Both the position numbers and the translations under genes were made by a program. Source: Rhodospirillales bacterium (GTDB taxonomy: Bacteria > Pseudomonadota > Alphaproteobacteria > Rhodospirillales > JANQFP01). From it: a stretch of DNA of 64,000 nt. Numbering within the stretch: the stretch's first letter is position 1; each line of letters starts with the position of its first letter. This document shows, piece after piece, positions 1-64,000 of the stretch. The notes below the pieces were generated by a model. It was not told the origin of the DNA and ran no database searches. It saw only the letters and a list, made by a program, of their open reading frames with translations. The DNA lies in NCBI GenBank assembly GCA_028277795.1, contig JANQFP010000242.1, forward strand, positions 1 through 64,000, written 5' to 3'.

Positions 1-1216
<1,216 letters not shown>

Positions 1217-1268
1217 TCAGACCGTGCCCTGTGCCTTGGTGGGACGATGGAGGCTTCCGAATCGACGC

Positions 1269-1616
1269 TCAGCGGGCCAGCGGCACCGACGGGCGATCGG
1301 GATCGGCCGGCACGGCCGGTTCCTCGACGGGCTGCTCGGCGGCCGGCGGTTGCGCCCGGTCGAAGATGGACGTCGGCTCGCGGCTTCCCGAGGCCAGGAT
1401 GGCCAGAAACAGGCTGGTGCCCATGAAGCAGGCGGCGAGCACGGCCGTCATGCGGGTGAGCAGGTTCGCCGTTCCGCGCCCGGTCATGAACCCGCCCATG
1501 CCGCCGCCACCACCACCACCCATGCCGAGCCCCCCGCCCTCGCTGCGCTGGAGCAGGACGACGCCGACCAGGGCGATGGCCAGGATAAGGTGGACGAGAA
1601 GGACGACGGTGGCCAT
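1269..1616 (-). CDS. secG: Preprotein translocase subunit SecG
   Basis: SecG is a small SecYEG-associated inner-membrane protein that aids protein export. The 115-residue product has the family layout: an N-terminal membrane helix (residues 1-22), the conserved VLLQRSEGGGLG motif, a glycine-rich linker (about 30-45), a second helix (about 55-75) with NLLTRMTAVLAA, and a Pro/Ala-rich cytoplasmic tail. It lies just upstream of pyrG on the same strand, an arrangement common in alphaproteobacteria. tpiA, which often precedes secG, is absent; the divergent sulfur permease gene starts 170 bp away instead. Confidence 0.95.
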   Translation of the reverse strand: MATVVLLVHLILAIALVGVVLLQRSEGGGLGMGGGGGGGMGGFMTGRGTANLLTRMTAVLAACFMGTSLFLAILASGSREPTSIFDRAQPPAAEQPVEEPAVPADPDRPSVPLAR

Positions 1617-1785
1617 GGGAACGGTACAATTGGTTGGGAACGTCGGGCGCCGCTTCCCCTATCATGAACACGGGTACGACGCGTCGTCCGTGCTTTTAAC
1701 GGTTCTCGCGGTGTCCGGCTAGCCCGCAATTGGCTGGGGTGCGCAACTCTGGGTCCTTCGGGACGGGAAGGCAGTTGACAGACGC

Positions 1786-2889
1786 ATGGACGACCTCCCG
1801 GTCACGACGGTCGTCGGCACCGCCGGTTTCGTCACCGGCCTGGCTTTCGGCGCGGTCGCCCTGCACGCCAACTTCTGCATCATGGGGGGCCTTTCGGACG
1901 CCCTGTTCCTGCGCGACTTCCGGCGTGTTCGGGCGTGGCTGCTGGCGGTGGCGGTGGCCATGGCCGGCGGACACCTCCTGCACGGACACGGGATGATCGA
2001 CCTTCGGCAATCCATCTATCTCACGCCCAGCCTGGGATGGCTGGGGGCCGTGATCGGCGGCGTCGCGTTCGGCTTCGGCATGGTGCTCGCCGGCGGCTGC
2101 GGCAGCCGCAACCTGGTGCGCGCCGGGGCCGGCAGCCTCAAGGCGCTGGTCGTAGTCCTGGTCATGGGGGTGTTCGCCTACATGACCCTGCGCGGGATCA
2201 CCGGGGCCGTGCGGGTCGAGCTGGAAGCGGCCACCAATGCGGACCTGGCCGCTCTCGGTGCCGGCTCGCAAGGGCTGGCCGACCTGTTGGCCGCATGGGC
2301 CGGCGTCGACGCCCCGGCCGTGCGCGCCGCCCTGGCGGCGTTCCTGGCCACCGCCCTCGCCCTGTTCAGCCTGGGCGATATCCGCTTCCTCAGGACGCCG
2401 CGGCTGCTGGTCGCGGGGCTGGCCATCGGTGCCCTGGTCGCCGCCGGATGGGCGATCACCGGGATCATGGGCGCCGACGAGTTCGAGCCCACCTCCCTCG
2501 CCTCCCTCACCTTCGTTGCCCCGGTGGGCAACGCGCTCCAGTACCTGATGACCTTCACCGGCGCCACCGTGACGTTCGGCGTCGGCGCCGTCGGCGGCAC
2601 CCTGGTCGGGTCCTTCCTCATGGCGGCGGCGACCGGCACCCTGCATGTCGAGGCGTTCCGCGACCGCGGCGACATGGTGCGCCACCTCTTCGGGGCCGCC
2701 ATCATGGGGATCGGCGGGGTCATGGCGCTCGGCTGCACCATCGGCCAGGGGATCACCGGCCTGTCCACCTTGTCCCTGGGATCGCTGATCGCCGTGGCAT
2801 CCATCGTCGTCGGTGCCCTGTGGGGCCTGAAGGCGCAGGAAACCGGGACTCCGTGGGCGGCCCAGCGGTCGCTCGGACGCCGGGATTGA
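1786..2889 (+). CDS. YeeE/YedE-family sulfur transporter (SoxT-like)
   Basis: This is a polytopic inner-membrane protein of 367 residues from the YeeE/YedE family, whose members move thiosulfate or other sulfur-containing compounds. It has two homologous halves. Each carries the family's cysteine-glycine signature: GCGSRNLVRAGAGSLKALV near residue 105 and GCTIGQGITGLSTLSLGS near residue 320. An extra cysteine (NFCIMGG) lies near residue 30. About ten hydrophobic segments are visible. It sits directly upstream of the sox remnant on the same strand, which fits the SoxT permeases found in sox loci of sulfur oxidisers. The substrate cannot be read from sequence. Confidence 0.85.
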   Translation: MDDLPVTTVVGTAGFVTGLAFGAVALHANFCIMGGLSDALFLRDFRRVRAWLLAVAVAMAGGHLLHGHGMIDLRQSIYLTPSLGWLGAVIGGVAFGFGMVLAGGCGSRNLVRAGAGSLKALVVVLVMGVFAYMTLRGITGAVRVELEAATNADLAALGAGSQGLADLLAAWAGVDAPAVRAALAAFLATALALFSLGDIRFLRTPRLLVAGLAIGALVAAGWAITGIMGADEFEPTSLASLTFVAPVGNALQYLMTFTGATVTFGVGAVGGTLVGSFLMAAATGTLHVEAFRDRGDMVRHLFGAAIMGIGGVMALGCTIGQGITGLSTLSLGSLIAVASIVVGALWGLKAQETGTPWAAQRSLGRRD

Positions 2890-2916
2890 GGACCGGACGA
2901 CGCTCGCAACCGCGTA

Positions 2917-2931
2917 TAGGGGAAATCCCTA
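2917..2931. promoter_or_regulatory. Small palindrome upstream of the sox remnant
   Basis: This is a 15-bp inverted repeat, TAGGG-GAAAT-CCCTA. It lies just after the SoxT-like gene and about 200 bp before soxX, in an AT-enriched intergenic region. The right flank reads CTAAT and so resembles a half-site of the ATTAG-N6-CTAAT operator described elsewhere in this window. No function can be assigned. Confidence 0.3.
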
Positions 2932-2993
2932 ATGTTTGTGCAGGAGGGCCCTATTTGCCTCTTTACACCTGCGTGATGTATGGGTTTTATGCA

Positions 2994-3009
2994 GATAGTA
3001 ACGACTATA
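2994..3009. promoter_or_regulatory. Weaker copy of the ATTAG-N6-CTAAT operator before soxX
   Basis: The sequence GATAGTAACGACTATA has perfect inner arms, ATAGT-AACG-ACTAT. Its core TAGT-N4-ACTA is identical in layout to the arsR operator ATTAGTTAGGACTAAT; only the two outer bases of each arm differ. It lies about 120 bp before the soxX start and just after a possible promoter (TTTACA at 2962, TTTTAT at 2985). By inference it is a binding site for the ArsR-type regulator encoded at 6041. Confidence 0.45.
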
Positions 3010-3126
3010 AACTAAATCCGAGTCGTGTGTTGGGTGTTGGATCCCGCCGGTGCAGGCCGGCGAAGAAGAGGTCTCCGACACGACTCCCGCCGTCAATCGG
3101 TGTGAAACCAAGGTACGGGAGGACCG

Positions 3127-3505
3127 ATGGAACACCTGAAGGCCATGCGCATGACCGCCGCCATCACGTTCGGCGCCGTCGTCGCGGCCGGGGCCGAGGG
3201 CGGGGACATGGTCAAGTACCCATTGGTCGACGGCGCCATCCCCAAGTCCCTGACCGGCACACCCGGCGATCCCGCGAATGGGAAGAAGGTCGCGATCGCC
3301 GGCAACCAGGGAAGCCGCCTCGCCCGCCATGTCACGCCCGTTCCGGAAGAGCAGTTCCACGGCGAGGTCGGCACGCCCCTGCCCGGCGTTCTACCGCACC
3401 GACGGTCTGCATCGGGTGCAGAAGAAATGGCAAGGCAGGACGGTTCTGTCGGCCCGGGAGGTCGAGGACGTGGTGGCGTGCCTGATGACCCCCAAAGGCA
3501 AGTAA
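3127..3505 (+). pseudogene. soxX: soxX remnant: heme motif lost, internal deletion, frameshift
   Basis: SoxX is the small cytochrome c subunit of SoxAX, which attaches thiosulfate to SoxY in the periplasm. A good ribosome site (GGAGG) precedes the ATG. The first frame contains VDGAIPKSLTGTPGDP and the FHGEVG motif. The expected CLACH heme-binding motif reads RLARH, with both cysteines changed to arginine (CGC codons). The middle of the protein is then missing, and the reading frame must shift to recover the C-terminus, PAFYRTDGLHRVQKKWQG to the stop at 3503. The Met of the usual MPAFY motif is also absent. Three independent lesions rule out a single sequencing error. Confidence 0.9.
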
Positions 3506-3544
3506 CGAGATCAACCGTTTAGACATCGAGGAAGGAAACGCAAA

Positions 3545-4027
3545 ATGACTGTGAGGAGGAACCACAAGGCGGCGCTGGGACGCCGCGATGTCCTGAGGTC
3601 CGCCGCCCTGGGCGCCATCGCCCTGGCCGGCACCGGCCTGGTTGCCGGCGAGGCGTTGGCGACGCCCGAGACGGCCGCCGCCGCCCTGGCCAAGATGGCC
3701 GGCGGCAACGCCATGGAGCAGGGCAAGGTGACGGTGAAGCTGCCGGAAATCGCCGAGAACGGAAGCACGGTCCCGATCACCATCTTGGTCGACAGCCCGA
3801 TGACGCCTGACAACTACGTGAAGGCGATCCACATCGTTTCGGAGGGCAACCCGATCCCCGAGCTGATCTCCTTCCATCTCTCCCCCGACCTCGGCAAGGC
3901 CGAGGTGTCGACGCGCATCCGCCTGGGCAAGACCCAGGACGTGGTGGCCGCGGCGGTGATGAGCGACGGCAAGGTCTATACCGGTCGCAAGAACGTGAAG
4001 GTGACCGTCGGCGGCTGCGGCGGCTGA
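3545..4027 (+). CDS. soxY: Sulfur carrier protein SoxY
   Basis: SoxY carries sulfur intermediates as adducts on a C-terminal cysteine in the periplasm. The 160-residue product begins with a twin-arginine-type signal (GRRDVLRSAALGAIAL, about residues 13-30, cleavage near ATP). It has the usual SoxY domain and ends in VTVGGCGG, the swinging-arm motif with the substrate-binding cysteine. The frame is open over the normal length with no sign of decay, although it lies between the wrecked soxX and soxA genes. soxZ follows after 19 bp, so the two should be co-translated and form SoxYZ. Confidence 0.96.
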   Translation: MTVRRNHKAALGRRDVLRSAALGAIALAGTGLVAGEALATPETAAAALAKMAGGNAMEQGKVTVKLPEIAENGSTVPITILVDSPMTPDNYVKAIHIVSEGNPIPELISFHLSPDLGKAEVSTRIRLGKTQDVVAAAVMSDGKVYTGRKNVKVTVGGCGG

Positions 4028-4046
4028 TCGGCGGGGGGTTGACGGA

Positions 4047-4370
4047 ATGGCAAAAAAACCGCGCGTAAAAGTTCCCGCCAAGGCCAAGAAGGGCGAGATC
4101 GTTCAGATCAAGACCCTCACGTCCCACGTCATGGAAACGGGAACGCGCAAGGACGAGCAGGGGAATCCGATCCCGCGCAACATCATCCACACGTTCTCGG
4201 TCACCTTCAACGGCAAGGAGGTCCTCAAGGCCGACATGCACCCGGGGGTGGCCGCGAACCCGTATTTCGCGTTCTACACGCGGGCGATGGAAAGCGGCAC
4301 CTTCGAGTTCACCTGGACCGACGACAGCGGCCAGGTGCTGACGGCGTCGAAGCAAATGACGGTCGAATAG
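4047..4370 (+). CDS. soxZ: SoxYZ complex subunit SoxZ
   Basis: SoxZ is the immunoglobulin-like partner of SoxY and presents the SoxY swinging arm to Sox enzymes. The 107-residue product is full length, with typical stretches KAKKGEIVQIKTLTSHVMETG, NIIHTFSVTFNGKEV and FEFTWTDDSGQ. It has no signal peptide, as expected for a subunit exported together with SoxY. It is intact, and is followed 31 bp later by the decayed soxA. Retention of both carrier subunits argues for continued selection. Confidence 0.96.
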   Translation: MAKKPRVKVPAKAKKGEIVQIKTLTSHVMETGTRKDEQGNPIPRNIIHTFSVTFNGKEVLKADMHPGVAANPYFAFYTRAMESGTFEFTWTDDSGQVLTASKQMTVE

Positions 4371-4401
4371 GACCACGGGGAACCACGGGAGGGGCCCTGC
4401 G

Positions 4402-4830
4402 ATGAGATACCTGGTGCTCGGAACTGCAGCGCTTCTGTCCGCCGGACTGGCGGCCGGGGCGGGCCTACGCCGGTCACGAGGAGCATGACGATCCGCAGAG
4501 GAACTGTTCGGGGTATCACTACTCCACCCCGGAGACCCAGGACATGCAGGCCGATGCCTGGACGTGGGAATCGGGCGACATGCTGGGCATGACCGCCTAA
4601 ATCAAGCTGCAGTCCCGGGGCATGCCCATCAGCGTCAAGACCGACGGCAAGGCGGCGCCCTTTCTCGAGAAGGGCAAGGCGTTCTACTTCCAGCGCCGCG
4701 GGCAGTTGGACATGGCCTGCGCCACCTGTCACATCGACTACCCCGGCAAGACGAGTACACGAACCTGGAGCTCTACCTGTTTTCCCGGGCCAATGGCCTG
4801 AAGAGCGAGTCGCCGGCCGTCCGCATGTAG
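4402..4830 (+). pseudogene. soxA: soxA remnant: frameshift, stop codon and two large deletions
   Basis: SoxA is the diheme or monoheme catalytic subunit of SoxAX. A ribosome site (GGGAGGGG) and a signal-like start, MRYLVLGTAALLSAGLAAGAG, are present, but a frameshift near 4460 ends that frame. The next frame continues GYHYSTPETQDMQADAW, then skips the region that normally carries the first heme motif. It runs into LGMTA followed by an in-frame TAA at 4598 where SoxA has a tyrosine, then IKLQSRGMPISVK and one surviving CATCH motif. The segment with the catalytic cysteine (usually near RFCN) is deleted. Sequence resumes in another frame as EYTNLELYLFSRANGL to the TAG at 4828. Confidence 0.9.
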
Positions 4831-4861
4831 GCCGCGACCGAACGAAGACACGGACGCAAGG

Positions 4862-4966
4862 AACGGGGACGGGCCGCCGGTCTACGACTTGGTGGCCCGC
4901 TACATCAGGCGCGAGAAGACCATCGACATCCCGGAGAACCGGGCGGTCAGAATCCGCGGCGCCTGA
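4862..4966 (+). pseudogene. soxB: Probable C-terminal stub of soxB
   Basis: SoxB is the dimanganese hydrolase that releases sulfate from SoxY. Between the soxA remnant and ccdA there is a 34-codon open stretch without a start codon, ending at the TGA at 4964. It reads PPVYDLVARYIRREKTIDIP and then a short basic tail. This resembles the last residues of SoxB, which typically run (W/Y)DxVA-Y-R--KT followed by proline-rich sequence. The position directly after soxA is also where soxB usually lies. About 1.6 kb of the gene would be missing. I assign it from remembered family sequence, so a profile search should confirm it. Confidence 0.65.
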
Positions 4967-4997
4967 GGGCCGGCATCGGGCGGGGAGCGACAGCGAC

Positions 4998-5741
4998 ATG
5001 GATCCCTTCCAGGTCTCCTATCCCGGCGCCCTGGTGGCCGGCTTCCTCAGCTTCGCCTCGCCATGCGTGCTGCCCCTGGTGCCCGCCTACCTGTGTTTCC
5101 TGGGCGGCGCGTCCCTCGATCAGTTGACCGCCGAAGGCGGCGTCGACCGGGCACTGGCCCGGCGGGTGTTCTATTCGGCGCTGACCTTCGTCCTCGGCTT
5201 CGGCACCGTGTTCGTCATCCTGGGCGCGACCGCGACGGCCCTGAGCCAGGTGGTGGCCCAGCACATCGGCCTGCTGGGCAAGATCGCCGGCGTCGTGATC
5301 ATCGTGTTCGGGCTCCACTTCATGGGCGCCTTCCGCATCGGCTTTCTCAATTTCGAGAAGCGGTTCCACCTGGAGAACAAGCCGGCCGGGGTGGTCGGCT
5401 CCTACGTCCTGGGCCTGGCCTTCGCCTTCGGGTGGACGCCCTGCGTCGGCCCGGTCCTGGCCACCATCCTGATGGTGGCGGCGGGGGGCGAGTCCCTGTG
5501 GTACGGGACCTCCCTGCTGGGCGTCTACGCCGCCGGCATCGGGCTGCCGTTCCTTATCGCGGCCCTGGCGGTGAGGCCGTTCATGGCCTTCATGGCCCGC
5601 TTCCGCAGTCACATGCGCAAGGTGGAGATCACCGTCGGCGGCCTGCTGGTCGTCACCGGCTTGGCCATCCTCACCGGCTCCATGGCCGACGTGGCCCAAT
5701 GGCTGCTGGAGACCTTCCCGGTCTTCGCGGAAGTGGGCTGA
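4998..5741 (+). CDS. soxV: CcdA/DsbD-type thiol-disulfide membrane transporter (SoxV-like)
   Basis: This inner-membrane protein of 247 residues, with about six helices, belongs to the CcdA family, which passes reducing equivalents from cytoplasmic thioredoxin to periplasmic thiol proteins. Both redox cysteines are present in classic contexts: FASPCVLPLVPAY (about residue 22) and GWTPCVGPVLA (about residue 148). In sox loci this protein is called SoxV and, with SoxW, keeps the SoxY cysteine reduced. It lies 31 bp after the soxB stub and shows no damage. A role in cytochrome c maturation is the alternative, but the context favours SoxV. Confidence 0.88.
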   Translation: MDPFQVSYPGALVAGFLSFASPCVLPLVPAYLCFLGGASLDQLTAEGGVDRALARRVFYSALTFVLGFGTVFVILGATATALSQVVAQHIGLLGKIAGVVIIVFGLHFMGAFRIGFLNFEKRFHLENKPAGVVGSYVLGLAFAFGWTPCVGPVLATILMVAAGGESLWYGTSLLGVYAAGIGLPFLIAALAVRPFMAFMARFRSHMRKVEITVGGLLVVTGLAILTGSMADVAQWLLETFPVFAEVG

Positions 5742-5998
5742 GCGCCGGGGTGCCGTCTACCAGACGCGGATCGGCTTGCCCTGCCGCTCTCGCCGTCGCC
5801 GGCCGGCCGGACCGTTGAGTGACCGTCCATCCCCGCCGCATCGAATACTACAGCAGTCCCGGGATCTTTTAAGCAATCAACACCGCGGCTCACGCACTGT
5901 TGACGATTTGCCGGCACTCGCGTGCACTTCGCCGCCGGTTAGCGTGGCCATCTGCTGGTACGGCGGCATTCATCGGCTTTCTTGACACACCAAGAAGT

Positions 5999-6014
5999 AT
6001 TAGTTAGGACTAAT
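5999..6014. promoter_or_regulatory. Perfect ATTAG-N6-CTAAT operator before the ArsR gene
   Basis: ATTAGTTAGGACTAAT is a perfect 6-4-6 palindrome that starts 12 bp downstream of a TTGACA -35 box (5982-5987) and covers the expected -10 position (TAGGAC, 6005-6010, at 17-bp spacing). It ends 26 bp before the arsR start. Overlap with the promoter fits autorepression by the ArsR-type regulator, which is an inference. Matching sites occur near 11428, 12229 and 22759. Confidence 0.7.
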
Positions 6015-6040
6015 GTTCGAGTTGCCGGGGCAGGCGCGTG

Positions 6041-6349
6041 ATGGTCATGGATATCGAACGTTTCGAAGACCAAGCGGTCGCCGCCAGCAACCTCCTCAAA
6101 GCCATGTGCAACGAGAACAGGTTGCTGATCCTGTGCCAGTTGGTGCGCGGCGAGAAGACCGTGGGCGAACTGGAGGACGTCATCGGCCTCAGCCAGTCGG
6201 CCCTGTCCCAGCACCTGGCGGTTCTGCGCCAGAACGGACTGGTCAAGACCCGCCGCAGCGCCCAGTCCATCTACTACTCGCTGTGCGGCGAAGAGCCCAA
6301 CGCGGTCATCGAGACCCTCTACGCCCTGTTCGCCGGCGAGCGCTATTGA
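6041..6349 (+). CDS. ArsR-family regulator of the SoxR/BigR/SqrR sulfur-sensing group
   Basis: This is a 102-residue winged-helix repressor. The body NRLLILCQLVRGEKTVGEL, LSQSALSQHLAVLRQNGLV and the wing TRRSAQSIYYSL match the sulfide/persulfide-responsive subgroup (BigR, SqrR, SoxR). In those proteins two cysteines 66 residues apart form a polysulfide bridge. Here Cys32 (in ILC) matches the first, but the residue 66 further on is Ala98 (LYALFAGE). Cys23 and Cys82 are also present. The ATG at 6041 is chosen; a GTG just before it is possible. It lies between the sox remnant and the TauE operon, and has its own palindromic operator. Confidence 0.85.
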   Translation: MVMDIERFEDQAVAASNLLKAMCNENRLLILCQLVRGEKTVGELEDVIGLSQSALSQHLAVLRQNGLVKTRRSAQSIYYSLCGEEPNAVIETLYALFAGERY

Positions 6350-6378
6350 CATCGCCGGCCCCTTCCTCTAGAAGTCCG

Positions 6379-6405
6379 TAAGTACTTATTTTTAAAATAT
6401 AAATT
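6379..6405 (+). promoter_or_regulatory. AT-rich promoter region with TAAGTACTTA palindrome before the TauE gene
   Basis: Just after arsR there is a 10-bp palindrome (TAAGTACTTA, 6379-6388) running into an AT-only stretch up to about 6404, very unlike the surrounding GC-rich DNA. It is the most promoter-like sequence between arsR and the TauE-type gene, whose start lies 180 bp further on. The half-sites are closer together than in ATTAG-N6-CTAAT, so it may belong to a different regulator. Confidence 0.35.
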
Positions 6406-6580
6406 CCGAACCGCCCAGACGCGCCTCATGGGGACGGGGGCGCTGCGGTCCGTTCCGGCTGATGGGAGGCGCCGTGCGAACGGTGGTGCCGGACCTCGAG
6501 GCCTATGACCGGCGCGGCGCCGGCGGTCGCCCTTGCCGCCGCAGCGGCGCCGCGCCCCGTCGGCGCTGAGAGCCCGGCCC

Positions 6581-7501
6581 GTGCAGATCTACCTGCCCAT
6601 CGCCGAGATGTCGGTGAACATCTTCCTGATCCTCGGCATGGGCGGTGCCGTCGGATTCCTCTCGGGCCTGTTCGGCGTCGGCGGCGGCTTCCTGATGACC
6701 CCGCTGCTGATCTTCCTCGGCATTCCGTCCCCCGTCGCCGTGGCCACGGAAGCCAACCAGATCGTCGCCTCCTCGGTCTCCGGCGTCCTCGCCCACTGGC
6801 GGCGCGGCAACGTGGATTTCCAGATGGGCTTCGCCCTGCTGGCCGGCGGCGTTCTCGGGTCGTCGGCCGGGGTGTGGCTGTTCACCGTGCTGCGCGGGCT
6901 CGGCCAGATCGACCTGGTGATCAAGCTGTCCTACGTGGTCTTCCTCGGCATCATCGGCAGCCTCATGCTGACCGAGGGCTTGCGGGCGGTGCTGCGCCGC
7001 CGGACCCAGCCGGGGTCCACCCGGCGGCGCCAGGCCGCCTGGGGCCAAAGGTTGCCGTTCAAGATGCGGTTCCGGCGGTCGCGGCTGTACATCAGCGTCC
7101 TGCTGCCCATCGCCATCGGGTTCGTGGTCGGCGTCCTGGCCGCCATCATGGGGGTGGGCGGCGGCTTCGTCATGGTGCCGGCGATGATCTACCTGCTCGG
7201 CATGCCGACCTCGGTGGTGGTGGGCACGTCCTTGTTCCAGATCATCTTCGTCACCGCCAACGTGACCATCCTGCAGGCGGTGACCAATCACACGGTGGAC
7301 GTGGTGCTGGCCATGCTGCTGCTGGCCGGCGGCGTGGTCGGGGCCCAGCTCGGGGCGCGGGCCGGCGGGCGGCTGCAGGGCGAGCAGATGCGGGTGCTGC
7401 TGGCGCTGATGGTCCTCGCGGTATGCGGCAAGCTGGCGTTCGACCTGGTGGCGACGCCGGCCGACATCTATTCCCTCGGCGGCGGGGTGGCGCACCAATG
7501 A
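6581..7501 (+). CDS. TauE/SafE-family sulfite or sulfonate exporter
   Basis: This is an integral membrane permease of the TauE/SafE (DUF81) family, whose members export sulfite, sulfoacetate or related organosulfur anions. The 306-residue product has the two family repeats: GFLSGLFGVGGGFLMTPLL near residue 25 and GVLAAIMGVGGGFVMVPAM near residue 185. The start is the GTG at 6581 giving VQIYLPIAEMSVNIF, which matches the usual beginning of this subfamily; the longer reading from 6533 adds an arginine-rich leader. It overlaps the next gene by four bases (ATGA). By inference it removes sulfite formed by sulfur oxidation. Confidence 0.85.
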   Translation: MQIYLPIAEMSVNIFLILGMGGAVGFLSGLFGVGGGFLMTPLLIFLGIPSPVAVATEANQIVASSVSGVLAHWRRGNVDFQMGFALLAGGVLGSSAGVWLFTVLRGLGQIDLVIKLSYVVFLGIIGSLMLTEGLRAVLRRRTQPGSTRRRQAAWGQRLPFKMRFRRSRLYISVLLPIAIGFVVGVLAAIMGVGGGFVMVPAMIYLLGMPTSVVVGTSLFQIIFVTANVTILQAVTNHTVDVVLAMLLLAGGVVGAQLGARAGGRLQGEQMRVLLALMVLAVCGKLAFDLVATPADIYSLGGGVAHQ

Positions 7502-8244
7502 AACGCTTGATCATGCGCGCCGGCCTCGTGGCATGGGTGCTGGCGGCGCTGCCGTCGGCAGCCGCGGCCACCGAGCTGGTGGCCGATCTTTCCGACCACC
7601 TGGTGGCCATCACCACCGGGTTCACCGGCTCGCGGGTGCTGCTGTTCGGCGCCACCGACGGCGCCGGCGACGTGGCGGTGGTGGTGCGCGGCCCCAACGT
7701 CTCCGAGATCGTGCGGCGCAAGGCGCGCTTCGCCGGGGTGTGGGTGAACGATGCCGAGATGATCTTCCATGACGTGCCGGCCTTCTATGCCTATGCCAGC
7801 ACCCGGCCCGCCCCCGAGTTCGTCTCCGAGTCCGTCGCCGCCCGCCACGAGATCGGCGTCCACCACGTGCGCATGCGGGCCCCGGACGCCGCCCCGGCCG
7901 AGGAGGTGGCGGCGTTCCGCGCCGCGCTCACCCGCAACAAGCAGCGCGCCGGCTTGTTCGCCACCGCCCCGACCAAGGTTTCTTTCCTCGGCAACCGGCT
8001 GTTCCGCACCGACGTGCACCTGCCCGCCAACGCGCCGGTCGGCACCTACCAGGTGCAGGTGTTCCTGGTGCGCGAGGGCGAGGTGGTGAGCGCCAACATC
8101 ACCCCCCTCGTGGTCAGCAAGATCGGCTTCGAGGCCGGGGTCAGCGATTTCGCCCGCCGCCATTCCCTGCCCTATGGCGTCCTTGCCATTCTGATCGCCG
8201 GGGTGGCAGGATGGCTGGCCAGCGTTGCTTTCCGCAGAGCTTGA
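7498..8244 (+). CDS. TIGR02186-family membrane-anchored periplasmic protein
   Basis: This 248-residue protein has a cleavable signal peptide (LVAWVLAALPSAAAA), a periplasmic domain beginning ELVADLSDHLVAITTGFTGSRVLLFG, and a C-terminal membrane helix (GVLAILIAGVAGWLASVAF) before a short basic tail. It belongs to a family found almost only in alphaproteobacteria and nearly always next to a TauE-type permease. That is the case here: its ATG overlaps the permease stop codon. The function is unknown; the obligate pairing suggests a periplasmic partner of the exporter. Confidence 0.8.
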   Translation: MKRLIMRAGLVAWVLAALPSAAAATELVADLSDHLVAITTGFTGSRVLLFGATDGAGDVAVVVRGPNVSEIVRRKARFAGVWVNDAEMIFHDVPAFYAYASTRPAPEFVSESVAARHEIGVHHVRMRAPDAAPAEEVAAFRAALTRNKQRAGLFATAPTKVSFLGNRLFRTDVHLPANAPVGTYQVQVFLVREGEVVSANITPLVVSKIGFEAGVSDFARRHSLPYGVLAILIAGVAGWLASVAFRRA

Positions 8245-8254
8245 GGGGGGCAGG

Positions 8255-8749
8255 ATGGCGGACGGCGAGACGGCGGCCGTGGCGGAAAAGGAACGCACGT
8301 TCCTCTGTATCGTCGACGAGAGAGAGGAATCCAGCCGCGCGCTCCGCTACGCCTGTCGGCGGGCTTGGCGCACCGGTGGCCGCGTCGCCCTGCTCTACGT
8401 CATCGAGCCGGCCGAGTTCCAGCACTGGTCGGCGGTCGGCAACCTGATGCAGGACGAGCGCCGCGAGGAGGCCGAGGAACTGGTCCAGGTGGTGGCTGCG
8501 GTGGTCCAGAAGAGCACCGGGCGCACCCCCGTCCTGCACATCCGCGAAGGCAAGCTCAATGACGAGCTCATCGCCCTGCTGGAAGAGGGGATGGGGATCT
8601 CGGTGCTGGTGCTGGCCGCGTCGCCGGAGGTCCAGAGGCCGGGCGGTCTGGTCCCCATCCTGGTCGAGAAGATGGTCGGCCGTCTGCGGGTCCCGGTGAC
8701 CATCGTCCCCGGCGACCTGAGCGACGCCGAGATCGACGCCATCACCTGA
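8255..8749 (+). CDS. Universal stress protein (single UspA domain)
   Basis: This is a 164-residue single-domain Usp protein. It has the N-terminal beta strand and acid (LCIVDEREESSRALRYACR), a middle REGKLNDELIALLEE segment and a C-terminal VPVTIVPG. The ATG at 8255 follows a strong GAGGGGGG ribosome site 10 bp after the TIGR02186 gene, so it is the third gene of the TauE operon. The G-2x-G-9x-G nucleotide-binding motif of ATP-binding Usp proteins is not obvious. The specific role is unknown. Confidence 0.8.
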   Translation: MADGETAAVAEKERTFLCIVDEREESSRALRYACRRAWRTGGRVALLYVIEPAEFQHWSAVGNLMQDERREEAEELVQVVAAVVQKSTGRTPVLHIREGKLNDELIALLEEGMGISVLVLAASPEVQRPGGLVPILVEKMVGRLRVPVTIVPGDLSDAEIDAIT

Positions 8750-8817
8750 CGCGGGGCGGTGACGCTCATGCGCCGCGCGGGCTTTGTCGGTGCGCTGGTG
8801 CGAGAGCCCGAGCCGGC

Positions 8818-9765
8818 TCAGCGCAGGATCATGACCGAGTTGAAGGCCTGCTGCATGACCCCGTAGGCGACGCTCTTGTTGAAGAAGCGTTCGATGCGGC
8901 CCTTCTCGGTGTCCGAGACCACGATGAGCGAGTAGTCGGGGCCGGTCTCGATGATCTGCTCGATGGGGTCTCCGATCTTGACGATGGTCTCGACCACGTC
9001 GATGCCCAGGGAGGCGAGCATGTTGTTCGCCTGCTCCACGGCTGTGCGGGCCGTCGGCTCGGCGTCGGGCGTGCGCGCCACCGACATCAGCGAGATGGGG
9101 CATTCGCAGCGGCTGGCCAGGATGGCGTCCTTGCGCACGGCCTCCAGTGAGATGTCGGACCCGTCGGTGCAGATGAGGTGTCCGCTGCCCGCTTCCAGCT
9201 CGCGGGCGACGAGCACCGAGCACGGCGCGTTGGTGGCCACGTTCTCGGCCACGGCAGGGTCGCGGAACCCCTTGCTCTTGCGGCTGCGCCAGCGTTCCGA
9301 GGCGCCGAGGATGATGATGTCGTACTCGCCGAGCTCCCACTGCTCCAGGATGCCGGTGGTGACGTTGGGCGCCACCTTCAGCTTGAGCACGATCTTCTTG
9401 CCCTTGTCGTTGGTGTATTCGATCAGGCTGTCGCCCAAGGGGTCGCCGTCAACCGCCGTATGGGTGCTCTTTTCCCGCCAGTCCTCTTCCATGTGGCCGA
9501 GCTCGATGAGCAGGTCCCGCCCCTTCTTGAGATATTTGATGCCGGGCAGCTCGAGGCCCCAGTTGAGCATGTTCTCCCGGGCCACGCTGACCTGCAGGCC
9601 ACCGGAGCGCAGGCCCTGGTCGACGGGGCGCAGGTAGACCAGGACGATGTCCGCGTCCACCCCGCCCCCCAACTTGGCGGCGTAGCGGAGTCCGCGGTAG
9701 GACTCGTCGGACCCGTCCAGGCATACGAGGATACGGAAGCGGCCCTCGAGGGTTGGCTCTTTCAT
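8818..9765 (-). CDS. Universal stress protein with two tandem Usp domains
   Basis: This 315-residue protein contains two Usp domains. The first (residues 8-170) opens ILVCLDGSDESYRGLRYA and ends with PCSVLVARE. The second (about 175-315) opens GHLICTDGSDISLEAVRKD and ends with SVMILR. The motif IIILGASERWRS in the first half is a typical Usp nucleotide-binding loop. The start at 9765 is taken because the longer frame is a basic, low-complexity leader. It lies 43 bp downstream of the DASS transporter gene and is very probably co-transcribed with it. Convergent to the other Usp gene, with a 68-bp gap. Confidence 0.85.
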   Translation of the reverse strand: MKEPTLEGRFRILVCLDGSDESYRGLRYAAKLGGGVDADIVLVYLRPVDQGLRSGGLQVSVARENMLNWGLELPGIKYLKKGRDLLIELGHMEEDWREKSTHTAVDGDPLGDSLIEYTNDKGKKIVLKLKVAPNVTTGILEQWELGEYDIIILGASERWRSRKSKGFRDPAVAENVATNAPCSVLVARELEAGSGHLICTDGSDISLEAVRKDAILASRCECPISLMSVARTPDAEPTARTAVEQANNMLASLGIDVVETIVKIGDPIEQIIETGPDYSLIVVSDTEKGRIERFFNKSVAYGVMQQAFNSVMILR

Positions 9766-9808
9766 GGTTCTTGCTCTCGTTGGCTTTGTGCGCCAGGCGC
9801 GGCGGCGC

Positions 9809-11353
9809 TCAGACCCCCAGCAACGGCCAGTAGATGGCCGCCGCCACCAGCATGATGATGGTGGAAGCAACCGCCATTTTCCAGCCCACTGTCAAGAAGT
9901 CTGTCGTCTTCAGGTATCCAGACGCGTAGACAATGGTGCACGCCGGCGTGCCGACCACGGTGAGGTAGGCGAAGGCCGACGAGATGGCGGTGATGAAGCC
10001 GATGACGATCGGGCTTTCCTGGGCCACCACCGCCATCTTGAGGACGATGGGGCCGAGGACGGCGACGGCGGCGCCGTTGGACATCATGTTGGTCACCCCG
10101 GTGGTGAGCACCGATACCGCGGCCCACAGACCGATGCCGCTGTCGGCCCCCAAGGGGGCGAGCAGGGCCAGGAAGCTCTCGGCGACCCACTTGGCGGCGC
10201 CGGTGTCCTTCATCTGCAGGCCCATGGAGATGGCCGCCGCATAGAGCAGCACGACGCCCCAGTTGACGCCGTTGTTGACGTCCTGCCAGCGCACCAGACC
10301 GATGACCAGGAAGGCGGCGGCGCCGAGGATGGCGATGGTGCCCATGCCATACTGATCGGAGATGAGGATCCAGCTCAGCAGGATCAGGAAGAACACGATG
10401 ATCGCCACCCAGTCGGAGCGCTTCATGGGCCCTTCCCGCTCCAACTGCTCGCGCAGCTTCACCACGGCCCGCGACAGGTTGTTGTACTCGGGCTTGAAGG
10501 TGAACAGCAGGATCATGGTGACGAAGGGGAGCTGAAGCAGGAACATCGGATAGGCGAAGATCATCCACTTCAGGTAGTCGATCAGGAACTTGTAGGTCTC
10601 CGGGTTGGTGGGGTCGTAGAAGAACTCCTTCCAATAGCCGACCATGATGGCGTTGCGGGCGCCGCCCGACGGGGTGCCGATGCCGGCCACCGAGCAGCCG
10701 TAGGAAATGGAGAACAACAGCACCGCGGCCAGGTTGCGCACCTTCTTGGGGTCGTCGGAGGTGAGCGTGATCAGGGTGATGCCCACGGGCAGCATCATGG
10801 CGGCCACCGTGTGCTCGCCGATGAATGAGGCCAACAGCCCCGACACCAGCGAGATGCCGAAGCAGATGCGCGACGTCTTGGTGCCGGTCAGGCGGACGAT
10901 GAAGAAGGCGATGCGCTTGTCCAGCTTCTGCTTGACCACGGCCACCGCCAGCATCAGCGAGCCCATGATGAACAGCACCGAGTCGGTCATCAGGCTCTTG
11001 GCCACCTGGGTGGAGTCGAGGCCCAACAGGAAGACCTCGGCCACGATGATCAGCAGGGCCACGGTCGGCAGCGGAACCGGCTCGGTGACGAACAGGATGA
11101 TGGCGACCACCGACATGGTGAGCACGGCCATGCCCTGCTGGGTCAGGCCCTCGGGCAGGGGCAGGTTGAGCATCACCGCGCCCACCAACATGGCGATGAA
11201 GAACCAGCGCTTTTCCCAGAAATAGAGGAGGTTGCGACGGAGACGCAGGCCCGCGACCTTGCGCTTGCCCCGCTCCACCATGCGTTGCTCGACAGCGTCG
11301 GCGACGGTGCTGTCGGCGGGCACGGTTGGGGCTTGCGAGCTGTCCGCGGCCAT
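9809..11353 (-). CDS. DASS/SLC13-family sodium-coupled anion transporter
   Basis: This 514-residue inner-membrane protein belongs to the divalent anion:Na+ symporter family (SLC13), whose substrates include dicarboxylates and sulfate. A roughly 45-residue cytoplasmic N-terminus leads into about a dozen helices. Family marks are GIGTPSGGARNAIMVG (about residue 225, the first substrate-binding hairpin region) and TNMMSNGAAVAVLGPI (about 415, the SNT-like motif), then VGTPACTIVYASGYL. It is transcribed with a tandem Usp gene and has a near-perfect ATTAG-N6-CTAAT operator 75 bp upstream. That link to the sulfur/Calvin regulon suggests sulfate or an organic acid as substrate; sequence alone does not decide. 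Confidence 0.85.
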   Translation of the reverse strand: MAADSSQAPTVPADSTVADAVEQRMVERGKRKVAGLRLRRNLLYFWEKRWFFIAMLVGAVMLNLPLPEGLTQQGMAVLTMSVVAIILFVTEPVPLPTVALLIIVAEVFLLGLDSTQVAKSLMTDSVLFIMGSLMLAVAVVKQKLDKRIAFFIVRLTGTKTSRICFGISLVSGLLASFIGEHTVAAMMLPVGITLITLTSDDPKKVRNLAAVLLFSISYGCSVAGIGTPSGGARNAIMVGYWKEFFYDPTNPETYKFLIDYLKWMIFAYPMFLLQLPFVTMILLFTFKPEYNNLSRAVVKLREQLEREGPMKRSDWVAIIVFFLILLSWILISDQYGMGTIAILGAAAFLVIGLVRWQDVNNGVNWGVVLLYAAAISMGLQMKDTGAAKWVAESFLALLAPLGADSGIGLWAAVSVLTTGVTNMMSNGAAVAVLGPIVLKMAVVAQESPIVIGFITAISSAFAYLTVVGTPACTIVYASGYLKTTDFLTVGWKMAVASTIIMLVAAAIYWPLLGV

Positions 11354-11427
11354 GGCCGGCTCCTGTGGGAATGGCGGTGTGTCGGGATCCCCGAAGACCG
11401 CTTCTAAGTTACACTATTCTTTCAGGC

Positions 11428-11443
11428 ATTAGAATACCTTAAT
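11428..11443. promoter_or_regulatory. ATTAG-N6-CTAAT-like operator before the DASS transporter
   Basis: ATTAGAATACCTTAAT matches the arsR and glpX operators in nine of ten arm positions (CTAAT reads TTAAT). It is in an AT-rich pocket 75 bp upstream of the DASS start on the minus strand and about 105 bp past the rpe stop. It is therefore best read as control of the DASS-Usp operon. Confidence 0.6.
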
Positions 11444-11548
11444 ATACGTGAGCGCGCCGCTTTCGCGATGGGATTCAACGGCGCGTTGAGGGCACCAGCA
11501 CCGTCGAAGACCGCCCGGTGCGGCGCCTCCCCTACCCCCGCGCCCGGC

Positions 11549-12196
11549 TCACTGGATGGCGCCGGTGATGGCTCCGATGGTGGCCCGGTAGTCGTCTCCG
11601 TTGAACACCGCGCTGCCCGCCACCAGGACCTCCGCGCCGGCGTCGACCACGGCCTTGGCGGTGTCCTTGTTGACCCCGCCATCCACTTCGAGCTCGATGG
11701 GCCGGTTGCCGATCATGCGCCGGATGCGGCTGATCTTCTCCAACTGGGCCTCGATGAAGGACTGACCGCCGAAACCCGGATTGACCGACATGACGAGGAT
11801 GAGGTCGAGCTTGTCGAGCACGTGCTCGACCACGGTTTCGGGGGTCGACGGGTTCAACGAAACCCCCGCCTTCTTGCCCAGGGACTTGATGACCTGGAGG
11901 CTGCGGTCGAGATGGATGTCGGCCTCCGCGTGCACGGTGATGATGTCGGCACCGGCGTTGGCGTAGTCCTCCAGATACGGCTGCGCCGGGTTGATCATCA
12001 GGTGGACGTCGAAGGGCAGCTTGCTGTAGGGGCGGATGCACTTGATGACCGGCGGCCCGAAGGTCAGGTTGGGCACGAAATGCCCGTCCATGACGTCGAT
12101 GTGGATGTAGTCGCATCCCGCCTCGTCGACGGCGCGGACCTCTTCGCCGAGACGGGCGAAGTCCGCGGACAGAATGGATGGAGCGATCTTGATCAC
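11549..12196 (-). CDS. rpe: Ribulose-phosphate 3-epimerase
   Basis: This enzyme interconverts ribulose 5-phosphate and xylulose 5-phosphate in the Calvin and pentose phosphate cycles. The TIM-barrel sequence has the family motifs [35 protein letters not shown] (metal ligands), [19 protein letters not shown] and EVDGGVN. The GTG at 12196 is preferred over an in-frame ATG at 12217: the family begins at this point, and a GGGAGGCGG ribosome site lies just before it. The product is then 215 residues. It lies downstream of cbbO on the same strand but has its own operator-bearing promoter region, so it can be expressed separately. Confidence 0.94.
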
Positions 12197-12228
12197 GGCC
12201 GCCTCCCAGGTTCGCATCGGGACAGTTC

Positions 12229-12244
12229 TTTAGATATCTCTAAT
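12229..12244. promoter_or_regulatory. ATTAG-N6-CTAAT-like operator before rpe
   Basis: TTTAGATATCTCTAAT matches the perfect operators in nine of ten arm positions and is itself centred on the palindrome AGATATCT. It lies 33 bp upstream of the rpe GTG and is flanked by the AT-rich run TAATATAATTAT (12241-12252), the likely promoter core. Its presence between cbbO and rpe gives rpe the same apparent control as the main Calvin operon. Confidence 0.6.
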
Positions 12245-12275
12245 ATAATTATGGGCGTTTGCATAGCGGGAATGC

Positions 12276-14636
12276 TTATCGGGTCAACGTGGCGAACACG
12301 GCTGGCAGACGTTCCGGGAGCTTCTCCACGTGATCGACGATGGAATAGCGGTTCTCGCCGAAGATGCGGGCCACGTAGCGGTCGGCCAAGGGATCCAGGG
12401 TCAGGCAGTAGGTGTAGATGCCGCGGGTGGCCAGGTCCTCGACCGCCTTCTTGGTGTCTTGGCGCAGGTACTGCGGGTCCCGTTCGTCGATGTCGGCCGG
12501 CTCGCCGTCGGTGATCAGCAGCACCAGCCGTTTCTGGGCCGGCTGCTGGCTCAGGTGCCACCCGGCGTGTCGCAGGGCCGCGCCCATGCGGGTCGACAGA
12601 CCCCCGGCCATCCCGGCCAGGCGCGCCTTGGGGCCGTCGTCGTAGGGCTGGTTGAAGTCCTTGAACCGGTAGTACTGTACGTCGTGGCGGCCGTCGGAGG
12701 CGAAGCCGTGCACGGCGAAGGGATCGCCGATGGACGAGATGGCCCAGGACAGCAGACCCGTCGCCTCGCGGGTGAGCGACAGCACCGTGGGACCGTCGGG
12801 GTCGTCCTTGTGGATGGGCTCGTTGGTGGATTCCGAGAGATCCAGCAGGATGACCACCGCCAGGTCGCGCAGGTGGCGGGTGATGCGGATGTTGATGCGC
12901 GGGTCGGGCATGATCCCGCGGCGGATGTCGATCATCGACCGGACGGCGGCGTTGAGGTCGATCTCCTCGCCCTCCTCGTAGCCGCGCCGGCGCACCACCC
13001 CCTGGGGCTGCAGCGCGTCGATGAGGTGGCGGATGCGCGAGGCGATGGGCCGATACTTGACCAGGATGTCGTCCATGGCCTCCGGGTCCCCTGCCCCCTG
13101 GCGGCGCTCGACGACGGTGGCCCAGTCCGGCCGGTGGAGCTGGATCTGGTAGTCCCATTCGTCGTAGTGGAAGGGCTCGGAGACCGGCTCCTTGCCTTCC
13201 ATCTCGTTGTAGGAGACGCCTTCGTCCTCGTAGGGGAACAGCTCGGTGCCGAGCACCCAGACCTCCTCGGCGTCGTCGCCGGCGGTCTCCACGTCGATCT
13301 CGTTGACGAACTCCATCAGGTTCACGTGGCGGCGCACCTGGCCGCGGCTGGCCGGCATGTAGTCGACCCCCCTCTCACGCCACAGCACCTCGTCGAAGTC
13401 CCAGACGAAGCGGTTGTCGTCCCGATACGGCACCGGGAAGTCTTCCAGCGCCCGCAGCGACGGCACGCCCACCCGGGCCGCCACCAGGTGATGGAAATCC
13501 ATGCCGGCGTCCCACGAGATGCGGTTGTCGCCCGCCGCGGCGGCCAGCCGTTCGCGGAAGGCGGCCGCCTGGGCCTGCAGGTCGGCGTCGGTGTCCCGAT
13601 AGCCGGGGTCGCCGAGGGCGCGGGCCATGCGCAGGTGCAGGTCCAGGGCCGGATGGGGCGCCTGCCCGCCGTCGGCCACCGAGGCGGCGGCGAAGAAGCG
13701 CCGCCAAAGCTTGGCCAGACCCGGGAAGTCCTGGGCCGCCAGGTGCTCGACCCGGGCATCCTCGAACAGGCCGATGGACGCCATGTGCACGGGCGTGAGC
13801 TGCTCGGCCGACATGGCGCGATCCGTGTACACCACGTGGGCGGCGCAATGGGCGGCGGCGGCGCGGTAGATCTCGATTCCCGAGATGCCGTCGACGTCGT
13901 CGAAGGCGTCGGGCAGGTGGATGCTCCAGTCCTCGATAAACGGCCTGAGCCCCTTCCGCGTCTCGTAGTCGCCCGATGTGGGGCGCATGAAGAAGGCCCG
14001 CCCCCACAGCGCCCGCAGATAGAAGTTCAGCTTGCGCTGGTTGTCGACGAACAGGGTGCCTCGGCGCTCCTTCTGCAGCACGCTCCGGGACGACTCGCTT
14101 TTCAGCCCGAAGTAGGTCATCTGGCCGTCCAGATCGCGGGCATGGGCCTGGGCCCCCCACAGCGCCCAGCGGCGCAGGCCGCCCAGGGTGAGCTTGCCGA
14201 GGAGCTCGTCCAGGTTCTCCAGCATCGGCCTGAGGCCGCGCGGCGCCTTGCCGGCAAGCTGATGGATCAGGCCGAGGAAGCTGCGCAGCACGTCGGCGTC
14301 GCCCAGGCGTTGGGCGGCCAGCGGCAGATTGGACAGGAGCAGCGACAGCACCGTGCCCGAGGTGTGCGACGAGAGCTTCATCAGGGCGTGGACGATGTCG
14401 GGCACCACGTCCTCGCCGACCTCCTTGGCGACGGACGGCAGCTCCTGGATGTAGGTGAGGATCAGATCCTCGCCACGGCCCAGCGAGCACAGGGCCTTGA
14501 TGCCCTCCAGGTAGTTGGCGAGGCCGCGCGGCGACATCACCCGGGCCGCCTCCTGGTAGGCGGAGTCCAAGGCCTGCACGTGCGGGTGATCGTCGCTGAG
14601 GCAGCTCAGATACTCGACGAACGCGACCCGGCCCAT
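12276..14636 (-). CDS. cbbO: Rubisco activase component CbbO (VWA-domain protein)
   Basis: CbbO is the von Willebrand factor A partner of the AAA+ motor CbbQ; together they remodel inhibited form I Rubisco. The 786-residue protein has a long helical N-terminal region and a C-terminal VWA domain. The metal-ion-dependent adhesion motif is visible as VVILLDLSESTNEPIH (DxSxS, about residue 600), with VLLITDGEPADIDERDP further on. The length matches the family. It starts 19 bp after cbbQ and is the last gene of the glpX-to-cbbO operon. Confidence 0.93.
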   Translation of the reverse strand: MGRVAFVEYLSCLSDDHPHVQALDSAYQEAARVMSPRGLANYLEGIKALCSLGRGEDLILTYIQELPSVAKEVGEDVVPDIVHALMKLSSHTSGTVLSLLLSNLPLAAQRLGDADVLRSFLGLIHQLAGKAPRGLRPMLENLDELLGKLTLGGLRRWALWGAQAHARDLDGQMTYFGLKSESSRSVLQKERRGTLFVDNQRKLNFYLRALWGRAFFMRPTSGDYETRKGLRPFIEDWSIHLPDAFDDVDGISGIEIYRAAAAHCAAHVVYTDRAMSAEQLTPVHMASIGLFEDARVEHLAAQDFPGLAKLWRRFFAAASVADGGQAPHPALDLHLRMARALGDPGYRDTDADLQAQAAAFRERLAAAAGDNRISWDAGMDFHHLVAARVGVPSLRALEDFPVPYRDDNRFVWDFDEVLWRERGVDYMPASRGQVRRHVNLMEFVNEIDVETAGDDAEEVWVLGTELFPYEDEGVSYNEMEGKEPVSEPFHYDEWDYQIQLHRPDWATVVERRQGAGDPEAMDDILVKYRPIASRIRHLIDALQPQGVVRRRGYEEGEEIDLNAAVRSMIDIRRGIMPDPRINIRITRHLRDLAVVILLDLSESTNEPIHKDDPDGPTVLSLTREATGLLSWAISSIGDPFAVHGFASDGRHDVQYYRFKDFNQPYDDGPKARLAGMAGGLSTRMGAALRHAGWHLSQQPAQKRLVLLITDGEPADIDERDPQYLRQDTKKAVEDLATRGIYTYCLTLDPLADRYVARIFGENRYSIVDHVEKLPERLPAVFATLTR

Positions 14637-14655
14637 GGCGACCGATCCCGCGCCG

Positions 14656-15486
14656 TCAGAAGTAGGTGCCGACGGCGGCGTCCAGGGTGTCGCGCATGTC
14701 CGGATCGTCGGTCAGCGGCCGCACCAGCGCCATCTTGCAGGCCGCCACCGGCTCGATGCCCTTGGCGATGAGCTGGCCGGCGTAGACCAACAGCCGGGTG
14801 GACATGCCCTCGTCGAGGCCATGGCCCTTGAGGTTGCGGGAGCGGTGCGCCACCTGAACTAACTTGCCCGACATGTCCGGGTCGACACCCGCCTCGTGGG
14901 CAACGATCTCGGCCTCGACCTCGGAATCCGGAAACGTGAAGTCGAGGGCGGCGAACCTCTGCTTGGTCGACTGCTTGAGGTCCTTCATCAAGCTCTGATA
15001 GCCCGGATTGTAGGAGATCACGAGCTGGAAGTCCGGATGGGCGGAGACCAGCTCGCCCTTCTTCTCCAAGGGCAGGTTGCGGCGATGGTCGGTCAACGGG
15101 TGGATCACCACCGTCGTGTCCTGGCGTGCCTCGACGACTTCGTCGAGATAGCAGATGGCGCCAATGCGGGCAGCCACGGTCAACGGGCCGTCCTGCCAGC
15201 GCGTGCCGTTGATGTCGAGCAGGAAGCGCCCCACCAGGTCCGACGCCGTCATGTCCTCGTTGCAGGCCACTGTGATCAGCGGCTTGCCGAGTTTCCACGC
15301 CATGTGCTCGACGAATCGGGACTTGCCGCAGCCGGTCGGTCCCTTGAGCATCACCGGTATGCGGGCGTCATAGGCGGCCTCATAGAGCCCCACCTCGTCG
15401 CCGACAGACCGGTAATACGGTTCCTGCTCGATGCGATATTGGTCGGCGTCGACTTCGTCGACGGTCTTTTTAGCGGCGTTTGCCAT
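14656..15486 (-). CDS. cbbQ: Rubisco activase AAA+ motor CbbQ
   Basis: CbbQ is a MoxR-type AAA+ ATPase that powers removal of inhibitory sugar phosphates from Rubisco. The 276-residue protein shows Walker A ([10 protein letters not shown], about residue 44), the substrate loop after [15 protein letters not shown], Walker B (AICYLDEV) and the sensor region [12 protein letters not shown]. The ATG at 15486 is chosen because longer readings extend into the cbbS spacer with no conserved sequence. It lies between cbbS and cbbO, the classic cbbLSQO order of form IA(q) Rubisco. Confidence 0.95.
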
Positions 15487-15581
15487 TGTCTTACCCCTGT
15501 TGCTGCTGGGGACTGGCTGACCCGCAAGGGGAGCGCCGGCCGGACCGCGTACAGCCCGGCCGGTCAGCGAGATCCCAGTAG

Positions 15582-15941
15582 TCAGGCCGTCATCGGACCG
15601 CGATAGATCACCATCGAGGTGCCCTGGGACTGGGCGTAGTTGTCGTATCCGATCAGGCGGACGTGGTGGCTCGGGTGTGCCTTGTGGCACGCCTCCGCCT
15701 CGTCGAGGATGCGGTCCACGTCGGTCTCACCGAACATCGGCAGCTTCCACATGTACCAATAGTGGTCGAAGGCGTTCTCAGGCTCCGTATGCTCGACGGC
15801 CGGGTTCCAGCCCTTGGAGACGATGTACTCCACTTGCTTGCGGATAGCGTTGGCGTCCATCTCCTCCAGGTAGGAGAAGGTCTCGAACTTCCGGCTGTTC
15901 GGATCCGAGAGGCTGGACGCGTAGTCTTTGACGTCACTCAT
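15582..15941 (-). CDS. cbbS: Rubisco small subunit, form I
   Basis: This is the 119-residue small subunit of form I ribulose-bisphosphate carboxylase. Typical stretches are [46 protein letters not shown] and [14 protein letters not shown]. The length and sequence fit the form IA class associated with cbbQ rather than carboxysomes; no carboxysome shell gene is nearby. It is 72 bp after cbbL on the same strand. Confidence 0.97.
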
Positions 15942-16013
15942 CGTTCTTTTTCCTGTCGTCTTATGGTGGGTGGCTCGCGCTCGAACCGCCTGCTCGTCGT
16001 CCGCTGCCAGGGC

Positions 16014-17432
16014 CTACCTATGGGCCACGTCCAGCTTGTCGACGGTGTCGAACTCGAACTTGATCTCCTTCCAGGTATCCATGGCCGCCTTGAGCTCGGG
16101 GCTGTGCCGGGCGGCGGCGGTCAGGATGTCCTTGCCTTCCTTTTCCACCTCGCGGCCCTGGTTGCGAGCCTCGACGCAGGCCTCGAGGGCCACGCGATTG
16201 GCGGCTGCACCGGCCGCGTTACCCCATGGATGGCCGAGGGTGCCACCACCGAACTGCAGGCAGGCGTCGTCACCGAAGATGGTGACCAAGGCCGGCATGT
16301 GCCAAACATGGATACCGCCGGAGGCAACCGGGAACACGCCGGGCATGGAACCCCAGTCCTGATCGAAGAAGATGCCGCGCGAGCGGTCTTCCTTGATGAA
16401 GCTCTCGCGCATGATGTCGATCCAGCCGAGCGTCGCCTCGCGGTCGCCCTCGAGCTTGCCGACGACCGTCCCCGAGTGCAGGTGGTCGCCACCCGACAGG
16501 CGCAAGGCCTTGGCCAGCACCCGGAAGTGGATACCGTGGCGCGGGTGACGGTCGAGAACGGCGTGCATGGCGCGGTGAATGTGCAACAACATGCCGTTGT
16601 CGCGGCACCATTGGGCGAGACCGGTGTTGGCCGTGAAGCCGCCGGTCAGGAAGTCGTGCATGATGATCGGTGCCTTCAGTTCCTTGGCGAACTCGGCGCG
16701 CTTGTACATCTCTTCCGGGGTCGGCGCGGTGACGTTGAGATAGTGCCCCTTGCGCTCGCCGGTTTCCCGCTCGGCCTTGTGGACGGCTTCCATGACGAAC
16801 TCGAAGCGGTTGCGCCAGCGCATGAACGGCTGCGAGTTGATGTTCTCGTCGTCCTTGGTCAAATCGAGACCGCCGCGCAGGCACTCATAGACGGCGCGGC
16901 CGTAGTTCTTGGCGCTGAGGCCCAACTTCGGCTTGATGGTGCAGCCGAGCAAGGCGCGGCCATACTTGTTGAACTTGTCCCGCTCGACCTGAATGCCGTT
17001 CGGCGGCCCGTTACAGGTCAACACGTAGGCGAGGGGAAAGCGCACATCCTCGAGGCGAAGGGCGCGCACCGCCTTGAAGCCGAAGACGTTGCCGACCAGC
17101 GAGGTGAAGACGTTGACGACCGAGCCTTCCTCGAAGAGGTCGATGGGATAGGCGATAAAGGCGTAATAGCACTCGTCGTCACCGGGCACGTCCTCGATGG
17201 CGTAGGCGCGGCCTTTGTAGTGATCGAGGTCGGTCAACAGGTCGGTCCACACGGTGGTCCAGGTCCCGGTCGACGACTCGGCTGCCACCGCGGCCGCCGC
17301 CTCCTCGCGCGGCACGCCCGGCTGCGGGGTGATCTTGAAGCACGCGAGGATGTCGGTGTCCGCAGGCGTGTACTCCGGCATCCAATAGGTTTCACGGTAT
17401 TCCTTCACACCGGCACTATATGTTTTCGCCAT
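16014..17432 (-). CDS. cbbL: Rubisco large subunit, form I
   Basis: This is the catalytic subunit that fixes CO2 onto ribulose 1,5-bisphosphate. The 472-residue protein has all expected active-site motifs: [18 protein letters not shown] (catalytic lysine), [17 protein letters not shown] (carbamylated lysine and metal ligands), [31 protein letters not shown] with loop 6, and [13 protein letters not shown]. Ending and length are normal, and with the cbbQ and cbbO neighbours the subtype is form IA(q). The gene is in mid-operon, 45 bp after fba. Confidence 0.98.
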
Positions 17433-17477
17433 CGTCTTCTCCTCTCAACTAGCCGCCTTGTCGGGTTTGCCCGCGCC

Positions 17478-18542
17478 TTAGTGCACGTGCGGATCGAGGC
17501 TGCCGGACGCGTACCGATCGGCCATCGCACTCAGGGGGATCGCCTTGATCTTCGACGCGTTGCCGGCCGTTCCGAACTGCTCGAACCTTTCTTCGCAGAC
17601 CTTCTGCATGGCCGCGCGGGCGGGCTTCAAATAGGCGCGCGGATCGAACTCCGCCTTCTTCTCGCTCAACACCTTGCGGATGGCGGCGGTGATGGCCATC
17701 CGGTTGTCGGTGTCGATGTTGATCTTGCGCACCCCGTTCTTGATGCCGGTGACGATCTCGCTGACCGGCACGCCGTAAGTCTGTGGCATCTCGCCGCCGT
17801 ACTGGTTGATCAGGTCCTGAAGCTCCTGGGGCACCGACGACGAGCCGTGCATCACCAGATGGGTGTTGGGCAGCTTGCCGTGAATGGACTTGATCACGTC
17901 CATGGCCAGGATCTCGCCGGTCGGCTTGCGGGTGAACTTGTAGGCCCCGTGCGAGGTGCCGATGGCCACCGCCAGCGCGTCGACCTTGGTCTTGGCGACG
18001 AAGTCGGCGGCTTGGTCGGGATCGGTCAGCAACTGGTCCTTGCTCAGGGTGCCCTCGAAGCCGTGGCCGTCCTCCTTGTCGCCCTGGCCGGTTTCCAGGG
18101 AACCGAGGCAGCCCAGCTCGCCCTCCACCGAGACGCCGACCATGTGGGCCATGTCGACCACCTTGCGGGTCACGTCCACGTTGTAGTCGTAAGACGCCGG
18201 GGTCTTGGCGTCCTCCTCCAGGGAGCCGTCCATCATCACCGACGAGAAACCGTTGGTGATCGCCGACATGCACGTCCCCGGGCTGTTGCCGTGGTCCTGG
18301 TGCATGCATACGGGGATGTCGGGATACATCTCGATGGCCGCCTCGATCAAGTGGCGCAGCACGGTGTCGTTGGCATAGGAGCGGGCGCCGCGGCTGGCCT
18401 GCATGACGACCGGGGAATCCGTCTTCTCGGCGGCGGCCATGATCGCCAGCATCTGTTCCATATTGTTGATGTTGTAGGCCGGCACGCCGTAGCCGTTCTC
18501 CGCGGCGTGGTCGAGCAACTGTCTAAGAGATACCAATGCCAT
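17478..18542 (-). CDS. fba: Class II fructose-bisphosphate aldolase
   Basis: This zinc-dependent aldolase condenses triose phosphates to fructose 1,6-bisphosphate, and can also make sedoheptulose 1,7-bisphosphate, in the Calvin cycle. The 354-residue protein shows [15 protein letters not shown] (metal-binding His), the [17 protein letters not shown] loop, [33 protein letters not shown] and [11 protein letters not shown], followed by [15 protein letters not shown]. It lies between tkt and cbbL, in the usual CbbA position. Confidence 0.96.
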
Positions 18543-18641
18543 AGCTCGGTTTCCTTAACCCTTTTCTTTATACCGTGCCCTTATTGCCCTGCTCCGCCGG
18601 CGGCCGGGGGAACCCAACCGCCGGTTATTCCCTCAGTCACT

Positions 18642-20681
18642 CTACATGCGGGCCTTGGCCGCTGCGACAACGTTTTCCGCTGTGATTCCGAAGTGCTCGA
18701 ACAGCGTCGGCGCCGGTGCCGAGGCCCCGAACCCGGTCATGCCGACGAAGGTTCCGTTCTCGCCAATATAGCGCTCCCAGCCCTGGACCAGGCCCGCTTC
18801 CACGCCCACCCGGACGCTCCCCGGGCGCAGCACCATGTCGCGGTAGCGCTCGCTCTGCATGTCGAACAGCTCCCAGCACGGCATGGACACGACGGCCGTG
18901 GGAATGCCCTCGGCTTCCAGCGTCTCGCGGGCCTCGACGGCGATGGACACCTCGGAGCCGGTGGCCATCAGCGTCACCTTGCGCTCTTCGTAGCCGGCTT
19001 CGGCCTCCATCAGCACGTAGGCGCCGCGGGCACACATGTTCTCGGTCTCCAGGGTCTTGCGCACCGCCGGGACGGCCTGCCGGGTCAGCACCAGAGACGT
19101 CGGGATGTCGTTCTGGATCAGTGCGATGGCCCAGCATTCAGAGGTCTCGACGGCGTCGGCCGGCCGCAGCACGTGCATGTTGGGGATGGCGCGCAGGGAG
19201 GCCAGGGTCTCCACCGGCTGGTGGGTCGGGCCGTCCTCGCCGAGGCCGATGGAATCGTGGGTCAGCACGTAGATCACCCGCAGTCCCATCAGCGCCGACA
19301 GGCGCATGGAGCCCCGCATGTAGTCGGCGAAGACCAGGAAGGTGCCGCCGTAGGGGATGAGCCCCCCGTGCAGGGCGATGCCGTTCATGATCCCGGCCAT
19401 GGCGTGCTCGCGCACGCCGTAGCGGAGGTAGCGCCCGGAGAAGTCGCTGGCGGACAGGTCCTTCATGCCGCGGGCCTTGGTGTTCACCGAGGCGGTGAGG
19501 TCGGCGGACCCGCCGATCATCTCGGGGAAGGCGGCGGTGAAGATGGCCAGGGCCTCACCCGAGGCGAGCCGGGTCGGCATCTTCGGCTGCTCGTTGGCGA
19601 ACCGGTTCTTGAGGTCGGACAGCGCCTGCTGCCAGCCCGGCGCCAATTGGCCGGCCATGACCCGCTTGAACTCGGCCCGCTTCCACGGATCGATGTTGTC
19701 CAGGCGCTCCTTCCACGCCTCCCGCTCCTTGGTCCACCGCTTGCCGATCTTGCGCCAGGCGTTGAGGATGTTGTCCGGGACGACGAAGGGCTCGTGGGGC
19801 CAGTTCAGGTTTTCCCGCGCCCCGGCGACCTCGGCCTCGCCCAGCGGCGCGCCGTGGGTGGCTTCGGTGCCGGCTTTGGTGGGGGCGCCGTAGCCGATGA
19901 TGGTCTCGCAGCAGATCAGCGACGGCGTGCAGGAGTTGCGCGCGTACTCGATGGCGTCCTCGACCGCCTTGGGGTCGTGGCCGTTGATGCACTGGACGTC
20001 CCAGCCACTGGCCTGGAAGCCGGAGATGTGGTCGTGGATCTGGGTCAGCTCCGTGGGGCCGTCAATGGAGATGGAGTTGTCGTCCCAGAACACGATCAGC
20101 TTGTTTAGCCCCAGGTGCCCGGCCAGGGACACGGCCTCGTAGCTGATGCCCTCCATGAGGCAGCCGTCGCCAGCGATGACGTAGGTGAAGTGGTTGACCA
20201 CGTCGTCGCCGTAGCGGTCGTTGAGCACCTTCTCGGCCAGCGCCATGCCGACGGCGTTGGTGATGCCCTGACCCAGGGGGCCGGTGGTGGTCTCGATGCC
20301 CGCCGCTTCGCCGTACTCCGGGTGGCCGGCGCATTTCGAGTGCAGCTGGCGGAACGTCTTGATCTCGTCGATGGTCATGTCCTCGTACCCGGTCAGGTAG
20401 AGGAGCGAGTACAGCAGCATGGACCCGTGACCGGCCGACAGCACGAAGCGGTCGCGGTCGTCCCACTTGGCGTCCGCCGGGTCGAACTTCAGGTACTTGG
20501 AGAACAGCACTGTCGCCACGTCGGCCATGCCGAGCGGTGCGCCGGGGTGCCCGGACTTCGCCTTCTCGATCGCGTCCATGGACAGGAAGCGTATGGCGTT
20601 GGCCATGTCGTCGTGGGTGACAGGGACCTTCCCGGTCTCCGTTTCGGAGCGCTTGGCGACTTTTGGCTGGGCAGCCGGCAT
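18642..20681 (-). CDS. tkt: Transketolase
   Basis: This thiamine-diphosphate enzyme transfers two-carbon units in the Calvin and pentose phosphate cycles. The protein (679 residues from the ATG at 20681) has SGHPGAPLGMADVATVLF, the ThDP site GDGCLMEGISYEAVSLAGH, and later HDSIGLGEDGPTHQPVE. The start is chosen because AGGAGAAGAACG lies directly before it and because the longer reading overlaps the prk stop. It lies between prk and fba in the Calvin operon. Confidence 0.97.
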   Translation of the reverse strand: MPAAQPKVAKRSETETGKVPVTHDDMANAIRFLSMDAIEKAKSGHPGAPLGMADVATVLFSKYLKFDPADAKWDDRDRFVLSAGHGSMLLYSLLYLTGYEDMTIDEIKTFRQLHSKCAGHPEYGEAAGIETTTGPLGQGITNAVGMALAEKVLNDRYGDDVVNHFTYVIAGDGCLMEGISYEAVSLAGHLGLNKLIVFWDDNSISIDGPTELTQIHDHISGFQASGWDVQCINGHDPKAVEDAIEYARNSCTPSLICCETIIGYGAPTKAGTEATHGAPLGEAEVAGARENLNWPHEPFVVPDNILNAWRKIGKRWTKEREAWKERLDNIDPWKRAEFKRVMAGQLAPGWQQALSDLKNRFANEQPKMPTRLASGEALAIFTAAFPEMIGGSADLTASVNTKARGMKDLSASDFSGRYLRYGVREHAMAGIMNGIALHGGLIPYGGTFLVFADYMRGSMRLSALMGLRVIYVLTHDSIGLGEDGPTHQPVETLASLRAIPNMHVLRPADAVETSECWAIALIQNDIPTSLVLTRQAVPAVRKTLETENMCARGAYVLMEAEAGYEERKVTLMATGSEVSIAVEARETLEAEGIPTAVVSMPCWELFDMQSERYRDMVLRPGSVRVGVEAGLVQGWERYIGENGTFVGMTGFGASAPAPTLFEHFGITAENVVAAAKARM

Positions 20682-20715
20682 CGTTCTTCTCCTGGTTCGA
20701 GGTTGGACGCGCGGA

Positions 20716-21654
20716 CTAGATGGCGTGGTGGCCAAGCGCCGCCTTGACCATGTGGTAGGTGATCAGCAACTGGGACAAAGCGAGCGGATGGGACATGCCC
20801 AGCTGGTTCTGGTCGTCGGTGAACCGCCCGAGGTTCTCACGCAGATGCTGGGCCTCGGGAATCAGATTCCACAGCAGGTCTTCCATGGTCTTGGCGCGCC
20901 GGTCGTCGATATCGCCGGCGATGTCCAGCACGTCCACCGGCTTGCCGTCCACGTCGCGCGCCAGCTCGAGCCGCAGGCCCTTGTTGGCCCCCGCCTCCAG
21001 CACCGGCGTCAGGTCCGGGTGCGGCAGGGTCGGGCGCAGGGTATGACGCACGTTCAGGTGGGCGCCGGTCTCCTCGGCGTTGCCTTCCGGCGGATAGAAC
21101 TTGACCACCATGTCGGCGAAGGTGCGCTGGGGCTGGATGAAATCGACGCTGTCGGTCACCCGCTTCTCCAGGGACGACAACACCTGTTCGCGGGTGTAGC
21201 CGCGCTTGCCGCAGTCACGCTGGATCTTCCAGCGGACGCGCAGGTCCTCCTCGGGCTCCAGGTACACCTTCACGTCGTAGGCGTCGCGCATGGTGCGGGT
21301 GGCGTAGCCGAGCAGACCCTCGAGGATGATGTACTCCTTGGGCTCCACGTACTCCGGCGCATCCAGGGTGCCGCCGTGATGATTGTAGATGGGTTTGAGG
21401 ATGGGCTTGCCATCGCGCAGCAGGTGGATGTGCTGCTCCAGGATGTCGATGTAGTTGCCGGCCGGATCGAGCGCCGAGATGCCGTTCTCGGCCCGCTGCT
21501 TGCGGTCGAAGCGGTGATAGTCGTCGGTGCAGATGGTCACCGTCCGATCGGGTCCGAGAACCTGGGCGATGCCGGCCGAAAGGGTGGTCTTTCCCGCCGC
21601 TGAATCGCCAACAATGCCGAGGATTATGGGTCTGCTGATACGTTTAAATGGCAT
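20716..21654 (-). CDS. prk: Phosphoribulokinase
   Basis: This enzyme phosphorylates ribulose 5-phosphate to the Rubisco substrate and is a diagnostic enzyme of the Calvin cycle. The 312-residue bacterial-type PRK has a P-loop near the start (GIVGDSAAGKTTLSAGIA), TICTDDYHRFDRKQRAENG, the loop EPKEYIILEGLLGYATR, and KVYLEPEEDLRVRWKIQRD. It lies 23 bp after glpX and 34 bp before tkt. Confidence 0.97.
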   Translation of the reverse strand: MPFKRISRPIILGIVGDSAAGKTTLSAGIAQVLGPDRTVTICTDDYHRFDRKQRAENGISALDPAGNYIDILEQHIHLLRDGKPILKPIYNHHGGTLDAPEYVEPKEYIILEGLLGYATRTMRDAYDVKVYLEPEEDLRVRWKIQRDCGKRGYTREQVLSSLEKRVTDSVDFIQPQRTFADMVVKFYPPEGNAEETGAHLNVRHTLRPTLPHPDLTPVLEAGANKGLRLELARDVDGKPVDVLDIAGDIDDRRAKTMEDLLWNLIPEAQHLRENLGRFTDDQNQLGMSHPLALSQLLITYHMVKAALGHHAI

Positions 21655-21677
21655 GGATGTGACTCCCGCGTTTTACG

Positions 21678-22676
21678 TCAGGCCGGGTTTGTCCGACGGT
21701 GAAGGGTGGTGAGGATCTGGCGCTCGCCCGTATTTCCTGCAATCAGCAGGGTCTCCGTGCGCTCGTCGGTCTTGGTGCGTTTGACTCCCTTGAACAGCAG
21801 GCCGGTGGCGATGCCGGTGGCGACGAAGTAGATCTCCTCCGTGCGCACCAGGTCGTCGACCGACTGCCAAACGGTCGTGTCCAGCCCCGCCTTTTCGATT
21901 TCCGCCTTCTCGGTGGCGAGCTGGGGATCGAGCCGGCTGAAGTAGACGCCGCCCATGGCCCGGATGGCGCAGGCGGCGATCAGCCCTTCCCGGGTGCCGC
22001 CGGTTCCCATCAGGGCGTCGATGCCGGAGTCCGGGATGGCCGCCATCAGCGCGCCGGCCACGTCGCCGGCCGGATAGAGCGCCACCTTGGCGCCGGCCTG
22101 GCGGATCTGTTGAACCAACTCGCGATGGCGCGGCTTCTCCAGCACGTAGATGGTGAGTTCGGGCAGGGGCTTGCCGAGGACGCGGCTCAGGGTGTTCAGG
22201 CGCTCCTCGACCGGGGCGTCTGGGTCCACCTTGCCTTCGGCGGCCGGCGGCGCCACGAACTTGTCCATATAGAAGGACGGCCCCGGATCGGCCATGGTGC
22301 CCTCGGGCGTGAGCGCCATGACCGCCATGGCGTTGGTCATGCCCTTGGCTAGGTAGGAGGTGCCTTCGGCCGGGTCGACGGCGATGTCGAAACGACGGGT
22401 TCCGTCGCCGGCGCCAACCTGGGCGCCGGTGTCCAGGTCGCGCACCGTACCGTTGGCCCCCTCGGGGCGGTCGCCGACCACGACGCGGCAGGCAATGGGG
22501 AACTTGTTCAGCTCTTCGACCATGGCCTGGGTCGCCGCCTTGGCGCTGCGCCCGCGCTCCGAGCTGCCCAGCCACTCGTAGGCGGCCCGGGCCCCGGCTT
22601 CGGTCACCGTACGCAGAGCGTAGACGAACCCGGGTCCTTCGCAGATGGAGACTGGACTTGCCTTGCCGGCAATCAT
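21678..22676 (-). CDS. glpX: Class II (GlpX-type) fructose-1,6/sedoheptulose-1,7-bisphosphatase
   Basis: This lithium-sensitive-fold phosphatase hydrolyses fructose and probably sedoheptulose bisphosphate, regenerating Rubisco substrate. The 332-residue protein has the GlpX marks: AKAATQAMVEELN (acidic start of the site), DIAVDPAEGTSYLAKGM (metal-binding DPxEGT) and TGGTREGLIAACAIRAMGG. It is the first gene of the Calvin operon, downstream of a promoter that carries a perfect ATTAG-N6-CTAAT operator. A GlpX enzyme replaces the class I CbbF common in many autotrophs. Confidence 0.95.
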   Translation of the reverse strand: MIAGKASPVSICEGPGFVYALRTVTEAGARAAYEWLGSSERGRSAKAATQAMVEELNKFPIACRVVVGDRPEGANGTVRDLDTGAQVGAGDGTRRFDIAVDPAEGTSYLAKGMTNAMAVMALTPEGTMADPGPSFYMDKFVAPPAAEGKVDPDAPVEERLNTLSRVLGKPLPELTIYVLEKPRHRELVQQIRQAGAKVALYPAGDVAGALMAAIPDSGIDALMGTGGTREGLIAACAIRAMGGVYFSRLDPQLATEKAEIEKAGLDTTVWQSVDDLVRTEEIYFVATGIATGLLFKGVKRTKTDERTETLLIAGNTGERQILTTLHRRTNPA

Positions 22677-22750
22677 TGTTCGCTTATCCCCCGCATCGGT
22701 CTTCCCGCCCGCGCCGTTGACACCAAGGCGTCTCCGGGCGACCGGGCCGA

Positions 22751-22779
22751 ACTATAGCATTAGAATTGCCTAATGGAAT
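22751..22779 (-). promoter_or_regulatory. Calvin operon promoter with operator in its spacer
   Basis: On the minus strand a -10 box TATAGT (22756-22751) lies 17 bp downstream of a weak -35 ATTCCA (22779-22774). The spacer is almost entirely the palindrome ATTAGGCAATTCTAAT (22774-22759 on this strand), a perfect ATTAG-N6-CTAAT. A protein bound there would block polymerase access. The promoter is about 75 bp before the glpX start. Box assignment is by eye. Confidence 0.55.
22759..22774. promoter_or_regulatory. Perfect ATTAG-N6-CTAAT operator before the Calvin operon
   Basis: ATTAGAATTGCCTAAT has both five-base arms identical to those in front of the ArsR gene at 5999, with the same 6-bp spacing. 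It is the only strong AT-rich element in the 227-bp gap between the NarL-type regulator and glpX. This points to direct control of glpX-prk-tkt-fba-cbbLSQO by the ArsR-type protein. Confidence 0.7.
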
Positions 22780-22850
22780 ACCCGCCCGGGCGGGTAGGCA
22801 GATTCTTTGGAGTGGGACCGCCCTACCCGCGCGGGTGGGTGAGCTGTGTC

Positions 22851-22904
22851 ATACCGGCGCGCGAAGCGCCATCGCGGTGCGTCGGAAAGCCCGCGCGGCG
22901 GTAT
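22851..22904. repeat. REP-like hairpin, copy A
   Basis: This 54-bp element begins ATACCGGCGCGCGAAGCGCC and ends GCCCGCGCGGCGGTAT. The outer 13 bp of the two ends pair with one mismatch, so it can fold into a long hairpin. It begins at the stop codon of the NarL-type gene. Related copies follow the stop codons of two unrelated genes, at 32886 and 47471, marking a dispersed intergenic repeat that probably acts as an mRNA 3' end structure. Confidence 0.65.
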
Positions 22905-23527
22905 CAAACGTGGGATTTTAGGTAGTGGGCCACGGCCTGGGCCCGGTTGTTGACGCCGAGCTTGTCGTAAAGGTTCTTCAAATGAAACTTGACGGTGTTG
23001 AGGGAGATGTCCAGGTCGCCGGCGATCTGGGCGTTGGTGCGACCGCGGGACAGGGCGGCCAGCAACTCCAGCTCGCGGCCCGTCAAGGCGCCGAGAGGGT
23101 CGGCCGGGGCCTCGCGCACGTCCATGAAGGGAAACACCATGCTGCCCTCGGCCACGGCGGCGATGGTCTCCAGCAGGCGGTCCGGCGGTTCCGTCTTGGC
23201 ACAGAATCCGGCGCCGCCGAGCTGCATGACGGTGCGCGGGATGTCGGCGCGGGCGTTGCCGGTGTAGACGATGATGCGGGGGGCCGCTGGGCGCTCGCGC
23301 AACGACTCCAGGACGCCGCGGCCGTCCAGGTACGGCATGTCCCAGCCGATGACGCCGACGTCGAACACCAAGCGGTCGATGGCCTCGAGGAACCGCTCGC
23401 CGTCCGCCGCCGTGGCCAGCAGGGTGAACCGGCTGTCGCCCGCCAGGAGCTGCGCAAGGCCCGCCTGGACCAGCGGGTTCTTGTCGGCGACGACGATGTC
23501 GATGGGTTTGTACTGCGCCTCGCTCAT
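22904..23527 (-). CDS. NarL/FixJ-type response regulator with degenerate receiver
   Basis: This 207-residue protein has a receiver-like N-terminus (residues 9-125) and a LuxR-type helix-turn-helix at the C-terminus (LTGRELELLAALSRGRTNAQIAGDL then LNTVKFHLKNLYDKLGVNNR). The receiver keeps its threonine (VYTGNA) and lysine (FCAKTEPPDRL). The phosphoacceptor position, however, is Gly61 (VIGWDMPYLDG) and the N-terminal acid pair is ADKN instead of ADD. It probably does not respond to phosphorylation. It lies directly upstream of the Calvin operon on the same strand and downstream of the Rieske gene; no histidine kinase gene is near. Confidence 0.85.
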   Translation of the reverse strand: MSEAQYKPIDIVVADKNPLVQAGLAQLLAGDSRFTLLATAADGERFLEAIDRLVFDVGVIGWDMPYLDGRGVLESLRERPAAPRIIVYTGNARADIPRTVMQLGGAGFCAKTEPPDRLLETIAAVAEGSMVFPFMDVREAPADPLGALTGRELELLAALSRGRTNAQIAGDLDISLNTVKFHLKNLYDKLGVNNRAQAVAHYLKSHV

Positions 23528-23662
23528 CAGCGGATTCGGCTCCCGCGCGTCACGGCCCCGTTGCGGGCCGGCCCGCGCTGCAGGGGTCGCCCCGGCATTC
23601 CCATCATTAGCGTGCGGCCGGCGGCTTGAAAAGGGCGGCGGAATGGAGGGGCGCGTGGGACC

Positions 23663-24394
23663 TCAGCAGGAGACCCGCTGGGAGGTGAAGGCCTGCATGG
23701 GGATGGCTTCGGTGACCCCGGGGACCTCCTTGATCGCCTCGCCGCGGCCGTATCGCCGGCGCAGGTCGCGGCGAAACAGGTTGAAGAACTGCCGCAGGAT
23801 CAGGCTTTCGCCGTAGAGACCGACGGCCTTGATGACGTCCGTGCGCTCGTTGTGTTCGAGGGCGATGGTGAGCAGCGGCTGCGGGGTCTGTCCGCGGATG
23901 GGGGCGCCGCCGGCGGCCGCATCGAAGACGCTGCCGTGGGCGCAGCAGGAGATGACCTTGCCGCGATTGGCCAGACGGCTGACCCGATGATAGTAGTTGA
24001 CGAAGCTGTTGAGCCGGTTGGGGTGGCTCATCAGATGGCTGCAGATCCCGGAATACGCGACGATCGAGCGCTTGGGGCCGACGCCTCCCGGCCACACGTA
24101 GGGACGGCCGCCCATGGTCCGCATGGCCAGCCGGGTGGGCAGGGGAATGCCGACGTCGATGAGCAGGCACGGGGTGGACACATAGGGGTAGTGGAAGACG
24201 TAGGCCACGCCCTCCTTCAGGTCGGCGGCCTTGAGCGGCGCCCCGTCGGGGCCCACGATCTTGGCCTGGGTGAACCGCTTGAGCCCCTCCTCGGGCAGCG
24301 GTCCGGCCGGCGGCAGGATGTGCGGCGGGCGGTCCTCCAGCGAAGGGAACGCCAGCCAGCCGCTGCACAGCCACAGGAACCGGCGTCGTCTCAT
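23663..24394 (-). CDS. Rieske [2Fe-2S] domain protein
   Basis: This is a 243-residue protein with a short arginine-rich, hydrophobic N-terminus (MRRRRFLWLCSGWLAFPSLE) that may be a twin-arginine or anchor signal. Both Rieske cluster motifs are present: CSH (in GICSHLMSHP, about residue 125) and CCAHGS (in VISCCAHGSVFD, about residue 160). The C-terminal third (LILRQFFNLFRRDLRRRYG) is not part of a standard Rieske domain, and the protein ends in cysteine. The ATG at 24394 is preferred because upstream sequence in frame looks non-coding. It is transcribed towards the NarL-type regulator, divergent from the cytochrome/fccB genes. It is probably an electron carrier in sulfur oxidation. Confidence 0.75.
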   Translation of the reverse strand: MRRRRFLWLCSGWLAFPSLEDRPPHILPPAGPLPEEGLKRFTQAKIVGPDGAPLKAADLKEGVAYVFHYPYVSTPCLLIDVGIPLPTRLAMRTMGGRPYVWPGGVGPKRSIVAYSGICSHLMSHPNRLNSFVNYYHRVSRLANRGKVISCCAHGSVFDAAAGGAPIRGQTPQPLLTIALEHNERTDVIKAVGLYGESLILRQFFNLFRRDLRRRYGRGEAIKEVPGVTEAIPMQAFTSQRVSC

Positions 24395-24812
24395 GTGCCG
24401 CTCTCCGCCGATGGCCTCGCGCCCAGAACGAATCGTCGCCGGTGGGACGCACCGCGACTCATCCTGGTCATGGAACGAGATACGTTCTCCCCAACCCGGC
24501 GGTGCCATCCCCGGCCATGCCCCTCACCGACGGGTCCCCCAATCTTGTTTTGCTTTACCAATACCGCCAAAGGGGCCCGGTCGGCAAGACGGCGGCTGAA
24601 TCCGCCGGTGGCCGGTATGGACGACGGCACGGTGTTGTTTGGAAAAATTGCACGCGACGACGCGTCCGGACCCGGCCGGCCGTGATGGAAGCCGTGGTAA
24701 AAAATCGTCTTGTGTTATCCGCGATAAAGGTTTTTTGAAATTGTCGAAGTCGTGTTACCGTACCGCAACTTTTATTAAGAACATCCGTGGAGCATTTAAG
24801 GGAGGGACACGC
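24395..24812. other. 418-bp intergenic region between Rieske and cytochrome genes
   Basis: I see no gene here. The left half is GC-rich; the right half from about 24690 is AT-richer and should hold the promoter of the cytochrome-fccB operon. It contains a 13-bp palindrome TTATC-CGC-GATAA at 24715-24727, a candidate regulator site of unknown type. There is no convincing ATTAG-N6-CTAAT element, so the sulfide dehydrogenase genes may not belong to that putative regulon. Confidence 0.5.
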
Positions 24813-25139
24813 ATGCTACGGAAATTCGCAATCCCTATGGCGGTCGGCGTGGGTGCGGCGCTGACGGTATTCGCCATGCCGGCCCAAAGCATGGAAAAGA
24901 AGATGGCGGTTGCCGACGCCCGCTTGTTGGCGGCCGGCTGCTTCAACTGCCATGGTCCAGCCGGTGAGTCACAGGGGCATATCGACGAGATCAACGACAT
25001 CTCGGCGGACAAGATGGTCAAGAAAATGAAGGAGTTCCGCGAGGGCAAGGCATCGACCATCATGGGCCGCATCGCCAAGGGCTTTTCGGACGCCGAGCTG
25101 ATGGCCCTGGCGGCACACATCGAGGCACTGAACAAATAA
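24813..25139 (+). CDS. Periplasmic c-type cytochrome, FccA/SoxE-like sulfide dehydrogenase subunit
   Basis: This small monoheme cytochrome c of 108 residues has a signal peptide (residues 1-26, ending MPAQS), the heme motif CFNCHG (about residue 43) and a C-terminal helix typical of class I cytochromes (MALAAHIEALNK). A methionine in STIMGRIAKGF is the likely sixth ligand. A GGGAGGG ribosome site precedes the ATG. It lies 17 bp before the flavoprotein gene, as in flavocytochrome c sulfide dehydrogenases, where it accepts electrons from the FAD subunit. Confidence 0.88.
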   Translation: MLRKFAIPMAVGVGAALTVFAMPAQSMEKKMAVADARLLAAGCFNCHGPAGESQGHIDEINDISADKMVKKMKEFREGKASTIMGRIAKGFSDAELMALAAHIEALNK

Positions 25140-25156
25140 ACTGGGGGACGCGTTCA

Positions 25157-26449
25157 ATGACCAAATCGACACGGAGAGACTTCCTGCAGATCGCCGGCGC
25201 CACCGGTGCGATCTCAGCTCTGTCCCTCGCCGGCTGTGCGCAGATGGGCAAGGGCTCGGGCGCCCGGGTGGTGGTGATCGGCGGCGGCTATGCCGGTGCC
25301 ACGGCCGCCAAGTACGTCAAGACCTGGGATTCCAGCATCGACGTGACGCTGATCGAGCCGAAACAGAAGTACGTGAGCTGCCCGCTCAGCAACACCGTGC
25401 TCGGCGGATTCGGCGACATGGCGAAGATCACCTTCGACTACACCGCCATGAAGAACGACCACAAGGTCAACGTGGTCCACGACATGGCGACCGCGGTCGA
25501 CCCGGCCAAGAAGACGGTCACCACCAAGGGCGGCCAGTCCATCGCGTACGATCGCCTGATCGTCGCTCCCGGCATCGATTTCAACGATTTCCCCGGTTAT
25601 GTGGCGTCCCAGCACGAAGACATGGTGCCGCACGCCTGGAAGGCGGGTCCGCAGACCGTTCTCCTGCGCAAGCAGTTGGAGGCCATGGACGATGGTGGCG
25701 TGGTCATCATCTCGCCGCCCACCAACCCCTACCGCTGTCCGCCGGGTCCGTACGAGCGCGCCAGCCTCATCGGGTTCTACCTGAAGACCAAGAAGCCGCG
25801 GTCCAAAGTCATCGTCATGGACCCCAAGGACAAGTTCTCCAAGCAGGGCTTGTTCACTGAAGGCTGGAATATGCACTACAAGGGCTACATCGAGTGGGTG
25901 TCCAAGGCCAACGACGGCGCGGTCCTCGAGGTCGACGCCAAGGGTAAGCGGGTGCGCACCGATTTCGGCTGGCACAAGGCGGACGTGCTCAACTTCATCC
26001 CGCCGAAGCAGAAGGCCGGCGGCATCGCAGCCGCGGCGGGTCTCACCGACAAGTCGGGGTGGTGCCCGGTCAACCTGCAGACCTTCGAGTCCACGATCCA
26101 CAAGGACATCCACGTGATTGGCGACGCGGCCATCGTGCCCGGCATGCCCAAGTCGGGCAACGCCGGCAACACGGAGGCCAAGGCGTGCGCATTGGCGGTG
26201 GTCAGCCTGCTCAACGGTGATCCGGTGAGCACGGCACACACCTCCAACACCTGCTACAGCCTGATCACACCCTCCCACGGCATGTCGGTGAATGCCACCT
26301 ACCATCTGACGGAAGACAGCAAGAAGTACACCAAGATGAAGGGCTCCGGCGGCCTCAGCCCGATGGGGGCCAGCGCCGACGTGCGCAAGCAGGAAGCCAA
26401 GTATGCGTGGGGTTGGCTCGCCAACATCAGCACCGACATCTGGGGCTAG
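25157..26449 (+). CDS. fccB: Flavocytochrome c sulfide dehydrogenase, flavoprotein subunit
   Basis: This FAD enzyme oxidises sulfide in the periplasm and passes electrons to its cytochrome partner. The 430-residue protein starts with a twin-arginine signal (TRRDFLQIAGATGAIS), then the FAD-binding fold RVVVIGGGYAGATAAKYV. The two redox-active cysteines lie in YVSCPLSNTVLGG and PYRCPPGPYERA. A second nucleotide-fold segment HVIGDAAIVPGMPKSGN follows. The C-terminus (YAWGWLANISTDIWG) matches FccB/SoxF. It pairs with the cytochrome gene just upstream. Sulfide:quinone reductase is less likely given the export signal and the partner. Confidence 0.93.
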   Translation: MTKSTRRDFLQIAGATGAISALSLAGCAQMGKGSGARVVVIGGGYAGATAAKYVKTWDSSIDVTLIEPKQKYVSCPLSNTVLGGFGDMAKITFDYTAMKNDHKVNVVHDMATAVDPAKKTVTTKGGQSIAYDRLIVAPGIDFNDFPGYVASQHEDMVPHAWKAGPQTVLLRKQLEAMDDGGVVIISPPTNPYRCPPGPYERASLIGFYLKTKKPRSKVIVMDPKDKFSKQGLFTEGWNMHYKGYIEWVSKANDGAVLEVDAKGKRVRTDFGWHKADVLNFIPPKQKAGGIAAAAGLTDKSGWCPVNLQTFESTIHKDIHVIGDAAIVPGMPKSGNAGNTEAKACALAVVSLLNGDPVSTAHTSNTCYSLITPSHGMSVNATYHLTEDSKKYTKMKGSGGLSPMGASADVRKQEAKYAWGWLANISTDIWG

Positions 26450-26474
26450 ACCCCAACCTCACCGAGACGCGTAT

Positions 26475-26498
26475 GGCGGGGGTCTTCGGACCCCCGCC
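26475..26498 (+). terminator. Perfect 10-bp hairpin with UUCG loop after fccB
   Basis: GGCGGGGGTC-TTCG-GACCCCCGCC is a perfect stem closed by a stable tetraloop, 26 bp past the fccB stop. There is no T-run, so it may be a weak terminator or an mRNA-stabilising structure between fccB and the thioredoxin gene. Confidence 0.6.
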
Positions 26499-26555
26499 GG
26501 TCGTTCGGGCCGCCCCGTTTGAACCACTCCAGGCCCCGTGGTATCGTGGCCGGCA

Positions 26556-27152
26556 ATGAAGAACGCAAGGGAGGCTGCGCCGATGGTCCGCCGAGGATTG
26601 GCGCTGGTTCTGCTGGCCGCCGTAACGGCGCTGGCCACCCCGGGTCGGGCCGGGGAGGCGGTGCTGCGTGACGACGGCATCCACACCCAGCCGTGGATGA
26701 AGTCGGACACCTTCCTCGAGCTGGCCGGCGACCTGGCGGAAGCCGAAGCGAAGGGCAAGGGCCTGGTCATCGTGTTCGAGCAGATCGGCTGCGGCGCCTG
26801 CAAGCGCCTGCATGAGGTCAACTTCGCCCGTCCCGATCTGGTCGCCACCATCACCGCCAACTTCGACGTCCTCCAGATCAACATGTACGGTGACATGGAG
26901 GTCACCGATTTCGACGGCGAGGTCCTGAGCGAAGGGGCCTATGCGCAGAAGATGCGCATCAACTTCTCGCCCACCACCGTGTTCTTCGGCGCCGACGGCA
27001 AGGAGGTCTTCCGTCTGCCCGGCTATTTCAAGCCGTTCTACTACCAGCGTGGCTTCGAGTACGTGATGGACCGGGGACCCCAGCGCAACATCCTGTTCCC
27101 CCGCTGGCTCAGGGCCCGGCGCGACCAGGCCAAGGGCGACAGCGGCGCCTGA
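26556..27152 (+). CDS. soxW: Periplasmic thioredoxin-like protein (SoxW-like)
   Basis: This 198-residue thioredoxin-fold protein has a signal peptide (LALVLLAAVTALATPGRAG) and a CxxC active site, EQIGCGACKRLHEVNF (about residue 85), plus the cis-proline region INFSPTTVFFG. SoxW receives electrons from SoxV and keeps the SoxY cysteine reduced. The sequence type and the position 107 bp after fccB support that role here, although the soxV-like gene is 21 kb away. General thiol reductase function remains possible. Confidence 0.82.
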   Translation: MKNAREAAPMVRRGLALVLLAAVTALATPGRAGEAVLRDDGIHTQPWMKSDTFLELAGDLAEAEAKGKGLVIVFEQIGCGACKRLHEVNFARPDLVATITANFDVLQINMYGDMEVTDFDGEVLSEGAYAQKMRINFSPTTVFFGADGKEVFRLPGYFKPFYYQRGFEYVMDRGPQRNILFPRWLRARRDQAKGDSGA

Positions 27153-27212
27153 CCGCTCCCCCCCAAGGTAGAGGGCCATTGCCGCGGAGGGCAGAACACC
27201 GCCGCGCCGGTG

Positions 27213-27626
27213 TCAGCGGCTCTCGTCGGGCGATCCGTCGGCTTCCCGGAACGGATGTGCCGAGCGCGACCCGAAGAAGGACAGGTCGCCGGCAATGACA
27301 TTGATGCACAGAGGGATGTGGTCAATGCGGAGCGCATGGACCCATCGGCCCGGCGCGGTGAAGCGGTCGTCACGGATGCACTTGAAATAGAGGCCCCGGC
27401 AGGGATGCCCGCCAACGCCCATGCGGTCCCGCCGTTCGAACGCATGGCCGCCGCCGGCGATCATCAATGCGATCCCCGCCGCGACGGTCAATGGCAGCGT
27501 GAAGACCAGGATGGTCAAGGCGGCGATCACGTCGAGCACGCGCTCGCTCACAGGGGGACGCGCCGCCAACGGATGCCCGTCACCGAGATGTATCCGCTCG
27601 TCGAATTTCTCGCTCAAGCCCGTCAT
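27213..27626 (-). CDS. Short bacterial sugar transferase-like protein
   Basis: This 137-residue product resembles the catalytic part of undecaprenyl-phosphate sugar transferases. It has an N-terminal helix after VSERVLDVIAALTILVFTLP, then RRDRMGVGGHPCRGLYFKCI, and GRWVHALRIDHIPLCINVIAGDLSFFGSR. The usual family motifs are KFRSM, DELPQ and GPRP. Here they read YFKCI, IDHIP and FGSRS, so key residues are altered and about 40 residues between them are absent. It is probably a shortened or decayed priming transferase rather than an active one. It stands alone between the sox/Calvin region and tRNA-His. Confidence 0.55.
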   Translation of the reverse strand: MTGLSEKFDERIHLGDGHPLAARPPVSERVLDVIAALTILVFTLPLTVAAGIALMIAGGGHAFERRDRMGVGGHPCRGLYFKCIRDDRFTAPGRWVHALRIDHIPLCINVIAGDLSFFGSRSAHPFREADGSPDESR

Positions 27627-27890
27627 GACCCAGGGAAGGTGCCCAGTTTGTCGTGACGTCGTCGTTCAAGACCCACCGTAGGTTGAACAACAGCCGACCA
27701 TCTGCGACGTCATTCAGTGACCGGCCGATCATAGAAGAATTCGGGCGCCGCCAAAACCCAAAAACGCACGGTGGTTCCGGCAAATCACCGATTAAACGCC
27801 CACCGCCGCGAGGCCCGCGACGCCGGTGTCGGAAACAACGCACCTCTGTCCGATGGGCCGGCGGTTCGGCGGGGCCGTCAGGGAGGGAAA

Positions 27891-27968
27891 TGGGGCGAGA
27901 GATGGGATTCGAACCCACGACCCCTTGGACCACAACCAAGTGCTCTAACCGACTGAGCTACTCCCGCC
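27891..27968 (-). tRNA. tRNA-His (anticodon GTG) with encoded G-1 and CCA
   Basis: The minus strand folds into a complete cloverleaf. The acceptor GCGGGAG pairs with CTCTCGC, and the anticodon arm is CTTGG-TTGTGGT-CCAAG with anticodon GTG. The T arm is GTGGG-TTCGAAT-CCCAT. The extra G-1 is encoded (27968) opposite C73, and CCA is encoded (27893-27891). This is the standard bacterial identity set for histidine. Confidence 0.96.
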
Positions 27969-28036
27969 ACGGGGAGCGCCCTGTGTAGCGCCAAGCCGGC
28001 GGAGCCGTCAAGGGCGGCACCGTCGGCGGCCCGGCC

Positions 28037-29200
28037 TCACGGGCCGGCGAAATGCCGGGCCAGCCGCGCCACCGCCTCGTCCAGGACCTCGTCCCGCTTG
28101 CAGACGCAGAAGCGGGCGAAGTGGTCCACGTCCCCGTCCTGGTAGAAGGCGCTGACGGGGACCGCCGTCACCCCGGCCTCGACGGTGATGTGCCGGCAGA
28201 AGGCGACGTCGTCGCCGTTGAACCCCACGGGGCGGAAATCCACGGTGAGGAAATAGGTTCCGGCACTGGGCAGCACGTCGAGCCCGCAGGAGTCCAGGCC
28301 CGCGGCCAGCCGGTCCCGTTTGGCCTGCATGGCGCCGGCGAGGGCGCCGAAATACCGGTCCTCCTTGGCCAGGCCGTAGGCCACCGCCGTCTGCAGGTGG
28401 GGCGGCGTCGTGAAGGTGAGGAACTGATGGGCCTTGGCGGCGGCGGTCAGCAACGCCGGCGCCGCCGTCACGTAGCCCACCTTCCAGCCGGTCATGGAGA
28501 AGGTCTTGCCGGCCGAGCCGATGCGCAGGCAACGCCCGCGCATGCCGGGCAGGGTCATCAGCGGCACGTGGGCGCCGCCGTCGAACACCAGATGCTCGTA
28601 CACCTCGTCACAGACCGCGACCGCGTCGTGGGCCAGGACCAGCTCGGCGATGAATGCCAGCTCGTCGGCGTCGAACACCTTGCCGGCGGGGTTGTGGGGG
28701 GAGTTCACGACCACCAGCTTGGTGCGGGCCGAAAACGCCGCCGCCAGCGCCTCGCGCGGCAAAGCCCAGTCGGGCGGCTCCATGCGCACCAGCCGCGGCA
28801 CGGCGCCGGCGCGCCGCACCATGGGCAGGTAGGAATCGTACAGGGGCTCGATCAGAACCACCTCGTCCCCGGGCTCGAGCAGGCCGAGAAAACAGGCGGC
28901 CAAGGCCTCGGTGGCGCCGGAGGTGACCATCACCTCCTGCTGCCAGTCCACGTCGAGGCCGTAGAACCGGCCGTTGTGCTCGGCCACCGCCCGGCGCAGC
29001 TCCGGCAGCCCCATCATAGGCGGGTACTGGTTGGGGCCGTCGGTGACCGCGGCGGCGGCGGCACGGCGCACGTCCTCCGGGCCGTCCTCGTCGGGGAAGC
29101 CCTGGCCCAGGTTGATGGCCCCGTGCTCGACGGCCAGCGCGCTCATCACCGTGAACACAGTGGTGCCATACTCGGACAGAATGGGATTGGCGGGCTTCAT
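28037..29200 (-). CDS. PLP-dependent class I/II aminotransferase
   Basis: This 387-residue fold-type I aminotransferase is of the aspartate/methionine aminotransferase group. The family elements are ISLGQG-like INLGQGFPDEDGP, TSGATEALAACFLGL, NSPHNPAGKVF, AVCDEVYEHLVFDG and the PLP lysine in GSAGKTFSMTGWKVGY. The ATG at 29200 is chosen; the longer reading adds a non-conserved leader. The sequence is closest in style to the YbdL/kynurenine aminotransferase-like branch, but the substrate cannot be fixed from sequence. It is divergent from glnB. Confidence 0.88.
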   Translation of the reverse strand: MKPANPILSEYGTTVFTVMSALAVEHGAINLGQGFPDEDGPEDVRRAAAAAVTDGPNQYPPMMGLPELRRAVAEHNGRFYGLDVDWQQEVMVTSGATEALAACFLGLLEPGDEVVLIEPLYDSYLPMVRRAGAVPRLVRMEPPDWALPREALAAAFSARTKLVVVNSPHNPAGKVFDADELAFIAELVLAHDAVAVCDEVYEHLVFDGGAHVPLMTLPGMRGRCLRIGSAGKTFSMTGWKVGYVTAAPALLTAAAKAHQFLTFTTPPHLQTAVAYGLAKEDRYFGALAGAMQAKRDRLAAGLDSCGLDVLPSAGTYFLTVDFRPVGFNGDDVAFCRHITVEAGVTAVPVSAFYQDGDVDHFARFCVCKRDEVLDEAVARLARHFAGP

Positions 29201-29836
<636 letters not shown>

Positions 29837-29915
29837 GCGGCGGCCGTCCCGGCTCGGCCCCGTCCGTCCATTCGTTTCTCCATCACGTCACGCCAAGACA
29901 AAAGGAACCCCATCG

Positions 29916-31337
29916 ATGTCATTGAAGTGCACTTCTCCAGCAGACGTCCTCAAGGTGATTTCCGAGAACGACGTCCAGTACGTCGACCTGCGATTCACCG
30001 ACCCGCGCGGCAAGTGGCAGCACCTGACCATGACGTCCGAGTTCATCGATGACGACGCCTTCGCCGACGGCATCATGTTCGACGGCTCGTCCATCGCCGG
30101 CTGGAAGGCGATCAACGAATCCGACATGGCCCTGCTGCCCGATGCCACCAGCGCCGTGATGGACCCGTTCTCGGCCCAGTCGTCCCTGATCCTGTTCTGC
30201 GACGTGATGGAACCGACCACCGGCCAGGCCTACGGCCGCGACCCGCGGTCGCTGGCCAAGCGCGCCGAGGCCTACCTGGGCAGCACCGGCATCGGCGATA
30301 CCGCCTACTTCGGGCCGGAGGCCGAGTTCTTCGTGTTCGACGACGTCCGTTTCAACGTCTCCATGAACAACGTGTTCTACGAGTTCGAGTCCGATGAAGG
30401 CCCCTACGTGTCGGGCAAGATCCTGGCCGAGGGCAATGTCGGCCATCGGCCGCCGCCCAAGGGCGGGTATTTCCCCGTTCCACCGGTGGATTCGGCGTCC
30501 GACCTGCGGGCCGAGATGGTTTCGGTGATGAAGGAGATGGGGCTGGTCATGGACAAGCACCATCATGAAGTGGCCCCCAGCCAGGCCGAGTTGGGCCTCG
30601 CATTCGATACGCTGGTGCGGTCTGCGGACAACCTTCAGATCTACAAGTACTGCGTCCACATGGTGGCCCACTCTTATGGAAAGACGGCCACCTTCATGCC
30701 CAAGCCGGTCATCAACGACAACGGCTCCGGCATGCACACCCACCAGTCCATCTGGAAGGACGGCAACCCGACATTTGCCGGTTCGGGATACGCGGACCTG
30801 TCCGACACGGCGCTGTTCTACATCGGCGGCGTGATCCGCCACGCCAAGGCCCTCAACGCCTTCACCAATCCCTCCACCAACAGCTACAAGCGCCTGATCC
30901 CAGGCTTCGAGGCGCCGGTGCTGCTGGCCTATTCGGCGCGCAACCGGTCGGCGTCTTGCCGCATACCGTTTTCCACCTCACCCAAGGGCAAGCGGGTCGA
31001 GGTGCGCTATCCCGACCCCACGGCCAACCCGTATCTGGCCTTCGCGGCGATGATGATGGCTGGCCTGGACGGCATCCAGAACAAGATCCACCCGGGCGAT
31101 GCCATGGACAAGAACCTCTACGACTTGCCGCCGGAGGAGCTGCAGGACGTGCCCACCGTCTGCGGCTCGCTGCGCGAGGCCCTGGACGCCCTGGATGCGG
31201 ACCGCGAGTTCCTGAAGAAGGGCGACGTGTTCACCGACGACGCGATCGACGGCTACATGGAACTCAAGTGGGAGGAGGTCTACAACTTCGAGCACACGCC
31301 GCACCCGGTGGAGTTCCAGATGTACTACTCGTCCTGA
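29916..31337 (+). CDS. glnA: Glutamine synthetase type I
   Basis: This enzyme makes glutamine from glutamate, ammonia and ATP. The 473-residue type I enzyme shows [28 protein letters not shown], the metal/glutamate site [35 protein letters not shown], and the adenylylation site [10 protein letters not shown], where the tyrosine is modified by GlnE. It forms an operon with glnB and is followed by a clear terminator. Confidence 0.98.
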
Positions 31338-31359
31338 CCGCCGTAAGGTCCACCGAGAC

Positions 31360-31388
31360 AAGGCCCCGCCCCCCGGCGGGGCCTTTTT
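31360..31388 (+). terminator. Rho-independent terminator after glnA
   Basis: The stem AAGGCCCCGCC / GGCGGGGCCTT (11 bp) with a CCCC loop is followed by a run of Ts, 23 bp after the glnA stop. Confidence 0.9.
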
Positions 31389-31462
31389 CGTCCATCAATC
31401 CCTTGGAACGGGCCGCGATTCGGGGCATGGTCGGCGCCGGGACCACCGACGGGGGAGACGCC

Positions 31463-32266
31463 ATGGCCTCGCGAACCTACGACCTGCTGGACAGCCCGGA
31501 GGCGGTCAACGTCCTGTTCTTTCCGCGGCGCGATGCCTTCGTGCCCGAGCCCTCGGCCACCGTGCGGCCGGTCAGCGTCCGCGTCGATCACGACGTCGCC
31601 GTCGGCGGCCGGCTGTTCCCGGCCGGCCCGGAGGCGCCGGTGATCCTGTACTTCCACGGCAACGGCGAGATCGCGTCGGATTACGACTACCTCTCCCACC
31701 TCTATACGGGGCTCGGCATCAGCCTGCTGGTCATGGACTTCCGCGGCTATGGCACCAGCGACGGCTGGCCCACCGCCTCCACCCTGATCGCGGACGCCGG
31801 CGTCATCTACGACCGCACCCGCGAGGTGCTCGCCGCCGAGGGCATCGCCGCCGACGTGCCGCTGTTCGTCATGGGCCGGTCCCTGGGCAGCGCGTCGGCC
31901 CTGGAGATCGCCAGCCGCGCCGGCGACGCCATCGCCGGCCTGATCATCGAAAGCGGGTTCGCCCATACCCTGGAGCTGATCGCCCGCTTGGGCGGCCGGC
32001 CCCTGGACGGCGACGAGGCGCGGGACGGGTTCGGCAACCTGGAGAAGATCGCCGGCACCGCCGTCCCCACGCTCGTCCTCCACGGCCTGGAGGACTGGAT
32101 CATCCCGGTCGAGGACGGCCGCGCCCTGCACGGGCATGCCGGTGCCGCCGACAAGACCCTCATCGAGATTCCCGGGGCCGGCCACAACGATATCCTGCTG
32201 GTCGGTCAGAGGGTCTACTTCGAATCGGTGCGCAGCCTGGTGTTCGGGGGTGGCGCGGCCGGGTAA
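31463..32266 (+). CDS. Alpha/beta hydrolase
   Basis: This 267-residue soluble alpha/beta hydrolase has the oxyanion motif ILYFHGNGEIASDY, MDFRGYGTSDGWPT, the nucleophile elbow FVMGRSLGSASALE (Ser), an acid candidate in LHGLEDWIIPVED (Asp) and the histidine in IPGAGHNDIL. It resembles the cytosolic members of the BEM46/ABHD13-like group. It lies behind the glnA terminator with its own start. The substrate is unknown. Confidence 0.8.
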   Translation: MASRTYDLLDSPEAVNVLFFPRRDAFVPEPSATVRPVSVRVDHDVAVGGRLFPAGPEAPVILYFHGNGEIASDYDYLSHLYTGLGISLLVMDFRGYGTSDGWPTASTLIADAGVIYDRTREVLAAEGIAADVPLFVMGRSLGSASALEIASRAGDAIAGLIIESGFAHTLELIARLGGRPLDGDEARDGFGNLEKIAGTAVPTLVLHGLEDWIIPVEDGRALHGHAGAADKTLIEIPGAGHNDILLVGQRVYFESVRSLVFGGGAAG

Positions 32267-32322
32267 TCGGCGGCATGATACCGTCCTATTCAACCCGAAG
32301 GCGTGTTTCCTCGAGGGGGGTC

Positions 32323-32886
32323 ATGACCATGCGCAAAGCCACCGCGGTTCCGCTGATGGCGGCAGCCGGCGTCCTGCTGTTGGCGGGGTGCCAGGCCGGC
32401 TACGAGCCGGTGTCCGACAAGCTTCCGAACCTCACCGTGTCCTTCGCCGACCCGGGCTGGGACGGCAAGACCCTGCCCAAGGGCCAGCAGTGCTCCAAGT
32501 TCGGCGGCAAGGGGGCGACGCCGGCGCTCGTCGTCGACGGGGTTCCGGACGGCACCAACGCCGTCATCATCGAATACAACGACCGCAATTATCCGCCGCT
32601 GAGCTACGACGGCGGCCACGGCAAGATCGGGTTCTGGGTGTCGACCTCGGGCCAGGTGCGGCTGCCGTCGGTGCCCGGGGAAACCAGCCGCATGCCCGAG
32701 GGGGCGTTCGTCGAGGCCGATTCCCGCGCCACCGGCAGCTACGCCACCGCCGGCTACCTGCCGCCATGCTCCGGCGGCAAGGGCAACGCCTACTTCGCCG
32801 AGGTCAAGGCGGTCTACAAGGCCAAGTCGGAATCGGAGACCTCCAAGCTGCTGGCCGTCGGCAACGTCGAGCTGGGCCGCTACTGA
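32323..32886 (+). CDS. Lipoprotein with PEBP (YbhB-like) domain
   Basis: This 187-residue lipoprotein has a signal ending LLLAGCQAG, so it should be lipidated at the cysteine (about residue 20). The mature part follows the phosphatidylethanolamine-binding protein layout: GATPALVVDGVPDGTNAVIIEYND near the start, GGHGKIGFWVST, and YLPPCSGGKGNAYFAEVKAVYK. The last of these corresponds to the family's GPCPP-G-H-Y-F motif with altered residues. The exact ligand is unknown. REP copy B begins at the stop codon. Confidence 0.65.
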   Translation: MTMRKATAVPLMAAAGVLLLAGCQAGYEPVSDKLPNLTVSFADPGWDGKTLPKGQQCSKFGGKGATPALVVDGVPDGTNAVIIEYNDRNYPPLSYDGGHGKIGFWVSTSGQVRLPSVPGETSRMPEGAFVEADSRATGSYATAGYLPPCSGGKGNAYFAEVKAVYKAKSESETSKLLAVGNVELGRY

Positions 32887-32945
32887 TACCGGCGCGCCTT
32901 CGAACCGACTCGCGAAGCGCCGTCGTTGCGGGCCGGGTACCGGGC
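32886..32945. repeat. REP-like element, copy B
   Basis: ATACCGGCGCGCCTTCGAAC starts the element. ACTCGCGAAGCGCCGTCG follows, shared with copy C at 47471 and partly with copy A at 22851, which lacks the internal CTTCGAACCGACTCGC. It lies immediately after the stop of the PEBP-like lipoprotein gene and ends in GGGCCGGGTACC. Confidence 0.6.
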
Positions 32946-33030
32946 CGGGGCGGCGGCCTTCGGGTGGCCGCCCGGGAGTCCGTGTGTTAACGTCGTTGCG
33001 GTCCGCGGCGGCGGAAGGATCGGGGCGCCC

Positions 33031-33972
33031 ATGGACAAGTACCGCTACGACGCCGTTCGCCTGGTCGTCGGCGAACCCAGCGCCATGGTGCGCCAGGGGC
33101 TGCGCACCGCCCTCAATCAGTTCGGATTCCGCAACGTCTCGGAGTTCGCCCGCCTTGCCGGCGTACGCGAGGCCGTCGAATCGGGCAACGTGGACCTGAT
33201 CGTCTGCGACGGTGACATGGCCGACGAGAGCGGCGACGTGTGCGCCTTCTTTCACGGCGTGCGCCACCGGGAAACCAGCGTCCACCCGTTCGTCGTGCTG
33301 ATCACGATGGTGGACACGCCGACCACCGAGAAGGTGGCCCGCATCATCGACTCCGGCTCCGACGATCTGCTGGCCAAGCCGGTCTCCCCGGGAGCGCTGT
33401 TCAAGCGGATCGAGGGGCTGGTCGACAAGCGCCAGGAGTTCGTCGTCACCACCGACTACATCGGCCCCAACCGCCGGGCGGCGCCGCGGCCCGGCTCCCA
33501 GGAGATCCCCCTCATCGAGGTTCCCAATCCGCTGAAGGCCCGGGCCACCGGGGAGCCGCCGGCGGAGGCGCTGCAGCAGCAGATCGACCAAGCGGCGGCG
33601 CTGATCAACGAGCAGAAGATGGAGCGTCACGCCTTCCAGATCGCCTACCTGGTGGACCGCATCCTGCCCCGCTATGACTCGGGCGCCGTCGACGACGAGA
33701 CCATCGCCCTGCTCGACCGCCTCCAGTACGTGTCCGAAGACATCGGCCGCCGCCTCAAAGGGACGCGGTTCGACCATGTGGGCGGCCTGTGCCAGTCCAT
33801 GCAGACCCTGGCCACCGGCATGCGGCAGTCGCCCCAGGACCCCGACCCCAAGGACATCAAGCTGCTGCCCGAGCTCTCGGAGGCCATCCACCAGGCCTTC
33901 GTGTCCGGCGCCGGCGAGGCCGACGTGGCCCGCGACATCTCCCGGTCCGTCGACCGGCGCGCTGGCCAGTAG
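33031..33972 (+). CDS. Receiver-domain protein with helical C-terminal domain
   Basis: This 313-residue protein has a CheY-like receiver (residues 8-130). The phosphoacceptor is Asp60 (LIVCDGDMADESG) and the lysine is in LLAKPVSPGALFKRIEG. No DNA-binding or enzymatic output domain is recognisable. The C-terminal half is charged and helical (EALQQQIDQAAALINEQKMERHAFQIAYLVDRIL, with a possible coiled coil near 190-220). It may work as a chemotaxis- or cell-cycle-type protein interaction module. The ATG at 33031 is preferred; the longer frame is REP-derived sequence. Confidence 0.75.
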   Translation: MDKYRYDAVRLVVGEPSAMVRQGLRTALNQFGFRNVSEFARLAGVREAVESGNVDLIVCDGDMADESGDVCAFFHGVRHRETSVHPFVVLITMVDTPTTEKVARIIDSGSDDLLAKPVSPGALFKRIEGLVDKRQEFVVTTDYIGPNRRAAPRPGSQEIPLIEVPNPLKARATGEPPAEALQQQIDQAAALINEQKMERHAFQIAYLVDRILPRYDSGAVDDETIALLDRLQYVSEDIGRRLKGTRFDHVGGLCQSMQTLATGMRQSPQDPDPKDIKLLPELSEAIHQAFVSGAGEADVARDISRSVDRRAGQ

Positions 33973-33997
33973 ACCAGCCTACGGCTATAGTCAGGCC

Positions 33998-34153
33998 ATG
34001 AGGAAAGCGCTTTTCGCCACCGCCCTGGCGCTCGGCGCCGTGGTCGCACTGCCGCAGGCAAGGGCCCTGGCCGGCGACCTCGTACGCGCCCTGCACGACG
34101 CCTACATGGTGGTGCTGGTCGACTCCGCGAACTTCGTGACCGGCTGCTTCTGA
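33998..34153 (+). CDS. Small secreted hypothetical peptide (51 residues)
   Basis: This short frame starts 26 bp after the receiver protein and encodes a clear signal peptide (KALFATALALGAVVALPQARA), leaving about 27 mature residues ending NFVTGCF with a penultimate cysteine. I do not recognise it. The well-formed signal sequence is the only evidence that it is expressed. Confidence 0.4.
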   Translation: MRKALFATALALGAVVALPQARALAGDLVRALHDAYMVVLVDSANFVTGCF

Positions 34154-34170
34154 CCCCTCAGAGGGGCCCC

Positions 34171-34533
34171 TCAACGCTCCGGCAGATCGACGGTGACCGC
34201 GCGGCCGCCGAACCCGTGCACGCTGTCGCGGGCACGGACGGTCACCCGCTTGACCCCCTGAGGAATGCGGACCCCCGAAAGGCTGCGGGTGAAGGGCTGC
34301 TCGTTCACATGGGGATGGGCCAGCTCGCGGACGCCGAGCACGGTGCCGTCCGGCGCCACCACCTCCCAGCGGTCGGCGTAGTGGTCCCAGCCCGTGTCGG
34401 CGTGGCGCAGGGTGGCGGAGAAGCGCCACGTCCCGTTGCCGGCCGGCCGCGCCTCGGCGTCGACCACGTCCACCTCGCCGGCCATGGCGCTGCCGGCGGC
34501 GACGGCGAGGAACAGAAAGGTTGGTGCGCGCAT
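34171..34533 (-). CDS. Periplasmic hypothetical protein
   Basis: This 120-residue protein has a signal peptide (APTFLFLAVAAGSAMAGE). The mature domain is rich in beta-strand sequence (WRFSATLRHADTGWDHYADRWEVV, then RVTVRARDSVHGFGG). The pattern looks like a small immunoglobulin-like sandwich. I do not recognise a named family. It is convergent with the small peptide gene and divergent from the HPS-like gene. Confidence 0.6.
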   Translation of the reverse strand: MRAPTFLFLAVAAGSAMAGEVDVVDAEARPAGNGTWRFSATLRHADTGWDHYADRWEVVAPDGTVLGVRELAHPHVNEQPFTRSLSGVRIPQGVKRVTVRARDSVHGFGGRAVTVDLPER

Positions 34534-34619
34534 GGGATCCGGCCCCTTCCGTTCAGGTCTGGACGACGTCTCCGTGTTAGGATGACGGCCCCGGTCCCGT
34601 CAACCGCGTCGGGTGGATC

Positions 34620-35273
34620 ATGCGCCCCTCCCCTCCCCGCCTGCAGCTGGCCCTCGATTTCACCGATCTGGCCGAGGCCCTGGCCGTCGCCGACCGGGCG
34701 GCGCCCCACGTGGACCTGCTGGAAGCGGGAACGCCGCTGATCAAGGCAGCCGGCTTGGCCGCCGTCACCCGGCTCAAGGACCGCTTCCCCGACAAGGACG
34801 TGGTCGCCGACATGAAGACCATGGACACCGGTTTCCTGGAGGCGGACCTGGCCTTCGGCGCCGGGGCCGACGTGGCCGCCGTCCTCGGGGTCGCCGACCG
34901 GGGGACCATCGCCGGCGCCGCCGAGGCGGCGCGCGCCGCCGGCCGCCGCGTGGCTGTCGACTCCATCGGCGTCGCCGACCTGGACGGCCTGGTGGCCAAG
35001 GTCCGCGACCTCGACGTCTGGTGCCTGCTGGTCCATGTGGGCATCGACGAACAGGACGCCGGGCGCCGGCCCCTGGACGTTCTTAGCACCCTGCGGCAGG
35101 GGGCCCCCGGATTGCAGCTCGCCGTGGCCGGCGGCCTGAACCTGGACACGGTCCCCCGTCTGAGCGCCCACCCGGAGGTGGACATCGTGGTCGTCGGCGG
35201 CGCCATCGCGCGGGCCGACGATCCGGCCGCGGCGGCGGCCGCCATCCGCGCCGCCCTCGACCGCCTGGCGTGA
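34620..35273 (+). CDS. 3-hexulose-6-phosphate synthase / KGPDC-family protein
   Basis: This 217-residue TIM barrel belongs to the orotidine monophosphate decarboxylase suprafamily, branch HPS/KGPDC. Visible motifs are QLALDFTDLAEA, LLEAGTPLIKAAG, VVADMKTMDTGFLEADLAFGAGAD (the DxKxxD catalytic signature), LVHVGIDEQDAG and VAGGLNLDTV. HPS joins formaldehyde to ribulose 5-phosphate; relatives decarboxylate keto-gulonate phosphate. Overall wording is closest to HPS. No phosphohexuloisomerase partner is adjacent. Confidence 0.78.
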   Translation: MRPSPPRLQLALDFTDLAEALAVADRAAPHVDLLEAGTPLIKAAGLAAVTRLKDRFPDKDVVADMKTMDTGFLEADLAFGAGADVAAVLGVADRGTIAGAAEAARAAGRRVAVDSIGVADLDGLVAKVRDLDVWCLLVHVGIDEQDAGRRPLDVLSTLRQGAPGLQLAVAGGLNLDTVPRLSAHPEVDIVVVGGAIARADDPAAAAAAIRAALDRLA

Positions 35274-35283
35274 GACCTGCGGG

Positions 35284-35655
35284 TCAGCGCTTGTCCGACG
35301 ACAGCCGCGGCTTGATCAGGCCGAAGAAGACCGGCGGCTCCTGGTCGCCGGCGAACTGCCAGCCGAGATGGGCCTCGCAGCCCGCGCACAGCCCCACCTG
35401 CCAGTCGTAGCCGCGGAACCAGGTGAAGTCGCTGGTGGGATCGCCGATCGCCGTGACGCCGGGCGCCTCCTTGAAGCACAGGAGACGGAACAGGATCCCC
35501 GCCGGATTGAATACCGTGTGCTGGTGCTCGCCGTTCATGTGGATGCGCCACCGCCCGCGGGTGACCAGATGCCCGCAGGTGGCGCAGTAGATGGCGTCGT
35601 CGTCCTGCGTCACCACGTCGGCCGTGGTCCCGGCGGCCGTGCGTTCCTCGAACAC
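35284..35655 (-). CDS. CULT-domain (cereblon-like) protein
   Basis: This 123-residue protein is a stand-alone CULT domain, the ligand-binding domain that in eukaryotic cereblon binds thalidomide. Two zinc-binding pairs are present (Cys24/27 in YCATCGH, Cys90/93 in LCAGCEAH). Three tryptophans that line the pocket fall at 79, 85 and 99 (FTWFRGYDWQV, HLGWQF), the same numbers as in the Magnetospirillum model protein MsCI4. HTVFNPAG and FFGLI are also family-typical. The start is GTG. It is divergent from trpG. The natural bacterial ligand is not known. Confidence 0.88.
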   Translation of the reverse strand: MFEERTAAGTTADVVTQDDDAIYCATCGHLVTRGRWRIHMNGEHQHTVFNPAGILFRLLCFKEAPGVTAIGDPTSDFTWFRGYDWQVGLCAGCEAHLGWQFAGDQEPPVFFGLIKPRLSSDKR

Positions 35656-35857
35656 GGGCGCATCCCTACCGTGATCGTTGATGGTCGAGTTTAGCGGCTC
35701 CGGCGGCCTCCGCGGTCATCTTTCGCGAGTCGGTCTCGACGCATTGCGGGCGGCACTTGACGCCCGCCGGGGGGCCTTGCATTCTCACACACCTTTCCAC
35801 GGCCGGCAGCCACCTTGATTCCTACGCTGCCTGAAGAAAGCCGCGTATCGCTTTGAA

Positions 35858-36445
35858 ATGTTTCTTCTCATCGACAACTACGACAGCTTCACCTACAACC
35901 TCCTGCATTTCCTGGGAGAGCTCGGCGCCGAGATCGAGGTGCGGCGCAACGACGTGCTGAGCGCCGACGAGGCCCTGGCCATGGAGCCGCAAGGACTGGT
36001 CATCTCGCCCGGCCCCTGCGATCCCGACAGCGCCGGCATCTGCCTGGAGCTGATCACCAAGGCCGCCGGCCGCCTGCCCATCCTCGGCGTGTGCCTGGGC
36101 CATCAGTCCATCGGCCAGGCTTTCGGCGGCCGGGTGGTGCGCGCCCCGGCCCCGATGCACGGCAAGCTGAGCGCCATCCGCCATCGCGGCAGCGACGTGT
36201 TCGCGGGCCTGCCCGACCCCTTCACGGCCACCCGCTACCATTCGCTGATGGTGGCTGCCGAGGACCTTCCCGATTGCCTCGAGGTGACCGCCGAGAGCGA
36301 GGACGGGGTGATCCAGGGGCTGGCCCACCGGGAGCTGCCCGTCTACGGCGTCCAGTTCCATCCGGAAAGCATCGCCTCCGAGCACGGCCACGACCTCCTG
36401 CGCAACTTCCTCGACCTGGCAACCAACAGAAAGATCGCGGCATGA
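35858..36445 (+). CDS. trpG: Anthranilate synthase glutamine amidotransferase subunit
   Basis: This class I glutamine amidotransferase (195 residues) supplies ammonia for anthranilate synthesis and may also serve p-aminobenzoate synthesis. It begins [20 protein letters not shown], has the catalytic cysteine in [15 protein letters not shown] (about residue 81) and the His/Glu pair in [15 protein letters not shown]. Its stop overlaps the trpD start (ATGA). No trpE lies in the window. Confidence 0.95.
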
Positions 36446-37500
36446 GCGAGCCCATGACCGACATGAAGGCGCTCCTGGCCAAGGTGGCGACCGGCGCCAC
36501 CCTGAGCGAGGCGGAGGCCGAGCAGGCCTTCGACATCATCATGACCGGCAACGCCACCCCGGCCCAGATCGGCGCCTTCCTGATGGCCCTGAGGGTGCGC
36601 GGCGAGACCGTGGCGGAGATCACAGGCGCCGTCCGCACCATGCGGGCCAAGGCCCTGCACGTGGCCGCCCCCGACGGCGCCATCGACATCGTCGGCACCG
36701 GCGGCGACGCCTCGGGCACCTACAACATCTCCACCGGCGCCGCCCTGGTCGTGGCCGGCTGCGGCGTGCCGGTGGCCAAGCACGGCAACCGGGCCCTGTC
36801 GTCCAAGTCCGGTTCCGCCGACGTGCTGACCGCGCTGGGCGTCAACCTGGACGCCGACATGACCCTGGTCGAGCGCGCCATCCGCGAGGCCCGCTTCGGG
36901 TTCCTGATGGCACCGCGGCACCACAGCGCCATGCGCCACGTGGGCGGGCCGCGGGTGGAGCTGGGCACCCGCACCATCTTCAACCTTCTCGGCCCCCTGT
37001 CCAATCCGGCCGGGGTCAAGCGCCAGTTCACCGGCGCCTTCGCCCGCGAGTGGATCGACCCCATGGCCCGGGTGCTGGGCAACCTGGGGTGCGAGCGGGC
37101 GTGGGTGGTGCACGGCGCCGACGGCCTCGACGAGCTGACCACCACCGGTCCCACCCACGTGGCCGAGCTCAAGGATGGCGACGTCAGCCTGTTCGACGTC
37201 ACCCCGGCGGATGCCGGGCTGCCGGTCGCGCGGCCCGAGGACCTCAAGGGTGGCACGCCTGAAAACAACGCCCAGGCCATGCGCGACCTGCTGGACGGCA
37301 AGGCCGGGCCGTTCCGCGACGTGGTCCTGTTCAATGCTGCCGCCTCCCTGATGGTGGCCGGCACCGCCTCCAATCTGGCCGACGGGGTGTCCCAGGCCGC
37401 CGCCGCCATCGACCAGGGCAAGGCGCGGACGGCTCTGGAGACCCTGGTCGCCATCACCAACACCGAGATCCCGGCAACCGAGGAAGCGACGGCAGGATAG
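36442..37500 (+). CDS. trpD: Anthranilate phosphoribosyltransferase
   Basis: This enzyme transfers phosphoribosyl from PRPP to anthranilate, step two of tryptophan synthesis. The 352-residue protein has [17 protein letters not shown] (PRPP-binding), [36 protein letters not shown] and [15 protein letters not shown]. It is translationally coupled to trpG and is followed by trpC after 4 bp. Confidence 0.97.
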
Positions 37501-37504
37501 CCCC

Positions 37505-38320
37505 ATGAGCGACGTGCTCGCCCGCATCTGCGCCGACAAACGCCAGCACGTGGCGCGCCGCCGGGCGGAGCGGTCTCCGGCCGACGTCGAGGCGGCGGCA
37601 CGGGACGCCTCGCCGCCGCGCGGCTTTGCCGACAGCTTGGTGGCGGCCGACGCCGAGGGCCGTTACGGCCTGATCGCGGAGATCAAACGCGCATCGCCGT
37701 CGAAAGGGCTGATCCGCGCCGACTTCGACCCGGCCACCCTGGCCCGGGCCTATGCGGCGGCCGGCGCGGCCTGCCTGTCGGTCCTCACCGACGAGCCCTA
37801 TTTCCAGGGGGCCGACGAGCACCTGTTGGCGGCGCGGGCGGCGGTGCCGCTGCCGGTGCTGCGCAAGGACTTCATGCTGGACCCCTACCAGATCGCCGAG
37901 GCCCGCGTCCTGGGCGCCGACTGCGTGCTGCTGATCATGGCGGCGCTCACCGACGACCAGGCCCGGGAGCTGGAGGCGGCGGCCCGCCAATGGGGCATGG
38001 ACGTCCTGGTGGAGGTCCACGATCGCGCCGAGATGGAGCGGGCCCTGCATCTGGACGCCCGCCTGATCGGGGTCAACAACCGCGACCTGCGGACCCTGAG
38101 CGTGGACATCGCGACCACCGAGGCCCTGGCACCCATGGTGCCGCCGGATCGCATGCTGATCAGCGAAAGCGGCCTGGCGGGACCCGAGGACCTCGCCCGC
38201 CTGTCGCGGGCCGGCGCCGACGGGTTCCTGATCGGCGAGTCCCTGATGCGTCACGACGACGTGGAGGCGGCGACCCGGGCTTTGCTGGAACCCCAGCCGG
38301 CGCCGGCGGCGACGGTCTGA
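37505..38320 (+). CDS. trpC: Indole-3-glycerol-phosphate synthase
   Basis: This TIM-barrel enzyme closes the indole ring in tryptophan synthesis. The 271-residue protein shows [20 protein letters not shown] (catalytic lysine), [49 protein letters not shown] and [15 protein letters not shown]. It is the third gene of trpGDC, with moaC 5 bp downstream. Confidence 0.97.
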
Positions 38321-38325
38321 CCGGC

Positions 38326-38802
38326 ATGGCGAAGCTCACCCACCTGGACGCCGAGGGCAACGCGGTCATGGTCGACGTCTCGGACAAGGACGTCACCGAG
38401 CGCACGGCCACCGCCAAGGGGTCGGTGCTCATGCAGCCCGAGACCCTGGCCATGATCCGCGGCGGCACGGCGAAGAAAGGCGACGTGCTGAGCGTCGCCC
38501 AGTTGGCCGGGATCATGGGCGCCAAACGCACGCCCGACCTGGTGCCCCTGTGTCACCCGCTGACCCTGACATCGGTCGAGGTGACGTTGACGCCGGACGA
38601 CGCCCGCAACGCCATCGACATCACCGCCACCTGCCGCCTCGCCGGACGCACCGGCGTCGAGATGGAGGCGTTGACGGCCGTCACCGTGGCCGCGCTCACC
38701 GTCTACGACATGTGCAAGGCGGTGGACCGGGGCATGCGCATCACCCACATCCGGCTGGTCCACAAGGCCGGCGGCAAGTCCGGCACCTTTCAGGCCGATT
38801 GA
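38326..38802 (+). CDS. moaC: Cyclic pyranopterin monophosphate synthase MoaC
   Basis: MoaC converts the cyclised GTP product of MoaA to cyclic pyranopterin in molybdenum cofactor synthesis. The 158-residue protein has the active-site stretches [13 protein letters not shown] and [24 protein letters not shown] and ends with KSGTFQAD. The trpGDC-moaC-moeA order is standard in alphaproteobacteria. The stop overlaps the moeA start by one base. Confidence 0.96.
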
Positions 38803-40034
38803 TGGCAGCGCCATCGATGATCCCCGTCGCGGAGGCGGTGGCGCGGGTGGTGTCCGGGTTCCAAACCCTGGCCGCCGAGCAGGTGGCGGTGGGCGAGGCC
38901 CTGGGCCGGGTGCTGGCCGAGGACTTGGCGGCCCGGGTCAGCCATCCGCCGGCCGCCGTCTCCTCCATGGACGGGTACGCGGTGCGCGCCGCCGATGTGG
39001 GCACGGCGCCCGCCACCTTGCGGCTGGTCGGCGAATCGGCCGCCGGCGCCGGGTTCCCCGGCACGGTGGGTGCCGGCGAGACGGTCCGCATTTTCACCGG
39101 CGCCCCGCTGCCGGACGGTGCCGACGCGGTCGAGATGCAGGAGAACACCGAGGCCGACGGCGACCGCATCACCCTCAACCAACCGGTGACCGCCGGCCGC
39201 TTCATCCGCGCCGCCGGCATGGACTTCCGGGCCGGCGACGTGCTGCTCACCGCCGGCACCGTGCTCACCGGCCGCGACATCGGCCTCGCCGCGTCCATGA
39301 ACGCGCCCTGGCTCAAGGTGCGCCGACGGCCGCGGGTCGCCATCCTGGCCACCGGCGACGAGGTGGTCATGCCCGGCGAGCCCATGGGGCCCCATCAAAT
39401 CGTCAGCTCCAACAGCCTGGCCCTGGGCGCCTATGTTACCGCCCTCGGCGGCGAGCCGCTGAACCTGGGCATCGCCGGTGACGACGAGGAGTCCCTGGCC
39501 GCCGCCGTGGCCGGGGCGCGGGGCGCTGACCTGCTGGTCACCATCGGCGGCGCCTCGGTGGGCGATTACGACCTGGTGCGCAAGGTCCTCGGCGGGTCGG
39601 GTCTGGACCTCACCTTCTACAAGGTCGCCATGCGGCCCGGAAAGCCGCTGATCTTCGGGCGCCTCGCCGAGGTCCCGGTGCTCGGACTGCCGGGCAATCC
39701 GGTGTCCGTCGGGGTCACCAGCGTGATCTTCCTCAAGCCGGCCATGGAGACCATGCTGGGCCTGTCTGCCGGTGACGACGCGCCGCCCGAGACCGCCCGC
39801 CTGGGCCGCGACCTGGCGGCCAACGACCAGCGCCAGGACTATCTCCGGGCTGCGCTTGTCATCGATGCCGACGGCGAGGCCGTCGCCACCCCCTTCGAGC
39901 GCCAGGACAGCGCCATGATGGCCCTGTTCGCCGCCGCCGACTGCCTGGTGGTGCGGCCGCCCCATGCGCCGCCGGCGCGGGCCGGGGAAAGGGTCGAGAT
40001 CATCCGCCTGCGCGAGGGCCGGGTCTCCGTTTAG
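38802..40034 (+). CDS. moeA: Molybdopterin molybdenumtransferase MoeA
   Basis: MoeA inserts molybdate into adenylated molybdopterin. The 410-residue protein has SSMDGYAVRAADV, RIFTGAPLPDGADAVEMQE, VAILATGDEVVMPG, TIGGASVGDYDLVRKVL and RPGKPLIFGRLAEVPVLGLPG, the usual domain sequence. It is the last gene of the trpGDC-moaC-moeA run. Confidence 0.96.
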   Translation: MAAPSMIPVAEAVARVVSGFQTLAAEQVAVGEALGRVLAEDLAARVSHPPAAVSSMDGYAVRAADVGTAPATLRLVGESAAGAGFPGTVGAGETVRIFTGAPLPDGADAVEMQENTEADGDRITLNQPVTAGRFIRAAGMDFRAGDVLLTAGTVLTGRDIGLAASMNAPWLKVRRRPRVAILATGDEVVMPGEPMGPHQIVSSNSLALGAYVTALGGEPLNLGIAGDDEESLAAAVAGARGADLLVTIGGASVGDYDLVRKVLGGSGLDLTFYKVAMRPGKPLIFGRLAEVPVLGLPGNPVSVGVTSVIFLKPAMETMLGLSAGDDAPPETARLGRDLAANDQRQDYLRAALVIDADGEAVATPFERQDSAMMALFAAADCLVVRPPHAPPARAGERVEIIRLREGRVSV

Positions 40035-40200
40035 CGGCCCGGTCCCGCACCGGCTCTGTGCAGCCGGCAACCATCGCCATGGCGACCGACGGCACGACCG
40101 TGCTCGCCATACGGCCGTGGTCCCCAGCGCAGACCATGACAGGGATCATGGGCCGCGGCGCGGCGCCCCCGATACAAAAAAGAGAGCGGCAAAAGAGGGG

Positions 40201-40229
40201 TTGACGCGGGACGAGAACCAAACTAGAAC
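40201..40229 (+). promoter_or_regulatory. lexA promoter with alphaproteobacterial SOS box
   Basis: GAAC-CAAACTA-GAAC (40215-40229) is an exact match to the alphaproteobacterial LexA box GAAC-N7-GAAC. It overlaps the -10 (TAGAAC, 40224) of a promoter whose -35 is TTGACG (40201), 17 bp upstream. This shows LexA autoregulation. Confidence 0.88.
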
Positions 40230-40324
40230 ATGTATGGACGTTTTTCTTTTGTTCCATATGTTGTGCGGGGAGCGGGGTCGACCGCCAAGCCCCTCCCCGG
40301 TCGGAAAGGAAGCAGGAACCGACC

Positions 40325-41053
40325 ATGTTGACGCGAAAACAGTATGAGCTGCTGGTGCTGATCGACTCGCGTCTGCGCGACACCGGGGTCTCGCCCTCCT
40401 TCGACGAGATGAAGGATGCCCTGGGGCTGCGCTCCAAGTCCGGCATCCATCGGCTGATCACCGGGTTGGAGGAGCGCGGCTTCATCCGCCGCCTGCCCCA
40501 CCGTGCCCGTGCGCTGGAGGTTCTCCGCCTGCCGGAGAACATCGCCGCGACGGCCGCCAAGCCGACCAAGGGCCGGCCCCCGCGCCGCGGGGCCGCCGCC
40601 AACGGCTTCGCCCCCAACGTCATCCAGGGCGACTTCAAGATGCCCGGCACGCCCGTGCCCGCCGACTCCGAGGCCGTGCAGCTTCCGCTCTACGGCCGCA
40701 TCGCCGCCGGCACCCCCATCGAGGCCCTGCGCGACCATTCCCACATGGTGGACGTGCCGGCCAGCCTGCTCGGCACCGGCGAGCACTTCGCCCTGGAGGT
40801 GGACGGCGATTCCATGGTCGAGGCGGGGATCCGCGATGGCGACACGGTGGTGGTGCGGAGCTGCGACACCGCCGAGAACGGCAGCATCGTGGTGGCCCTG
40901 GTGGACAACGAGGAGGTCACCCTTAAGCGCCTGCGCCGCAAGGGACATTCGGTCGCCCTCGAGCCCGCCAACAAGGCTTACGAGACCCGCATCTTCGGGC
41001 CTGATCAGGTTCAGGTTCAGGGTCGACTGGTCGGCCTGATCCGTAAATACTAG
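40325..41053 (+). CDS. lexA: SOS repressor LexA
   Basis: LexA represses DNA damage genes and self-cleaves when RecA is activated. The 242-residue protein has an N-terminal winged helix ([40 protein letters not shown]) and a C-terminal S24 peptidase domain. The cleavage site is in the Ala-Gly-type linker [14 protein letters not shown], the nucleophile is in [12 protein letters not shown] (Ser), and the general base is in [14 protein letters not shown] (Lys). The 60-residue linker is long, as in other alphaproteobacteria. Confidence 0.97.
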
Positions 41054-41108
41054 GCGCCGGCGTCCCGTCGGCCCCGGCCGGGGGTCAACCCACGGAAAAG
41101 GGGACCGC

Positions 41109-42416
41109 ATGCGCCGTCTGCTGATCCTGTTCATCATCGTCGGGTTCTTCTTCGGCATCCCGGCGGCGTTTCTTTGGGCGGCCGTGGAGCAGCAGCCGGC
41201 GGTCGGCAAGGTGCCTTTGGTCGACGCCGAGGCCGCCGCCCGGGCGCGCGCGCTGCTGCACCGCTTCAAGCACAGCCTGGAGCGGAGCGAGCGCGTCCAC
41301 ACCCTGTCGGTGTCGCGCCAGGACCTCAACGGGCTCCTCGCCTTCGCCGCCCGCGGGGTGCCCGGATTCGGCGGCCGGGTGGACGCCGAGCCCTCCGCCG
41401 TGACCCTGGTGACCACCGTCCAGTTGCCGCCGAACCCGCGGGGCCGCTACCTGAACCTCAGCCTGTCGCTCGCCACCTCGGAGACGGGATTGCGGGTCGG
41501 CGACTTGAAAGCGGGCCCGGTGCGCGTTCCCGGCGACCTCCTTCAGCCACTGGTCAAGCTGGGCCTCGATCTGGCCCTCGGCGAAGACCTGGGCAGCGTG
41601 GGCATGGACGCCATCCGCTCCATCGACGTCCAGCGCGACGTCATCACCGTCGGCTACCGCTTGGCCAAGCGGGACCTGGTGCGGGTCAAGGACCGCATGA
41701 AGGAGCGCCTGGCCGCCGCGGAGCCGCTGGGCGATCCGGAAACCGTCCAGGTCTATTACGCGGCGCTGGTCGACATCGGCCGCAGCGGCACCATCCGGTC
41801 CGGATCCGTGGCCCAGCTCGTGGGCCCCGTGTTCCAACTGGCCCGTGAGCGCTCGGCCCAGGCCGACCCCACCGACGAGAACCGGGCCGCCATCCTGGCC
41901 CTGGCTATGTACTGCGGCAACCTGCTGTTCGAGAACATCATCGGCGCCGTGCGCACCCCCGACCTCAAGGCCCACGTGCCCGCCTGCCGCCGCCAGGTGG
42001 TCCTCGGCGGCCGTCACGACCTGATGCTGCATTTCATCTACTCGGCGGCGCTGAAGCTGGCCTCGGACAGTGGCGTCGCCTTCGTCGCCGGCGAGTTCAA
42101 GGAGGTCCTGGACAGCGGCCGTGGCGGCAGCGGCTTCAGTTTCGCCGACCTGGCGGCCGACCGCGCCGGCGTCCGCTTCGCCGAGGTCGCCACCGACGGC
42201 GATGCCGGGGCCCGCCGCCTGCAGGCGATCCTCGCCGGGCAGAATCTGGAGTCCCTCTTCTTCCCGCGCGTCGACGGGCTGTCCGAGGCGATGACCGAAG
42301 CCGAGTTCAAGCGCCGTTACGGCGGCGTCGACAGCGCCGCCTACCGCGCCGTGGTCGCCGACATCGACCGGCGCATCGCCGATTGCGCCGCCTACCAGGG
42401 CGGCGGCTCTGCTTAG
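41109..42416 (+). CDS. Membrane-anchored conserved hypothetical protein
   Basis: This 435-residue protein has one N-terminal membrane helix (LLILFIIVGFFFGIPAAFLWAA) and a large domain presumably outside the cytoplasm. Some features stand out: TLSVSRQDLNGLLAFAARGVPG near residue 65, a paired-cysteine region CGNLLFENIIGAV...VPACRRQVVLGGRHDLMLHFIYSAAL (about 265-315), and MTEAEFKRRYGGVDSAAYRAVVADID near the end. The HDLMLHFIYSAA segment recurs in uncharacterised bacterial proteins I recall, but I cannot give a function. It lies between lexA and the convergent comEC, sharing 4 bp with comEC. Confidence 0.75.
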   Translation: MRRLLILFIIVGFFFGIPAAFLWAAVEQQPAVGKVPLVDAEAAARARALLHRFKHSLERSERVHTLSVSRQDLNGLLAFAARGVPGFGGRVDAEPSAVTLVTTVQLPPNPRGRYLNLSLSLATSETGLRVGDLKAGPVRVPGDLLQPLVKLGLDLALGEDLGSVGMDAIRSIDVQRDVITVGYRLAKRDLVRVKDRMKERLAAAEPLGDPETVQVYYAALVDIGRSGTIRSGSVAQLVGPVFQLARERSAQADPTDENRAAILALAMYCGNLLFENIIGAVRTPDLKAHVPACRRQVVLGGRHDLMLHFIYSAALKLASDSGVAFVAGEFKEVLDSGRGGSGFSFADLAADRAGVRFAEVATDGDAGARRLQAILAGQNLESLFFPRVDGLSEAMTEAEFKRRYGGVDSAAYRAVVADIDRRIADCAAYQGGGSA

Positions 42417-44560
42417 CTCTCCGGTCCGGCTGGGGTATGGCGCGGCTTCGGCCGGGCCACCCACGGGCGGTGTCCGCGCCGGGCGTTGACCGTCTCGACA
42501 CGCACCGTCTCGCCGTCCAGCCACAGCGCGTGGCCGCCCTCGCGCCACAGATCGAAGCGGTCGATGACCGTCGCCGCCGGGCACGGCCTGCGGACCGGGA
42601 CCCGGCTGACCACGACATCCGCCAGCCAGCAGTCCTCGATCAGTGCGCCTTCCTGGCCGACCAGGGCGACGACGCGGCCGCCGTGACGGTACAGGCACCC
42701 CTGGGCGTCGCACGCCAGGGGGCCGTCGGGCCAGCGCCCGGTCTCGGGCCACGGCGCGCTCTCCTCCTGGCCGGCCCGGCGCAGCCAGGTCTCGCCGGTG
42801 AAGCGGGCGGTGCGCACCGACGAGACCGCCAGCAGGCCCGAGTCCACCCGCACCGCCATCAGGGCGCCGCGGCCGTCGATCAGGACATGTGGCGGCTCCA
42901 CCAGGACCAGGGTGGCCATGCCGCCGGCGATGCCGGCCAGGCCCAGCAGGCGCCACCGCCGGCGCCACAGGCACAGCCACAAGCCGCCGACGGCCGCCGC
43001 CACCAGGCCCCAGGTGGGCATGGCCGGCAGCATGGCCACCGCGCCCGGCCACGACGCCACGGTCTCGGCGATCCGGATCACCGCCTCCACTCCCCAGGCC
43101 ATGGGGGTCAGCGCCACGGCCTCCAGATCGAACGGCATGAGCAGGAAGGCCGCCACCGCCCACGGCATGACCCACAGGGCGGTGATCGGCACCGCCACCA
43201 GGTTGGCGGCGAGGCCGTAATCGGCGAAGCGGTTGAAATGGTAGATCACGAACGGCAGGGTGGCGGCCCCGGCGATGAGGGTGGTCAGACCGACGCTACC
43301 GACGTAGAGGGCGATGCGCCGGCCCGGACCCGGCGCCCCGTCCGCCGCCGAACCCCGCCGCGCCGACAGCACCTCGAAGGCGGCGATCAGGGCGACGACG
43401 GCGGCGAACGACATCTGGAAGCTGGGCCCGAGAAGGCTTTCCGGCTGCACCAGCAGGACCACGACGGCGGCCCAGGCCACGGTCCGCATGGACAGTCCGC
43501 GGCGGTCGACCAGCACCGCCACCAGCACCAGGCCGATCATCAGGAAGGCCCGCTGGGTGGGCACCGTGGCCCCCGCCATGAGGGCGTAGGCCAGGGCCCC
43601 GACGATGGCGGCGGCGGCGGCCCATTTCTTGATGGGATGGCGCAGGGCCAGCCGCGGCACCAGGGCCAGGGCGGCGCGCACGCCGACGAACAGGATGCCG
43701 GCGACGAGGCCGATATGGAGCCCGGAGATGGCCAGCAGGTGGGCCAGGCCGGCGTCGCGGATGGCGTCCATCACGGCGGGCGCGATGGCGCCCCGCTCGC
43801 CGGTCATCAGCGCCGCCATGACCGGCCCGCTCCGTTGGTCGGTGTGCGCCAGCACCCGATCGACCACGGCGCGGCGCAGCCGGGCGATGGCGATGGCGGC
43901 AGAGAACCCGCCGCCTTCGGAGGCGGTGGCCACGACCGTCGCGGCGCCGTAGCCGAAGCCCACGGCCCCCAGCCGCTCGAAATAGGCGCGGCGCTGGAAA
44001 TCGAAGGCACCCGGCGCCGCCGGGGCCGGCGGTGGGCTGAGGGATGCGCGCACCCGGATCCAGTCGCCCGGATCGATGGCCGGCTGGGATCCGGTGAGGC
44101 GCAGGCGGGCCCGCTCCGGCGTCCGCGCCGCCGCCACCCTGGAGATGCGCAGGCGGTCCAGGGTCACGCGGACGGCCTTGGGGCGGGTCTCCACGGCCAC
44201 CACCCGGCCGACCACGCTGGCCGCGCCCAGGGGCTCGGACAGGACGGGTGCCGCCACCGTGCTGGCCCGCCATTGCGCCCCGGCGAACCCGGCACCCAGC
44301 AGGACGACGCCAGAGGCCACCAGCAGGGCCGTCGTCCACGGGCCGCGGTCGCCGGCAGCGGCACGCCCCGCAGCCACGGCGGCGGCGCCGGACAGGGCCA
44401 CGATAGCCAGCCCCACCCAAAAGGGCGGCTCGACAGGCAACGAGAAATAGAGTCCGATGCCGCACCCCAGCAGGACCGGGGTCCACAGCACCCAGCGGTC
44501 CCGTTCGGCGACCAGCCGCCGGCCCCACCGGTGGACCGCCGCCTCTGGCCGCCGAAACAT
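42413..44560 (-). CDS. comEC: ComEC/Rec2-family membrane protein
   Basis: ComEC forms the inner-membrane channel for DNA uptake in transformable bacteria. The 715-residue protein has an N-terminal DUF4131-like domain with early helices, then the competence core of about eight helices with AHLLAISGLHIGLVAGILFVG and PTQRAFLMIGLVLVA, the family signature. The C-terminal part (about residues 560-715) occupies the place of the metallo-beta-lactamase domain but has no HxHxDH motif. That is usual for alphaproteobacterial members and implies loss of nuclease activity. The ATG at 44560 is preferred to the TTG just before it. Divergent from gltX. Confidence 0.9.
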   Translation of the reverse strand: MFRRPEAAVHRWGRRLVAERDRWVLWTPVLLGCGIGLYFSLPVEPPFWVGLAIVALSGAAAVAAGRAAAGDRGPWTTALLVASGVVLLGAGFAGAQWRASTVAAPVLSEPLGAASVVGRVVAVETRPKAVRVTLDRLRISRVAAARTPERARLRLTGSQPAIDPGDWIRVRASLSPPPAPAAPGAFDFQRRAYFERLGAVGFGYGAATVVATASEGGGFSAAIAIARLRRAVVDRVLAHTDQRSGPVMAALMTGERGAIAPAVMDAIRDAGLAHLLAISGLHIGLVAGILFVGVRAALALVPRLALRHPIKKWAAAAAIVGALAYALMAGATVPTQRAFLMIGLVLVAVLVDRRGLSMRTVAWAAVVVLLVQPESLLGPSFQMSFAAVVALIAAFEVLSARRGSAADGAPGPGRRIALYVGSVGLTTLIAGAATLPFVIYHFNRFADYGLAANLVAVPITALWVMPWAVAAFLLMPFDLEAVALTPMAWGVEAVIRIAETVASWPGAVAMLPAMPTWGLVAAAVGGLWLCLWRRRWRLLGLAGIAGGMATLVLVEPPHVLIDGRGALMAVRVDSGLLAVSSVRTARFTGETWLRRAGQEESAPWPETGRWPDGPLACDAQGCLYRHGGRVVALVGQEGALIEDCWLADVVVSRVPVRRPCPAATVIDRFDLWREGGHALWLDGETVRVETVNARRGHRPWVARPKPRHTPAGPES

Positions 44561-44638
44561 CAACCGACGGCCCCGTTAGGGTTTTGCTGCATGTGCGAAC
44601 AGACTGTGCTAAACCTTCGGGCGTTTTAATGGCCGACC

Positions 44639-46078
44639 ATGATACATCAGGATGCGATGACCGTCGTGACGCGCTTCGCGCCCTCGCCCACCGGCTACCT
44701 GCATATCGGCGGCGCCCGCACGGCGCTGTTCAACTGGCTGTACGCGCGCCATCACCAGCGCCACGGCAGCGGCGGGCGGTTTCTCCTGCGTATCGAGGAC
44801 ACGGACCGCGCCCGGTCCACGGAGGAGGCGGTCGCGGCCATCGTCGACGGTCTGGCGTGGATGGGGCTCGATTGGGACGGCGAGCCGATCTCCCAGTTCG
44901 CCCGCGCCGGGCGCCACGCGGAGGCCGCCGCGACCCTGCTCGCTGAGGGCAAGGCGTACCGCTGCTACTGCTCGCCGGAAGAGCTCGCCGCCATGCGCGA
45001 GCAGGCCCGCCGCGAGGGCCGCAAGAGGCTCTACGACGGCCGTTGGCGCGACCGCAGCCCCGACGAGACGCCGCCGGGCGTCGACCCGGTGATCCGGTTC
45101 AAGGCGCCGCAGACCGGGGAAACCGTGGTCGATGACCTTGTCCAGGGCACGGTCCAGGTGGCCAACGATCAGCTCGACGACATGATTCTGTTGCGCGCCG
45201 ACGGAACACCCACTTACATGCTGGCGGTGGTGGTCGACGACCACGACATGGGCGTCACCCGCGTGATCCGGGGTGACGACCACCTGACCAACACGTTCCG
45301 CCAGCTCCAGCTTTATCATGCCCTGGGATGGACGCCGCCCCGTTTCGCCCACATTCCCTTGATCCACGGCCCCGACGGCGCCCGCCTGTCCAAGCGGCAC
45401 GGTGCCCTGGGGGTCGAGGCGTACCGTGATGCCGGTTTCCTGCCCGAGGCCATGCGCAACTACCTGCTGCGCCTGGGCTGGTCCCATGGCGACGACGAGA
45501 TCATCAGCACCGACCAGGCCATCGACTGGTTCGATCTGGGCGGCGTCGGACGGGCGCCGGCACGGTTCGACATGGCCAGACTGACCAGCCTCAACGGCCA
45601 CTACCTGCGCCAGACCGACGATGGGACGCTGGCCGAACTGGTGCTGGCCGAGCTGGTGCGGCGGCGGTCCGGGCCGCTGCCGCCGGAGGCCGAGGCGCGC
45701 GTCGTTCACGGGCTGCCCGGCCTCAAGGAACGTGCGAAAACCCTATTGGAACTTGCTGAGAAAACGGAATTTTACACCAACGACCGCCCCCTCGAGTTGA
45801 CCGACAAGGCGGCCGGCCTGCTGACTCCCGACGCAAGGGACCGGCTGGGCCGCCTGCGCCGGCGCCTCGACGGGACGGAGGCGTGGACACGCGACGAACT
45901 GGAAACGGCGGCCCGCAGTTTCGCTGAACAAGAAAACACCAAGCTGGCCAAGATCGCCCAGCCCCTGCGGGCAGCGCTGACGGGAACCGACGTCTCGCCC
46001 CCCATCTTCGAGGTCATGGAAGTCCTGGGGCGCTCCGAGTCCCTGGGGCGCCTGGACGACGTCCTCGGCGGGCGATGA
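44639..46078 (+). CDS. gltX: Glutamyl-tRNA synthetase
   Basis: This class I synthetase charges tRNA-Glu (some alphaproteobacterial paralogues charge tRNA-Gln). The 479-residue protein has the HIGH-type motif [21 protein letters not shown] and the KMSKS-type motif [29 protein letters not shown]-like sequence ([15 protein letters not shown]) precedes the latter. The ATG at 44657 follows AGGATGCG and is an alternative start that fits the family beginning better. Many relatives carry two gltX copies; the second is not in this window. Confidence 0.95.
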
Positions 46079-46151
46079 CGGCAGGACGGTGGCCCACCGG
46101 GACGGCGCACGCCGAAATCCCGGGGAACACCGGCATGGAGGGAAGCAGGCC

Positions 46152-47471
46152 ATGAACGACGACAACAGATCGGGCAGGAACGACACCTACACCCTGACCG
46201 ACAACCGCCACGGACAGCAGGTCGAGCTGCCCGTCGCCGCGGGCACGGACGGCTACCAGGTGATCGACATCCGCGGCCTTTACGACAGGACCGGATTGCT
46301 GACGTACGACCCCGGCTTCACCTCCACCTGCAGCTGTGAATCGGACATCTCGTTCATCGACGGCAAGCAGGGCATCCTCCGGTATCGCGGCTACGACGTC
46401 GAGGACCTGGTGGCGCGCGCCGACTACATGGACGTCTGCTACCTGCTGCTGTTCGGCGACCTGCCCAATGCCGAGCACAAGCAGATATTCCGCAAGGAAA
46501 TCACCTACCACACCATGCTGCACGAGCAGATCTATTACTTCTTCAGGGGGTTCCGCCGCGATTCCCATCCCATGGCGGTGTTGTGCGGCGTCGTCGGCGC
46601 GCTGTCGGCCTTCTACCACGACGCCCTGGACATCACGAGCCCGGCCCACCGCACCCTCGCGTCCTACCGACTGATCGCCAAGATGCCCACCATCGCGGCC
46701 GCGGCGTACCGGTTCTCCATCGGCCACCCGCCGGTCTACCCTGACAACTCCCTGACCTTCGGCGAGAACGTGCTCCATATGATGTTCTCCGAGCCGACGG
46801 AGGACTACCACATCGATCCGGCCATGACGAGGGCCCTGGAACGGTTCCTCATCGTCCACGCCGATCACGAGCAGGGCACGTCGACGTCCACCGTGCGCAT
46901 GACCGGGTCCAGCGGTGCCAACCCCTTCGCCTGCATCGCGGCCGGGGTCGCCTCGCTGTGGGGTCCCGCCCACGGCGGCGCCAACGAGGCGGGGATGGTG
47001 ATGCTCGATCAGATCGGCAGCAAGGACCGCATTCCCGAGTTCCTGGCCCGCGCCAAGGACCCCAACGACCCGTTCCGCCTGATGGGGTTCGGCCATCGGG
47101 TGTACCAGAGCATCGATCCGCGCTCGCGGATCATGCGCGACACCTGCCACGAGCTGCTGGAAGAGCTGGGGGTGCACGACGATCCCTATCTGGACCTGGC
47201 CCTGGAACTGGAGCGCCGCGCCCTCGAGGACGAGTATTTCGCCGAGAAGAAGCTGTATCCGAACATGAACTTCTATTCGGGGATCATTCTTCGCGCCATG
47301 GGCTTCCCCCGTTCCATGTTCACCGCCCTGTTCGCCGTCGCCCGCACCGTCGGCTGGGTCGCCCACTGGAACGAGATGATCGAGGACCCGACCCGCAAGA
47401 TCAGCCGGCCGCGCCAGCTCTACACCGGCGAGAGCAAGCGGCCGGTCAAGCCCGTCCAGGAACGGATCTGA
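46152..47471 (+). CDS. gltA: Citrate synthase, type II
   Basis: Citrate synthase condenses acetyl-CoA with oxaloacetate. The 439-residue hexameric type II enzyme has the N-terminal domain with [22 protein letters not shown] and [13 protein letters not shown]. The catalytic histidines lie in [17 protein letters not shown] and [12 protein letters not shown], and the aspartate region follows in [13 protein letters not shown]. The ATG at 46152 follows a purine-rich [16 protein letters not shown] copy C starts at its stop codon. Confidence 0.97.
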
Positions 47472-47540
47472 CAACGGCGCGCCTTCGAACCGACTCGCGA
47501 AGCGCAGTCGTGGCGTGCCGGAAAGCCCGCGCGGCGGTAC
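47471..47540. repeat. REP-like element, copy C
   Basis: This is the longest copy of the dispersed repeat. It contains CGGCGCGCCTTCGAACCGAC and CTCGCGAAGCGCAGTCG, as in copy B, and then CGGAAAGCCCGCGCGGCGGTAC, as in copy A. It begins right after the gltA stop and ends 10 bp before the stop of the convergent ketopantoate reductase gene. Confidence 0.6.
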
Positions 47541-47549
47541 GAGCCCATC

Positions 47550-48479
47550 CTACGGTGTCGGCGGCTGGCCCTCCGCATAGGGCTTGAGGGCCGCCGCGAC
47601 CACGTCGTGGACCGGCGTGGGCACGCCGAGCTCTGCCCCCATGCGGCTCACCGTGCCCGACAGCCACGGCAGCTCCAACCGCTTGCCGTGGGTCAGGTCG
47701 TACAGCATGGACGAGCCGACGCTGGCCGGCAGATCGTCCACGGTGGCCATGTGCCGGTCGGCCATGTCGTCGCGCACGGGCACGCCCTTGGCCCGTGCCA
47801 CAGCAACCGCCTCGTCGACGGCGGCGCGGAACAGGGCTCGGGTCTCCGGGTCCGAGCGGATGGACCCGACGGGCAGGCGCATGAGCGAGGTCATGCCGCT
47901 GAGGGCGACCAGGAAGGTGAACTTGGACCAGATGAGACCCCGGATGTCGTCGGTCACGACGGCATCGACGCCCGCCCGCTCGCAGGCCTCCAGCAGCGCC
48001 TGGACCCGCGGGCTGCTGCGGCCGTCCAGCTCGCCGAACACCAGGCGCGCCCGACGTCCCGTATGGAGGATCACGCCCGGTTCCTCGATCACCGACATGA
48101 TGTAGGTGGTGCCGCCGAAGACCCGCTCGGCGCCGACCGCCGCGGCCAGGGTCTCCACCGCCGTGACCCCGTTCTGGAAGGACACCACCGAGGTCTCGGG
48201 GCCGAGCAGCGGTGCGCACCCGCGGGCCACGCTTTCGGTGTCGTACAGCTTGACCGCCACCACGACCAGATCGACGGGACCGATGGTCGCCGGATCGTCG
48301 GTGGCCCGGACCGGCTCGAGATGCAGGTCGCCGTTGGGACTCGAGACCCGCAGGCCGGCCGCTTTCATGGCCTCCAGGTGGGCACCGCGAGCGACGAAAT
48401 GGACCTCCTCGCCGGCGGCGGCCCAGCGCGCCCCGTAGTAGCCGCCGACGCCGCCGGTGCCGAATACCGCGATCTTCAT
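47550..48479 (-). CDS. panE: 2-dehydropantoate (ketopantoate) 2-reductase
   Basis: This NADPH enzyme reduces ketopantoate to pantoate for coenzyme A synthesis. The 309-residue protein has the Rossmann start MKIAVFGTGGVGGYYGARW, the substrate-binding FQNGVTAVETLAAAVG and GGTTYIMSVIEEPG, the catalytic lysine in IRGLIWSKFTFLVALSGMTSL, and a C-terminal helical domain with SSMLYDLTHGKRLELPWLSG. The start at 48479 is chosen from the GxGxxG spacing. It is probably co-transcribed with gloA 26 bp upstream. Confidence 0.9.
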   Translation of the reverse strand: MKIAVFGTGGVGGYYGARWAAAGEEVHFVARGAHLEAMKAAGLRVSSPNGDLHLEPVRATDDPATIGPVDLVVVAVKLYDTESVARGCAPLLGPETSVVSFQNGVTAVETLAAAVGAERVFGGTTYIMSVIEEPGVILHTGRRARLVFGELDGRSSPRVQALLEACERAGVDAVVTDDIRGLIWSKFTFLVALSGMTSLMRLPVGSIRSDPETRALFRAAVDEAVAVARAKGVPVRDDMADRHMATVDDLPASVGSSMLYDLTHGKRLELPWLSGTVSRMGAELGVPTPVHDVVAAALKPYAEGQPPTP

Positions 48480-48505
48480 TCCCTGCCCTCCTTGTCCCTG
48501 CCTGC

Positions 48506-48916
48506 TCACGCCCGCTCGACGAGCTCGATCTTGTAACCGTCCGGGTCCTCGACGAAGGCGATAACGGTCTTGCCGTGCTTCATGGGGCCGGGGGGACGGG
48601 TGATGGTGGCGCCCGCCTCCTCCAACTGGCGGCAGGTGCCGTAGATGTCGGGGACACCGATGGCCAGATGGCCGAACCCGGTGCCCAGGTCGTAGGCCTC
48701 GTCCTGGTCCCAGTTGTGGGTCAGCTCGATGACCGTGTTCCCGGCTTCGTCACCGTAGCCCACGAAGGCCAGGGTGAATCGCCCGCCCGGATAGTCGGCC
48801 TGCCGCAACAGCCGCATGCCGAGAAGCCGCGTGTAGAAGTCGAGCGACCGCTCCAGGTCGCGGACCCGGATCATGGTGTGGAGCAGCCTCGGTGTCGCGG
48901 TCTTCGCTGTGCCCAT
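48506..48916 (-). CDS. gloA: Lactoylglutathione lyase (glyoxalase I)
   Basis: Glyoxalase I detoxifies methylglyoxal as the glutathione adduct. The 136-residue protein has the metal ligands His (LLHTMIRVRDLERS), Glu (NTVIELTHNWD), His (GFGHLAIGV) and Glu (GYKIELVERA), with the typical FYTRLLGMRLLRQADYPGGRFTLAFVGYG. Its 5' 167 bp are overlapped in another frame by the extended lpxB reading frame. The gene itself is normal in length. Confidence 0.95.
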   Translation of the reverse strand: MGTAKTATPRLLHTMIRVRDLERSLDFYTRLLGMRLLRQADYPGGRFTLAFVGYGDEAGNTVIELTHNWDQDEAYDLGTGFGHLAIGVPDIYGTCRQLEEAGATITRPPGPMKHGKTVIAFVEDPDGYKIELVERA

Positions 48917-50105
48917 GGCGGGGGCCTCCCTGTTCCTTGTCGTTCTGTCGTCCCATCAGGCCGAGAACCACCTCGGCGGCGCGGCCGCTGGGCGACGTCC
49001 CGCCGCGGCCGAGGGCACGCAGGGCCTCGTCGGCAGCGGATTGCTGGCCGGTCCGGGACGACGGGTCGCTGAGCAGCCGGTCGACCGCGGCGGCGAGCCG
49101 GTCGGGGCGGCAGTTCTCCTGCAGCAACTCCGGGACCGCCTCCCGGTCCAGGATCAGGTTCACAAGGTTGGCGTAGCGGACCCGGATCAGGCGCCGGACC
49201 AGCCAGGCGGTGGCGGCGCCCAGCTTGTAGGCGATGACCGCCGGCGTCCCGGCCATGGCCAGCTCCAGGGCCACCGTTCCCGAGGCGGCCAGGGCCGCAT
49301 CGGCGGCGGCGAAGGCGTCGCGCTTCTCGCTCTCGCCGCGGACCACCGTCGCCGGGAGCGGCCACCGGGCGACCGCCGCGGTGACGTGGTCCGCCACCGT
49401 GTCCACCGTCGGCACCACCACCCGCAGTTCGGTGTGGCGTCGGGCCAGCTCGGCGAGGGTGTCGCCGAACACCGGCAGCAGGCGGTCGGTCTCGCTGCGA
49501 CGGCTGCCGGGCAGGACACAGAGGACCGGCGCCGTCTCCGGCACTCCGTGACGGCGGCGGAATGCCTGACCGTCACCACTATCGGCGCCGCCTTCCACCA
49601 CCGGATGGCCGACGAAGGTGCACGGCAGGCCAACGGCCTCGAAATAGGGCGGCTCGAACGGCAACAGGACCAGCAGGTGGTCGAGGAAGCCGGCGATGCG
49701 CCGGGCCCGCCACGGCTTCCAAGCCCACACCGTCGGCGCCACGTAGTGGATCAGCGGGCCGGCGCGCCCCCGCAGCCGCCGTCCGACGCGGAAGCTGAAG
49801 CCCGGGGAATCGATGGTCACCACGGCGTCGGGCCGCAGCCGCACCGCCGCCTCAACCGTCTGCGCGATGCGGCGCAGCAGGCGCGGTAGGTGGGGCAGCA
49901 CCTCGGTCAGTCCCATGACGGCGAGATCGGACATGGGAAACAGGCTGTCCAGGCCTTCGGCCGCCATGCCGGGGCCGCCGACGCCGGCGAAGCGAACGGC
50001 CGGGTCGCGCGCCTTGAGGGCGGCCATGAGGCGCGCCCCGAGGACGTCGCCGGACGGCTCGCCGGCGACCAGGAACACCAGCCGGCCGGCGCGGGCGTCG
50101 CTCAC
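48750..50105 (-). CDS. lpxB: Lipid-A-disaccharide synthase with C-terminal overrun
   Basis: LpxB joins UDP-diacylglucosamine and lipid X to form the lipid A disaccharide. Family motifs are LVFLVAGEPSGDVLGARLM, FAGVGGPGMAAEGL, DAVVTIDSPGFSFRVG, HYVAPTVWAWKPWRARRIAGFLD, LPGSRRSET and ASGTVALELAMAGTPAV. Translation starts at a GTG overlapping the lpxI stop (GTGA). The conserved part ends about residue 392 (VVLGLMGR). No stop follows, and the frame runs another 59 residues across the start of gloA in a different frame. The extra tail has no family counterpart. Confidence 0.93.
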   Translation of the reverse strand: MSDARAGRLVFLVAGEPSGDVLGARLMAALKARDPAVRFAGVGGPGMAAEGLDSLFPMSDLAVMGLTEVLPHLPRLLRRIAQTVEAAVRLRPDAVVTIDSPGFSFRVGRRLRGRAGPLIHYVAPTVWAWKPWRARRIAGFLDHLLVLLPFEPPYFEAVGLPCTFVGHPVVEGGADSGDGQAFRRRHGVPETAPVLCVLPGSRRSETDRLLPVFGDTLAELARRHTELRVVVPTVDTVADHVTAAVARWPLPATVVRGESEKRDAFAAADAALAASGTVALELAMAGTPAVIAYKLGAATAWLVRRLIRVRYANLVNLILDREAVPELLQENCRPDRLAAAVDRLLSDPSSRTGQQSAADEALRALGRGGTSPSGRAAEVVLGLMGRQNDKEQGGPRHGHSEDRDTEAAPHHDPGPRPGAVARLLHAASRHAAVAAGRLSGRAIHPGLRGLR

Positions 50106-50932
50106 CCGCCCTCCGGCACCGGAACACCCATGACGAACAGCCCGGCCGCGTCGGCGGCACGGACCACCGCCGGGGCGTCGACGATCAGGGCGCCGCCCGC
50201 CTCCACCGCGATTCCCCGCAGGCCCGCGTCGGCCGCCGCCGACACCGTGCCGACGCCGATGGTGGGGAGGTCGGCCCGGTCTTCCTGTCCCGGTTTGCGC
50301 ACCTTGACCAGAACGCCACCGGGGCCGTCGCGGCGCAGGTCGCCGGCCCGGGCCAGCATGGCGTCGGTGCCCTCGATGGCCTCCACGGCGAGGACCAGCC
50401 CCTGCTGGACCACCGCCCCCTGCCCCACGTCCAGGGCTCCGATGCCGCGGGCCACCTGGATGCCCCGCTCCACGTCGGCGATGGCGTCGCTGTCGGGCTG
50501 CACGGCGCCGAGCACGCCGACTTCGGCCGTCGCTCCGGGGAGCAGCGAGTCCACCCCGACCACGCGAAACCCCTCGCGCTCCTCCAGCTCCTTGATGAGG
50601 GCCGACAGCAGCCCGTCGTCGCCCAGGCCACCCGCCCCGGCCCGGGCCAGGAAGCGGGCCGTCCACAGGTCGGGCTTGAGCTCCGACAGGGACGGGCGGC
50701 GGATGTCGCCGGCCATGACCAGCTCCTCCACGCCTTCGCGACGGAAGGTCTTCACCGCCTTGCCGGCCGCGCTCAGCGGCAGCCAGGTGTGGGGCACGTC
50801 GGCCACGGTCGTGGCCGGCGTCTGGTCCTCGATGGCGATCACGTGGAAGGGCCGTCCGGTTTCGCGACACGCCTGGATGATGCGCACCGGCAGGTCGCCG
50901 GCACCGGCCACGATGCCGAGCTTAGGCGGCAT
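50102..50932 (-). CDS. lpxI: UDP-2,3-diacylglucosamine pyrophosphatase LpxI
   Basis: LpxI cleaves UDP-2,3-diacylglucosamine to lipid X; it is the alphaproteobacterial substitute for LpxH. The 276-residue protein begins KLGIVAGAGDLPVRII and has the conserved EELVMAGDIRRPSLSELKPD, the C-terminal VEAIEGTDAMLARAGDL and VRKPGQEDRADLPTIGVGTV. It overlaps lpxA by 11 bp and lpxB by 4 bp. Confidence 0.95.
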   Translation of the reverse strand: MPPKLGIVAGAGDLPVRIIQACRETGRPFHVIAIEDQTPATTVADVPHTWLPLSAAGKAVKTFRREGVEELVMAGDIRRPSLSELKPDLWTARFLARAGAGGLGDDGLLSALIKELEEREGFRVVGVDSLLPGATAEVGVLGAVQPDSDAIADVERGIQVARGIGALDVGQGAVVQQGLVLAVEAIEGTDAMLARAGDLRRDGPGGVLVKVRKPGQEDRADLPTIGVGTVSAAADAGLRGIAVEAGGALIVDAPAVVRAADAAGLFVMGVPVPEGG

Positions 50933-51722
50933 CTTCCAGGCCGGGCTGGCAGATGGCGCGGGAGGAGTCGCGGCGGATGAAATCGACGATCTCCATCACC
51001 GGCTCGTAGTCGGAGAACAGCTCCGCCACGTCCTCCAGCCGCTCCGCCATGGTGCCCTCCTGGGCGAACAGCAATCGATAGGCGTTGCGCAGGGCATGAA
51101 TGGTCTCCCGCGAGAACCCGCGCCGCTTGAGGCCGACGATGTTGAGGCCCTGCAGGCGGGCCCGGTTGCCCATCACCGAGCCGTAGGGGATGACGTCGTG
51201 CTCGACGCCGGTCATGCCGCCGACCATGGCGTGGCGGCCGATGCGCGTGAACTGGTGGGATGCCGACAACCCTCCCAGGATGGCCCAGTCGTCGATGGTC
51301 ACGTGGCCGGCCAGGGTGGCGTTGTTGACCAGGATCACATGGTCGCCGATCTGGCAGTCGTGGGCCACGTGGGCGCCGACCATGAATAGGCAGTTGTTGC
51401 CGACGCGTGTCACCATGCCGCCGCCTTCGGTCCCCGGGTTCATGGTCACGTGCTCGCGGATCACGGTATTGGCCCCGATCTCCAGGCGCGACGGCTCGCC
51501 GCGGTACTTGAGGTCCTGCGGCTCCAGGCCGATGCACGCGAAGGGGTAGATCTTGGCGTTGGCGCCGACGGTCGTCCGCCCGCCCACCACGACGTGGGGC
51601 CCGACCGCCACGCCGTCCCCCAAGGTCACCTCGGGTCCGATGATCGAATAGGCCCCGACCGTGGCCTTCTCGCCGATCGCGGCGCCGTCCTCGATGACGG
51701 CGGTGGGATGGATATGGGTCAT
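50922..51722 (-). CDS. lpxA: UDP-N-acetylglucosamine acyltransferase LpxA
   Basis: LpxA performs the first acylation of lipid A synthesis. The 266-residue protein is a left-handed beta-helix made of hexapeptide repeats (IHPTAVIEDGAAIGEKATVG and onward). The catalytic histidine lies in FMVGAHVAHDCQIGDHV, and ATLAGHVTIDDWAILGG and LQGLNIVGLKRRGF are typical. It begins 1 bp before the fabZ stop region and overlaps lpxI. Confidence 0.97.
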   Translation of the reverse strand: MTHIHPTAVIEDGAAIGEKATVGAYSIIGPEVTLGDGVAVGPHVVVGGRTTVGANAKIYPFACIGLEPQDLKYRGEPSRLEIGANTVIREHVTMNPGTEGGGMVTRVGNNCLFMVGAHVAHDCQIGDHVILVNNATLAGHVTIDDWAILGGLSASHQFTRIGRHAMVGGMTGVEHDVIPYGSVMGNRARLQGLNIVGLKRRGFSRETIHALRNAYRLLFAQEGTMAERLEDVAELFSDYEPVMEIVDFIRRDSSRAICQPGLEDAA

Positions 51723-52190
51723 CTACTCGTCCACGATCATGGCGGCGTAGGTGGCCTCCGCCATCAGGGTGTCGCCCACGCGCGCCTCCCCCTTGAACTT
51801 CCAGACGTTGCCCCGGCTCTGCTGCTTGCGCACGTGGATGTGTACCGTGTCCCCGGGCACCACCGGTTTGCGGAAGCGGGCGTTGTCGATGGACATGAAG
51901 TAGACCAGGCTGCCCTCCCGGTCGATGCCCAGGGTCTCGACCACGAGGACCGCCGCCGTCTGCGCCATGGCCTCGATGAGCAGCACGCCTGGCATGATCG
52001 GCTGCGCCGGGAAGTGGCCCTGGAAGAACGGCTCGTCGATGGTGACGTTCTTGATGCCGACGGCGCTGACCCCTGCGACGACCTCGGTGACCCGGTCGAT
52101 CATCAGGAACGGGTAGCGGTGCGGGATCATGTCCATGATCCGGCCGATGTCGATGGTCGCGCCGCCCGCCGCCGGGTCTTCCGTGTCCAT
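51723..52190 (-). CDS. fabZ: 3-hydroxyacyl-ACP dehydratase FabZ
   Basis: FabZ dehydrates beta-hydroxyacyl-ACP in fatty acid synthesis. The 155-residue hot-dog-fold protein has [17 protein letters not shown] (catalytic His), [20 protein letters not shown] (catalytic Glu) and [15 protein letters not shown]. It is between lpxD and lpxA, the usual place, where fatty acid and lipid A synthesis share substrate. Confidence 0.97.
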
Positions 52191-52193
52191 CCG

Positions 52194-53219
52194 TCAGTCC
52201 TTTGCCTTCTTGGAGGCGAGACGGGCCAGGGTGGTCACCCGTTGCCAGTGCTCCCGCGCCGCCACCGCCGGCGTGCCGGTCACCGCCATGCCCGGAGCCA
52301 CGTCGCGTATGACGCCGCTCTGCGCGCCGATGCGGGCGCCGGCGCCGATCTTCAGGTGTCCGGTCAAGCCGGCTTGCCCCCCCATCATGACCAGATCGCC
52401 GACCTCGGTGCTGCCGGAGATGCCGACCTGGGCGACGACGACACATCCCCGACCCAGGCGCACGTTATGACCGATCTGGACCAGATTATCAATTTTGCTC
52501 CCGGTGCCGATGACCGTGTCCGGTCCGGTGCCCCGATCGATGGTGGTATTGGCCCCGATCTCCACGTCGTCACCGATCAGCACACGCCCGAGTTGCGGCA
52601 CCTTCAGGTGCCCCTCGGCCCCCAGGGCGAACCCGAATCCGTCCTGGCCGATGCGCACCCCGGCATGGATGATCACCCGCGCCCCGGCGATGCAGTGGGC
52701 GACCGTTGCGCCGGGACCGACCACGCAATCGTCACCGAGGACGACGCCGTCGCCGAGGACGCTGTTGGCCCCCACATGGCAGCGCCGGCCCAGCTCGACG
52801 CCGCGCCCGATAACGGCACCGGCATCGACGGCACAATCCGGGCCGAGGCTGGCGGTGCCGTCGACCGTCGCCGAGGGTGCGATGCCGGGCGTGACCGGCG
52901 GCGCCGGGTGAAAGGCTCCGGCAATCCGCGCGTAGCCATGGTAGGGCTCTGCGGTCAGCAGCAGCGCCATGGCCGGCGGCGCCTTGGCCGCCACCGACGG
53001 CCTCAGCAGGCAGGCCCCCGCCCGGCTCGACGGCAGTCGGTCGACGTAGAGCTTGTTGTCGACGAAGGTCACCTCGTCCGGCCCGGCCGCGTCCAGGGGC
53101 GCCACATCGGCGAACAGGGCGTCCGGATCCGCCGTGCCGCCGATCTCGGCGCCGGCGATGGTGGCCAGTTGTTCCAGGGTCAGCGGCCCGGCACGGGCGA
53201 AGAACCGTGGATCGGCCAT
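52194..53219 (-). CDS. lpxD: UDP-3-O-acylglucosamine N-acyltransferase LpxD
   Basis: LpxD adds the second acyl chain in lipid A synthesis. The 341-residue protein has the N-terminal uridine-binding domain ([19 protein letters not shown], then [12 protein letters not shown]) and then a hexapeptide-repeat helix. The catalytic His is in [19 protein letters not shown], with [20 protein letters not shown] following. The C-terminal helix ends KKAKD. It lies between skp and fabZ. Confidence 0.97.
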
Positions 53220-53222
53220 CGG

Positions 53223-53789
53223 CTACTTCGACGGTTCCGCGACCTTGAGAGAGGGCAGTCGTTGGTCGAGAGTCTCGATGACCACGCCTGTGATCTCCAG
53301 GGGTTTGGCCCAAAAGACCAGTTGGTTGGTCCTCAAGATGAGGGTGAGCTCGTTTGCATCCGCCACGTCGGTGACCACCTCGTTCAGGGTGCGCTGCAAC
53401 TGTCCCATGGCCTCCTCGCGAACACGCTGGAGGGCCTGCCTGCGGCCCTGCACCATGGTGCCGATGGCGGCCAGGCGTTCCTCGAACTTGCGCCGTTCGG
53501 CCTCGAAGGCCTCGGGGGAAAGGATCATCCGTTGGCGCCCCAGCTCGTCGCGGGCCTTGCGCAGCTCCTCCTCCTCCTTCTGGATCTCGTCGCGGATGGC
53601 GTCGCGATACGCCTTGATCTGGGCCCGGATATCCTTGGCCGCCGCCGCATGGCGGCCGATGGCGTCCATGTCGATGATGCCCAGCTTGACGCGGATCCGC
53701 TTCTCCGTCGGCTCCTGGGCCGAAGCAGGGACCGCGGACAACACAAGGGCGAGAATGGCCAGGATGAAAAACAGCGGGCGGCGTTTCAC
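53223..53789 (-). CDS. skp: OmpH/Skp-like periplasmic chaperone
   Basis: Skp escorts unfolded outer-membrane proteins to BamA. The 188-residue protein has a signal peptide (LFFILAILALVLSAVPASA), IRVKLGIIDMDAIGRHAAAAKDI (the family's start), and a long charged helical region rich in Glu, Arg and Lys (about residues 50-120) that forms the coiled-coil tentacles. The GTG at 53789 is chosen because GAGGAGGTGCGC lies directly before it; upstream sequence in the same frame belongs to bamA in another frame. Confidence 0.9.
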   Translation of the reverse strand: MKRRPLFFILAILALVLSAVPASAQEPTEKRIRVKLGIIDMDAIGRHAAAAKDIRAQIKAYRDAIRDEIQKEEEELRKARDELGRQRMILSPEAFEAERRKFEERLAAIGTMVQGRRQALQRVREEAMGQLQRTLNEVVTDVADANELTLILRTNQLVFWAKPLEITGVVIETLDQRLPSLKVAEPSK

Positions 53790-53803
53790 GCGCACCTCCT
53801 CGA

Positions 53804-56092
53804 TCAGAACCGTGTACCGAAATTGATGCGGATCAGCTCGTCCTCGTCGAAATCCTCCTTGATCACCGGGATGCCGAAGTCGACGCCGATGGGGCCGAAC
53901 GGCGACACCCAGGCGAGACCGGTCCCCACGGACACCCTCGGGTTGCTGGAATCCTGGATCAGCGGTGAATCCGGCGTCACCTGCCAGGAACTGCCGAGAT
54001 CGGTGAAGAGCTTGCCGGTGATCCCGATTTCCGTCGGCAGGCCGAGCGGGAACTGAAGCTCGGCCTTGGCCGTGTACATCAGCTCGCTGCCGAGGGCATC
54101 CTTGGTGGTGCGGTCGCGCGGGCCGACGCCGGCGGTGGCGAAGCCGCGCAAGTCGTCGCCGCCGATGAAAAAGCGGTCGAGCAGGCGAACGTCCTGGCTG
54201 ATGCCGGTGATGTGACCGGTCGATCCGGTTAAGCTCAAGACCCATTCCGGGCCCAACGGGAAGAACTTCCCCCCGTCCAGGCGATTGCGAAGGTATCGGG
54301 TGTCGCCGCCGGCACCGGCCAGATCGTTGGACATGCGCACGAAATAGCCTTGCTTGGGATTGATGCGGCTGTCGCGGCGGTCGTAGGTCAAGGAATGGGA
54401 GACCTCGGAGACGAAACGCTCCCCTTCGGACTGGCGGATGAAGACGGACGCCTGGTCGTCGACGTTGGCCACGTCGAGCTGCTTCAGGGAGTAGCGCCAC
54501 CCTTGGCTCAGGTTCTCGGTGATCGGATACCCGGCCCGCACGGCACCGCCCCGCCGCTTGGAATCGAAGGAGCTCTCGTCCTGGAAGTCGGTCGACACGA
54601 AGAACAGGTCGAAGCCGGCCGCCACCTCGCGGTCAAGGAAGTACGGCTCGGTGAAGCTGAGGTCGATCTGGCTGCGGCGCTGGCCGACTTGCCCGTTGAG
54701 GCGCAGGTCCTGGCCCCGGCCGAGGAGATTGCGTTCGCGGATGCCGATGTCGAACAGGGCGCCGCTCGCCGTCGAGAACCCGGCACCCAGGCTCAGCGAC
54801 CCGGTGGACTTCTCTTCCACCTCCACCTTGATGACGGTCTTGTCGGGGGCGCTGCCGGGCACCTGCTCGACGTTCACCTTCTCGAAGAAGTCCAGGTCCT
54901 GGACCCGGGTCCGCGAGCGCCGCAGGCGGGCCGAGTTGAAGGCATCCCCTTCCACCAGGCGGAACTCGCGGCGGATCACCTCGTCCATGGTGCGGATGTT
55001 GCCGGCGATGTCGATGCGTTCGACGAAGACCCGCGGCCCTTCGGAGACCTCGAACGTGACGTCGATGGCCTTGCGCTCGCGATCGCGGTTGATCCGGGGC
55101 CGCACGTCGACGAAGGCGTGGCCGAGCGTGCCGACGGCATCGGTCAGGGTATCGATGGTGTTCTCGATGATGTCGGCGTTGTAGGTGTCCCCCTCCTCGA
55201 ACTCGATGACGTCCAGCAGCGGCTCCTGCTCCAGATCGCGCAGAGTGACCTCCACGTCGACGGTGCCGAATTCGTAGATCGGCCCCTCTTCCATGGTGAA
55301 GGTGATGAAGAAGTCGCTGCGGTCCGGCGTCAGCTCGGCCACCGCCGAGACCACCCGAAAGTCGGCGAACCCCTCGTTCAGGTAGAAGCGCCGCATAAGC
55401 TCGCGGTCGAGGGTCAGTCGGTCCGGATCGTAGGTGTCGTCGGTGGAGAAGAACCGGTACCACCGGGTTTCCTTGGTCCGAATGACCTCGCGGAGCCGGG
55501 AATCGCTGAATTCCCGATTGCCGATGAAGCGGATTTTCTGGATCGCCGTGACGTCCCCTTCGCTGATCTCGAAGACCAGATCGACCCGGTTCTGCTCCAG
55601 CCGGATGATCTTCGGCTCCACCGTGGCGGCGAAGCGCCCGCTGCGGCGATAGAGGGTGAGCAACCGCTCGACGTCGTTCTGCACTTTGGTGCGGGTATAA
55701 ATGATGCGCGGGCGGAGGGTCACCTCCGCCTCCAGCTCCTCGTCCTCGATGCGTCGGTTCCCCTCGAACGCGATGCGGTTGATGATGGGGTTCTCGATGA
55801 CCGTGACGATCAGGGTGTCGCCACGCCTCTTCAGGTTGACGTCGGCGAAAAGGCCGGTGGCGAACAGGCTTTTCAGCGAACGGTCGATGCGGCGGGCATC
55901 GAAGGGGTCGCCTTCCTGGACCAGCAGGTACGACCGGACCGTATCGGGCTCGATGCGCTCGGCCCCTTCGACGACGATCTCGCGAACGATCCCGCCCGAC
56001 TGGGCCGCCGCCGTCCCGCCTGCCAATCCCAGGAGGACTAAGAGACTGCCGAGCAGGAAGAAGCGAGGAAAACGGCGGAAGTAATCCCGCAA
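53804..56092 (-). CDS. bamA: Outer membrane protein assembly factor BamA
   Basis: BamA inserts beta-barrel proteins into the outer membrane. The 762-residue protein has a signal peptide (FFLLGSLLVLLGLAGGTAAA), five POTRA domains (first starting IVREIVVEGAERIEPDTVRSY), and a C-terminal barrel with the lid motif (DLRGFATAGVGPRDRT) and GPIGVDFGIPVI near the end, closing in NFGTRF. There is no ATG at the right place; the TTG at 56092, 12 bp before the rseP stop region, is the best start. It sits between rseP and skp, the standard order. Confidence 0.95.
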   Translation of the reverse strand: MRDYFRRFPRFFLLGSLLVLLGLAGGTAAAQSGGIVREIVVEGAERIEPDTVRSYLLVQEGDPFDARRIDRSLKSLFATGLFADVNLKRRGDTLIVTVIENPIINRIAFEGNRRIEDEELEAEVTLRPRIIYTRTKVQNDVERLLTLYRRSGRFAATVEPKIIRLEQNRVDLVFEISEGDVTAIQKIRFIGNREFSDSRLREVIRTKETRWYRFFSTDDTYDPDRLTLDRELMRRFYLNEGFADFRVVSAVAELTPDRSDFFITFTMEEGPIYEFGTVDVEVTLRDLEQEPLLDVIEFEEGDTYNADIIENTIDTLTDAVGTLGHAFVDVRPRINRDRERKAIDVTFEVSEGPRVFVERIDIAGNIRTMDEVIRREFRLVEGDAFNSARLRRSRTRVQDLDFFEKVNVEQVPGSAPDKTVIKVEVEEKSTGSLSLGAGFSTASGALFDIGIRERNLLGRGQDLRLNGQVGQRRSQIDLSFTEPYFLDREVAAGFDLFFVSTDFQDESSFDSKRRGGAVRAGYPITENLSQGWRYSLKQLDVANVDDQASVFIRQSEGERFVSEVSHSLTYDRRDSRINPKQGYFVRMSNDLAGAGGDTRYLRNRLDGGKFFPLGPEWVLSLTGSTGHITGISQDVRLLDRFFIGGDDLRGFATAGVGPRDRTTKDALGSELMYTAKAELQFPLGLPTEIGITGKLFTDLGSSWQVTPDSPLIQDSSNPRVSVGTGLAWVSPFGPIGVDFGIPVIKEDFDEDELIRINFGTRF

Positions 56093-56103
56093 CAGAAGGC
56101 CCC

Positions 56104-57240
56104 TCAGGTCATGAGTTGCTTGAAGAACTCGAACACCTTCAGGTGAACCAAATCGTTCCACGTGGCAAAAATCATGATAAGCAATACCAAAATCAGCCCG
56201 AAACGAAAACCGTATTCTTGGACCCGGTAATCCAGCGGCCGGCCCCGGATTGCCTCCAGCAGATAGAAGGCCAGATGGCCGCCATCCAGCATGGGAATCG
56301 GGAACAGGTTGATCAGGCACAGGTTCACGGACAGGGCCGCCATGAAGAACATCAGGTTGACCAAGCCGCCCTGGGCCATTTGACCCGAGATCTGGGCGAT
56401 ACGCAGCGGGCCGCCCAACTGGTCCGCATCCTGCGAGCCGACGATCATTTCGCCCAGGTAGTTGAGAATGGCCGTGGTCAGGCCGAACGCATGCTCCACC
56501 CCCATCCACGCGGCGGTGAGCGGGTCGCGGCGCTCGTAGCCCACTTGGCTGGGATCCGGCTGGACGCCGAGGAGTCCGATCTCCTGGGGGCGCCCCTCCT
56601 CGTCCGTGGTCATGTGTCGTTTGGGCGTCGCGTTGATCGTGATTTCCTCGCCGCCGCGCAGGACGACGATGCGCAACGGAACATCGGGTCGGGCACTGAC
56701 CACCTGCCGCAGGTCCTCGAACCACGCCACCGGCTCGGAATCGATGCTGAGAATACGGTCTCCCGGCTGAAGACCGGCCTCCTCGGCGGCGCTGTCGGCG
56801 ACGACCACACCCACGGCCGACAGGGGATGGGGGCTGCCGACGGTGCCGAAAATGGCGCCAAAGACGAAGATGGCGAACACGAAGTTGGCCAGCGGTCCTG
56901 CGGCGACAATGGCGGTGCGATGCCGGAGCGGCTTGTGATGGAACGATACGGCCCGCTCCTCGTCGGTCATCGGCTCCTGATCCTCGGGCCCGCCCTCGAA
57001 GTCGTATTCGCCGAACATCTTGACGTACCCGCCCAGGGGCACGGCGCTGATCTTCCAGCGGGTCTCGTTCCGGTCCGTCCAGCCGTAGATCTCGGGCCCG
57101 AACCCGACGGAGAACACCTCGACTCGCACCCCGGAGCGCCGCGCCACCCAGTAGTGGCCCAACTCGTGGACGAAGACCAAGACCGTCAGGATGATCAGGA
57201 ACGGGACCACGTAGTCCCACAGGAAGATCAAGAATTCCAT
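56104..57240 (-). CDS. rseP: Site-2 intramembrane metalloprotease RseP
   Basis: RseP cuts anti-sigma factors and signal peptide remnants within the membrane. The 378-residue protein shows the zinc motif HELGH (in LVFVHELGHYWVARR, residue 25), the family's GFGPEIYGWTDRNETRWKIS-like stretch and PLGGYVKMFGE. One PDZ domain lies in the middle (SPHPLSAVGVVVADSAAEEAGLQPGDRI), with a possible second after, and NLFPIPMLDGGHLAFYLLE is the second zinc-ligand motif. It is between dxr and bamA. Confidence 0.96.
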   Translation of the reverse strand: MEFLIFLWDYVVPFLIILTVLVFVHELGHYWVARRSGVRVEVFSVGFGPEIYGWTDRNETRWKISAVPLGGYVKMFGEYDFEGGPEDQEPMTDEERAVSFHHKPLRHRTAIVAAGPLANFVFAIFVFGAIFGTVGSPHPLSAVGVVVADSAAEEAGLQPGDRILSIDSEPVAWFEDLRQVVSARPDVPLRIVVLRGGEEITINATPKRHMTTDEEGRPQEIGLLGVQPDPSQVGYERRDPLTAAWMGVEHAFGLTTAILNYLGEMIVGSQDADQLGGPLRIAQISGQMAQGGLVNLMFFMAALSVNLCLINLFPIPMLDGGHLAFYLLEAIRGRPLDYRVQEYGFRFGLILVLLIMIFATWNDLVHLKVFEFFKQLMT

Positions 57241-57274
57241 CGGTTGCCGTCCCAGGGCGCGGCGGATGTGCCCG

Positions 57275-58471
57275 TCAGTTCACCGCCGTTCGCTTCGCAA
57301 CGAATGCCCGCGCGATCTCCCGCGCCCGGGTGTCTGCCTCCATTACCGCGCTCAGGCTCTCCAAGCGGCCATTGGGCGCCGTTGACAAAGTGTGCTCCAC
57401 GGTGTGGGCAATGTCCAGGAAGCCGATGCGCCGATCGAGGAAACTGCGGACGGCCACCTCGTTGGCGGCGTTGAGGATGGTGGGGGCGGCACCTCCCGTC
57501 CGCAACGCCTGACGAGCCAGCGTCAAGGCGGGGAAGCGGTCCGGATCGGGCTGCTCGAATGTCAAGGTCCCGATCTCCTCGAGCCGCAGCCGCTCCGCCG
57601 GCGTCGGCATGCGGTCGGGCCAGCCGAGGGCGTAGGAGATGGGCGTGCGCATGTCCGGCGTGCCCATCTGGGCCAGGACGGAGCCGTCCACGTAGGCCAC
57701 CATGCTGTGGACCACCGACTGGGGGTGGACCAGGATCTCGATCCGCGGCTCGGGCACCGGGAAGAGATGGTAGGCCTCGATCAGCTCCAGGCCCTTGTTC
57801 ATCATGGTCGCCGAATCGACCGAGATCTTGGCCCCCATGTCCCAGTTGGGATGGGCCACCGCCTGCTCGGGGGTCACTTGGGCCATGTCGGCTCGGGAGG
57901 TCTCGCGGAACGGCCCGCCAGAGGCGGTCAGCACGATACGCTCGACCCGATCGGACCGGTCGAACTCGAAGACCTGGAAGATGGCGCTGTGCTCCGAGTC
58001 CACCGGCAGCAGCGTGGCGCCATGATGCGACACCTCGGTCATCATCACGTCGCCGGCGCAGACCAGGCATTCCTTGTTGGCCAGGCCGACGATGGCCCCG
58101 CGGTGGACCGCCGACAGGGTCGGCTCCAGGCCGGCCGCACCGACGATGGCCGCCATCACCCACTCGGCCGGCCGCGCCGCCGCCTCGGTCACCGAAGCGG
58201 CGCCGGCCGCCGCCTCGACGCCCGACCCCGCCAAGGCGTCCTTGAGGTCGGCATAGCGGTCGGGATCGGCGACCACGGCGACGCGCGGGCGCAGCTTCTT
58301 CGACTGCTCGGCGAGCAGGGCGACGTTGCTGTTGGCGGTCAGGGCCTCGACAACGAACGCATCGGGCTGCCGCTCGATGAGGTCGACCGTGTTGCGGCCG
58401 ATGGACCCGGTGGACCCGAGGATGGTGACGCGACGCGGGACCGCGTCCGCCCGTGGCTGGGTCACAACCAT
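57275..58471 (-). CDS. dxr: 1-deoxy-D-xylulose 5-phosphate reductoisomerase
   Basis: This is the first committed enzyme of the MEP isoprenoid pathway. The 398-residue protein has the NADPH-binding start VTILGSTGSIGRNTVDLI, the metal/substrate site LLPVDSEHSAIFQVF, LTASGGPFRETS, HPNWDMGAKISVDSATMMNKGLELIEA and ILNAANEVAVRSFLD. The ATG at 58471 overlaps the cdsA stop by 10 bp. Confidence 0.97.
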   Translation of the reverse strand: MVVTQPRADAVPRRVTILGSTGSIGRNTVDLIERQPDAFVVEALTANSNVALLAEQSKKLRPRVAVVADPDRYADLKDALAGSGVEAAAGAASVTEAAARPAEWVMAAIVGAAGLEPTLSAVHRGAIVGLANKECLVCAGDVMMTEVSHHGATLLPVDSEHSAIFQVFEFDRSDRVERIVLTASGGPFRETSRADMAQVTPEQAVAHPNWDMGAKISVDSATMMNKGLELIEAYHLFPVPEPRIEILVHPQSVVHSMVAYVDGSVLAQMGTPDMRTPISYALGWPDRMPTPAERLRLEEIGTLTFEQPDPDRFPALTLARQALRTGGAAPTILNAANEVAVRSFLDRRIGFLDIAHTVEHTLSTAPNGRLESLSAVMEADTRAREIARAFVAKRTAVN

Positions 58472-59181
58472 GTCAGCACAGTCCCTTTTCCCAGGTATCC
58501 CGCCACTCCCACCGCGATGACCGCGGCGAGGACGCCGTCCATACGGTCGAGGAGCCCCCCGTGGCCGGGAATGATGCTGCCCGAGTCCTTGACTCCGAAA
58601 CGCCGCTTCACCCAAGACTCGGCCAGATCGCCCCCTTGCGCCACCATGCCGACGAAGGCGCTGAAGGCGGCCAGCGGCACCAACACCTCGCGGCCCAGGA
58701 CGCCGGCCATCCCGGCACCGGCGGCGGCGGCGCAGGCGACGCCGCCGAAGAACCCCGCCCACGTCTTGTTGGGACTGACGGCCGGGGCGAGACGGGGCCC
58801 GCCAATGGTCCGGCCGGCCGCATAGGCGCCGATGTCCGCCGCCCACACCACGGCGAGAAGCCACAGGACCGTCACGCGGCCGACGGCCGGATCGGCGCGC
58901 AGCCCGATCATGATCAGGCACGGGACGCCGATCCACAGGGCGCCGACCACCAGCCACAGGGCGTAGTGGGACCGCGACCGGTCTGCGCAGCCGGCGGCAC
59001 ACAGGCGCTGCCATTCCCAGGCCATGATGGCGGCGACCGTCGCCACCAGGATCTCGAACAACGGGGTCCCCAGGTAGACCATGGCCAGCACCGGCGGCGC
59101 CAGCACAACCGCCGACAGCGTGCGCGTCGCCAGCGGCGCGGCGGCGCGGCTACCCACCGGTTGCGCCGTAACGCCGTTCAC
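58462..59181 (-). CDS. cdsA: Phosphatidate cytidylyltransferase
   Basis: CdsA makes CDP-diacylglycerol for phospholipid synthesis. It is a polytopic membrane protein with the full family signature near the C-terminus, SWVKRRFGVKDSGSIIPGHGGLLDRMD. The GTG at 59181 (product 239 residues) is one likely start and overlaps the uppS end; a second GTG at 59157 is possible. The longer reading from 59265 would overlap uppS by 116 bp with no conserved residues. Confidence 0.93.
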   Translation of the reverse strand: MNGVTAQPVGSRAAAPLATRTLSAVVLAPPVLAMVYLGTPLFEILVATVAAIMAWEWQRLCAAGCADRSRSHYALWLVVGALWIGVPCLIMIGLRADPAVGRVTVLWLLAVVWAADIGAYAAGRTIGGPRLAPAVSPNKTWAGFFGGVACAAAAGAGMAGVLGREVLVPLAAFSAFVGMVAQGGDLAESWVKRRFGVKDSGSIIPGHGGLLDRMDGVLAAVIAVGVAGYLGKGTVLTWL

Positions 59182-59884
59182 GTCGCTGGTACTCCCGGAG
59201 GGCGTCCTCGAAATCGTCTTCCGAGAAATCGGGCCAAAGCGTATCCACGAAGATGAACTCGGCATAGGCGAGCTGCCAAAGCAGGAAGTTGCTCACCCGT
59301 TGCTCGCCGCTGGTCCGGACGACCACGTCGGGATCGGGAATGCCGGCGGTGAACAGGTGTCGGGCGAACACGCTCTCGTCGATGGCCTCCGCCTCTACGC
59401 CGCCGTTCTCGGCCAGGGCCGCCAGATGCCGGGCGGCGGCCACGATCTCGGCCCGTCCGCCGTAACTCAAGGCGACGATGAGGGTCAGTCGCTGGTTGGC
59501 CTCGGTCCGGCGTTCCGCGTTCTCGATCAGGGCCACGATGTCCCGGGGCAGACGATGGCGCTCGCCGATGATGCGCAGCCGCACGCCCTGGCGGTGAAGC
59601 TCCGCGACTTCGCTGCGCAGATAGATCCGCAACAGGCCCATCAGGTCGCTGATCTCGGACGGCGGCCGCTTCCAGTTCTCGGACGAGAAGCCGTAGAGCG
59701 TCAGGTACCGGACGCCGTTGGCAACCGCGCTGCGCACAACCGCCTTGACGGATTCGGCCCCGCGCCGGTGGCCGGCCACCCGCGGCAGGCCGCGCGAAAG
59801 CGCCCAGCGACCGTTGCCGTCCATGATGATGGCCACGTGAACCGGCGGCGGTGGTGTTTCGCTAACGAGAGAGACGGCCTTCAT
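59150..59884 (-). CDS. uppS: Undecaprenyl diphosphate synthase
   Basis: This cis-prenyltransferase makes the lipid carrier for peptidoglycan and O-antigen. The 244-residue protein has HVAIIMDGNGRWALSRGLPRVAGHRRG (catalytic Asp and FPP-binding), LTLYGFSSENWKRPPSEI and DVVVRTSGEQRVSNFLLWQLAYAEF. It lies 4 bp after frr. Confidence 0.97.
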   Translation of the reverse strand: MKAVSLVSETPPPPVHVAIIMDGNGRWALSRGLPRVAGHRRGAESVKAVVRSAVANGVRYLTLYGFSSENWKRPPSEISDLMGLLRIYLRSEVAELHRQGVRLRIIGERHRLPRDIVALIENAERRTEANQRLTLIVALSYGGRAEIVAAARHLAALAENGGVEAEAIDESVFARHLFTAGIPDPDVVVRTSGEQRVSNFLLWQLAYAEFIFVDTLWPDFSEDDFEDALREYQRRERRYGATGG

Positions 59885-59888
59885 CGAA

Positions 59889-60458
59889 TCAAACCTGCAT
59901 GATTTCCTTTTCTTTTGCGGCCAGCGCCTCGTCCATCTTCTTGACGTGGGCGTCGGTCAGCTCCTGGACCTGCTGCGCGTAGTCGCGATGCTGGTCCTGG
60001 GAGATCTGGCCCTCTTTCTCGGCACGTTTGAGGTCGTCCATGGCGTGACGCCGGATATTGCGCACGGCGACCCGTGCCTCCTCCGCGTACTTGCCGGCGA
60101 TCTTGGTGAACTCCACCCGTCGCTCCTCGGTCAGCGACGGGATGGGAATGCGAAGGGTTTGGCCTTCCGTGGCGGGATTGAGCCCCAGGCCCGATTCCAT
60201 GATCGCCTTCTCGACCGCCTTGACCAGGCTCTTGTCCCACACCTGAACGGTCAACAGGCGCGGCTCGGGGGCGTTGACCGTGCCGACCTGGTTGATGGGC
60301 ATCTGAGAGCCGTACGCATCGACCATGACCGGCTCCAGCAGGCCCGGCGTGGCACGCCCGGACCGGAGCCCCGCCAACTCCTTGTGCAGAACCTCCACGG
60401 CGCCCTCCATGCGCCGGCGGATGTCCTTTTTCATGGCATCGATGTTGGCCGCGTCCAC
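59889..60458 (-). CDS. frr: Ribosome recycling factor
   Basis: RRF splits ribosomes after termination. The 189-residue protein has [45 protein letters not shown] and the C-terminal [35 protein letters not shown]. The internal ATG at 60434 is a possible alternative start. It is 13 bp after pyrH. Confidence 0.97.
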
Positions 60459-60471
60459 CGAACAACCCCTC

Positions 60472-61188
60472 CTAGCTGATAATCGTGTATGTCCCGGTGC
60501 CGCTGACCACGTCCGCGAAGGCTCCTGGATTGTGAATGGAAAAGACCAGGATGGGAACCTTGTTCTCGCGGGCCAACGCGATGGCCGAAGCGTCCATCAC
60601 CTTGAGATCGCGGGTCAGGACCTCGTGATAGCTCAGACGATCGAATCGTTCGGCGTCCTCGACCTTTTTCGGGTCCGCACTGTAGACCCCATCCACCTGG
60701 GTCCCCTTGAGCAGGGCGTCGCAGCCCATCTCGACGGCGCGCAGGGCGGCCGCGGTGTCCGTGGTGAAGAACGGGTTGCCGGTCCCCGCGGCGAAGATCA
60801 CCACGCGGCCCTTCTCCATGTGGCGCACGGCGCGGCGGCGGATGTAGGGCTCGCACACCGTTTCCATGGGAATGGCCGACTGCACCCGGGTCTGCAGGCC
60901 GCGGGATTCGAGCACGCTCTGCACGGCGACGGCGTTGATCACGGTGGCCAACATGCCCATGTAGTCGGCGCTCGCCCGTTCGATCCCCGCCGCCGCGCCG
61001 GAGACCCCGCGGAAGATGTTGCCGGCCCCGATCACCAGGGAGACCTGCACCCCCATGTCGTGGACGGTCCGGACCTCTTCGGCGATGCGGATCATGGTCG
61101 CCAAGTCGAGTCCGTACTCCCGCTCCCCCATCAGGCCCTCGCCGGACAGCTTGAGCAGGACACGCCGGTAATGGGGTTCGCGCGCCAT
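60472..61188 (-). CDS. pyrH: Uridylate kinase
   Basis: This UMP kinase of the amino acid kinase fold has 238 residues. Motifs are [43 protein letters not shown] and [23 protein letters not shown]. The order rpsB-tsf-pyrH-frr is preserved. Confidence 0.97.
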
Positions 61189-61298
61189 TCGGGGTTCCGA
61201 TCTCTCAGGCCGGCGAACACCGGCGCGTCCCCGCGGCCGGGGACGCTGTGTACATCGCGGACGGGCTCTTACACCAATCGCCGCAGCCGGGTCTTGGC

Positions 61299-62225
61299 TC
61301 AGGTCCCGGCGGCGGCGGCGACCTCCGCGGCAAAATCATCCTGCCGTTTCTCCACGCCCTCGCCGAGGGCGAAACGGGCGAAAGCCGCCACGCCGACCGC
61401 TGCGCCCACCTCCTTGGCCGCTTCGTCGAGGACCGCGGCCACCTTGCGTTCACCGTCGATGACGAAGACCTGCTCCAGCAGGCATTCCTCCTCGAAGAAC
61501 TTGCGCAACCGGCCCTCCACCATCTGCTCGATGATCGCTTCCGGCTTGCCCGACGCCCGTGCCTGCTCCTTGAGGACCTCGCGTTCCCGGTCCAGGTCCG
61601 CCGGATCGACGTCGTCGCGGGAAACGGCGCGCGGGTTGGCCGCCGCCACGTGCATGGCCAGCTGCTTGCCCAGGGTTTCCAGGCCCGACGGATCGGCCTC
61701 CGAGGACAGGGCCACCAGCACCCCGATCTTGCCGAGACCGGGAGCGGCGGCGTTGTGCATGTACGAGCCCAGCATGCCGCCCGCCCCGTCCAGCACGCGG
61801 ACGCGGCGCAGGGTCATGTTCTCCCCGATGGTGGCGATAAGATGAACCAGTTGCTCCTCGACGGTCCGGCCCGCGTCCGGGTAGGCGGCGGCCTTCAAGG
61901 CGTCCAGGTCCTCGCCGGTGTCCACGGCGAGCCCGGCAACGGTGCGCACGAAGTCCTGGAAGGCGTCGTTGCGGGCCACGAAGTCGGTTTCCGAATTGAC
62001 TTCCACCAGGGCGCCCCTGCCCCCCGCCACGGCGAGACCGACGAGGCCCTCGGCGGTCACCCGCCCCGACTTCTTGGTCACCGCGGCGATGCCCTTCTTG
62101 CGCAGCCAGTCGACGGCGGCCTCCAGGTCGCCGCCGGTCTCGGTCAGCGCCCGCTTGCAGTCCATCATCCCGGCGCCGGTCTTGTCGCGCAGCTCCTTGA
62201 CGCGCGCGGCTGTGATCTCTGCCAT
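61299..62225 (-). CDS. tsf: Elongation factor Ts
   Basis: EF-Ts exchanges GDP for GTP on EF-Tu. The 308-residue protein begins [27 protein letters not shown], has the coupling motif [12 protein letters not shown] and the C-terminal [15 protein letters not shown]. The ATG at 62225 is chosen; upstream in-frame codons lie in the AT-rich spacer to rpsB. Confidence 0.97.
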
Positions 62226-62293
62226 GATTACTCTCTTTCTGAAGTATTCGTTGTAACGGTTTGTGAATAATTTGTTTTTACGCACAGCCCCTG

Positions 62294-63238
62294 TCAGGCG
62301 TTGGTGGCATCCGGCTGCGGCTCCTCCTCGGCAGCGGCGGCGTCGGCCCCCTCCTCGCCCGACGGTTCGTCGGCCGCCGGGGCTTGTTCGGCCGTCTCGT
62401 CACCGCCGGCCGCCTCCGCCGTCTCCGCACCCTCCTCCGCTTCGGCGCCCGCCTCCGCGGTCTCGGTTGCCGCGGCGGCCGCGTCCTCCTCGGGCAGGCT
62501 TTCCGCCGGCGCTTCGTCACTCTCGCCCACATCGACGCCGGCCGCCGTCATCTCCTGCTGGATCCCCGCCAGGACGGCGTCGGCCATCAGATCGCAGTAG
62601 AGGTTGATGGCGCGCAGGGCGTCGTCGTTGCCGGGGACCGGGAAGTTGATGCCCGCAGGGTCGGAGTTGCTGTCGATGACCGCGACCACCGGGATGTCGA
62701 GCTTGTTGGCCTCGGCCACGGCGATGGCTTCCTTGTTGGTGTCGATGACGAACAGGATGTCCGGCAGGCCGCCCATCTCCTTGATGCCGCCCAGCGCCCG
62801 TTCCAGCTTGTCCCGCTCCCGGGTCAGGCGCAGGGTCTCTTTCTTGGTCAGGCCGACGGTCTCTTCCGCAAGCTGCTCGTCCAGGTCCCGCAACCGCTTG
62901 ATCGAATTGGAGATGGTGCGCCAATTGGTCATCATGCCGCCGAGCCAGCGGTGGTTCACGTAGTACTGGCCGCAGCGCCGCGCGGCATCGGCGATGCGGT
63001 CGCTGGCCTGGCGTTTGGTGCCGACGAACAGCACCCGGCCGCCGCCGGCGACGGCATCGCGGACCGCGACCATGGCCTGGTGCAGCATCGGCACCGTCTG
63101 TTCCAGGTCGATGATGTGAATGCCGTTGCGAACCCCGAAGAGGAAGGGCGCCATCTTCGGGTTCCAGCGCCGGGTGTTGTGGCCGAAGTGAACGCCGGCT
63201 TCGACGAGCTGACGCATGGTGAAGGCGGGAAGCGCCAT
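62294..63238 (-). CDS. rpsB: 30S ribosomal protein S2 with long acidic C-terminal tail
   Basis: The ribosomal S2 core begins [29 protein letters not shown] and has the conserved [32 protein letters not shown] and [30 protein letters not shown]. The core ends near residue 231. About 83 further residues are almost only Ala, Glu, Asp, Gly, Pro, Thr and Ser, strongly acidic and low in complexity ([19 protein letters not shown] and similar), ending PQPDATNA. tsf follows after 68 bp. Confidence 0.97.
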
Positions 63239-63403
63239 GACAAAGGTCCTTTTCCGGTTCCAACCTCCGCGGGCAACGCCCGGCCGCAGCCGGACACCGG
63301 ACCGACCCATCGGCGAACTTGCGCCGGGGCCGTACGCCCGCGTGTGTCATTGGGCGGTTAGATACCCCGCACCGGACCCCTTGGCAAGGAGGAAGCGCGG
63401 CCT

Positions 63404-63889
63404 CTAACGACGGGCCATCCGGGCGCGCGGCACGCTGGCCAGCGCCGCCTCCGTGGCGCCGCGGAAATCATCCGACGGCGTCGAGCCCATGTAGTCGCCC
63501 CGCCCCAGGTAGACCATCTTGCCGCTGCCCTGTTCCGTGGCCGTGCACTGGACTTTCTGCGACCAGCCGTTGGGACGCCCGGTGGTGCCCGCCGACCGGC
63601 AATCGAAGACCACGACCGTGGCGCGGGGCACGGATTGTGGTGCCGCGCCGTCGGCCAGGATCACGTATCCCTTGCCGGTGAGATGGGTCCGCATCGTCTC
63701 CGCCGTCGCGCCGTCGGACCCGGGCGAGACCCGCACGTATTGCCAGCCGGTGGACTTCAGTTGCGGGTGCATCACCGTCCCCGTCGACTCGAAGACGGTG
63801 GACACGCATCCTGCAATCAGCAGGACCGCCGCCAACGCTGCGATCCGCGCGCTCCGTGAACCCGTGTCGTGCATCTCAAACCCCGTCAT
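63404..63889 (-). CDS. Hypothetical lipoprotein
   Basis: This approximately 161-residue protein has an N-terminal lipoprotein signal (ARIAALAAVLLIAGCVST, lipidation cysteine about residue 27). The mature domain has WQYVRVSPGSDGATAETMRTHLTGKGYVIL and TVVVFDCRSAG, and ends basic (SVPRARMARR). The ATG at 63889 or 63874 may be used. I do not recognise a named family; it lies upstream of rpsB on the same strand, separated by a 165-bp gap that should contain the rpsB promoter. Confidence 0.65.
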   Translation of the reverse strand: MTGFEMHDTGSRSARIAALAAVLLIAGCVSTVFESTGTVMHPQLKSTGWQYVRVSPGSDGATAETMRTHLTGKGYVILADGAAPQSVPRATVVVFDCRSAGTTGRPNGWSQKVQCTATEQGSGKMVYLGRGDYMGSTPSDDFRGATEAALASVPRARMARR

Positions 63890-64000
63890 CCGCTGCCTGG
63901 CCAAGGCCTGATGTGTAGCAACTGCACCTTGGAAAAATCAACCTTGGGTGGGGATGCGGGTGGTTCGCTCACATTTCCTGAACGTCGCGAATGCCGGGGA

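Follow-up and report, generated by a model that had tools for sequence, protein, structure and literature searches.

One ArsR branch apparently uses the same palindromic site at sulfur genes and at some Calvin cycle genes

CO2 fixation is expensive, and its adjustment in autotrophs to the amount of inorganic electron donor available is usually explained by CbbR and redox two-component systems. In a 64,000-nucleotide stretch of DNA from a Rhodospirillales bacterium (hereafter the window), the palindrome ATTAG-N6-CTAAT lies before an arsR gene as well as before genes of a Calvin cycle cluster, raising the question of whether a single repressor might act on both. If true, a repressor that reads sulfur status at sulfur-oxidation and Calvin promoters would represent a direct wire between the two processes, and through the shared site CO2 fixation would depend on the sulfur supply. 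Searches of open-licence PubMed Central papers brought up no ArsR-type repressor reported to act on Calvin genes. Such a link is testable, since the carriers of the ArsR branch described below, which are sulfur-oxidising and CO2-fixing bacteria, include the cultured magnetotactic Magnetovibrio blakemorei and Magnetospira.

A scan of the window located the palindrome as originally predicted, i.e. exactly before arsR and glpX and with one mismatch before rpe and the DASS transporter gene (Table 1), and no further match at ≤2 mismatches was present in the window (matches at 0, 1, 2, 3 and 4 mismatches numbered 2, 2, 0, 24 and 234, respectively). The distances to the start codons therefore place these four sites upstream of genes. 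The original prediction had counted five upstream sites; however, the fifth, at positions 2994–3009 before a sox remnant, carries four mismatches out of ten and is one of the 234 such matches in the window, i.e. noise, and it was thus ruled out as an operator. A plausible promoter had also been proposed around the glpX site, yet a consensus scan of positions 22640–22960 detected no sigma-70-like promoter. By eye, the hexamer TATAGT lies beside the site and the -35 hexamer is poor. The observation as a whole is thus partly confirmed.

Table 1. Features of the window that bear on the proposed regulation (positions are those of the window).
Feature	Position	Strand	Evidence or remark
Operator, exact ATTAG-N6-CTAAT	5999..6014	.	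26 bp before arsR ATG (6041); probable autoregulatory site
ArsR-family repressor P0001, SqrR/BigR/HlyU/NolR group	6041..6349	+	Pfam HTH_5 1.5e-15
TauE/SafE sulfite exporter	6581..7501	+	Pfam TauE 1.9e-50
Alph_Pro_TM membrane protein	7498..8244	+	Pfam 1.5e-78
Universal stress protein	8255..8749	+	Pfam Usp 3.2e-12
DASS (sodium:sulfate symporter family) transporter	9809..11353	-	Pfam Na_sulph_symp 1.8e-59
Operator, one mismatch	11428..11443	.	74 bp before DASS transporter
rpe, ribulose-phosphate 3-epimerase	11549..12217	-	Pfam 4.1e-83
Operator, one mismatch	12229..12244	.	11 bp before rpe
cbbO (probable), VWA domain protein	12276..14636	-	VWA matches just below Pfam cut-off
cbbQ-type AAA protein	14656..15486	-	Pfam CbbQ_C 2.4e-34
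rbcS, RubisCO small subunit	15582..15941	-	Pfam RuBisCO_small 6.9e-39
rbcL, RubisCO large subunit	16014..17432	-	
fba, class II aldolase	17478..18542	-	TIGR01521
tkt, transketolase	18642..20735	-	TIGR00232
prk, phosphoribulokinase	20716..21654	-	
glpX, class II fructose-bisphosphatase	21678..22676	-	Pfam FBPase_glpX 3.9e-96; first Calvin gene after operator
Operator, exact ATTAG-N6-CTAAT	22759..22774	.	82 bp before glpX, in response regulator-glpX gap
LuxR-type response regulator, next gene upstream from glpX	22904..23527	-	Pfam GerE, Response_reg

The expectation that a perfect match would occur far less than once per window proved correct, as 0.045 exact sites per 64 kb would be expected from their frequency elsewhere in the genome (P for at least two = 0.001); the 16.8-kb span holding the four sites at ≤1 mismatch would be expected to hold 0.07 such sites (P 9e-7), both P values being post hoc as the question was prompted by the same window. 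When two mismatches were allowed, shuffles of the window were unimpressive, with at least four matches in 13 of 100. The window's own genome contains five exact sites versus none for reversed controls, and 22 one-mismatch sites versus 10, and about half of the latter sites may be due to chance. Many of the one-mismatch sites adjoin genes without an evident sulfur role (UDG, SpoU, L28 and DUF294). Across 60 genomes of the same order, the 14 carriers of the ArsR branch hold 77 exact sites versus 7 for reversed controls (72 versus 7 once the window genome is set aside), as opposed to 53 versus 50 for the 46 non-carriers (Mann-Whitney P 3e-7); these counts were taken over all 60 genomes, the branch label having been set after the residues and some of the sites had been seen. 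The excess peaks specifically at a spacer of 6. Furthermore, none of the 62 exact sites in ten carriers and none of the 22 own-genome sites fell inside called genes, versus 4 of 10 own-genome reversed controls, a result that depends on the in-house codon-bias script by which genes around the sites were called. Carriers G012, G020 and G041 (ten exact sites together) were left out of the site-by-site reading.

The best solved relatives of the window ArsR are HlyU (5e-24), SqrR (3.3e-22), BigR (4e-20), NolR (2.2e-19) and YgaV (1e-17). Its proximal switch cysteine is kept as Cys30 in helix 2 (numbered from MDIER at 6047), the distal cysteine in helix 5 is lost (Ala96 is found there) and the C-terminal tail is devoid of cysteine, with three cysteines in P0001 overall. 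It had been taken for a typical sulfane-sulfur sensor, a label that is not supported: it lacks the distal cysteine that BigR, SqrR and SoxR use in their switch, as described in passages of PMC5823870 and PMC10451225, and its putative operator conforms to the consensus of NolR. Additionally, position 59 of the recognition helix is Val, and upstream of the gene the best match to the SqrR-type motif ATTC-N8-GAAT has two mismatches.

ArsR matches of some kind occur in 58 of the 60 genomes and related Cys-type paralogues are widespread; the 75 paralogues that were compared are a subset of these matches. The window ArsR falls inside a branch with support of 99/92 (87 without the C-terminal tail), of which all 14 members possess the proximal cysteine and none the distal one; ten have a cysteine at least two residues further along the tail, the window ArsR having none. 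Val or Ile at position 59 marks the branch, whereas 57 of the 61 rows outside the branch have Arg or Lys at this position. Ten of the 14 members have an exact or one-mismatch site ≤250 bp upstream of arsR itself, the remaining four being without a close site. A site at ≤1 mismatch precedes the gene itself for 10 of 17 Cys-less proteins versus 3 of 56 Cys-bearing ones, two of the Cys-bearing genes being preceded by ATTC-N8-GAAT instead. Three Arg59 paralogues outside the branch do have a close site. The branch was looked for outside the order without success: in a class-wide sample of 385 genomes, the best 17 proteins all carry Arg59, and a close site was present in one of them. In a quick tree that also included G066, the G012 protein, which has a long branch of its own, did not group with the other members. 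These sequence comparisons support assigning the site to a branch within the SqrR/BigR/HlyU/NolR group of ArsR proteins, the window ArsR being one of its members.

Many sites in the carriers lie before sulfur genes, namely those for DsrE2-TusA, YeeE/YedE, TauE, MBL-rhodanese and SoxY-SoxZ-SoxA-like proteins, as well as Cys synthase-rhodanese, ATP sulfurylase, sulfite/nitrite reductase-like proteins, a YgaP-like membrane protein and the flavocytochrome c sulfide dehydrogenase region. Relatives of the window TauE/SafE gene have an exact site before them in four carrier genomes, and the DASS gene of G012 also has a one-mismatch site upstream. That the site returns ahead of the branch's arsR and of numerous sulfur genes is thereby supported; the sites themselves, their tie to the branch and their reappearance at both sulfur and Calvin genes are shown by sequence.

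With regard to the Calvin cluster (in which cbbO was named because the gene adjoins cbbQ), prk is present in 14 of 14 carriers versus 11 of the 46 others, and the gene order response regulator-glpX-prk recurs in relatives across the order. A site at ≤1 mismatch was found in the response regulator-glpX/prk promoter region in 5 of 15 carriers, compared with a single one of the 41 loci that were unclassified or from other genomes; the remaining 10 of 15 carriers have no such site in this region. Twenty-nine permuted arms gave a mean of 0.10 and a maximum of 1, and the excess was seen only at spacer 6. When 52 named loci with the response regulator-glpX/prk gene order were taken together, four had a site at ≤1 mismatch (permuted mean 0.55, maximum 2; spacer 3 gives three) and 15 had one at two mismatches versus 8.6, a level that 2 of 29 permuted motifs also reached. 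Upstream of rpe, a site at ≤1 mismatch was found in 2 and one at two mismatches in 7 of 14 carriers (permuted 0.07 and 1.24), the site being exact in G035, and in 10 of 14 carriers the branch arsR and rpe are 1.7–9.1 kb apart. G024 has an exact site before a second phosphoribulokinase-family gene. The site at its operon falls in the gap separating a molybdopterin oxidoreductase gene from the operon, and either of them may be its target. The original prediction extended control to the whole Calvin operon, which is an overstatement: glpX, rpe and DASS have sites before them, but rbcL does not, and none at ≤1 mismatch was found at 13 RubisCO loci in relatives, a count that leaves out two partial G012 loci and includes a G058 contig beginning near the gene. 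Over whole Calvin loci the excess was weaker than at promoters (7 sites, where permuted motifs averaged 2.3 and reached at most 9), and some of these sites more likely serve neighbouring sulfide-oxidation genes.

We consider it probable that ATTAG-N6-CTAAT serves as operator for a separate branch of ArsR proteins, seen here in Rhodospirillales-type alphaproteobacteria, which would repress its own gene, sulfur genes and, in several lineages, Calvin genes. An ArsR dimer would sit on the palindrome, over or near promoters, thereby repressing arsR and sulfur-trafficking or sulfur-oxidation genes and, in several lineages including that of the window, also the glpX-prk-led operon and rpe; its release would switch on sulfur oxidation and CO2 fixation together. 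The link between repressor and Calvin genes is well supported by sequence, and the interpretation originally offered is, as a whole, partly supported. Judging by the regulon, reduced sulfur is the likeliest signal and, as the two-cysteine switch is absent, sensing would proceed via the single conserved cysteine (with other cysteines) or the response would be indirect. More tentatively, the branch may have moved to a different operator (ATTAG-N6-CTAAT in place of ATTC-N8-GAAT, with Val in place of Arg59), dropped the two-cysteine switch and turned into a regulator for sulfur lithoautotrophy, with direct control over sulfur oxidation and Calvin entry (glpX-prk and rpe) in one regulon and a novel mode of signal sensing.

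Conversely, the branch and its operator could be real for sulfur genes, with the Calvin sites of the window being incidental or having another function and CO2 fixation being under the conserved response regulator or a CbbR-type activator. This would accord with the ten carriers that have no close operon site, the site-free RubisCO loci and the LuxR-type response regulator preceding the operon across the order, and section 3.4 of PMC5748708 describes cbb genes of Bradyrhizobium diazoefficiens (cbbF and cbbL) whose expression is unchanged by soxR deletion, cbb genes being affected by CbbR. It is nevertheless rather unlikely given that the 13.7-kb Calvin cluster holds three sites at ≤1 mismatch where 0.07 are expected (P 5e-5), that promoter sites in carriers exceed both permuted arms and other loci, and that rpe sites occur in two lineages.

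The site might also be bound mainly by a canonical two-cysteine paralogue (G000:C159:7928-8218, tail LYC), a true persulfide sensor, and not by the window ArsR. The absence of a motif excess from genomes with canonical paralogues only, the predominance of Arg or Lys at position 59 of canonical proteins and the scarcity of close sites at Cys-bearing genes (with the SqrR-type motif at two of them) render this improbable, even though neither switch cysteine is missing from the paralogue, its gene is preceded by the palindrome in a form with two mismatches, an exact site is approximately 5 kb away (before an RND pump) and the recognition helix is mostly identical to that of the window ArsR. A chance origin of the palindromes, as AT-rich matches between genes, is disfavoured and hardly credible: the shuffles at two mismatches, the one-mismatch counts and the noise at 2994 fit such an origin, but the exact-site excess is confined to carrier genomes and peaks at one spacer, and sites recur before the same genes across families.

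The window ArsR resembles SqrR, BigR, SoxR and YgaV in its ArsR fold, high similarity and proximal helix-2 cysteine, and in putative operators at sulfur-oxidation or detoxification genes (rhodanese, MBL-fold, TauE, YgaP-like, DsrE2-TusA and sox). It differs from them in lacking the distal cysteine, in having Val for Arg59 and in counting Calvin genes among its likely targets, and its branch motif differs from the site deduced for SqrR in a passage of PMC9774250 (ATTC-N8-GAAT). SoxR and sHdrR of Hyphomicrobium denitrificans are likewise alphaproteobacterial ArsR repressors beside sulfur-oxidation genes, with two ArsR paralogues per genome (passages of PMC10451225 and PMC12423496); however, they form a Cys50-Cys116 sulfur bridge, and this species is an obligate organotroph, so that no Calvin link exists there (passages of PMC12423496). 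Under CbbR-type control, glpX/prk-type operons are similarly controlled in autotrophs, but CbbR is a LysR-type activator, whereas the window operon adjoins a LuxR-type response regulator, with an ArsR repressor as the additional control proposed here. NolR of rhizobia, which controls nodulation and other genes, is described in part of PMC8960804 as having no cysteine, in contrast to the three of the window ArsR in its sulfur/Calvin setting. The NolR consensus (A/T)TTAG-N9-A(T/A), as given in passages of PMC8960804 and PMC12445080, fits each of the four window sites when read on one strand or on both.

The palindrome ATTAG-N6-CTAAT is, on the sequence comparisons assembled here, best seen as the operator of the ArsR branch to which the window ArsR protein (P0001) belongs. 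ArsR proteins of this branch would repress their own gene as well as sulfur genes and, in certain lineages, genes of the Calvin cycle; the clearest Calvin case is the window genome, with its exact site at glpX. A window scan confirmed exactly two perfect copies and the two predicted one-mismatch copies, while no two-mismatch copies were present within the 64 kb; four sites with no more than one mismatch were observed in a 16.8-kb span where 0.07 would be expected from the rate in the remaining genome. The original prediction had additionally placed a fifth site at 2994-3009, which has four mismatches (a grade with 234 matches in the window), and a plausible promoter around the glpX site, where no sigma-70-like promoter was found.

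Motif sites in the window and elsewhere in its genome
Site	Location	Neighbouring genes
Exact	Window 5999-6014	26 bp upstream of arsR
Exact	Window 22759-22774	82 bp upstream of glpX
One mismatch	Window 11428-11443	74 bp upstream of DASS transporter
One mismatch	Window 12229-12244	11 bp upstream of rpe
Exact	C159	before HlyD-RND pump
Exact	C179	before DsrE2-Tll0287-TusA
Exact	C242	adjoins gene without family
One mismatch (two sites)	C5	between TauD-like gene and sulfite/nitrite reductase-like genes
One mismatch	C18	before cysteine synthase with rhodanese genes
One mismatch	C161	between ATP sulfurylase and bactofilin gene
One mismatch	C156	before NiFe hydrogenase operon

The minus-strand cluster runs response regulator, [site], glpX, prk, tkt, fba, rbcL, rbcS, cbbQ, probable cbbO, [site], rpe, [site], DASS; arsR is preceded by soxY, soxZ and a CcdA-like gene and followed by a TauE/SafE exporter gene. 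Beside the intact soxY and soxZ, soxX- and soxA-like stretches (3090-3520, 4402-4966) are interrupted by frame shifts and stops, which may reflect either decay or sequencing error; the soxX-like ORF 3127-3519 gave no Pfam match.

Among 75 ArsR paralogues fetched from 60 genomes of the same order, 14, including P0001, form a single branch (support 99/92; 87 without the tail). Adding a fifteenth member from genome G066 (Ile59, exact site 68 bp upstream) in a quick tree left the long-branched G012 protein outside the branch. Recognition-helix position 59 is Val or Ile in 14/14 members as against Arg or Lys in 57/61 others, and 10/14 branch genes have an exact (seven genes) or one-mismatch site in the 250 bp ahead of them. 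Motif and branch co-occur across genomes, with 77 exact sites versus seven reversed controls in the 14 carriers, compared with 53 versus 50 in the other 46 genomes. The operator cannot be defined by Val59 alone, since three non-branch paralogues (L247, L243, L246) that carry Arg59 and the full cysteine pair are also preceded, at a distance of 24-45 bp, by the motif with 0-1 mismatch.

In the ten carriers read, 0/62 exact sites lay inside called genes. Genes recurring behind sites in at least two genomes included arsR (six genomes), those for a YgaP-like membrane protein (five), HlyD and RND proteins and the TauE exporter (four each), DsrE2, an MBL-fold protein, rhodanese and YeeE/YedE (three each), and TusA and thioredoxin (two each); in G035, soxY-soxZ-soxA-like genes are preceded by an exact site. 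The window's own genome (4.38 Mb, 253 contigs) holds five exact sites versus none for the reversed pattern and 22 one-mismatch sites versus 10, with 0/22 own sites inside called genes as against 4/10 reversed-control sites. Further one-mismatch sites adjoin genes without an evident sulfur role (among them those for uracil-DNA glycosylase, SpoU methylase, ribosomal protein L28 and DUF294), and several of the sites outside the window are probably chance matches. An identical one-mismatch site with identical spacer occurs at two contig ends (C25:56-71, C184:18669-18684), perhaps a single locus split by assembly.

The closest solved relatives of P0001 are HlyU, SqrR, BigR, NolR and YgaV; the operator matches the NolR consensus but not that of SqrR. 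P0001 retains the proximal cysteine but has Ala at the distal position of its relatives and no cysteine beyond it, in contrast to the two-cysteine switches described for BigR (Cys108 persulfidated, Cys42-Cys108 bond; PMC5823870) and Hyphomicrobium denitrificans SoxR (sulfur bridge Cys50-Cys116; PMC10451225). P0001 may sense sulfane sulfur, since its putative regulon points to sulfur, but with the distal cysteine missing the known sensing mechanism cannot operate unchanged. Close sites precede 10/17 genes for proteins lacking the distal cysteine versus 3/56 with it (73 scorable proteins, one truncated and one with a shifted tail being excluded). A paralogue on C159 in the window's genome has both cysteines.

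Phosphoribulokinase is present in 14/14 carriers versus 11/46 other genomes, and in 10/14 carriers branch arsR and rpe share a contig, 1.7-9.1 kb apart. Upstream of the response regulator and in the gap between it and glpX/prk, 5/15 carriers (window, G066, G012, G056, G024) have an exact or one-mismatch site, and the other 10/15 no close site; 29 permuted motifs averaged 0.10 and never exceeded 1, changing the spacer length yielded 0 or 1, and only 1/41 of the other or unclassified loci had such a site. Upstream of rpe, exact or one-mismatch sites occurred in 2/14 carriers (exact in G035) versus 0.07 for permuted motifs, or 7/14 versus 1.24 with two mismatches allowed. In G024 an exact site lies 370 bp upstream of a second phosphoribulokinase-family gene, and in G012 DASS is preceded by a one-mismatch site; RubisCO loci of relatives had a close site in 0/13. 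For some of the sites found close to Calvin genes, adjoining sulfide-oxidation genes are the likelier targets. In Magnetospira-type genomes (L204:10292-13195, L203:5106-5146, L208:4980-4996), the Calvin operon is immediately followed by genes for flavocytochrome c sulfide dehydrogenase, and these are preceded by exact-arm or near motif copies.

Repression of Calvin genes by the branch ArsR would be new, since section 3.4 of PMC5748708 reports cbbF and cbbL of Bradyrhizobium diazoefficiens to be unaffected by SoxR; a search of open-licence PubMed Central literature found no ArsR-type repressor acting on Calvin genes. A LuxR-type response regulator (window 22904-23527; L190-L209, L250-L329; 60-73% identical) lies directly before glpX-prk-tkt-fba in many Rhodospirillales and is a candidate Calvin-operon regulator replacing CbbR.

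Follow-up and report, generated by a model that had tools for sequence, protein, structure and literature searches.

A NarL-type pseudo-receiver protein as the probable regulator of a Calvin cycle operon in a Rhodospirillales genome without a detectable CbbR

The Calvin cycle (cbb) operon in a 64,000-nucleotide stretch of Rhodospirillales DNA, hereafter the window, is preceded by the gene of a NarL-type protein. We consider it probable that this protein is a phosphorylation-independent, sequence-specific and pathway-specific regulator of the operon, acting in place of the missing CbbR. CbbR, a LysR-type protein, is seen as the master regulator of Calvin operons in bacteria. An earlier note on this DNA had suggested that an atypical regulator, blind to phosphorylation, accompanies the operon in place of CbbR. 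Gene linkage, co-occurrence, the lack of a detectable CbbR and motif conservation support that proposal.

The regulator gene lies 227 bp upstream of glpX, on the same strand as the operon, whose order is glpX-prk-tkt-fba-cbbL-cbbS-cbbQ-cbbO-rpe (Table 1). The window GlpX has lost the residues aligned to the metal-site Asp and Glu (positions 25 and 49 of the Mycobacterium alignment) and scored 236.9 against TIGR00330, under the cut-off of 259.3. It was the sole fructose bisphosphatase (FBPase)-type match in the genome to which the window belongs, and PF00316 was not found there. The same genome encodes a phosphofructokinase (PFK; L205) with a PKTIDND motif, which we take to be typical of pyrophosphate-dependent enzymes. 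This PFK may therefore carry out the FBPase step.

Table 1. Regulator gene, predicted regulatory elements and Calvin operon genes of the window.
Feature	Position	Strand	Remark	Basis
NarL/LuxR-type regulator, pseudo-receiver domain (Gly61, Lys16, Trp62, Cys109, Lys111)	22904..23527	-		ORF, Pfam, alignment, structure model
Predicted operator and upstream element of cbb operon, GGGTAGG-N5-CCCACTC-CAAAGAA ... GGGTATT	22777..22838	-		motif conservation
Palindrome CCACCCGCGCGGGTAG	22823..22838	.	only CYACCC-N4-GGGTRG in the 4.38-Mb genome	genome search
Perfect 18-bp palindrome TACCCGCCCGGGCGGGTA	22779..22796	.	only TACCC-N(0-10)-GGGTA in the window	window search
glpX (class II FBPase family, degenerate metal site)	21678..22676	-	first operon gene	family scans, alignment
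prk, phosphoribulokinase	20716..21654	-		family scans
tkt, transketolase	18642..20735	-	ORF as listed, true start may be downstream	Pfam
fba, fructose-bisphosphate aldolase	17478..18542	-		sequence and place
cbbL, form I RuBisCO large subunit	16014..17432	-	45 bp after fba	
cbbS, RuBisCO small subunit	15582..15941	-		sequence and place
cbbQ-type AAA ATPase	14656..15690	-	ORF as listed, start probably downstream	
cbbO-type protein	12276..14636	-	no NCBIfam match	place and sequence
rpe, ribulose-phosphate epimerase	11549..12217	-	last gene	sequence and place

The regulator is a 207 aa protein with a receiver (REC) domain and a LuxR-type helix-turn-helix (HTH). Residues 11-122 matched Pfam Response_reg (PF00072; E 1e-15, 58.4 bits against a cut-off of 30.2) and residues 148-200 matched Pfam GerE (E 4e-18, 65.1 bits). 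The structure model (mean pLDDT 86.8) placed four helices in the HTH (150-160, 165-172, 176-190 and 195-205), which gives the NarL/FixJ-type arrangement of REC followed by a four-helix LuxR/GerE HTH, and fold comparison returned LiaR, EvgA, ChrA and RcsB as the top PDB matches. A score of 109.9 bits against the NarP NCBIfam model, whose curated cut-off is 343, and the presence of Gly61 separate the protein from canonical NarL and NarP; a Pfam scan of the protein found no LysR-type domain, which separates it from CbbR. The regulator is NarL-type by architecture and is not NarL, NarP or CbbR.

In the structure model, Gly61 takes the position of the phosphoacceptor Asp, directly after strand beta3 (57-60), while D15/K16, T89 and K111 stand at the ends of beta1, beta4 and beta5, the canonical pocket positions. 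Lys16 replaces the second acidic pocket residue; the first (D15), T89 and K111 are kept. Cys109 lies within strand beta5. Among 86 distinct orthologs, Gly61, Lys16, Trp62 and Lys111 were each invariant (86/86), Cys109 was present in 85, and position 89 was Thr in 83 and Ser in 3. In a wider set of 100 sequences from outside the serine-cycle group described below, Gly61 and Trp62 were again invariant and Lys16 occurred in 94. The Gly at the phosphoacceptor position, the damaged acidic pocket and the intact LuxR-type DNA-binding domain that had been described in the earlier note are all confirmed, with part of the pocket retained.

By the definition given in a published review (PMC12632262), Gly61 and Lys16 make the protein, on its sequence, a pseudo-receiver response regulator. 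The pattern of substitution indicates that the receiver of this family lost its phosphorylation capacity long ago and kept a defined basic pocket. Loss of the phosphoacceptor would also be expected if a two-component regulator were decaying into a pseudogene, but the same changes are fixed in all 86 distinct orthologs, which rules out recent random decay, and the HTH is intact and highly conserved. We regard decay as extremely improbable.

A Nitrobacter CbbR query gave no match at E<=1e-20 in the window's genome, an assembly rated 100% complete in 253 contigs. The absence of CbbR from the window, as first noted along with the suggestion of a genome-wide cbbR search, therefore extends to the whole genome at this threshold. 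Nine LysR proteins scored above the Pfam cut-off in this genome. A hidden CbbR among them was ruled out, as those matching two CbbR references shared only 23-36% identity with them, versus 45-50% for the CbbR proteins of relatives. When a CbbR-grade match was defined as E below 1e-50, 42 RuBisCO genomes divided into 20 with such a match and 22 with none, and the regulator was present in 21 of the 22. These 21 lacking a detectable CbbR are drawn from 39 genomes with both regulator and RuBisCO (21/39). One point needs correcting: this regulator is nothing unusual beside a Calvin operon, and in the order sampled it accompanies RuBisCO more often than CbbR does.

From a scan of contigs, 80 relatives at 59-73% identity were retained, mostly in Rhodospirillales-type genomes, and a single ortholog copy occurred in 46/100 order-level genomes. 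The gene lies directly 5' of glpX, prk or tkt in most loci; in several Magnetospirillum-type genomes it is found away from the cbb genes. Across the 100 genomes, 39 had both the regulator and form I/II RuBisCO, 7 had the regulator alone, 3 had RuBisCO alone and 51 had neither (Fisher 6e-17, phylogeny ignored). Both linkage to and co-occurrence with cbb genes, as expected of a cbb operon regulator, were therefore found. Four of the seven regulator-only genomes are 76-90% complete. The genome of Novispirillum itersonii (G090; loci L024 and L039) is complete and contains the regulator and a glpX-prk-tkt-fba operon, with RuBisCO not detected.

In four Magnetospirillum-type loci (L026, L032, L036 and L051), a gene resembling cytochrome b561 separates the regulator from glpX. 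Just upstream of the window regulator, positions 23663-26449 encode a Rieske-like protein, a cytochrome c and a flavocytochrome c sulfide dehydrogenase flavoprotein; sulfide dehydrogenase genes also flank the regulator in relatives L013, L014, L017, L022, L025 and L044.

CTACCC ranked first among hexamers independently in two regions. It occurred at 57/73 loci in the 200 bp preceding the regulator, where 4.1 were expected, and at 39/58 loci in the gap between the regulator and the cbb genes, where 4.0 were expected. These expectations were taken from random windows of the same loci, which are mostly coding. Copies upstream of the regulator tend toward ACCTACCC[GA]TTC[AG]GGG. Within the gap, an element of near-fixed 38-bp length, YACCC-NN-AAGAR ... 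GGGTGTT, was found in 37/59 cases versus 0.2% of shuffles, and the everted pair GGGTRG-N(2-10)-CYACCC, with at most one mismatch, in 38/59 versus 1.7%. The gap between the window regulator and glpX has two CTACCC copies, and the 200 bp upstream of the window regulator have none. Conservation of the motif suggests that the regulator binds CYACCC.

By itself the hexamer is no rarity in the window (10 copies versus 13.9 expected), and placement therefore matters. Similarly, exact GGGTRG-N8-CYACCC showed no genome-wide over-representation and is present in many regulator-free genomes, so that position carries the weight; the everted pair was dropped as a genome-wide regulon search because the background was too high. 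An extra CTACCC copy at window positions 11532-11537, between rpe and a DASS-type transporter gene, is a possible second site. CTACCC also occurs upstream of glpX in L155 and upstream of RuBisCO in G057, with the regulator gene elsewhere in both. A prk match allowed the cbb operon to be traced in 4/15 genomes with an orphan regulator, and this in trans comparison draws on few cases.

RuBisCO promoters were compared at 44 loci. Eighteen had an adjacent divergent CbbR, and the hexamer was found within 400 bp in 1/18 of these; a further locus had a co-directional CbbR and no hexamer. Where RuBisCO had its own promoter and no adjacent CbbR in a regulator-bearing genome, the hexamer was present in 12/15, the exceptions being L168, L179 and L182. 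The contrast of 12/15 with 1/18 gave a Fisher value of 1.4e-5 with phylogeny ignored, for promoter classes drawn after the data were seen and genomes that are not independent. One genus supplied four of the 12 promoters with the hexamer, and collapsing them gave 9/12. The hexamer was found in none of the eight RuBisCO genes sitting directly behind fba (0/8) and in neither of the two own RuBisCO promoters of regulator-free genomes (0/2).

More distant relatives, at 44-49% identity, are divergent to serine-cycle operons on Paracoccus, Ruegeria and Ponticoccus plasmids. These operons encode an aminotransferase, malate-CoA ligase and D-glycerate dehydrogenase, and most of them also PEP carboxylase. 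On the far side of the regulator lie genes for a CoA ester lyase and a glycerate kinase-type protein (DUF4147). CTACCC/GGGTAG was present in 6/6 divergent serine-cycle promoters examined (five plasmid promoters and L142) and GGGTGG-N8-CYACCC in 4/6; N8 is the usual everted-pair spacing in both the Calvin and serine-cycle sets. The six relatives at these promoters all have the same recognition segment, NTVKFHL. An Aminobacter relative comes after PEP carboxylase and glyA, and the Aminobacter regions, with their co-directional regulator, lacked CTACCC/GGGTAG. About 6.7-8.0 kb into the two Aminobacter loci (L130 and L131), a convergent anti-sigma factor and sigma factor pair follows the regulator. 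Further family members across the class adjoin genes of one pathway or the other.

Serine-cycle members carry Asp, Ala, Glu or Gly at position 61, and Gly61 was therefore rejected as a signature of every member of the wider family; Trp62 was present in all 111 wider-family sequences. Most serine-cycle members have neither the second acidic residue nor the Lys, and thus also depart from canonical receivers.

These comparisons bear on the possibility that a different conserved factor binds the CYACCC repeats and that the pseudo-receiver protein is a neighbor with another function. The pairing of protein and motif is read from motif conservation, and some regulator genes are found at a distance from the cbb genes, as a separate factor would allow. 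Such a factor is nonetheless quite improbable in our judgment, given that the motif accompanies the regulator family in two pathways that are unrelated, hardly occurs in RuBisCO promoters beside a CbbR and is absent from the two own promoters of regulator-free genomes.

We favor a scheme in which a dimer of the regulator probably binds the CYACCC repeats between its own gene and glpX and, once bound, would control glpX-prk-tkt-fba-cbbLSQO-rpe, activation being more likely than repression. Distant family members would probably control the serine cycle likewise. Autoregulation through the motif before the regulator gene is likely in most relatives; in the window this upstream motif was not seen. 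As to input, our guess is a signal other than Asp phosphorylation that acts on the vestigial basic pocket (Lys16, Lys111, Thr89 and Gly61). Since the pocket is basic, an anion is suggested, perhaps an anionic metabolite. Cys109, the basic residues Lys16 and Lys111 and the cytochrome b561 neighbor in some genomes are only hints of the ligand or redox dependence that the earlier note had suggested.

Two other signaling models are variants of this main explanation, and our confidence in either does not exclude it. The regulator might be constitutively active, with Lys16 mimicking activation and control exerted by the amount of protein through its own promoter and not by a ligand. CheY becomes constitutively active when Asp is changed to Lys at the equivalent position, but the D13K equivalent failed to activate EpsW (PMC4671073). 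Likewise, Lys16 is present in 86/86 orthologs, but serine-cycle relatives have Ser or Gly there, and the hexamer found upstream of the regulator in 57/73 loci is missing at that place in the window. The residues for Y-T coupling, T89 and an aromatic residue at 108, are retained, whereas the invariant Trp62 and Cys109 would be left unexplained. On balance we find constitutive activity rather doubtful.

The second variant is a redox switch, in which oxidation of Cys109 or a disulfide would alter dimerization and tie Calvin cycle expression to electron supply. It is unlikely in our view, as Cys109 lies in strand beta5 of the model and is probably buried, several serine-cycle members have Val or Ala in its place, and the cytochrome b561 or sulfide dehydrogenase genes near many loci may merely reflect lithotrophy. 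What speaks for a switch, besides those genes, is the presence of Cys109 in 85/86 orthologs and a redox-active Cys in other pseudo-receivers, such as RitR (PMC12632262).

Returning to control by a pocket ligand, we tentatively propose, at somewhat less than even chances, that the phosphorylation-blind NarL-type family may be a second master-regulator lineage for alphaproteobacterial one-carbon assimilation (Calvin and serine cycles), independent of CbbR and QscR, that would read a metabolite via an anion-binding receiver pocket. A description of the family was not found in the literature searched, in which subscription journals are thinly covered. A 2025 review calls the activation of pseudo-receivers a mystery (PMC12632262), and the present regulator is one for which there are probable targets and evident candidate metabolites. 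Should it be the controller, the autotrophy of many marine, magnetotactic and sulfur-oxidizing alphaproteobacteria is run by an unstudied family. Cultivable species of this group include Magnetospirillum moscoviense (L051) and M. sulfuroxidans (L034), and in Magnetovibrio blakemorei (L028) the regulator would share control with a CbbR.

Compared with known systems, the regulator shares domain order and fold with NarL and NarP; NarP is its best NCBIfam match and NarL (1a04) is among its best PDB sequence matches. It differs from them in Gly for the phosphoacceptor Asp, Lys for the second acidic residue and half-site spacing. The NarL heptamer is TACYYMT, which the TACCC half-sites of the window motif recall. 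CbbRRS of Rhodopseudomonas palustris reportedly acts through CbbR and has receivers without a DNA-binding domain, unlike the window protein, which has such a domain in the absence of CbbR. The two are alike in that receiver proteins take part in cbb control, as shown for CbbRRS by work cited in PMC11397080. Pseudo-receiver or aspartate-less regulators (RitR, ChxR, HP1043, JadR1 and VpsT) have also lost phosphotransfer residues and kept the receiver fold with an attached DNA-binding domain; no Calvin- or serine-cycle pseudo-receiver was found when two reviews (PMC12632262 and PMC4395418) were searched by term, or in the wider literature searched, with its thin coverage of subscription journals. 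CbbR itself is similar in having a gene that adjoins the cbb operon, pathway specificity and a predicted site in the operon promoter. It differs in superfamily (LysR versus REC plus LuxR-type HTH) and in motif, and it was not found in the window's genome. QscR, a CbbR homologue, governs the serine cycle in Methylobacterium (PMC3486813), and the CbbR/QscR pair parallels the two pathways, Calvin and serine cycle, of the regulator family.
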